Source: a virus. Taken from it: 20,384 nucleotides of DNA. The stretch spans positions 1 to 20,384 of IMG/VR virus record IMGVR_UViG_3300006802_000784. One strand, written 5' to 3'. Below are positions 1-20,384 of the stretch, piece by piece. The translations under genes and the position numbers were made by a program. The first letter of the stretch is position 1. Each line of letters opens with the position of its first letter. The notes below the pieces were generated by a model that was not told where the DNA came from, made no database searches, and worked only from the letters and a program-made list of their open reading frames with translations.

Positions 1-441
1 GCCCGCGAGTTCCGCGCCATCACGATGATGTATCAGGCAGGCATCCTGCCGATCGAGGTCATCTACGAATACTTCCTCAAGGCGGATGTCATCCCGGAGT
101 ATGTGACTCTGGAGATGTTCACCAAGATGCTGGAAGACGCCAAGCAGTTCCCGAACAACCCGGACTTCGAAGCGCGGGAAGATGGCTTCCCGGATGCCCG
201 CGCCCAGCGCTCGGACGAACTGGCGCGCGATCTCGACGACAACGAGACCGACCGGGCGGACACCGAACTGGAGCACGACGCCGAGCAGGCCGAGGCTTCC
301 CGAAAGTCCGCCGAGAAGGTCGCCAAGGAACAGCCGAAGATTCCTCCGGTCCCGGCACAAGCCCAGCAGGCGATGCAGAAGGGGAGCACCACCCCACCGG
401 CAAAGCCCAAGCCGGCCGCTCCGGCGGGAGGTAATCAGTAA
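1..441 (+). CDS. Portal protein, C-terminal fragment (partial at 5' end)
   Basis: The frame is open from base 1, so this is the 3' end of a gene that begins outside the window; the ATGs at 25 and 28 are internal. The segment around VIYEYFLKADVIPEYVTLEM resembles the end of portal proteins of the DUF4055/gp6 type, where a short helical stretch precedes a disordered tail. From about residue 60 of the visible part the chain is rich in Asp, Glu, Arg and Ala, and it ends in a Pro/Ala/Lys tail, which is normal for a portal C-terminus. The portal is the dodecameric ring at the capsid vertex through which DNA enters and leaves. Position directly upstream of scaffold and capsid genes fits this role. 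The stop codon overlaps the next ATG (TAATG). The identification rests on a short fragment plus gene order. Confidence 0.6.
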   Translation, partial: AREFRAITMMYQAGILPIEVIYEYFLKADVIPEYVTLEMFTKMLEDAKQFPNNPDFEAREDGFPDARAQRSDELARDLDDNETDRADTELEHDAEQAEASRKSAEKVAKEQPKIPPVPAQAQQAMQKGSTTPPAKPKPAAPAGGNQ

Positions 442-623
442 TGGCCTCCCCGGACTACGAAATCCACCTTGATCCAGACCGCTACGAACGGCTGCTGGAT
501 CAAGGGGACGGGGAGTCCGAGGGGTTCCCTTTCGGCGAAGACCTTGACGACATCGACCGCGCGATCGCGGAGGAGTTGGGATCAACAAGGCCGCGCCGAC
601 GCTATAATCACATCCGAAAGTGA
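441..623 (+). CDS. Small acidic hypothetical protein (60 aa)
   Basis: The start ATG overlaps the stop of the upstream gene as TAATG, an arrangement that favours translational coupling, and the frame stays open to TGA at 621-623. The product is strongly acidic in the middle (EDLDDIDRAIAEEL) and basic at the end (RPRRRYNHIRK). I do not recognise a family. Small proteins between portal and scaffold genes are common in phages of this layout and are mostly uncharacterised. Support is the coupling, the codon use typical of its neighbours and the lack of a competing frame. Its last codons fall in a possible weak terminator. Confidence 0.6.
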   Translation: MASPDYEIHLDPDRYERLLDQGDGESEGFPFGEDLDDIDRAIAEELGSTRPRRRYNHIRK

Positions 624-642
624 TTAAGTCAGGCACTTTTTT
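616..642 (+). terminator. Possible weak intrinsic terminator
   Basis: AAAGTG (617-622) can pair with CACTTT (634-639) across an 11-nt loop, plus a G-U pair, and the right arm runs on into further Ts to 642. The stem is short and AU-rich, so efficiency would be low. It overlaps the stop codon of the 60-residue ORF and lies just before the promoter at 649-692, a sensible place to end one transcript and start another. Confidence 0.3.
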
Positions 643-648
643 AGGCTC

Positions 649-692
649 CACCGACATTTTAGCTTGACATTAAGGTTAATTTCTCGTATCCT
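649..692 (+). promoter_or_regulatory. Promoter P1 with CACCGACATT box, upstream of scaffold/capsid genes
   Basis: CACCGACATT (649-658) is followed by 5 nt and a perfect -35 hexamer TTGACA (664-669). A 17-bp AT-rich spacer leads to TATCCT (687-692), a 4/6 match to the -10 consensus. The same box and spacing recur at 6168 and 6273, and nearly so at 14189. Bases 661-720 are about 40% GC, far below the flanking genes. I read this as a late promoter for the scaffold and capsid transcript; CACCGACATT may be a binding site for a phage or host regulator. Confidence 0.65.
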
Positions 693-904
693 TGTCGCCA
701 TATTCGGAATTGAAGCCAAATCGGGGACCGATTTCGCTCTTCCAATCTCCATCACATCCGGTTCCGGGGGAACCACCAATTATTCCCCCACTCGATTTCT
801 TCCGTGCGTCCGACACGCCGGAATGAGGAAATCCTCTGGGAGGGTCCCGGAGGTCACGACTTCGTGCGTGCTTTCTCCAGTCCCTCGGTGAGGAACTTCT
901 TCAA
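693..904 (+). promoter_or_regulatory. Structured 5' leader of the scaffold/capsid transcript
   Basis: This 212-bp stretch has no convincing gene. It holds three hairpins with perfect or near-perfect stems and 3-nt G-rich loops. At 718-734 a 7-bp stem has loop GGA. At 760-774 a 6-bp stem GGTTCC/GGAACC has loop GGG. At 833-853 a 9-bp stem with one G-U pair has loop GGG. The second hairpin has an alternative, GGGGGAA (766-772) with TTCCCCC (783-789). A Shine-Dalgarno sequence GAGGAA lies at about 891-896, before the ATG at 905. Likely roles are transcript stability or translational control; neither is shown. Confidence 0.45.
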
Positions 905-1687
905 ATGCCAATCATCAATTTCGACTCCATCGACGCAGTCCCGGAGGGACTCAAGGAGTTCGCCAAGCAGAACGACGAAACGGGCAAGTTCGCAGTCAAT
1001 GTGACCGCGACCGTCAAGCTCGACGAGTTCCGCGAAAAGAACATCGATCTTTCCAAGAAGCTGGAAGCGCAGGCTCCGATCCTCGCTCGCGTCAAGGAAA
1101 TCGCCGGTGACGACCTCGAAGCCTTCGCCAACGACCTGAACGGTCTGCGCGACATCTCGCAGCGCGTGAAGGACGGGGAACTCAAGACCGACGACCAGAT
1201 CGAGCAGGCTGTGCAGGACCGCATCAAGGTCATGCGCGACGGCTACGAAGACAATTCCCGCAGCCTCAAGCGCGAGCTTGACGCTGCGAATGCCAAGGCA
1301 GTCACCCTCGTGGAGCGGCTGAACCGGACGCGGATCGACAAGGAAGTCACCGCAGCCGTGATCGTCCCCGAGAGCGGTGTCCGCCCCGAAGCCCTGCCGG
1401 ACGTGCTGGAGCGTGCCTACCGCCTGTTCAAGGTCGAGGACGAAAAGCTCATCCCGAAGCGCGGCGAAGCAACGATTTTCGGCGCAAACGGCGCAGATGC
1501 GATGACCGTCACCGAGTGGCTGGTCAAGCTCCGCGACGAAGCGCCGCACTACTTCAAGGGCAACGGTGGCGGTGGCGCTGCCGGCGGCAAGGACGAGAAG
1601 ATCGGTGGTTTCACCGCTGCTCAGATCGCCGCGATGTCCCCCCTGCAACGCCTCGAACTGGCGAACAAGGCCAGCGGTAACCGCTGA
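905..1687 (+). CDS. Capsid scaffolding protein
   Basis: The 260-residue product is highly charged and predicted to be largely helical, with long Lys/Glu/Asp/Ala-rich stretches compatible with coiled coil (about residues 35-150). Its C-terminus has the pattern WLVKLRDEAPHYFKG followed by a Gly-rich linker and a short tail, a form I associate with scaffolding proteins encoded just before major capsid genes. Scaffolds direct assembly of the procapsid shell and then leave. Its place between portal and major capsid genes supports this. No serine protease motif is seen here or nearby, so the scaffold may exit without the usual HK97-type maturation protease. The start is supported by GAGGAA about 9 nt upstream of the ATG. 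Confidence 0.75.
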   Translation: MPIINFDSIDAVPEGLKEFAKQNDETGKFAVNVTATVKLDEFREKNIDLSKKLEAQAPILARVKEIAGDDLEAFANDLNGLRDISQRVKDGELKTDDQIEQAVQDRIKVMRDGYEDNSRSLKRELDAANAKAVTLVERLNRTRIDKEVTAAVIVPESGVRPEALPDVLERAYRLFKVEDEKLIPKRGEATIFGANGADAMTVTEWLVKLRDEAPHYFKGNGGGGAAGGKDEKIGGFTAAQIAAMSPLQRLELANKASGNR

Positions 1688-1704
1688 TCTCCACCACTTA
1701 GGTC

Positions 1705-1791
1705 GGTCGTCGGTTCACCAAGAGATACACCCCGGCTTTCGGCCGCCTGTCGGGTGTTAGTTCCACCACCACCTCTAGGCGGCCGACGACC
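1705..1791 (+). promoter_or_regulatory. Structured intergenic region before the major capsid gene
   Basis: The 133-bp gap between scaffold and capsid genes contains a perfect 9-bp inverted repeat, GGTCGTCGG (1705-1713) with CCGACGACC (1783-1791). Inside it are a 6-bp pair ACACCC/GGGTGT (about 1726-1756) and a short CGGC/GCCG hairpin. There is no T-tract, so it does not look like a terminator. The capsid Shine-Dalgarno AGGAG (1807-1811) lies just outside. It may be a processing or mRNA stabilising structure that raises capsid expression relative to scaffold. Confidence 0.4.
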
Positions 1792-1820
1792 ACCCCGAAC
1801 TCACTTAGGAGTTTTTCCAA

Positions 1821-2747
1821 ATGTTGACCCTTCACGAAGCATCGAAGCTGGTCGATGGGGACCTCAAGCGTCAGGCGATCATCGAAATGTTCGCCGGCTC
1901 GACGGACCTCATGGCCGCTCTCCCGCTGATGGACATTCCGGGCAATAGCTATAGCTATGCTCAGGAAGCCAAGCTGCCGTCCGTCGGCTTCCGTGGCTAC
2001 AACCAAGGCTACGACGCCTCGATCGGCGTGATCAACCCGCAGAGCGAAACCCTCCGCATCGCGGGCGGCGAACTCGACGTTGACACCGCGCTGGTCAAGA
2101 CCCACGGCATCGGCGTTCGCACGCGTCAGGAAGCCATGCAGGTCAAGGCCATGGGTGCCAAGATCACCTCGGCCTTCATCAACGGCGACGGCGGCGACGG
2201 CGTGTCGTTCGACGGTCTGCGCAAGCGCGTGACCGGCTACCAGCTTCTGGCGGCAAACGAAGACGCTCCGAACGCGAACGGCGCTCTGTCGCTGGCCACG
2301 CTGGACGAAGCGATCGACCGCGTCGATAACCCGACGCACATCATCATGTCCAAGCGTATGCGCAACCTGCTGTCGCAGGCGGCCAAGGACAAGGACGTTG
2401 GTGGCGACCTCCAGTGGTCGAAGGATGACTTCGGTCGTCGCATCGGCTTCTACAACGACCTGCCGATCCTCATCACCGAGGACGACGAAGCCGGTGAGAA
2501 GATCATCGACTTCAACGAAGCCGGTCCGGCCGGCGGCACCGCGAGCCAGTCGCTGTATGTCGTGAGCTTCGGCGACGGCAAGATCGTCGGCCTCCAGAAC
2601 GGCATCATGGATGTCCGTGACCTCGGCGAAATCGACGCGCAGCCGGTCTACCGCACCCGCGTCGAGTGGCTGGTCTCGATGGCCGTCATGCACGGCAAGG
2701 CCGTCAGCCGCGTCTGGGGCATCACCAACGCGGCGGTCACCCGCTAA
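1821..2747 (+). CDS. Major capsid protein (HK97 fold)
   Basis: The 308-residue protein has features of compact HK97-fold capsid proteins that work with a separate scaffold. The N-terminal MLTLHEASKLVDGDLK leads into an N-arm-like segment with a GNSYSYAQEAKLPSVGFRGYN pattern (about residues 41-61), then a GGELDVDTALV stretch and an A-domain-like second half ending in VRTRVEWLVSMAVMH-type sequence (roughly residues 270-295). There is no N-terminal delta domain of about 100 residues, consistent with the separate scaffold upstream. A strong AGGAG ribosome-binding site 9 nt before the ATG and a terminator-like hairpin after the stop match a highly expressed product. It forms the icosahedral shell. 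Confidence 0.88.
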   Translation: MLTLHEASKLVDGDLKRQAIIEMFAGSTDLMAALPLMDIPGNSYSYAQEAKLPSVGFRGYNQGYDASIGVINPQSETLRIAGGELDVDTALVKTHGIGVRTRQEAMQVKAMGAKITSAFINGDGGDGVSFDGLRKRVTGYQLLAANEDAPNANGALSLATLDEAIDRVDNPTHIIMSKRMRNLLSQAAKDKDVGGDLQWSKDDFGRRIGFYNDLPILITEDDEAGEKIIDFNEAGPAGGTASQSLYVVSFGDGKIVGLQNGIMDVRDLGEIDAQPVYRTRVEWLVSMAVMHGKAVSRVWGITNAAVTR

Positions 2748-2751
2748 GTTT

Positions 2752-2810
2752 GGTTGGTGGGGGTGGTCCTAAGGGTCACCCCTTCCCACCCTCCCCTCAC
2801 CAACCCTTTT
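2752..2810 (+). terminator. Hairpin and T-run after the major capsid gene
   Basis: GGTTGGTG (2752-2759) pairs perfectly with CACCAACC (2798-2805). The stem extends by a G-U and three G-C pairs (2760-2763 with 2794-2797) and is followed by TTTT at 2807-2810. The 30-nt loop can fold further (GGTGG with CCACC). This is probably a leaky terminator that lowers transcription of downstream genes relative to the capsid gene. The next gene has its own GGAG immediately after. Confidence 0.55.
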
Positions 2811-2823
2811 CGGAGTATCTTCC

Positions 2824-3264
2824 ATGTCGAAGATGAAGAGCAAGTTCAAGTATATGTATGATGCCGCGCCGGCATCGGAACTGATCGCGAAGGACGGCGT
2901 CGCCAAGACCGCATCGTTCGACGGCACCGCCAAGGTCCTCGACGTGCTGGAGGGCTACTGGACCTCGGGCGAACTGGCCGATGACGTTTTCGCCGTCGCC
3001 ATCAACGTCACCGCTGTCGATCTGACCGCTGACGAAACCTACGTCCTCGAACTCGAAGCCGGCCCGGTCGGTTTCGCCACCTCGGTCGTCGTGGGTCAGG
3101 TCACGATCGCGGGCACCGGCCAGTATGTGATCCTCGTGGACGCAGACACGGTCAAGGCCCAGAAGGCTGATGCCGCTGCGATCCGTCTGGCGGGCACCAT
3201 CGGTGGCACGACCCCGTCGATCACGCTGCACGCGTGGATCGCTGGCCGCATCGTCGGTCACTAA
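2824..3264 (+). CDS. Putative capsid decoration (cement) protein
   Basis: The 146-residue product has a basic N-terminus (MSKMKSKFKYMY) followed by alternating hydrophobic segments that look like a beta sandwich (VFAVAINVTAVDL, TYVLELEAGPVGF, TPSITLHAWIAGRIV). Size, beta-rich pattern and position directly after the major capsid gene resemble Bbp16-type capsid cement proteins, which bind the outside of the shell and stabilise it against internal DNA pressure. The family assignment is from memory of the pattern and could be wrong; a head fibre base is the main alternative. GGAG at about 2812-2815 supports the ATG at 2824. It is isolated between two terminator-like hairpins, so its dose may be set separately. 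Confidence 0.6.
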   Translation: MSKMKSKFKYMYDAAPASELIAKDGVAKTASFDGTAKVLDVLEGYWTSGELADDVFAVAINVTAVDLTADETYVLELEAGPVGFATSVVVGQVTIAGTGQYVILVDADTVKAQKADAAAIRLAGTIGGTTPSITLHAWIAGRIVGH

Positions 3265-3280
3265 GTCCTGATCTGAATGA

Positions 3281-3313
3281 GAGGCGGGAGGCTCGACACC
3301 TCCCGCCTTCTTT
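3281..3313 (+). terminator. Intrinsic terminator
   Basis: AGGCGGGAGG (3282-3291) pairs perfectly with CCTCCCGCCT (3299-3308) around a 7-nt loop. The right arm is followed by TCTTT, giving a strong GC stem and a T-rich tail. It lies just after the cement protein gene. Confidence 0.7.
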
Positions 3314-3343
3314 CCCGGCTGACGAAACAGGAGCTTTCGAAGC

Positions 3344-3787
3344 ATGAGCAACCCCAACGACCTCAAGGTCTACTCCCCGTCGGGAGAGATGTTTGAGATG
3401 AGCCGCGCCAACGCGCACGATCTGACCACCCACGCCGGCTGGTCGTTCAAGGCTCCCACCGAAATCAAGGCTCCGGCCGAAATCGCCGCCTGCACCGTTC
3501 CGCCGGTGGTCAAGGAAACCGCCGATGCCCCGAGCAACGCTGACAGCGCACGAAGCGTCGAAGCTTCCGACACCCCGGTCGTCGAAGCCGAAGCTGAAAC
3601 CAGCACCGAAGCCGTCGAAGAAGCCGCCGAAGAAAACGACGCGGTGACCGACGCAGATTTCGCCCACCTCGAAGACCGCGACGCTGTCGTCGCCTACCTC
3701 GCGGAACATTTCCCGGAATTCAAGCCGCATCACAAGTCCAGCCGCGACGGCCTCGTCGCCAAGCTGGTCGAACTGACCAACGGCTAA
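3344..3787 (+). CDS. Acidic structural protein with HeH/SAP-like C-terminal domain
   Basis: The 147-residue protein has three parts. Residues 1-36 form a small domain containing LKVYSPSGEMFEMSRANAHDL. Residues 37-102 are a low-complexity linker of Ala, Glu, Pro, Thr and Val with many acids. Residues 105-147 (FAHLEDRDAVVAYLAEHFPE through KSSRDGLVAKLVEL) look like a helix-extended loop-helix (HeH/SAP-type) domain, a fold that often binds nucleic acid. Proteins of this design are common between capsid and head-tail connector genes, but their job is not settled; a minor head or connector role is plausible. AGGAG at 3329-3333 fixes the ATG. It is closed by a strong terminator at 3854-3887. Confidence 0.7.
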   Translation: MSNPNDLKVYSPSGEMFEMSRANAHDLTTHAGWSFKAPTEIKAPAEIAACTVPPVVKETADAPSNADSARSVEASDTPVVEAEAETSTEAVEEAAEENDAVTDADFAHLEDRDAVVAYLAEHFPEFKPHHKSSRDGLVAKLVELTNG

Positions 3788-3853
3788 GCCATCAGTCGGA
3801 CCGGCCCCACTCGTAGAAGCGCCACCGACATCCATTACCGCTCAGGCGGCTTC

Positions 3854-3887
3854 GCGCTCGACAAGCCCCCGCTTGTCGAGCGCTTTT
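3854..3887 (+). terminator. Strong intrinsic terminator
   Basis: A perfect 13-bp stem, GCGCTCGACAAGC (3854-3866) with its complement at 3871-3883, closes a CCCC loop and is followed directly by TTTT. It separates the capsid block from the HNH gene. The rest of the 116-bp gap has an isolated CACCGACAT at 3823-3831 without a -35 hexamer at the expected distance. Confidence 0.85.
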
Positions 3888-3903
3888 CATTCCAGAGAAT
3901 TAC

Positions 3904-4350
3904 ATGGGCGCGAAACGGCGCAAAAGAGAGTCGGAAACAGTCCAAGGTATCTGCGTTTCCTGCGACGAGCGGCCTCAAAGAAAAAATCGACTGAACGCGG
4001 CAGGTGAGCAAACATATTCAGCCCTCTGCGGCGTATGCTCCCATAAGCGAAACCCGCAAAAGACCAAAAGCATTCGCCCACCAAATTATTGGTGGGCATG
4101 GGAAAAATACCGTTACACGTCCGTAAAAGGGGACTCATGCGTCAAATGCGGCTTCGTCGCAGAAGACCCTTGTCAATTAGATGTGGACCACATCGACGGT
4201 GATCACAGCAACGATGATCCCGCCAATCTCCAGACGCTCTGCGCCAATTGCCATCGTCTTAAAACGAAGCTGAATGGCGATGGAATTTATCGGTTCAACA
4301 ATTCCACGCCCATTTCCATAGAGGCTACACATCATGGACATCCTAGTTGA
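3904..4350 (+). CDS. HNH endonuclease with zinc-binding cysteine pairs
   Basis: The 148-residue protein carries an HNH core in its C-terminal half: CVKC (C79, C82), LDVDHIDGDHSND with the first catalytic His H96, N108 in PANL, and CANCH (C113, C116, H117). An extra pair of cysteine knuckles in the N-terminal half (C17/C20 and C42/C45) probably binds a second zinc ion and DNA. HNH enzymes nick or cut DNA. Base composition differs from its neighbours: bases 4081-4140 and 4261-4320 are 45% and 43% GC, against about 72% at 4501-4560. It sits in a gap after a strong terminator and overlaps the next gene by 17 bp. I favour a mobile free-standing homing endonuclease; a packaging-associated HNH is the alternative. 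Confidence 0.88.
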   Translation: MGAKRRKRESETVQGICVSCDERPQRKNRLNAAGEQTYSALCGVCSHKRNPQKTKSIRPPNYWWAWEKYRYTSVKGDSCVKCGFVAEDPCQLDVDHIDGDHSNDDPANLQTLCANCHRLKTKLNGDGIYRFNNSTPISIEATHHGHPS

Positions 4351-4843
4351 AGACGGCACCGGCCGCGTCACGGCGAATGCCTATGCGTCCGTCGAAGAGG
4401 TGGACGACATCCTCTCGGTCAACATCCACTCGCAGTGGAGCGTCATTGCTGACGAAACGACCAAAGAGAATCTGATCATGTGGGCCAGCCGCATCCTCGA
4501 CGAGCGCGTGCGTTGGTTCGGCAAGAAGACGCACGAGACCTCCGGCCTCGCGTGGCCCCGGTCGCACATCCGCGACAAGGAGAACATCTTGGTCGATGAC
4601 TCCGTCGTGCCGCGCGCCGTCAAGATCGCGACCGCGCTGCTCGCCGATCACCTGATCGCCGGCAACCCGGAAGTCGCGAACACCGGATCGAACCTGACCT
4701 CGTTGCAGGTTGACGTGATCGCGCTCAAGTTCGACGCCCGCCTCGCGCCTGAGAAATATCCGGCTGAAATCGGCTACGCCCTGCGTGGCCTTGGCTCCGT
4801 CTCCATGGGCCGTGGCGGTCCCAAGCGCATCGTGAAGCACTGA
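4334..4843 (+). CDS. Head-tail connector adaptor (DnaT-like/gp6-like)
   Basis: The 169-residue product opens with DILVEDGTGRVTANAYASVEEVDDIL and continues with a helical segment LIMWASRILDERVRWFG and GLAWPRSHIRD. This is the pattern of the adaptor family often annotated as DnaT-like, which forms a ring under the portal and starts the head-tail connector. Placement at the head of a run of four connector genes agrees. The start ATG lies inside the end of the HNH gene, so the HNH probably inserted just upstream and took over part of the 5' end or translation signal. The stop is 2 nt before the next ATG. Confidence 0.72.
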   Translation: MDILVEDGTGRVTANAYASVEEVDDILSVNIHSQWSVIADETTKENLIMWASRILDERVRWFGKKTHETSGLAWPRSHIRDKENILVDDSVVPRAVKIATALLADHLIAGNPEVANTGSNLTSLQVDVIALKFDARLAPEKYPAEIGYALRGLGSVSMGRGGPKRIVKH

Positions 4844-4845
4844 TC

Positions 4846-5232
4846 ATGGCCGGCTACAACGATCTCATCAAACAGCAGGTCTCGAACGCGTTCAAGAACA
4901 TCCTTGCGCCCAACGGCCTGTCCGAGGAAATCACGGTCAAGTATTTCGTCAGCGAAGGCGCACACAACGTCGAGGACGACACGACCGAGACGATCTACAA
5001 CGAGGTGAAAGACGTTGTGGTCATCGTCGCCAAGCCGGGCTTCGACGACGTGAAGAATCACGGCGTCGTCTTCTCCGACGCCAAGCTCATCATCCCCGGC
5101 CCCTTCATCCCATCCGAGCCGCAGGTCGATACCGACAAGGTCATCCGAGCAAACGGCGAGGAGTGGGACATCCGCAAGGTCGTCGGCGTGCCCGGCGGCG
5201 GCGTCTGGACCGTCTTCATCTATCGGACCTGA
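4846..5232 (+). CDS. Putative head closure (stopper) protein
   Basis: The 128-residue protein has a short N-terminal helix (NDLIKQQVSNAFKNIL) followed by beta-rich sequence, including VVVIVAKPGFDDV, DAKLIIPGPFIP, EEWDIRKVVGVPGGG and WTVFIYRT. Head closure or stopper proteins are small beta-barrel proteins encoded between the adaptor and the gp10-like protein, and this one fits in size, fold pattern and place. I do not recognise a specific sequence family, so the call is mainly positional. It lies 2 nt from the gene before and 3 nt from the gene after, so it is almost certainly co-translated with them. Confidence 0.55.
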   Translation: MAGYNDLIKQQVSNAFKNILAPNGLSEEITVKYFVSEGAHNVEDDTTETIYNEVKDVVVIVAKPGFDDVKNHGVVFSDAKLIIPGPFIPSEPQVDTDKVIRANGEEWDIRKVVGVPGGGVWTVFIYRT

Positions 5233-5235
5233 TCC

Positions 5236-5721
5236 ATGCCTCTCATCGGTAAAGACAAGGCGCGGGCGGCGGCCATGGCTTCGATCGACGCCTTGGAAGC
5301 CCGCTTCGCACAGAACATCGAAACCCTGTGCGAGGACATCGACAAGCACATCAAGGCGCTCACCCCTGTCAACACCGGTGAGGCTGTCCGCAACTATATC
5401 TGGACGACCGGGACACCGAACAGCACCGTCTACAAGGCGATCGCAAACGGCCCGACCGGTCCGACCAACAGTATGCGGCTGGGCAGCGAACCGCGCCGGC
5501 CGGCCAATGAAGCGGCGGCGGCAGAAAGCCTCAAGTCGCTCAACCTGAAAGCCAACCCCTTCGCTACGATCTACCTGTCCAACGTCGCACAGGACATCGT
5601 CGGATTGGAGCTTGGCATCCTGCCGGGACCGCCTTATCGTTCGCGATCCCCACAGGGTATGTTCGGCATCACCTCGCAACACTTCAACATTCTCGTCGCG
5701 GCGCAAGGAATTCTCAAATGA
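5236..5721 (+). CDS. Tail completion/neck protein (HK97 gp10-like)
   Basis: The 161-residue product has an N-terminal helix (MASIDALEARFAQNIETLCEDID) and then KALTPVNTGEAVRNYIWT. The TPVNTG motif following a helix is the signature of the HK97 gp10-like family of neck or tail-completion proteins, which act at the head-tail junction. The C-terminal part (residues about 110-161) is predicted alpha/beta with PPYRSRSPQGM. Order between the closure and tail terminator genes agrees. The stop overlaps the next start in an ATGA arrangement at 5718-5721, implying translational coupling. Confidence 0.72.
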   Translation: MPLIGKDKARAAAMASIDALEARFAQNIETLCEDIDKHIKALTPVNTGEAVRNYIWTTGTPNSTVYKAIANGPTGPTNSMRLGSEPRRPANEAAAAESLKSLNLKANPFATIYLSNVAQDIVGLELGILPGPPYRSRSPQGMFGITSQHFNILVAAQGILK

Positions 5722-6158
5722 GCAAAGAAGCCGAGCGGGTCTATCTGACCAACAAGATGAAGACCGGAGAGGGTAACTATGCCTTCCCGATCGCCTATCC
5801 GAACCTCCCCTTCGACATCCCCACCAACGCGCCCTACGCCGAGTTCCACATCATCTCCTCTCCGCAGGGCGTGGTGGTCGGAGGCGAGGGGCGCGGCCGG
5901 GTCCGTATGCGCTATGCCGGTCTCGTCCAGTTGACGGTCTGGGTTCCAAAGGAGAAGGGCACGAAGACCGGAACCGTGTCCAGCGACACGTTCAAGGACT
6001 TGTTCCAGTTCAAGGTGGGGCGCGACACCGCCGGCCAGACCTACAAGTTCGGCTCGATCCAAGACTACACCCCGGAAACCAAGGCTGGCTGGGAGTGCTT
6101 CGTCTACCGCGTGCCCTTCAAGCGGGACTCGATCGAGCAGGTGCAGATCGGCATCTAA
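5718..6158 (+). CDS. Tail terminator protein (gpU-like/DUF4128-like)
   Basis: The 146-residue product has the alternating alpha/beta pattern of tail terminators: an N-terminal helix, then AEFHIISSPQGVVVGG, a strand pair RVRMRYAGLVQLTVWVP with KEKGTKTGTVSSD, and a closing ECFVYRVPFKRDSI. Tail terminators form a hexameric ring that caps the tail tube and joins it to the connector. Being last of the connector genes and just before the tail tube gene is the expected place. The start overlaps the previous stop (ATGA). Confidence 0.7.
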   Translation: MSKEAERVYLTNKMKTGEGNYAFPIAYPNLPFDIPTNAPYAEFHIISSPQGVVVGGEGRGRVRMRYAGLVQLTVWVPKEKGTKTGTVSSDTFKDLFQFKVGRDTAGQTYKFGSIQDYTPETKAGWECFVYRVPFKRDSIEQVQIGI

Positions 6159-6167
6159 TTTGCCATC

Positions 6168-6211
6168 CACCGACATTCTCCCTTGACATATTAACCATTT
6201 TCAGTTACCAT
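6168..6211 (+). promoter_or_regulatory. Promoter P2 with CACCGACATT box, upstream of tail tube gene
   Basis: CACCGACATT (6168-6177), 5 nt, a perfect TTGACA (6183-6188), a 17-bp spacer and TACCAT (6206-6211, 4/6 match to the -10 consensus). Architecture is identical to the element at 649-692, and the AT-rich spacers also resemble each other (TTGACAT, then TTAA, then a TTT run). Bases 6181-6240 are 43% GC. It would drive the tail tube and following genes. Confidence 0.62.
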
Positions 6212-6235
6212 TGCGCTCTATTTCCGCTTCTTGTG

Positions 6236-6254
6236 CGGTGATCGGGGATCACTG
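6236..6254 (+). promoter_or_regulatory. GGG-triloop hairpin in the P2 leader
   Basis: CGGTGATC (6236-6243) pairs with GATCACTG (6247-6254), with one G-U pair, around a GGG loop. It begins 25 bp after the -10 hexamer of P2. In the P1 leader the first triloop hairpin begins 26 bp after its -10, and both share TCGGGGA at the loop. The rest of the 203-bp gap up to the tail tube start holds the second box copy at 6273 and a Shine-Dalgarno AAAGGG at 6346-6351. Confidence 0.5.
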
Positions 6255-6272
6255 TGTGCCAAGAGCGAATGT

Positions 6273-6294
6273 CACCGACATTTTAGCTTAACAC
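6273..6294 (+). promoter_or_regulatory. Second copy of the CACCGACATT/-35 box before the tail tube gene
   Basis: CACCGACATT (6273-6282), TTAGC, then TTAACA (6288-6293), one mismatch from a -35 hexamer. The first 17 bases are identical to the copy at 649. No good -10 lies 17 bp downstream, so it may be a regulator-binding site rather than a promoter. The box also forms a perfect dyad AATGTC-ACC-GACATT at 6268-6282. Confidence 0.45.
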
Positions 6295-6361
6295 AGCGAC
6301 AGTCCCGCCCCTCATGAATCGGGGCCGCGCTCCCCTGCATTCTCCAAAGGGTAAACACCAC

Positions 6362-8185
6362 ATGGCAAACAAGCTGCTGGCCGATTCCAATCGCGCCTCG
6401 CTCCGCGAGATCATCGAAGACAACAACTTCTGGGGCGAAACGCCGCAGGTCGGCCGCACGCGCGCTCGTCGTTTCACCTCTTCGTCGATCACCGCGACCA
6501 AGGAAACCGCAACCTCGGACGAACTGCGCGACGACCGCATGGTCTCCTCGGTCATCGAGACCGCTGCGACCTCGGGCGGCGACATCGCATGGGAATTCGC
6601 GGCCGGCACCCCGGACCTTGACTTCCAGCGCGCCTTGATGGGCGCTTGGTCGCGTCCGATGGAGTGGGACGTGTTCCGTGGCAAGACGGTAGCGATCACG
6701 GCCAACAACACCATCACGATCTCGGGCGGCGACTATACGGCCTATTTCACGGTCGGCCGCCGCGTCAAGACGAGCGGCTTCTTGGCTCGCTCGAACAACG
6801 ACTATCTCCAGATCGCCTCGGTGGACTTCACCGACGGCAAGACCAACGTCGTTGTCAGCGGCACGTCGCTGGTCGCAGAAGCCGGATCGGCTGTCACCAC
6901 GCTGGCTGATGCCAACGACGTGATCATCCTGAACAGCACCGCGATCCGCTTCGGCACCTTCTCGGACACGATCGACTCCAACGGCACCAACGCGTTCGCC
7001 GCTGCGATCGCCGCCGGGCAGCTTGTCTCGGGCCAGCGCATCTTCGTCGAAGGCGTCGGCTACGAAGCGGGCACCATCACGGTCGCGGCTGCTGCCGACA
7101 ACGAGCAGGTCACGATCTCGGACGGCAGCAACACCTTCACCTTCGAAGCACAGTCCGACAGCGACTACGCCACGGCGAGCGCCGTTGTGTTCGCGCTGGG
7201 CGCGGATGACAGCGAGACCGCTGCCAATCTCGCCGCCGCGATCAACGCCCTCCGCAACGCCGGTGAACTGAACATCGTCGCCTCGGCCGCAGCCGCTGTG
7301 ATCACCCTGACCAACCTGAACAAGGTCGGCGGCACGATCACCGAAGTGGACGCAACGCTGGCGGTCGTGAACTTCGCCGACGGCAACGCAGACTTGGGCG
7401 GCTTCTACACGATCCTCGCGATCACCAACGACGCGATCACCGTGGACCGCGAAGTCCCGCTGCTCGCAGCCGGCAAGCGCGTCACGATCAAGGGTTCGAT
7501 GCTTCGCAACCCGAGCAACAACGCCGCCATCACGCCGCAGTCGGCTTCGGTCGAAACCGGCTTCCATGACGTTGGTCAGTTCTTCACCGTTGACGGTCTG
7601 CGCACCGGCAGCGTCGGACTGGAAGTGACCTCGGGTTCGATCGTCACCGGCTCCACCACGCTGCAAGGTCGCGAGACCAAGCGCGCGAACACGGAGAAGC
7701 TGACGGGCGTCAACTACACGCCGCTGGAAGCGCCGGCCACGGAAGTCGTCTCGGCGACCGCCAACGTCGGTATGCTGAGCGTCGATGGCGTTGAGCAGGC
7801 GACGGCGATCCGCTCGATCACCTTCTCGATCGACGGCAACCTCCGCAACCAGACCGCCGTGGGTTCCAAGTTCCCGGTGGGCATCGCGGCAGGTCGTCTG
7901 AACCTGACGGGCACGATCGAAGCCTACTTCGCCGACGGCACGCTGTATGACAAGTTCCTCAGCCACGAGACTGTCAGCCTCGCCTTCCCGATCATCGATA
8001 TTGATCACAACACCTATTACTTCACCATCCCGGCGTTCAAGGTCTCCTCGGACCCGATCGCTCCGGCCGGTATCGATCAGGATGTCATGGAGACGATGGA
8101 GTTCACCGCGTTCCGCGACGCGGCGACGAAGTGCATGATCCAGATCGATCGCTTCTCCAGCACCTCCCCGATCACCGCGCTGTAA
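6362..8185 (+). CDS. Major tail tube protein with inserted domain(s)
   Basis: Start taken at 6362 (MANKLLADSNRASLREI) because AAAGGG lies 10 nt upstream; an in-frame ATG at 6314 would add 16 unlikely residues. The 607-residue protein starts with a tube-protein pattern (NFWGETPQ, ARRFTSSSITATKETATSDELRDDRMV) and ends with a second half typical of phage tail tube proteins (KLTGVNYTPLEAPATEV, FSIDGNLRNQTAVGSKFPVGIAAGR, then a YFADGTLYDKFL segment). Tube proteins stack as hexameric rings to make the tail. It is longer than usual. Residues about 238-338 (TISDGSNTFTFEAQS, SETAANLAAAINAL, AVITLTNLNKVGG) form a separable beta domain of a kind seen repeatedly in phage structural proteins, probably exposed on the tail surface. 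It is followed by the chaperone genes, the normal order. Confidence 0.85.
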   Translation: MANKLLADSNRASLREIIEDNNFWGETPQVGRTRARRFTSSSITATKETATSDELRDDRMVSSVIETAATSGGDIAWEFAAGTPDLDFQRALMGAWSRPMEWDVFRGKTVAITANNTITISGGDYTAYFTVGRRVKTSGFLARSNNDYLQIASVDFTDGKTNVVVSGTSLVAEAGSAVTTLADANDVIILNSTAIRFGTFSDTIDSNGTNAFAAAIAAGQLVSGQRIFVEGVGYEAGTITVAAAADNEQVTISDGSNTFTFEAQSDSDYATASAVVFALGADDSETAANLAAAINALRNAGELNIVASAAAAVITLTNLNKVGGTITEVDATLAVVNFADGNADLGGFYTILAITNDAITVDREVPLLAAGKRVTIKGSMLRNPSNNAAITPQSASVETGFHDVGQFFTVDGLRTGSVGLEVTSGSIVTGSTTLQGRETKRANTEKLTGVNYTPLEAPATEVVSATANVGMLSVDGVEQATAIRSITFSIDGNLRNQTAVGSKFPVGIAAGRLNLTGTIEAYFADGTLYDKFLSHETVSLAFPIIDIDHNTYYFTIPAFKVSSDPIAPAGIDQDVMETMEFTAFRDAATKCMIQIDRFSSTSPITAL

Positions 8186-8413
8186 TGGCGCGGCTGATCC
8201 TCCGAGAGGATGCCGGGAGCGCCTTCATTGAAGACGTTCCCGGTGGCTGACCACCTCCCCGAAGAATTTCCCGGCGGCTGACCGCCCCCACCGAATTGGC
8301 GGAGCCGACCTCCGCCTTACCAGCTTTCCCGACATCAATTTTCGCTGGCGAAACGGGGGCGGCCTTGTCGGGAGGCCGTCCCCACCCCTCCCCGACAAGG
8401 ATGAATACCCGAC
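8186..8413 (+). promoter_or_regulatory. Hairpin-rich intergenic RNA between tail tube and chaperone genes
   Basis: No gene of normal size fits this 228-bp gap; a 21-codon ORF (8185-8250, TAATG-coupled to the tube gene) is possible. Hairpins in order: ATCCTC-CGA-GAGGAT (8197-8211); CCGGGA with TCCCGG (8213-8243) enclosing CTTC-ATT-GAAG; GGTGG-CTGA-CCACC (8242-8255); GGCGG-CTGA-CCGCC (8273-8286); GGCGGAG-CCGAC-CTCCGCC (8298-8316); TTTCG-CTGG-CGAAA (8339-8353); then two mutually exclusive hairpins. Of these, 8355-8364 with 8374-8383 leaves the chaperone ribosome-binding site free, while 8363-8372 with 8391-8400 hides it. None has a T-tract. I read it as a structured mRNA element tuning chaperone output against the abundant tube protein. 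Confidence 0.5.
8237..8286 (+). repeat. Two 19-bp direct repeats forming hairpins with covariation
   Basis: TTCCCGG-N-GGCTGACC-N-CC occurs at 8237-8255 and 8268-8286, 31 bp apart. The only two differences between copies are paired with each other in the stem: T8244-A8253 in the first is C8275-G8284 in the second, so each still folds as a 5-bp stem with a CTGA loop. Confidence 0.6.
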
Positions 8414-8818
8414 ATGGATATTTACGAAGCATTTGAGCGTAACCTCGAAGACACCCCGAAGACGTTCCCGCTGAGCGACACGGCTTCGATCACGCTGCTG
8501 CCGATGGGCGGCGAAAAGGCCCGGCGCGCTTTTGAGCGCATGATGGAGCCTTACAGCCCGCGCCTCAATGCCGGCGGCAAGCTGACCGAGGAAGAGAACA
8601 AGGCGCTCAACGTCCGCTTCTATGCCGAACACATCGTCAAGGGCTGGACCGGCATCAAGGATCGCGGCGGCAAGGAAGACATCGCCTTCACCGTCGATAA
8701 CGCCAAGGCGCTGTTCAGCGACAAGAAGCTGGAAGGCTTCTTCGCCCTGATCATCCGCATGGCCTCCAACGACGCCGCCTTCGAAGCCGCCAAGGCCGAG
8801 GCCGACGAGGGAAACTGA
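8414..8818 (+). CDS. Tail assembly chaperone, short form (gpG-like)
   Basis: The 134-residue product (MDIYEAFERNLEDTPKTFPLSDTASITLLPMGG) is an acidic, mostly helical protein lying between the tail tube and tape measure genes, the position of lambda gpG. These chaperones coat the tape measure protein before the tube polymerises around it and are not kept in the virion. The last sense codons sit on a GGGAAAC heptamer directly before TGA, so a fraction of ribosomes make a longer product instead. The likely Shine-Dalgarno AAGGA (8397-8401) is 12 nt before the ATG and can be buried in the hairpin 8363-8372/8391-8400. Confidence 0.85.
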   Translation: MDIYEAFERNLEDTPKTFPLSDTASITLLPMGGEKARRAFERMMEPYSPRLNAGGKLTEEENKALNVRFYAEHIVKGWTGIKDRGGKEDIAFTVDNAKALFSDKKLEGFFALIIRMASNDAAFEAAKAEADEGN

Positions 8819-9243
8819 TCGCCTACCTGAACTGGTCCTCCCGCACCACTTCGAAAAATTCGGAGTGGCTGCGGAAGGTTCAGGAGGAAAAAGGGATCAG
8901 GGTCAAGACCCTTGAGGACGAACCAGTGCTTTCGCCGCACCTCTTTTGGGTGTGGAAAGCCTTCACCGATCTAAACGCCCGCCGCCCCGTGGCCGGCATG
9001 GGAGGCTACCTCCCCTTCTCCTATATCGAAATCGAAGCCTACTGCCGACTGAAAGGCATCACCACGCTCAACGAGCGGGAACGGCTCCTTCGACTCCTCG
9101 ACGCGCTCGATGCCGCTTGGATGAAGGCTTACGTCGAGAAATCGGAACGGGAAAACAAAACCACCCCAGCCCCTCCTCCTCCGTCCCACTCCCCGCCTCG
9201 CGGTGGCGGACGGCGATCCCCTCCAAGAAAACAGGTGAGCTAA
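8414..9243 (+). CDS. Tail assembly chaperone, frameshifted long form (gpGT-like)
   Basis: A -1 frameshift at 8809-8815 joins the 134-residue short form to the overlapping frame, which is open without stops from there to TAA at 9241-9243. The extension is 142 residues, giving about 276 in total. It begins LIAYLNWSSRTTSKNSEWL, continues through HLFWVWKAFTDLNARRP, YIEIEAYCRLKGI and a helical ERERLLRLLDALDAAWMKAY, and ends in a Pro/Arg-rich tail. Size, position and mechanism match lambda gpGT, in which the T part contacts the tube protein while the G part holds the tape measure. A GTG at 8926 exists in this frame but lacks a clear ribosome-binding site, so independent initiation is less likely. 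Confidence 0.82.
8809..8815 (+). other. Programmed -1 frameshift site GGGAAAC
   Basis: The heptamer reads G-GGA-AAC in the short-form frame, an exact X-XXY-YYZ slippery site, followed at once by the TGA stop of that frame. Slippage by -1 gives GGG-AAA-CTG and enters the long-form frame. A hairpin at 8841-8874 (CCGCA/TGCGG, CCACT/AGTGG and CGAA/TTCG segments) lies 25 nt downstream, further than most stimulatory structures. Confidence 0.85.
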
Positions 9244-9246
9244 CCC

Positions 9247-12200
9247 ATGGACACCCATGGCATGAAGTTTGTAGTTGACACCACCGGGGTCGCGAAAGGT
9301 TTTCGCGACTACCGGGCGGCTGTCGATGGCATTTTCAAGTCCCTGAGTCAGTTCGAAGCTCACGTCGATAAGACGATGAAGGGCGTCGCCAAGGCGTCCT
9401 CCAACCCCCAAGCCCTGAACGCTTTCAAGAAGTCGGTTCAGGCATTCTCCAAGATCGACATCGACACGGGCGCAGCTAAGAAGCTGTCCGCCTTGTCGTC
9501 GGCTATGGTCGGCTTCAAGGCCCCGAGCCAAGCGCAAAGCGCCAACGCGAAGAAGTTCTTCTCGACCCTGAGCGGCCTACCCGACCTGTCGGCGGCCTAT
9601 CGCTCGGTCAAGTCGTTGAAGGGCCTGACCGAAGCCATGAACGGGTTCAAGGCCCCGTCGCAAACCCAAGCCAAAAATCTCGCTGCGTTCGGTGCTGCCG
9701 GCCTCAAGGCTGCGCCGGGCCTGAACGCGCTTGCCGGAATCAAGAATCTCTCGTCGGCCGCTGCTGGGATCAACACCATATCGGGCGCGATGAAGGGCCT
9801 GCGTGCGCCGTCGGCGAACCAGATCACGAACCTCAACGCGTTGGCGATGGCCATGCGTCAGTTCCGATTCAACAACCTCAGCGGATCGGGCAACTTCTAC
9901 GCGACCCTCGGCGCGATCGGTTCGTTCCGTGCTCCCACTCAGGCTCAAATCCGTAACCTGCAATCCTTCGTTGCGGCAGTCGCTTCCATGCGTGTGCCGC
10001 CGAACGCGACGCAGGTTGCCACCGCGCTTCACGCCATCGCAAACGCCGCAGCCAACGCCGGGAAGTCCCTTGGCGGACTCCGCTCGGGCCTCGGTGGTCT
10101 GGGCGGATCACTCGGCCGTGTAGGCTCGCAGGCGCAAGGCGCGTCGCTCCAGATGATGGGGCTGCAAAACGCATTCTCGGCTACCTTCCAAGTTGGCTCC
10201 TTGCTGCGATCGCTGCTGGGATCGCTGACGATCGCCGAAGTCGGACGTAACTTCTTCGAGGCCGCGAACGCGGCAATCCAGTTCAAGGCGCAGATGAGCG
10301 TCATGAACAAGGAAACCGCCTTCGCGAACACGCAGCTTAGCTACATCAACCAGACCGCCAACAAGTTCGGTATGGACGCGCTGGCTGCTGCCCAAGGCTT
10401 CGGTAAGGTCGCGATCGCCGCGAACAAGACCGGCATGACGGTCTCGCAGACGCAGCACATCTTCGAAGGCTTCTCGACCTCCATGGCTGTTCTCGGTGTT
10501 ACGACCGCAGGGCAGAATGACGTGTGGCTGGCGCTGCAACAGGTCATGAACAAGGGCTATCTGTCGGCCGAAGAACTCAACCAGCAGCTTAACGAAAAGC
10601 TGCCGGGCGCGATGGCCTATGCCGCCGAATACGCCAAGTCGCTGGGGATGACGCTGGAAGACGGCCTCAAGAAAAAGGCGCTCGACGCACAGGGCGTCCT
10701 CAAGCACGTCGCTGACCGCATGAAGCAGGACTTCGGTCCGGCCATGGCACAGGCGATGGATCGCCCTTCGTTCCAGATGACTGTTCTCAAGAACAAGGTC
10801 AACGAGTTCTATCAGGCAGTCGGCGAACGCGGTGGTAACGAAGCCTTCGCGAACCTGCTGCGTAGCATCACCGACCGGATGGACCCGGCGGCGATCGACC
10901 GCTACGCCACCGCGATCGGCGAGGGCTTGAAGAAGGCTGTCGATAGCCTGTCCAACGCGTTCAACTGGCTTTTCGAGAATTGGGATTCGATCAAGGGACC
11001 GCTGTCCACCACGCTCAATCTGATGGGTAAGTGGATGATCATGTCGGCCACCCTCCAGATCGGTCGCTTCATGGTCACGCCGCTGCTCCAGCTTGTCGGC
11101 GCGCTCGGCGCTGCCCGCACGGCCGGTGCCAGCTTCTCGGCGATGCTGGCCGGCCAGAAGTTCAACCTGATCGCCTCGTCGCAGGCGATGCAGGGATTGA
11201 GCGGCTATGCTCGCGTCGCTGCGACTTCGATGCTGGCGTTCCGCAACAGTGTCGCCACCTCCATCGCCGTGTCACGCGCTGCTGGCCTCAGCTTCGCCGC
11301 GACGGCAGCATCGCTGATGACGCTGAACAACGCTGGTCTTGCTGCTGCTGCTGGTCTGCGTGGGCTGGTCAACCTGCTGGGCGGTCCGGTGATCCTGACG
11401 ATGGCTGCTGTCGCGGCGTCGGGCTATATGCTCTGGGACCAGTGGAACGAGGGCACCAAGGCGATCACGGGGACCGAAGAGGCATCGAAGAAGATCAAGG
11501 ATCGCCTCAATGAGGTGACCACGTCACTGTATCTCAACAACGCGGCGGCGATCGAAGCACGGAACAAGCAGTCCGGCCTTGGTGGCGTCATGGGTCTCGT
11601 GACGACGGCGATGGAAATCTATCGCCAGAAGATGGACGAAGTCACCGGCGGCCTGTGGTCGCAGGCTGATGCTGTGCGCAACCTCGCGATCGAGAAGGCG
11701 AAGCTGGCAGTCACCGAGGCTCGCGCCAACCTTACCGCGTCGCAGATGGAAACGCCGGACGAGTTGTTCGCACAGGGGCGGAACCTCCGCAAGAACGGTC
11801 GTGGTTGGTTCCAGAAGGGCGTCCTCGGCACCTATTCCACCCTGCGTGGTTATGGCGAGCAGTTCTCGTCGTGGAGCGGCATCGATCCGAGCGTCGAAGA
11901 CAAGCGCTCGGCTGTCGCAACCAACCGCAACACCCTTGCACAAGCCGAAGCCACCCTCGCACAGGCGCAGGGCACCACGACCATGGACATCGTCGATGGT
12001 ATGAAGCGAGACCGCGAGCGCTGGGCGGCTGGTGTCACCAAGCCAGACCGTGTCACGCCGACCGAAAAGGGTGACGGCGCAGGTAAGGCCGCGCGCGAAG
12101 CCAAGGCACTGTCCACGGCTGTCGATGGTCTGATGCGTAAGCTGTCGGAGTCCAACGACCTGTGGAATCTGTCGCAGGACTATGTCGCGGACCTGACCTC

Positions 12201-14184
12201 CGAAGCTCGCACGCTTCTCAACGATGGCTCGTTCAAGCAGTGGTCGCAGAACCTCCAGACCGACTTCAAGGCGGGGAAGGTCAGCGCTGACAGCCTGATC
12301 AAGTCGCTGGAGCAGCCGGGCGCGATCTCGCAAAAGACGCTGACGGAACTCAAGAACCGTTACGGCACGGATGTCCAAGGCATCATCGACATGTTGCGCG
12401 CTCAGCAGGCGGATTACGAGGACGCCGTAAAGGACGCGACGATCAAGCAGATCGACCGCCAGTTGGTTTACCTCGACCGGGCGATGAACCGTCTGGCTGA
12501 CAACAGCCCGGCGATCAAGCTGAACATCGACTTCGCTGCGGACATGCAGGCAGGGGCCAAGGGCCTTATGTCGAAGGACCAGTTCGTCGGCTTCACCGAC
12601 ACGCTGCGTGGTCTGCGTGCAGGCACCGTCAGCGCCGAAGCCGCGACAGCGGAGTTCAACACGCGCCTGCTCGCCAGCGCCGACATCACCAAGCTCACCA
12701 AGGAACAGACGGACGCACTGACCGCCGCCACCAACCGTAATCTGGCGGCCCTCAACTACCAGAAGGCTCAAGCGGCCGAGAACGCCGCCTTTGGCGCGAC
12801 GCGTCTTCGCCAGATGCGTGAAGAAAATGCGGTGCTGATGCTCAACGCGAGCCAGCAGAGCATCTATTCGGACGTGCTGGAGGAAGTCCGCACGCGTCTG
12901 GAGAAGGGCGAATCCGTCACGCAGGCCCAGATTCAGGGCTATGTCCGTCAGGCCGAAGCCCTGTCGAGCCTCAACGACCAGTTGAAGCGCAACAAGGAGT
13001 TCTTCGAGAACAACGGCATCCGCAGCTACCTCAACGGCCTCAAGTCGGTTGGCGAAGCTGCAAACGAGCTTGACAAGAATGTCCTCCAGTCGCTGGAAGA
13101 TCAGCTTTTCAATCTCGGAACGAAGGGTAAGTTCAGCTTCAAGGCGATCTTCGACACGATCCAGCAGGGCTTGATCCGTGCCTCGTCGCAGAAGATCACC
13201 GAAGGCATCACCAAGATGTTCACGAGCAAGGAGGACCGTGAGAACGGGACCGCCTCGCCGATGGGCAAGCTGTTCGAAATGATCGGCCTTGGTAAGTATG
13301 AGCCGAAGCAGGCGGCCCCGCTGGGTTCGTCCGCCGCTTCGGCCATGTGGGTCCAGCTTGTCAACGGGATCAGTCCGACGACTGGCCAGCAGACGGCCAT
13401 CAACCCGACCACCGGCCTTCCGAACAATGCAGCCGTGTCGGGAACCGACCCGGCTTCGACGATCGTGAACGCCGTGGCGTCGATCACGGGCGGAAACGCC
13501 GCAGGCACCACCACCTCCACCACCGGATCGAGCACGCCTCCTCCGGCGGTGACCGAGGCTGCGACCCAGACGGCGCAAACCTTCGGCTCCTCGCTGACCA
13601 GCCTGATGCCGGCGATCGGCGCGTCCTTCTCGTCAGCGTTCAACGGCCCGATCGCTGGTATCTCCCAGATGTTCGCCCAGATGCTGGCGCAGCAGATGAC
13701 GGGCGGCACGGGCGGCGGTATGGGCAGCACCCTCGGCGCTGTTGGCGGTATGCTGGGCAGCACGCTCGGCAAGGCCATCGGCGGCAAGACCGGCGCGGCT
13801 ATCGGTGGCGCTCTGGGCACCATCGCCGGCACCGTCGGCGGCGCTTATCTGGGCGGCTTCAAGGAAGGTGGTATCGTCGGTTCGCCGGTGACCAAGAGCT
13901 TCGCGACCCCGTCGATGTTCGTCAATGCCCCTCACTACAAGGAAGGCACGGCGAACACCAGCGGCGGCATCCCGGCCGTCCTGCACGACAACGAGGCCGT
14001 CATTCCGCTGAGCCGTGGCCGCAAGGTCCCGGTTGATCTGGGTGGCGCAGCCAAGAAGGGCACGCAGGTCAATCAGGTGTTCAACATCCAGACGCCAGAC
14101 GCGAACTCGTTCCGCAAGAGCGACCAGCAGATTGCCTCGAACATGCACGCACAGGCCGCTCGCGCCTACCGCCGCAACAACTGA
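9247..14184 (+). CDS. Tape measure protein
   Basis: At 1645 residues this is the longest gene, placed after the chaperones as expected. Tape measure proteins set tail length, and at about 0.15 nm per residue this predicts a tail near 245 nm. AGGTGAG at 9233-9239 supports the ATG at 9247; an ATG at 9262 is a possible alternative. Residues about 80-260 carry repeats of an F-K/R-A-P-S/T-x-x-Q motif. Residues about 330-540 match the tape measure N-terminal domain pattern (FKAQMSVMNKETAF, TANKFGMDALAAAQGFGKVA, KGYLSAEELNQQLNEKLPGA). Hydrophobic segments occur near 596-626 and 696-732, then long helical coiled-coil sequence, a Gly/Ala-rich zipper at about 1484-1538, and a C-terminal GGIVGSP...VLHDNEAVIPLSRGRKVP block common in this family. 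Confidence 0.93.
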   Translation: MDTHGMKFVVDTTGVAKGFRDYRAAVDGIFKSLSQFEAHVDKTMKGVAKASSNPQALNAFKKSVQAFSKIDIDTGAAKKLSALSSAMVGFKAPSQAQSANAKKFFSTLSGLPDLSAAYRSVKSLKGLTEAMNGFKAPSQTQAKNLAAFGAAGLKAAPGLNALAGIKNLSSAAAGINTISGAMKGLRAPSANQITNLNALAMAMRQFRFNNLSGSGNFYATLGAIGSFRAPTQAQIRNLQSFVAAVASMRVPPNATQVATALHAIANAAANAGKSLGGLRSGLGGLGGSLGRVGSQAQGASLQMMGLQNAFSATFQVGSLLRSLLGSLTIAEVGRNFFEAANAAIQFKAQMSVMNKETAFANTQLSYINQTANKFGMDALAAAQGFGKVAIAANKTGMTVSQTQHIFEGFSTSMAVLGVTTAGQNDVWLALQQVMNKGYLSAEELNQQLNEKLPGAMAYAAEYAKSLGMTLEDGLKKKALDAQGVLKHVADRMKQDFGPAMAQAMDRPSFQMTVLKNKVNEFYQAVGERGGNEAFANLLRSITDRMDPAAIDRYATAIGEGLKKAVDSLSNAFNWLFENWDSIKGPLSTTLNLMGKWMIMSATLQIGRFMVTPLLQLVGALGAARTAGASFSAMLAGQKFNLIASSQAMQGLSGYARVAATSMLAFRNSVATSIAVSRAAGLSFAATAASLMTLNNAGLAAAAGLRGLVNLLGGPVILTMAAVAASGYMLWDQWNEGTKAITGTEEASKKIKDRLNEVTTSLYLNNAAAIEARNKQSGLGGVMGLVTTAMEIYRQKMDEVTGGLWSQADAVRNLAIEKAKLAVTEARANLTASQMETPDELFAQGRNLRKNGRGWFQKGVLGTYSTLRGYGEQFSSWSGIDPSVEDKRSAVATNRNTLAQAEATLAQAQGTTTMDIVDGMKRDRERWAAGVTKPDRVTPTEKGDGAGKAAREAKALSTAVDGLMRKLSESNDLWNLSQDYVADLTSEARTLLNDGSFKQWSQNLQTDFKAGKVSADSLIKSLEQPGAISQKTLTELKNRYGTDVQGIIDMLRAQQADYEDAVKDATIKQIDRQLVYLDRAMNRLADNSPAIKLNIDFAADMQAGAKGLMSKDQFVGFTDTLRGLRAGTVSAEAATAEFNTRLLASADITKLTKEQTDALTAATNRNLAALNYQKAQAAENAAFGATRLRQMREENAVLMLNASQQSIYSDVLEEVRTRLEKGESVTQAQIQGYVRQAEALSSLNDQLKRNKEFFENNGIRSYLNGLKSVGEAANELDKNVLQSLEDQLFNLGTKGKFSFKAIFDTIQQGLIRASSQKITEGITKMFTSKEDRENGTASPMGKLFEMIGLGKYEPKQAAPLGSSAASAMWVQLVNGISPTTGQQTAINPTTGLPNNAAVSGTDPASTIVNAVASITGGNAAGTTTSTTGSSTPPPAVTEAATQTAQTFGSSLTSLMPAIGASFSSAFNGPIAGISQMFAQMLAQQMTGGTGGGMGSTLGAVGGMLGSTLGKAIGGKTGAAIGGALGTIAGTVGGAYLGGFKEGGIVGSPVTKSFATPSMFVNAPHYKEGTANTSGGIPAVLHDNEAVIPLSRGRKVPVDLGGAAKKGTQVNQVFNIQTPDANSFRKSDQQIASNMHAQAARAYRRNN

Positions 14185-14242
14185 GCCTGACCGACATTCT
14201 AACTTGACATGCACCGACATTGTCAGTAGACGGTCAGGCTCA
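14182..14242 (+). promoter_or_regulatory. Box-containing element flanked by a 12-bp inverted repeat, before tail-tip genes
   Basis: ACCGACATT (14190-14198), 5 nt and a perfect TTGACA (14204-14209) repeat the architecture of P1 and P2. A second CACCGACATT follows at 14212-14221. The -10 region 17 bp after TTGACA (TAGACG) is poor. The element is enclosed by a perfect 12-bp inverted repeat, TGAGCCTGACCG (14182-14193) and CGGTCAGGCTCA (14231-14242), the left arm of which includes the tape measure stop codon. As RNA this is a 37-nt-loop stem without a T-tract. It could be a promoter with a flanking operator, or a processing or partial termination site. Confidence 0.5.
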
Positions 14243-14259
14243 TTCAAGCAGGAATCTTC

Positions 14260-14871
14260 ATGCAAATTGCACAATTCCATGAAGTCCGATTCCCGGAGGA
14301 CATCTCTTATGGGTCCTCCGGTGGTCCGGGCTTCAAGACCACCGTGATCGAACTGGCTTCGGGTCACGAGCAGCGCAACATCGACTGGTCCTTGGCTCGC
14401 GCCACCTATGACGCCTCCTATGGCGTCAAGAACCGCGAGGCGATGGAAGACGTGCTCGATTTCTTCCACGCCCGGCGCGGCAAGGCATATGGCTTCCGCT
14501 TCAAGGACTGGATGGACTTCGCGCTGGATCGGCAGGTGATCGGTCAGGTTGACACCGACGGCGATGTCGAACTCCAGATTTACAAGCGCTACGAGCCGCT
14601 GACCGCGCACTATTACGATCGCCCCCTGCTCAAGCTGGTGCCCGATACCGTCCACTGGTGGGTCAACGGCGAAGCGCAAGACCCGATCGCCATCAGCACC
14701 ACCACCGGCATCATCTCTGCATCCGGCCTGACGCCCAACGCGGTGGTCGAAGCGCAGTGCGAGTTCGATGTCCCGGTCCGTTTCAACACCGACGAAATGC
14801 TGGTCACCCACGACGATTATGAACTGATGTCGTGGCCGTCGATCCCCCTCGTCGAACTCAAGCCGCGCTGA
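14260..14871 (+). CDS. Distal tail protein, DUF2460 family (GTA ORFg12-like)
   Basis: The 203-residue protein spans one domain with strong family landmarks: FHEVRFPEDISYGSSGGPGF at residues 5-24, then RNIDWSLARATYDASYGVK, and FFHARRGKAYGFRFKDWMDF at about residues 68-87. It ends in a beta segment with VPVRFNTDEML and IPLVELKPR. This is the DUF2460 (TIGR02217) family, whose gene transfer agent member is the distal tail protein connecting tube to tip. It is the first gene of the tail-tip cluster, just after the box element. AGGAA at about 14250-14254 supports the ATG. The stop is 6 nt before the next start. Confidence 0.88.
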   Translation: MQIAQFHEVRFPEDISYGSSGGPGFKTTVIELASGHEQRNIDWSLARATYDASYGVKNREAMEDVLDFFHARRGKAYGFRFKDWMDFALDRQVIGQVDTDGDVELQIYKRYEPLTAHYYDRPLLKLVPDTVHWWVNGEAQDPIAISTTTGIISASGLTPNAVVEAQCEFDVPVRFNTDEMLVTHDDYELMSWPSIPLVELKPR

Positions 14872-14877
14872 TCCCCC

Positions 14878-16383
14878 ATGAAAGAAATCTCCGCCGCCCT
14901 CTCTGATCACCTCGATCAGGAAGTCACCACGCTTTGCTCGTGCTGGAAGATCGTGCGTCGGGACGGTGTCGTCTTCGGCTTCACGGACCACGACCGCGAC
15001 ATCTTCATCGACGATGTCCTCTACGAGGCCGAGGCCAGCTACAACCGCACCGCGATCGCGACTTCGTCCGACTTCTCCGTCGCCAATCTCGATGTCAGCG
15101 GCATCCTCGATTCCGACCGCATGACCGAATATGATCTGCGCGCCGGCCTGTTCAACCGCGCCGATGTGTATGTCTTCGTCGTCAATTGGGCAGACCTGAG
15201 CCAAGGCATTCTCCGCGTCCGTCGTGGGTGGTTTGGTGAAGTCTCGCTGCTCAACAACGGCACCTTCACCACCGAGATTCGCGGCCTCGCCCAAGCGCTG
15301 TCGCACAACTTCATCGAAGTCTATTCGCCGGAGTGCCGGGCGGACTTCTGCGATTCCCGCTGCAAGCTCAACATCGCTGACTTCACCAACAGCGGGACGG
15401 TCACGTCCAGTTCCGGTTTTGACAGCTTCGCGGCCAGCGCGCTCCCGGACGCACCGACGACCGGGACCTCAGCCGGTGCTCACAAGACATGGGCGATCCA
15501 CCCTTATGGGTTCCCCTTGGGACAGATCGTCGGCATCGCCGAGGTGCGTCTGTGGGACCAGCAGGGTAATCTCATCGAAGGCGGCCGGGTCACTGACATG
15601 GCCTATCTGGTGAGCAAGGACAAGTCGATCCAGAAAGCCTTGAACGAGGTGGATGACGCCAGCGAGTATGACTACGACGAGGGCACCTACAAGGAGATCG
15701 TCAAGGGACGCGGCCCGAAGAAGGCGCGCGACGCCCGCATGGACACGGGCTGGCGCACCACGCTGATCCCGGACACCGTCACTGAGATGACGGACATCCG
15801 CCTGATCTTCACCTTCGACACTCCGGTCGATGTGAAGACCGTCGAGATCATCACCCCCTCGCGATTCGAGGAAGCGCCGACCGCCTTCACCTTGGAATAT
15901 ACCGACGACGACATCGACGCCGTCGATCGCATCAAGGATTTGGCACAAGCCCGCACGGCCTATTTCAACCTCGAATGGGGCGTCGCCAAGGATTGCTCGC
16001 ACGTCTTCACCGCCGCTGGCCAGTCGGCCATCTGGGGGCTGGGGTCGGGTGACGACACTCCGATCAACATCGCGGACGTGCCGGTCGATATTCCGCCGCC
16101 CTACAACTCCGTCTCGACCTACGAGGGCGGGACGATCAAGTGGCTGTCAGGGCGCAATATGGGCCGCGTGGTCGAGATCACCGACTATGCGGACGACACG
16201 AACACGGTCACCTTGTTCGAGAGCATGTCCTACGCGATCGCGGTTGGCGACACCTTCGAGATCACCCAAGGATGCGACGGCTCCCTCGCCCGGTGCAAGC
16301 TCTACAACAACGTCATCAACCGTCGTGCGGAGGACTACATCCCCGGCAACGACGAATACATGAAGTATCCCGATGCCAAGTAA
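14878..16383 (+). CDS. Tail tip hub protein, DUF2163/BR0599 family, with inserted domain
   Basis: Residues 1-175 and about 410-501 match the DUF2163 plus BR0599-type hub of gene transfer agents and related phages: FGFTDHDRDIFIDDVLYEAEA near the start, then ECRADFCDSRC (C153, C158, C162), and the C-terminal GCDGSLARCKLYNN...YIPGNDEY with C466 and C473. Lambda gpL-type tip proteins bind an iron-sulfur cluster through cysteines, and C153/C158/C162/C466/C473 are candidates. The family is usually near 290 residues; this is 501. The extra ~220 residues (about 180-410) contain AEVRLWDQQGNLIEGG and RLIFTFDTPVDVKTVEIITP followed by FTLEYTDDD, a pattern like galactose-binding or discoidin domains. The insert is probably surface-exposed. 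The end overlaps the next gene by 11 bp. Confidence 0.85.
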   Translation: MKEISAALSDHLDQEVTTLCSCWKIVRRDGVVFGFTDHDRDIFIDDVLYEAEASYNRTAIATSSDFSVANLDVSGILDSDRMTEYDLRAGLFNRADVYVFVVNWADLSQGILRVRRGWFGEVSLLNNGTFTTEIRGLAQALSHNFIEVYSPECRADFCDSRCKLNIADFTNSGTVTSSSGFDSFAASALPDAPTTGTSAGAHKTWAIHPYGFPLGQIVGIAEVRLWDQQGNLIEGGRVTDMAYLVSKDKSIQKALNEVDDASEYDYDEGTYKEIVKGRGPKKARDARMDTGWRTTLIPDTVTEMTDIRLIFTFDTPVDVKTVEIITPSRFEEAPTAFTLEYTDDDIDAVDRIKDLAQARTAYFNLEWGVAKDCSHVFTAAGQSAIWGLGSGDDTPINIADVPVDIPPPYNSVSTYEGGTIKWLSGRNMGRVVEITDYADDTNTVTLFESMSYAIAVGDTFEITQGCDGSLARCKLYNNVINRRAEDYIPGNDEYMKYPDAK

Positions 16384-16789
16384 TCATGATCTGATCGAAG
16401 CCGCCCGCAGCTATATGGGCTGCAAGTGGATGCACCAAGGCCGCAATCGTGCTGGTATCGATTGCGCCGGTCTCATCGTCTGTGCGACGGCCGACGCCGG
16501 TTCGCCCATCGCGGACATGCAGGGCTACCGCCGATCGCCTGACCCTGAGAAGTTCCTCGGCCACATCCGCGACAACACCCTCCCCGAGATCGAGCCGCTG
16601 CCGGGAACCATGGCGATCTTCCGGGGCAGTTCCCAGCCCTGCCACATTGGCATCTTCACCGAGTATCAGGGCGTGCTCGGATTCATCCATTCCAACGCTT
16701 CGGTCGGGCAGGTCATGGAGGAGCCTTTCCTCCACGAGTGGCCGCGCCTGCTGATCGAAATTCGCCGCTTCAAGGGATTTGATTACTAA
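16373..16789 (+). CDS. NlpC/P60 cell-wall peptidase of the tail tip (GTA ORFg14-like)
   Basis: The 138-residue protein has the full NlpC/P60 papain-like set: catalytic C31 in GIDCAGLIV, H91 in PCHIGIF and H106 in LGFIHSNAS. Enzymes of this family cleave peptide cross-links of peptidoglycan; in tail tips they help open the wall during DNA entry. The whole protein is the single domain with no signal peptide, as expected for a virion-associated enzyme. It starts inside the hub gene and its stop overlaps the next ATG (TAATG), so hub, peptidase and tip protein are translationally coupled in the order known from gene transfer agents. Confidence 0.9.
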   Translation: MPSNHDLIEAARSYMGCKWMHQGRNRAGIDCAGLIVCATADAGSPIADMQGYRRSPDPEKFLGHIRDNTLPEIEPLPGTMAIFRGSSQPCHIGIFTEYQGVLGFIHSNASVGQVMEEPFLHEWPRLLIEIRRFKGFDY

Positions 16790-18666
16790 TGGGTCAGCTA
16801 GTCATGACCGTCGTCGGCGGCGTCGCAGGTTTTCTGGTCGGCGGCCCGATGGGCGCTGCTATCGGTATGCAACTCGGTGGCATGGTGGGCGGCCTGCTGT
16901 TCGGTCCGTCGATCAAAGGCCCGCGCCTGCAAGACCTCAAGGTCACCGCCTCGACCTACGGCGCGGCCATCCCGGAAATCTATGGGACGGTCCGCCTTGG
17001 CACGAACCTGATCTGGACCTCCGGCATCAAGGAAACCAAGCACAAGAGCGGCGGTAAGGGTGCCCCCAAGCAGACGACCTATACCTACGACGCCACCTTC
17101 GCCGTCGGCCTGTGCCGGGGACCGATCACGAACGTCCTGCGTATCTGGGCCGACGGCAAACTGATCTGGGATCAATCGAGCAGCACCTCACGCACCATCG
17201 GTGGCACGTTCGGTAACTTCGACTTTGGCAGCGCTTTGGTCACCTTGATGAGTTCGAAATCGAAGGGCAAGAAGAGCGTAAAGGTCCGCGTCTATCGTGG
17301 CACCGAAGACCAGCTTCCTGACTCGCTGATCTCGGCTCATAAGGGCGCGGGCAATGTCTCGGCGCACCGTGGCCTGTGCTATCTCGTGTTCGAAAAGCTC
17401 CAGCTTGACGATTTCGGTAATCGCATCCCGTCGATCACCGTCGAGGTGAGCAAGACCGAAGCAGCCGCCTTCCCTGCGATCGCTGCTACGTCGTCGGGCG
17501 CAACCTCGCCGATCTACAGCACTTGGTATCCTGATTGGGAGACCGGCCGCATCTACGCGAACGTCGGCGGAGGCTCCGTCAAGGTCTTCGACCTCGGCAC
17601 CATGGCCGAAATGTATGCGACCCCGCTGTCCGGCGGGCGGACCACTGCGTTCACGCCATCCGGGAACTCGGGCAATTATGTCGTTCCGGGCGCAGGTCTC
17701 TACTTCTCCGAAGTCGGGACCGGCAACTCGCGCCCGATCGAGATGTATGAGATGAACGGGTTCAGCCGAATGGACACGATCGGTAAGGACGGGTCGTCGC
17801 TGGGCGGCGTGTTCATCGATGCCTCCGGGAACCTGATCGAGCAGTATGGCGCGCTGGGAACGGCAGGCCATACCTATGTCAACGGCGGCACCGGCCGGCA
17901 ACTCTATTACATGCACTTCGACCACACCCGGTCGGTGTGGTGCTTCGCCCAGAACGATAGCATCCCTGTGTTCACCGAGAAGGCTCCCTTCACCCCGAGC
18001 AACGCATTCTCGGGCCGTCAAGGCGACAACTCCTCGGAGATCATTGGCTGGCGCTCGGCGAACAACCGCCTCGAACTCCTGATCTATAACATCCCGGCCG
18101 GGTCGAAAGGCAACGTCGCAACTGACGCGAATGGTTCTCGCTGGACTCAGTCCAGCGGCTGGTCCAGCCGCACGGCTTATCTTGTCCCGACCGGACACAC
18201 ACGCTTCACCCCTCGGGTTGTGCTTTACGATCCGACCGACGACTGCATCTTCGCGATGGGCATCAACCAGAGCGGCGTGGCTGTCGCTTTCAAGTGGTCG
18301 GTCCCGAACAACACCTACAAGTTCGTCACCACACCTGCGAACCTGAAACCACCGACGGACATGAAGCACAGCCGGATCGCTGGCGGCTCCTTCGGCTGGT
18401 ATACCTACACGTTGTCCACCGGGGCGTTGTTCCAAGAGATCGACATCCAGACCGGAGCCTTGACCCTCAACAAGGGTATTCCACCACAGATATGCAGTGG
18501 GGATCGGCAGCAGCCGCCGGCGGCAACCAGTATTGGGACGACCAGTCCGGCAGCTTGGTCATGGCCACGCAGAACGCCTACCGGCGCGTCTATTTCCGAT
18601 CGACCGGCGAAGCCAGCACGGTGGAGAACGTCGCCCGCGCCATCTGCCTTCGCAGCGGCGTCCTGA
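16789..18666 (+). CDS. Central tail tip protein (megatron/TipJ-like), N-terminal part before a frame break
   Basis: The start is TAATG-coupled to the peptidase gene. The first 40 residues are a Gly-rich hydrophobic zipper (GGVAGFLVGGPMGAAIGM), then LQDLKVTASTYGAAIPEIYG and ITNVLRIWADGKLIWD, hallmarks of the large tip protein at this position in gene transfer agents and related phages. No TIM-barrel is recognisable. Residues about 240-564 instead read as repeated short beta segments (STWYPDWETGRIYANV, HFDHTRSVWCFAQND, VVLYDPTDDCIFAMGIN, GWYTYTLSTGALFQEID), suggesting a beta-propeller. After about I564 (base 18480) the reading frame becomes low-complexity Pro/Ser/Ala/Arg nonsense until the stop, while the sensible sequence continues in the -1 frame. 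Without the break the protein would be about 1194 residues. Confidence 0.8.
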   Translation: MGQLVMTVVGGVAGFLVGGPMGAAIGMQLGGMVGGLLFGPSIKGPRLQDLKVTASTYGAAIPEIYGTVRLGTNLIWTSGIKETKHKSGGKGAPKQTTYTYDATFAVGLCRGPITNVLRIWADGKLIWDQSSSTSRTIGGTFGNFDFGSALVTLMSSKSKGKKSVKVRVYRGTEDQLPDSLISAHKGAGNVSAHRGLCYLVFEKLQLDDFGNRIPSITVEVSKTEAAAFPAIAATSSGATSPIYSTWYPDWETGRIYANVGGGSVKVFDLGTMAEMYATPLSGGRTTAFTPSGNSGNYVVPGAGLYFSEVGTGNSRPIEMYEMNGFSRMDTIGKDGSSLGGVFIDASGNLIEQYGALGTAGHTYVNGGTGRQLYYMHFDHTRSVWCFAQNDSIPVFTEKAPFTPSNAFSGRQGDNSSEIIGWRSANNRLELLIYNIPAGSKGNVATDANGSRWTQSSGWSSRTAYLVPTGHTRFTPRVVLYDPTDDCIFAMGINQSGVAVAFKWSVPNNTYKFVTTPANLKPPTDMKHSRIAGGSFGWYTYTLSTGALFQEIDIQTGALTLNKGIPPQICSGDRQQPPAATSIGTTSPAAWSWPRRTPTGASISDRPAKPARWRTSPAPSAFAAAS

Positions 18667-20372
18667 CCAACGATGACCTCGACTTCACGGAACTGTCGGA
18701 AGGGAGCCTCGTCGGCTACCTGATCGATCGCGAATGCTCGGCGCGCGATGCCCTCAAGCAGCTTGCCACCGGCTACCTGTTCGACGGGTTCGAGAGCGAC
18801 TACCGGCTCAAGCTGCGCTCGCGCGGCCTGACCACGGCTGTCACCATCCCGGAGGACTGGATCGGATCGGGCGATGACGGCATGACCGTCAAGGAAACGC
18901 TGACGCAGGAACTCGAAATGCCGATGCGCGTCTCGGTCAACTATTACGACGTTGCCCGCGACCATCAGCAGAACACTCAATCTGCCAAGCGTGTTTCCGC
19001 ACCTGTCCCGACCATGTGGACGGCGAAGGAAGAGATCATGGAACTGCCGATCACATGGCAGGCATCCAACGCCAAGCAGTGCGCCGAGAAGATTCTCAAG
19101 ATGATGTGGGCGAACCGCTGGAGCTACCAGTTCACGCTGCCGTGGCGCTACATGAAGTATGACCCGGCAGACATTGCTTCGGTCCAGCTTCGCGACGGCA
19201 CGACCTACACCATGCGCTTCAACTCGGTGAACATCGGCGCTGACTTCACGATGGAAATCGATGCCGTCAGCGAGCGCGCTGCCGCCTATGTCTCGACCGC
19301 CGTGGGTAGCTCGGGCGACGCACCGGTGCAATATATCCCGGTCACCTACCCGTGCCAGCCGTTCGTCATCAACACGCCGTTGCTGCGTGACATCGACTAC
19401 AACACGGACGGCAACTCGACGCTGTATCTGACGGTGGTCACCGACGCGCCGGTCTTCAATGGGGCCTACCTCTACATGAATGCCGGCGGCGGGGTCAATT
19501 TCGAAGCCATCGGCCACATCTCGGCGGACAACCTCTCCGGCCTCGTGGTGAATGCCCTCCCGCAGACCAAGAGCTACGAGTCCACCGACGAACAGACGGT
19601 CCTCCGGGTGCGCCTGACCGACGACGACGCCGAACTGGAATCGGTCCTGCAAGAGGATATGCTGACCGACTACCTGAACGCCGCTGTCGTGGGTGAGGAG
19701 ATCATCCAGTTCCGCGACGCGGCGAAGCAGGAAGACGGTTCGTGGCATCTGTCTGGCATCCTGCGTGCCCGCCGTGGCACCAACTATGCCGTCAACAACC
19801 ACAAGCCGGGTGAGCGCTTCCTCCTGCTGGCTGAATCGGTCCTGATCAAAAACAGCCGCCCGCCGGAAGATTATTACACGACCGATACCTTCAAGGCTGT
19901 GCCGGACACCGGTGCAGTGGAAGACGCGGTCCCTTACGCTTCCAAGCTGGTTCCGCGCGATCTGATGCCTTACACCCCGGAGGACTTCGGGATCGAGGAC
20001 GACGGCACGACGGTATCGATCACCATGAGCCGTCGCTCGCGGGTGATCGACCCGATGCGGGACGGCGGCGAGTTCATCCACTATCGAGAGGGCGACAAGG
20101 CAAGCGCCCGTATCATGTGGAGCGTCTGGGCCGGACTCACCTTGAACGACACGGCAACCGTCAAGACGCCGACGATCTCCGCCCCGCTCCCGTTGTTTGA
20201 CGCGGCCGGGCTGGACATCCCGCCGGTTGTCACCTTCCCACTCGCTTCTCTTGGTGGCGCTACGGGCTTCCTGCTCAAGGCATATGAGACGGGGTATGCG
20301 GACGGCACACCCAAATGGATGCACTTCGAACGCATCGACACCAACCGCTGGAACATGACCGAAGTCTATTGA
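18492..20372 (+). CDS. Central tail tip protein, C-terminal part after the frame break
   Basis: Homologous-looking sequence in this frame begins at about 18480; ATG 18492 is the first plausible independent start, with a distant AAGGG at 18472-18476. The opening YWDDQSGSLVMATQNAYRRVYF appears to be the last propeller blade. It is followed by VARAICLRSGVLTNDDLDF, RECSARDALKQLATGYLFDGFE and a long ITWQASNAKQCAEKILKMMW block, the pattern of the phage-tail_3 type region of large tip proteins. Further on, SGILRARRGTNYAVNNHKPGERFLLL and the Ig-like C-terminus complete a tip protein ending in MTEVY. The product takes part in host contact and DNA delivery. Whether it is made separately, by frameshifting, or the break is a sequencing error cannot be decided here. 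Confidence 0.75.
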   Translation: MQWGSAAAAGGNQYWDDQSGSLVMATQNAYRRVYFRSTGEASTVENVARAICLRSGVLTNDDLDFTELSEGSLVGYLIDRECSARDALKQLATGYLFDGFESDYRLKLRSRGLTTAVTIPEDWIGSGDDGMTVKETLTQELEMPMRVSVNYYDVARDHQQNTQSAKRVSAPVPTMWTAKEEIMELPITWQASNAKQCAEKILKMMWANRWSYQFTLPWRYMKYDPADIASVQLRDGTTYTMRFNSVNIGADFTMEIDAVSERAAAYVSTAVGSSGDAPVQYIPVTYPCQPFVINTPLLRDIDYNTDGNSTLYLTVVTDAPVFNGAYLYMNAGGGVNFEAIGHISADNLSGLVVNALPQTKSYESTDEQTVLRVRLTDDDAELESVLQEDMLTDYLNAAVVGEEIIQFRDAAKQEDGSWHLSGILRARRGTNYAVNNHKPGERFLLLAESVLIKNSRPPEDYYTTDTFKAVPDTGAVEDAVPYASKLVPRDLMPYTPEDFGIEDDGTTVSITMSRRSRVIDPMRDGGEFIHYREGDKASARIMWSVWAGLTLNDTATVKTPTISAPLPLFDAAGLDIPPVVTFPLASLGGATGFLLKAYETGYADGTPKWMHFERIDTNRWNMTEVY

Positions 20373-20384
20373 CTTTCGAGCACC

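What the first reader, a model, noticed from the sequence alone, without database searches (positions are those of the whole stretch)
649..14221. Recurrent CACCGACATT + 5 nt + TTGACAT box in front of each late module
Four copies with identical internal spacing lie at 649-670, 6168-6189, 6273-6294 and 14189-14210, each in a gap that opens a module: scaffold/capsid, tail tube (two copies) and tail tip. Partial copies occur at 14212-14221 and 3823-3831. TTGACA is a good -35, but the conserved CACCGACATT upstream is not part of a sigma-70 promoter, and only the first two copies have a reasonable -10 at 17 bp. This suggests a dedicated late-gene control site, bound by a phage activator or repressor or used by an altered RNA polymerase.
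Basis: partly seen in the sequence, partly recalled or inferred. Interest (0 to 1): 0.78.

Follow-up and report, generated by a model that had tools for sequence, protein, structure and literature searches.

The report
Phage-wide repressor sites at promoters
The repeated box is a control site that a large virus of marine bacteria places at dozens of its own promoters, probably so that one virus-made repressor can hold many of its genes off, and related viruses have their own versions of the box that change together with that repressor.

Summary
The repeat is real but is not a late-gene box. The window is a fragment of a 151-kb phiCbK-like siphophage (IMG/VR 3300025853_000035 contains it at 99.96% identity). 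That genome carries 34 copies of SACCG[AC]CATTYTnRCT against about 1 expected; 29 of 34 are intergenic, before replication, RNR, ligase and terminase-region genes as well as structural ones. The box overlaps sigma70-type promoters at two places: ending on the -35 TTGACA, or inside the 17-bp spacer ending on the -10; tandem copies 22-23 bp apart do both. Relatives use different boxes at the same genes: orthologues of G001's boxed genes carry their own genome's box in 11 of 16 (L02), 7 of 12 (Lacusarx), 8 of 13 (G016), and G001's box in none. Box divergence follows the recognition helix of a conserved CI-like repressor better than 32 other shared proteins after removing genome-wide divergence (partial r 0.66, Mantel p 0.0002). 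The repressor has a LexA/186-CI-like C-terminal fold without the catalytic Ser/Lys. Best reading: dispersed operators of a phage repressor, working like P1 C1 or mycobacteriophage L5 systems. A phiCbK-like Caulobacter phage has its own box and a distant homologue. Binding, and repression rather than activation, are inferred.

The parts
649..664 (+). box 1 (operator) upstream of and touching the -35 of the scaffold/capsid promoter
   Evidence: score 25.7 bits
664..669 (+). -35 TTGACA
   Evidence: sequence
687..692 (+). -10 TATCCT, 17 bp after the -35; start expected near 699
   Evidence: sequence; 17-bp spacing is general
905..1687 (+). scaffold gene, first gene of the transcript (about 206-nt leader)
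   Evidence: orthologue annotated head scaffolding protein in XM05
6168..6183 (+). box 1 at the promoter of the gene annotated major tail tube (L02, RXM) or minor tail protein (XM05) in relatives
6183..6188 (+). -35 TTGACA
   Evidence: sequence
6206..6211 (+). -10 TACCAT; the stretch ATTAACCATTTTCAGTTACCAT is largely kept in G003, XM05, L02 and Lacusarx while the box changes
6273..6288 (+). box in the presumed leader, without a recognisable promoter of its own
6362..8185 (+). downstream gene (start by my gene caller; the ORF listing gives 6314 as the longest start)
14189..14204 (+). box 1 at the DUF2460 tail-tip promoter
14204..14209 (+). -35 TTGACA
   Evidence: sequence
14212..14227 (+). box 2 inside the -35/-10 spacer of the same promoter, 23 bp after box 1
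   Evidence: class B
14227..14232 (+). -10 TAGACG; next to an inverted repeat 14183-14193 / 14231-14241
   Evidence: sequence
14260..14871 (+). DUF2460-type distal tail gene
   Evidence: L02 orthologue annotated DUF2460
20369..20384 (+). -35 TTGACT (20369-20374) and first bases of a further spacer box (start 20381), cut by the window end; complete at G001 115789 (-)
   Evidence: one search printed 20382 by plain subtraction; the two records differ by a one-base indel

Best explanation
The box is the operator of a genome-wide regulon. A phage-encoded XRE/CI-like repressor (G001 100383-101180, outside the window) binds the box, probably as a dimer, at about 34 places, mostly at host-sigma70-type promoters of replication and structural operons. 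Box 1 covers the -35 and the DNA just upstream; box 2 covers the spacer and the -10; tandem boxes 22-23 bp (two helical turns) apart cover the whole core promoter. Bound repressor blocks RNA polymerase. A separate promoter family (TTGACCGAATC), concentrated in the terminal early-type region, has few boxes near it and would stay free. The repressor's own promoter carries a degraded box in the window's group, so it may be self-limited. Each phage lineage has its own box and matching recognition helix, as in immunity systems. Shown: site distribution, promoter geometry, swap of box sequence at orthologous genes, covariation with the recognition helix, predicted repressor fold. Inferred: binding, repression, timing, immunity.
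For: 34 sites in G001 and 37 in XM05 at >=14 bits, about 0.4 and 0.8 expected (5 Markov shuffles). Backwards-pattern control 0 in 15 of 15 records (records chosen because they hold the box). Intergenic 29/34, 30/33, 26/30, 27/27 in G001, XM05, G003, L02, where 15-20% of the genome is intergenic. 21 of 29 intergenic G001 sites point to a gene start within 270 nt, 4 of 29 in the reverse orientation. 'TA' of the -10 at exactly 17 bp in 74 of 127 TTGACA-type sites from 11 genomes, 1-13 of 127 at 11 other spacings. A second box at +/-22 or 23 bp is among the top six of 88 offsets in 12 of 12 genomes and first in 8. Swap in place: orthologues of G001 boxed genes have their own genome's box in 11/16 L02, 10/14 G017, 7/12 Lacusarx, 5/11 G018, 8/13 G016, 3/11 RXM, against 3/71, 5/62, 6/69, 3/84, 1/82, 3/46 for orthologues of unboxed genes; G001's box is there in 0, 1, 0, 0, 0, 0. 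Repressor is first of 33 shared families in correlation with box divergence; partial r: recognition helix 0.66 (p 0.0002), HTH 0.56 (p 0.0008), C-terminal domain 0.38 (p 0.0098), best other family 0.48. G016: core proteins 75% identical to XM05/G001, 68% to Lacusarx, but helix KSRATIVQYE and a GTTAGT-type box as in Lacusarx and G018. C-terminal fold matches LexA and 186 CI. Near-consensus -35 hexamers fit promoters that need no activator.
Against: No binding or expression data. Only 9 genomes entered the covariation test, they are not independent, core divergence alone correlates with box divergence (r 0.67), and a methyltransferase-like family reaches partial r 0.48. The matrices were started from seeds I chose after free motif discovery. 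In the window's group the box is not clearly palindromic (best complementarity 0.37-0.49 at varying centres), although a dimer is proposed. -10 hexamers are often weak: 29 of 127 match TATAAT in 4 or more positions. By my cut-offs sites fit neither promoter class in 9 of 34 (G001), 16 of 33 (XM05), 27 of 39 (Lacusarx), 19 of 30 (G016), 20 of 24 (RXM). Orientation is not clear in RXM (8 ahead, 9 reverse of 16) and weak in Lacusarx (19 and 11 of 34) and G016 (15 and 9 of 25), where sites are palindromic. RXM is the weakest case throughout. Box 1 lies where CI-type activators can also sit. L02 is described as lytic and phiCbK as virulent, and no related repressor was found in bacterial genomes or plasmids, so a lysogenic role is unproven.
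Confidence: 0.7

Rival explanations
1. Activator site: the same CI-like protein, or another, binds box 1 next to the -35 and recruits RNA polymerase to switch on middle and late genes.
For: Box 1 ends on the -35, a classical place for activators; the TTGACCGAATC promoter family is largely separate from the boxes; many -10 hexamers are weak.
Against: Box 2 lies in the spacer and on the -10, at some promoters as the only copy (XM05 39384, 49218, 53605), where a bound activator would be in the way; the -35 is near consensus.
Confidence: 0.13
2. The box is read by another phage protein present in all relatives (T5 A1-like protein, RapA-like helicase, DNA methyltransferase).
For: A1 and RapA homologues occur in all 9 genomes compared; the methyltransferase-like family is second in the partial correlation (0.48).
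Against: The recognition helix of the repressor correlates best (0.66) and its C-terminal domain clearly less (0.38), as expected for a DNA-reading part.
Confidence: 0.1
3. Promoter element of a phage sigma factor or modified polymerase dedicated to late genes.
For: Lacusarx gp182 has a sigma70 region 4.
Against: In the 12 sequences searched, gp182 matches elsewhere only over 39-69 aa outside region 4 (G016-G018 were not yet included); the box is not late-specific and has two positions relative to the promoter.
Confidence: 0.05
4. Binding site of a host regulator such as CtrA or LexA.
For: CtrA sites are known in this phage group (PMC9437464, passages seen); CtrA-like words cluster in early-type regions; the tail tube promoter has ATTAACCAT after the -35, like a CtrA half site (recalled).
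Against: No TTAA-N7-TTAA, GTTAACCAT or GTTAA[GC][GC]TTAAC in the window; the box itself differs between two Erythrobacter phages (XM05 and L02), which a shared host factor would not explain.
Confidence: 0.02

Closest known systems
Cluster A mycobacteriophage immunity (L5-type repressor, operators and stoperators)
   Same: 20-30 dispersed sites per genome, oriented with transcription; lineages have distinct site consensus and repressors (PMC6550527, passages seen)
   Different: Most stoperators are not promoter-associated and are asymmetric 13-mers bound by a monomer with two DNA-binding domains (PMC9283540, passages seen); here most G001 sites lie on promoters and the protein is HTH + S24-like fold
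Phage P1 C1 repressor with dispersed operators
   Same: 22 operators dispersed over the phage genome (PMC8546580, passages seen)
   Different: 17-bp asymmetric operator of different sequence; relation of the C1 protein not tested here
CI/LexA-type repressors, especially 186 CI
   Same: HTH_3 plus LexA/186-CI-like C-terminal fold
   Different: No Ser/Lys dyad, so no self-cleavage expected; sites spread over the genome instead of one switch. That 186 CI is itself not cleaved and forms multimers is recalled, not looked up
Repressor of Citromicrobium phage RXM
   Same: The RXM paper already names an integrase and a repressor and suggests lysogenic or pseudolysogenic potential (PMC8953757, passage seen); the RXM orthologue is annotated as a LexA-family regulator
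   Different: The passages seen mention no operator sites; 'promoter' does not occur in that text
phiCbK TgrL (gp216)
   Same: Phage XRE regulator in the same phage superfamily (PMC10688885, abstract and passages seen)
   Different: Described as an early protein acting on host genes; the passages seen report no box on the phage genome
CtrA sites of Alphaproteobacteria phages ('lytic deferment')
   Same: Repeated sites in the same phages, including Lacusarx (PMC9437464, passages seen)
   Different: Host regulator, TTAA-N7-TTAA, concentrated in the terminal repeats

Membership tests
CI/LexA-like (XRE + S24 fold) repressor | N-terminal HTH_3/Cro-C1 domain | tested here: met
   Pfam HTH_3 above cutoff in 4 of 4 repressors scanned: XM05, Lacusarx, L02, RXM
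CI/LexA-like (XRE + S24 fold) repressor | S24/LexA-type C-terminal fold | tested here: met
   G001 model, pLDDT mostly above 80 in that part; 186 CI C-terminal domain Z 11.7, LexA Z 12.1; no Pfam S24 hit by sequence
CI/LexA-like (XRE + S24 fold) repressor | catalytic Ser and Lys for self-cleavage | tested here: not met
   Alignment of 5 phages read by eye against LexA motifs that are recalled: Ser position is Ala (Glu in RXM), Lys position Val or Ile; not checked by structural superposition
Cluster A-type dispersed-site immunity | 20 or more dispersed sites, oriented with transcription | tested here: met
   24-39 sites in the 10 genomes of 100 kb or more, 22 in the 97-kb G004, 11 in the 39-kb G009; orientation 21 vs 4 of 29 in G001, but unclear in RXM, Lacusarx, G016
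Cluster A-type dispersed-site immunity | most sites outside promoters, halting elongation | tested here: inconclusive
   promoter classes A or B hold 25 of 34 sites in G001, 17 of 33 in XM05, 12 of 39 in Lacusarx, 4 of 24 in RXM; the cut-offs are strict and elongation cannot be tested
Cluster A-type dispersed-site immunity | lysogeny and superinfection immunity | not testable with these tools
   no bacterial-genome or plasmid relative found; needs experiment
P1 C1-type dispersed operators | homology to the C1 repressor or its operator | not tested
   compared only by layout
sigma70-type promoter | -35 TTGACA and -10 TAnnnT about 17 bp apart | tested here: met
   TA at 17 bp in 74 of 127 class A sites; 29 of 127 match TATAAT in 4 or more positions
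dedicated late-gene promoter | present only before late genes | tested here: not met
   sites precede DNA polymerase, RNR, ligase and other non-structural genes

The most novel reading that the evidence does not exclude
The whole phiCbK-like superfamily, including phages held to be strictly virulent, carries a hidden immunity-type system: a non-cleavable CI-like repressor with 20-40 promoter operators that can shut down most genes outside the early region, giving deferment or pseudolysogeny and superinfection exclusion; box and recognition helix diversify together as immunity groups. The sensor that lifts repression is unknown and is not RecA-driven cleavage.
Probability: 0.35. Interest if true: 0.82.

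Novelty: new variant of a known kind. Interest (0 to 1): 0.64.

Why it matters
It proposes a master switch for a family of large siphophages related to a long-used model (phiCbK), for which no such promoter code turned up in the searches made here. It gives a ready test: a phiCbK infection RNA-seq time course exists (PMC10688885, passages seen), and genes behind the Caulobacter-phage box can be compared with its temporal classes. It also offers a natural series of matched recognition helices and operators at orthologous genes, useful for reading the specificity code of XRE repressors, and it raises whether 'lytic' phages keep immunity systems.

Tried and rejected
Late-gene-only box: rejected on the genome map. 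Sigma factor reader: Lacusarx gp182 not found full length in the other sequences. 'RNA polymerase alpha C-terminal' protein of L02: matches a phage 'histidyl tRNA synthetase' family, with no alpha-CTD hit in Pfam. Similarity to L5 stoperators by sequence: only the -35 part is shared (by eye; L5 letters recalled). Relatives of the repressor in bacterial genomes and plasmids: none (pattern-based scan). More repressor variants: searches gave only the Lacusarx record itself, two L02-type contigs (L093, L090) and re-finds; RXM gave none. The A1 scan gave 19 loci; I scanned 10 of them (L121, L123-L125, L129, L134-L136, L138, L139) plus L118 and L085 for known boxes; L138, L125 and L135 were then searched for the repressor (1 of 3, L138's record) and only L138 was followed further. 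Rfam on the window: no match at E<=1. Absence of the exact box words from print: one text search of the held PMC library (0 papers); (topic searches, 1 and 10 papers listed) showed no title describing this system.

Dropped rows and limits: G002 has group-1 boxes but no repressor hit; it also gave no A1 or RapA hit, so that region is probably missing from the contig. G009, a 39-kb piece, gave no repressor hit either. G002, G004, G007, G008, G009 and G019 were not used in the covariation test. The G018 row in alignment A3 came from a wrong locus and is ignored. Of 114 phage records matched at E<=10 only 12 were listed; among them Microcystis phage Mwe-JY26 (E 7e-9) was not followed. Free motif discovery on CcrBL10 gave uninformative first two rounds; its box appeared in the third.
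Full report
OBSERVATION. The box is real. One search finds five + strand matches to CACCGACATT-N5-TTGACAT within three mismatches (0.03 expected). Two are exact (649, 6168). The copy at 6273 carries TTAACAC, the copy at 14189 begins GACCGACATT, and 14212 is a second box 23 bp after 14189. The fragment at 3823 is not among the 34 sites of the genome scan. The -35 hexamers at 664, 6183 and 14204 have candidate -10 hexamers 17 bp on (TATCCT, TACCAT, TAGACG). A sixth box starts at 20381, cut by the window end.

WHERE IT COMES FROM. The nearest annotated phages are Erythrobacter phages XM05 and vB_EliS-L02, Sphingobium phage Lacusarx and, over 1% of the window, Citromicrobium phage RXM. An IMG/VR contig of 151,382 bases (G001) contains the whole window at 99.96% identity on its minus strand, so it serves as the genome of this phage.

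NOT A LATE BOX. A matrix from 76 distinct sites finds 34 sites in G001 and 37 in XM05 at >=14 bits (about 0.4 and 0.8 expected), but 1, 0 and 1 in Lacusarx, L02 and RXM. In 15 of 15 contigs tested, chosen because they hold the box, the backwards control pattern is absent. In G001 the sites precede orthologues of DNA polymerase, a dNMP phosphatase, the A1-like gene, RNR large subunit, DNA ligase and the first gene of the terminase-region operon, as well as scaffold, tail tube, tail tip and tail fibre genes (with names). 29 of 34 are intergenic, where 18% of the genome is intergenic. A second promoter family, TTGACCGAATC, occurs 26 times in G001: 20 in the leftward block at 132-151 kb (one box), 4 in the block at 0.1-8 kb (three boxes) and 2 in the block at 9-50 kb (four boxes). 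Two largely separate promoter classes thus exist. The name 'early' is inferred from position.

GEOMETRY. Sites fall into two placements. In class A the box ends on a -35; 'TA' of a -10 then lies exactly 17 bp after TTGACA in 74 of 127 sites from 11 genomes, against 1-13 of 127 at the 11 other spacings tried; only 29 of 127 match TATAAT in four or more positions. Its start is a median of 75 nt before the start codon (86 sites). In class B the box fills the spacer and its end is the -10; median 47 nt (31 sites). Tandem pairs do both: +/-22 or 23 bp is among the top six of 88 offsets in 12 of 12 genomes and is first in 8. Neither class by my cut-offs: 9 of 34 in G001, but 16 of 33 in XM05, 27 of 39 in Lacusarx and 20 of 24 in RXM. 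A site that may overlap either promoter hexamer is expected of an operator and not of a polymerase-recognised element.

THE BOX CHANGES, THE PLACE STAYS. Free motif discovery in Lacusarx, L02 and RXM gave other boxes, as did contigs G016, G017, G018. Per-genome refinement gave: window group CACCG[AC]CATTYTnRCT (34, 33, 30 sites in G001, XM05, G003); L02 and G017 AAsnGCAATTTTTGCT-like (27, 24); Lacusarx kGTTAkTTwAACT (39); G018 AGnGTTAGTTTCrCT (25); G016 sAsyGTTAGTnwnrCT (30); RXM GAGGTCAGTkwnACT (24, the weakest set, 16 of 24 intergenic). Of the 21 G001 genes with a box within 280 nt, those with an orthologue carry the relative's own box in 11 of 16 (L02), 10 of 14 (G017), 7 of 12 (Lacusarx), 5 of 11 (G018), 8 of 13 (G016) and 3 of 11 (RXM); orthologues of unboxed genes do in 3 of 71, 5 of 62, 6 of 69, 3 of 84, 1 of 82 and 3 of 46; the G001 box itself is there in 0, 1, 0, 0, 0 and 0. 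Upstream regions read side by side show -35 and -10 kept while the box is swapped, best at the tail fibre promoter; some orthologues have no box at all. In Lacusarx, G016, RXM and G018 the sites outside class A are palindromic about column 12 (complementarity 0.62, 0.56, 0.51, 0.48; 0.25 if random); in the window's group symmetry is weak (0.37-0.49, varying centre).

13 of 16 sequences encode one HTH protein; the exceptions are the window, G002 and G009, all incomplete. In XM05, Lacusarx, L02, RXM and G001 it lies beside RNR genes. It has an HTH_3 domain and matches the phage repressor family phrog_4 across both domains in XM05, L02 and RXM. The G001 model (mean pLDDT 74, unsure in the first 52 residues and the linker) matches P22 C2 and 434 Cro in its HTH and LexA and 186 CI in its C-terminal domain. 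By eye the Ser and Lys needed for self-cleavage are replaced in all five aligned phages (positions of the catalytic residues recalled). Among 33 families present in all 9 genomes compared, this protein correlates best with box divergence (Pearson 0.79, median of all 33 0.60). After regressing out mean divergence, the 11-residue recognition helix leads (partial r 0.66, Mantel p 0.0002), then HTH (0.56, p 0.0008); the C-terminal domain has 0.38 (p 0.0098) and the best other family 0.48. G016 is the telling case: core proteins 75% identical to XM05 and G001, 68% to Lacusarx, but helix KSRATIVQYE and box type of Lacusarx and G018. L02, 75-76% identical to the window group in core proteins, has an HTH only 37-42% identical and a different box. 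This is the pattern of immunity specificities, though nine related genomes are few.

MECHANISM. Near-consensus -35 hexamers with a site lying on the promoter argue for repression. The repressor's own promoter carries, by eye and unscored, a degraded box ending in ATTTTCGCTTGACA in six group-1 genomes and looser forms in L02 and Lacusarx, none clear in RXM; it overlaps a hairpin there, so the resemblance may partly be a terminator. In XM05, G003, G004 and G007, not G001, GAATCG letters as in the TTGACCGAATC family follow the -35, so the gene may be expressed early. No RecA-driven release is expected without the dyad; the releasing signal is unknown. CtrA-like words cluster outside the window in early-type regions, and lytic deferment by CtrA is published for these phages (PMC9437464), so the two layers may act together; that is speculation.

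REACH. The XM05 repressor finds only 5 of 50,697 phage records (four phages) at E<=1e-3, but the G001 one reaches CcrRogue gp106 (E 1e-4), which lies beside RNR and dUTPase genes with the lysis genes converging on it, and a Microcystis phage regulator (E 7e-9) not followed up. The phiCbK-like Caulobacter phage CcrBL10 (identified through) matches the repressor profile at E 9.8e-9 and has GTCGTGAATCTTGACA 20 times with at most one mismatch (1 in a single shuffle), 12 of 20 intergenic by my gene calls; at least two have a degenerate second copy 22 bp on, by eye. That this box is read by that homologue is a guess.

KNOWN OR NEW. Dispersed repressor operators are known from P1 (22 sites, PMC8546580) and cluster A mycobacteriophages (20-30, PMC6550527); the RXM repressor was noted before (PMC8953757); papers were seen as passages only. 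The layout on both promoter hexamers, the S24-like repressor without its dyad and the occurrence in phiCbK-like phages appear new; searches of the held library showed no report, and most subscription papers are not held there.

Noticed in passing
window 840-904: Conserved leader RNA directly before the scaffold gene: a CCUCUGGG/CCCGGAGG-type hairpin, a loop GGG that could pair with a downstream CCCUC, and a ribosome-binding GAGGA that could pair with the upstream UCCUC; aligned in 11 genomes, own included; no Rfam match; covariation not counted. Looks like a translational switch for the capsid operon.
   Followed up: partly
G001 (IMG/VR 3300025853_000035) 139,800-151,400 and 1-2,600, outside the window: A second promoter family, GTGCTTGACCGAATC, 26 copies of TTGACCGAATC, mostly in the terminal region; L02 and Lacusarx have TTGACGAATC-type words instead.
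   Followed up: partly
L142-L153 (CcrBL10): phiCbK-like Caulobacter phage with 20 copies of GTCGTGAATCTTGACA (up to one mismatch); it matches the repressor profile at E 9.8e-9, and the related CcrRogue encodes a distant homologue beside its RNR genes.
   Followed up: partly
G001 88,622-89,411: A 735-bp tandem duplication containing a small gene and two face-to-face boxes.
   Followed up: no
window 14183-14241: Inverted repeat GAGCCTGACCG/CGGTCAGGCTC enclosing both boxes of the tail-tip promoter; XM05 and G003 have a comparable repeat there with different letters.
   Followed up: no
G001 78,715-79,473: The methyltransferase-like gene (named by synteny with XM05) is the best non-repressor family in the partial correlation with box divergence (0.48); possibly chance, possibly a link between methylation and the box.
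   Followed up: no
L031 41542-42063: L02 protein annotated 'RNA polymerase alpha subunit C-terminal domain' instead matches a phage 'histidyl tRNA synthetase' family; the annotation is doubtful.
   Followed up: yes
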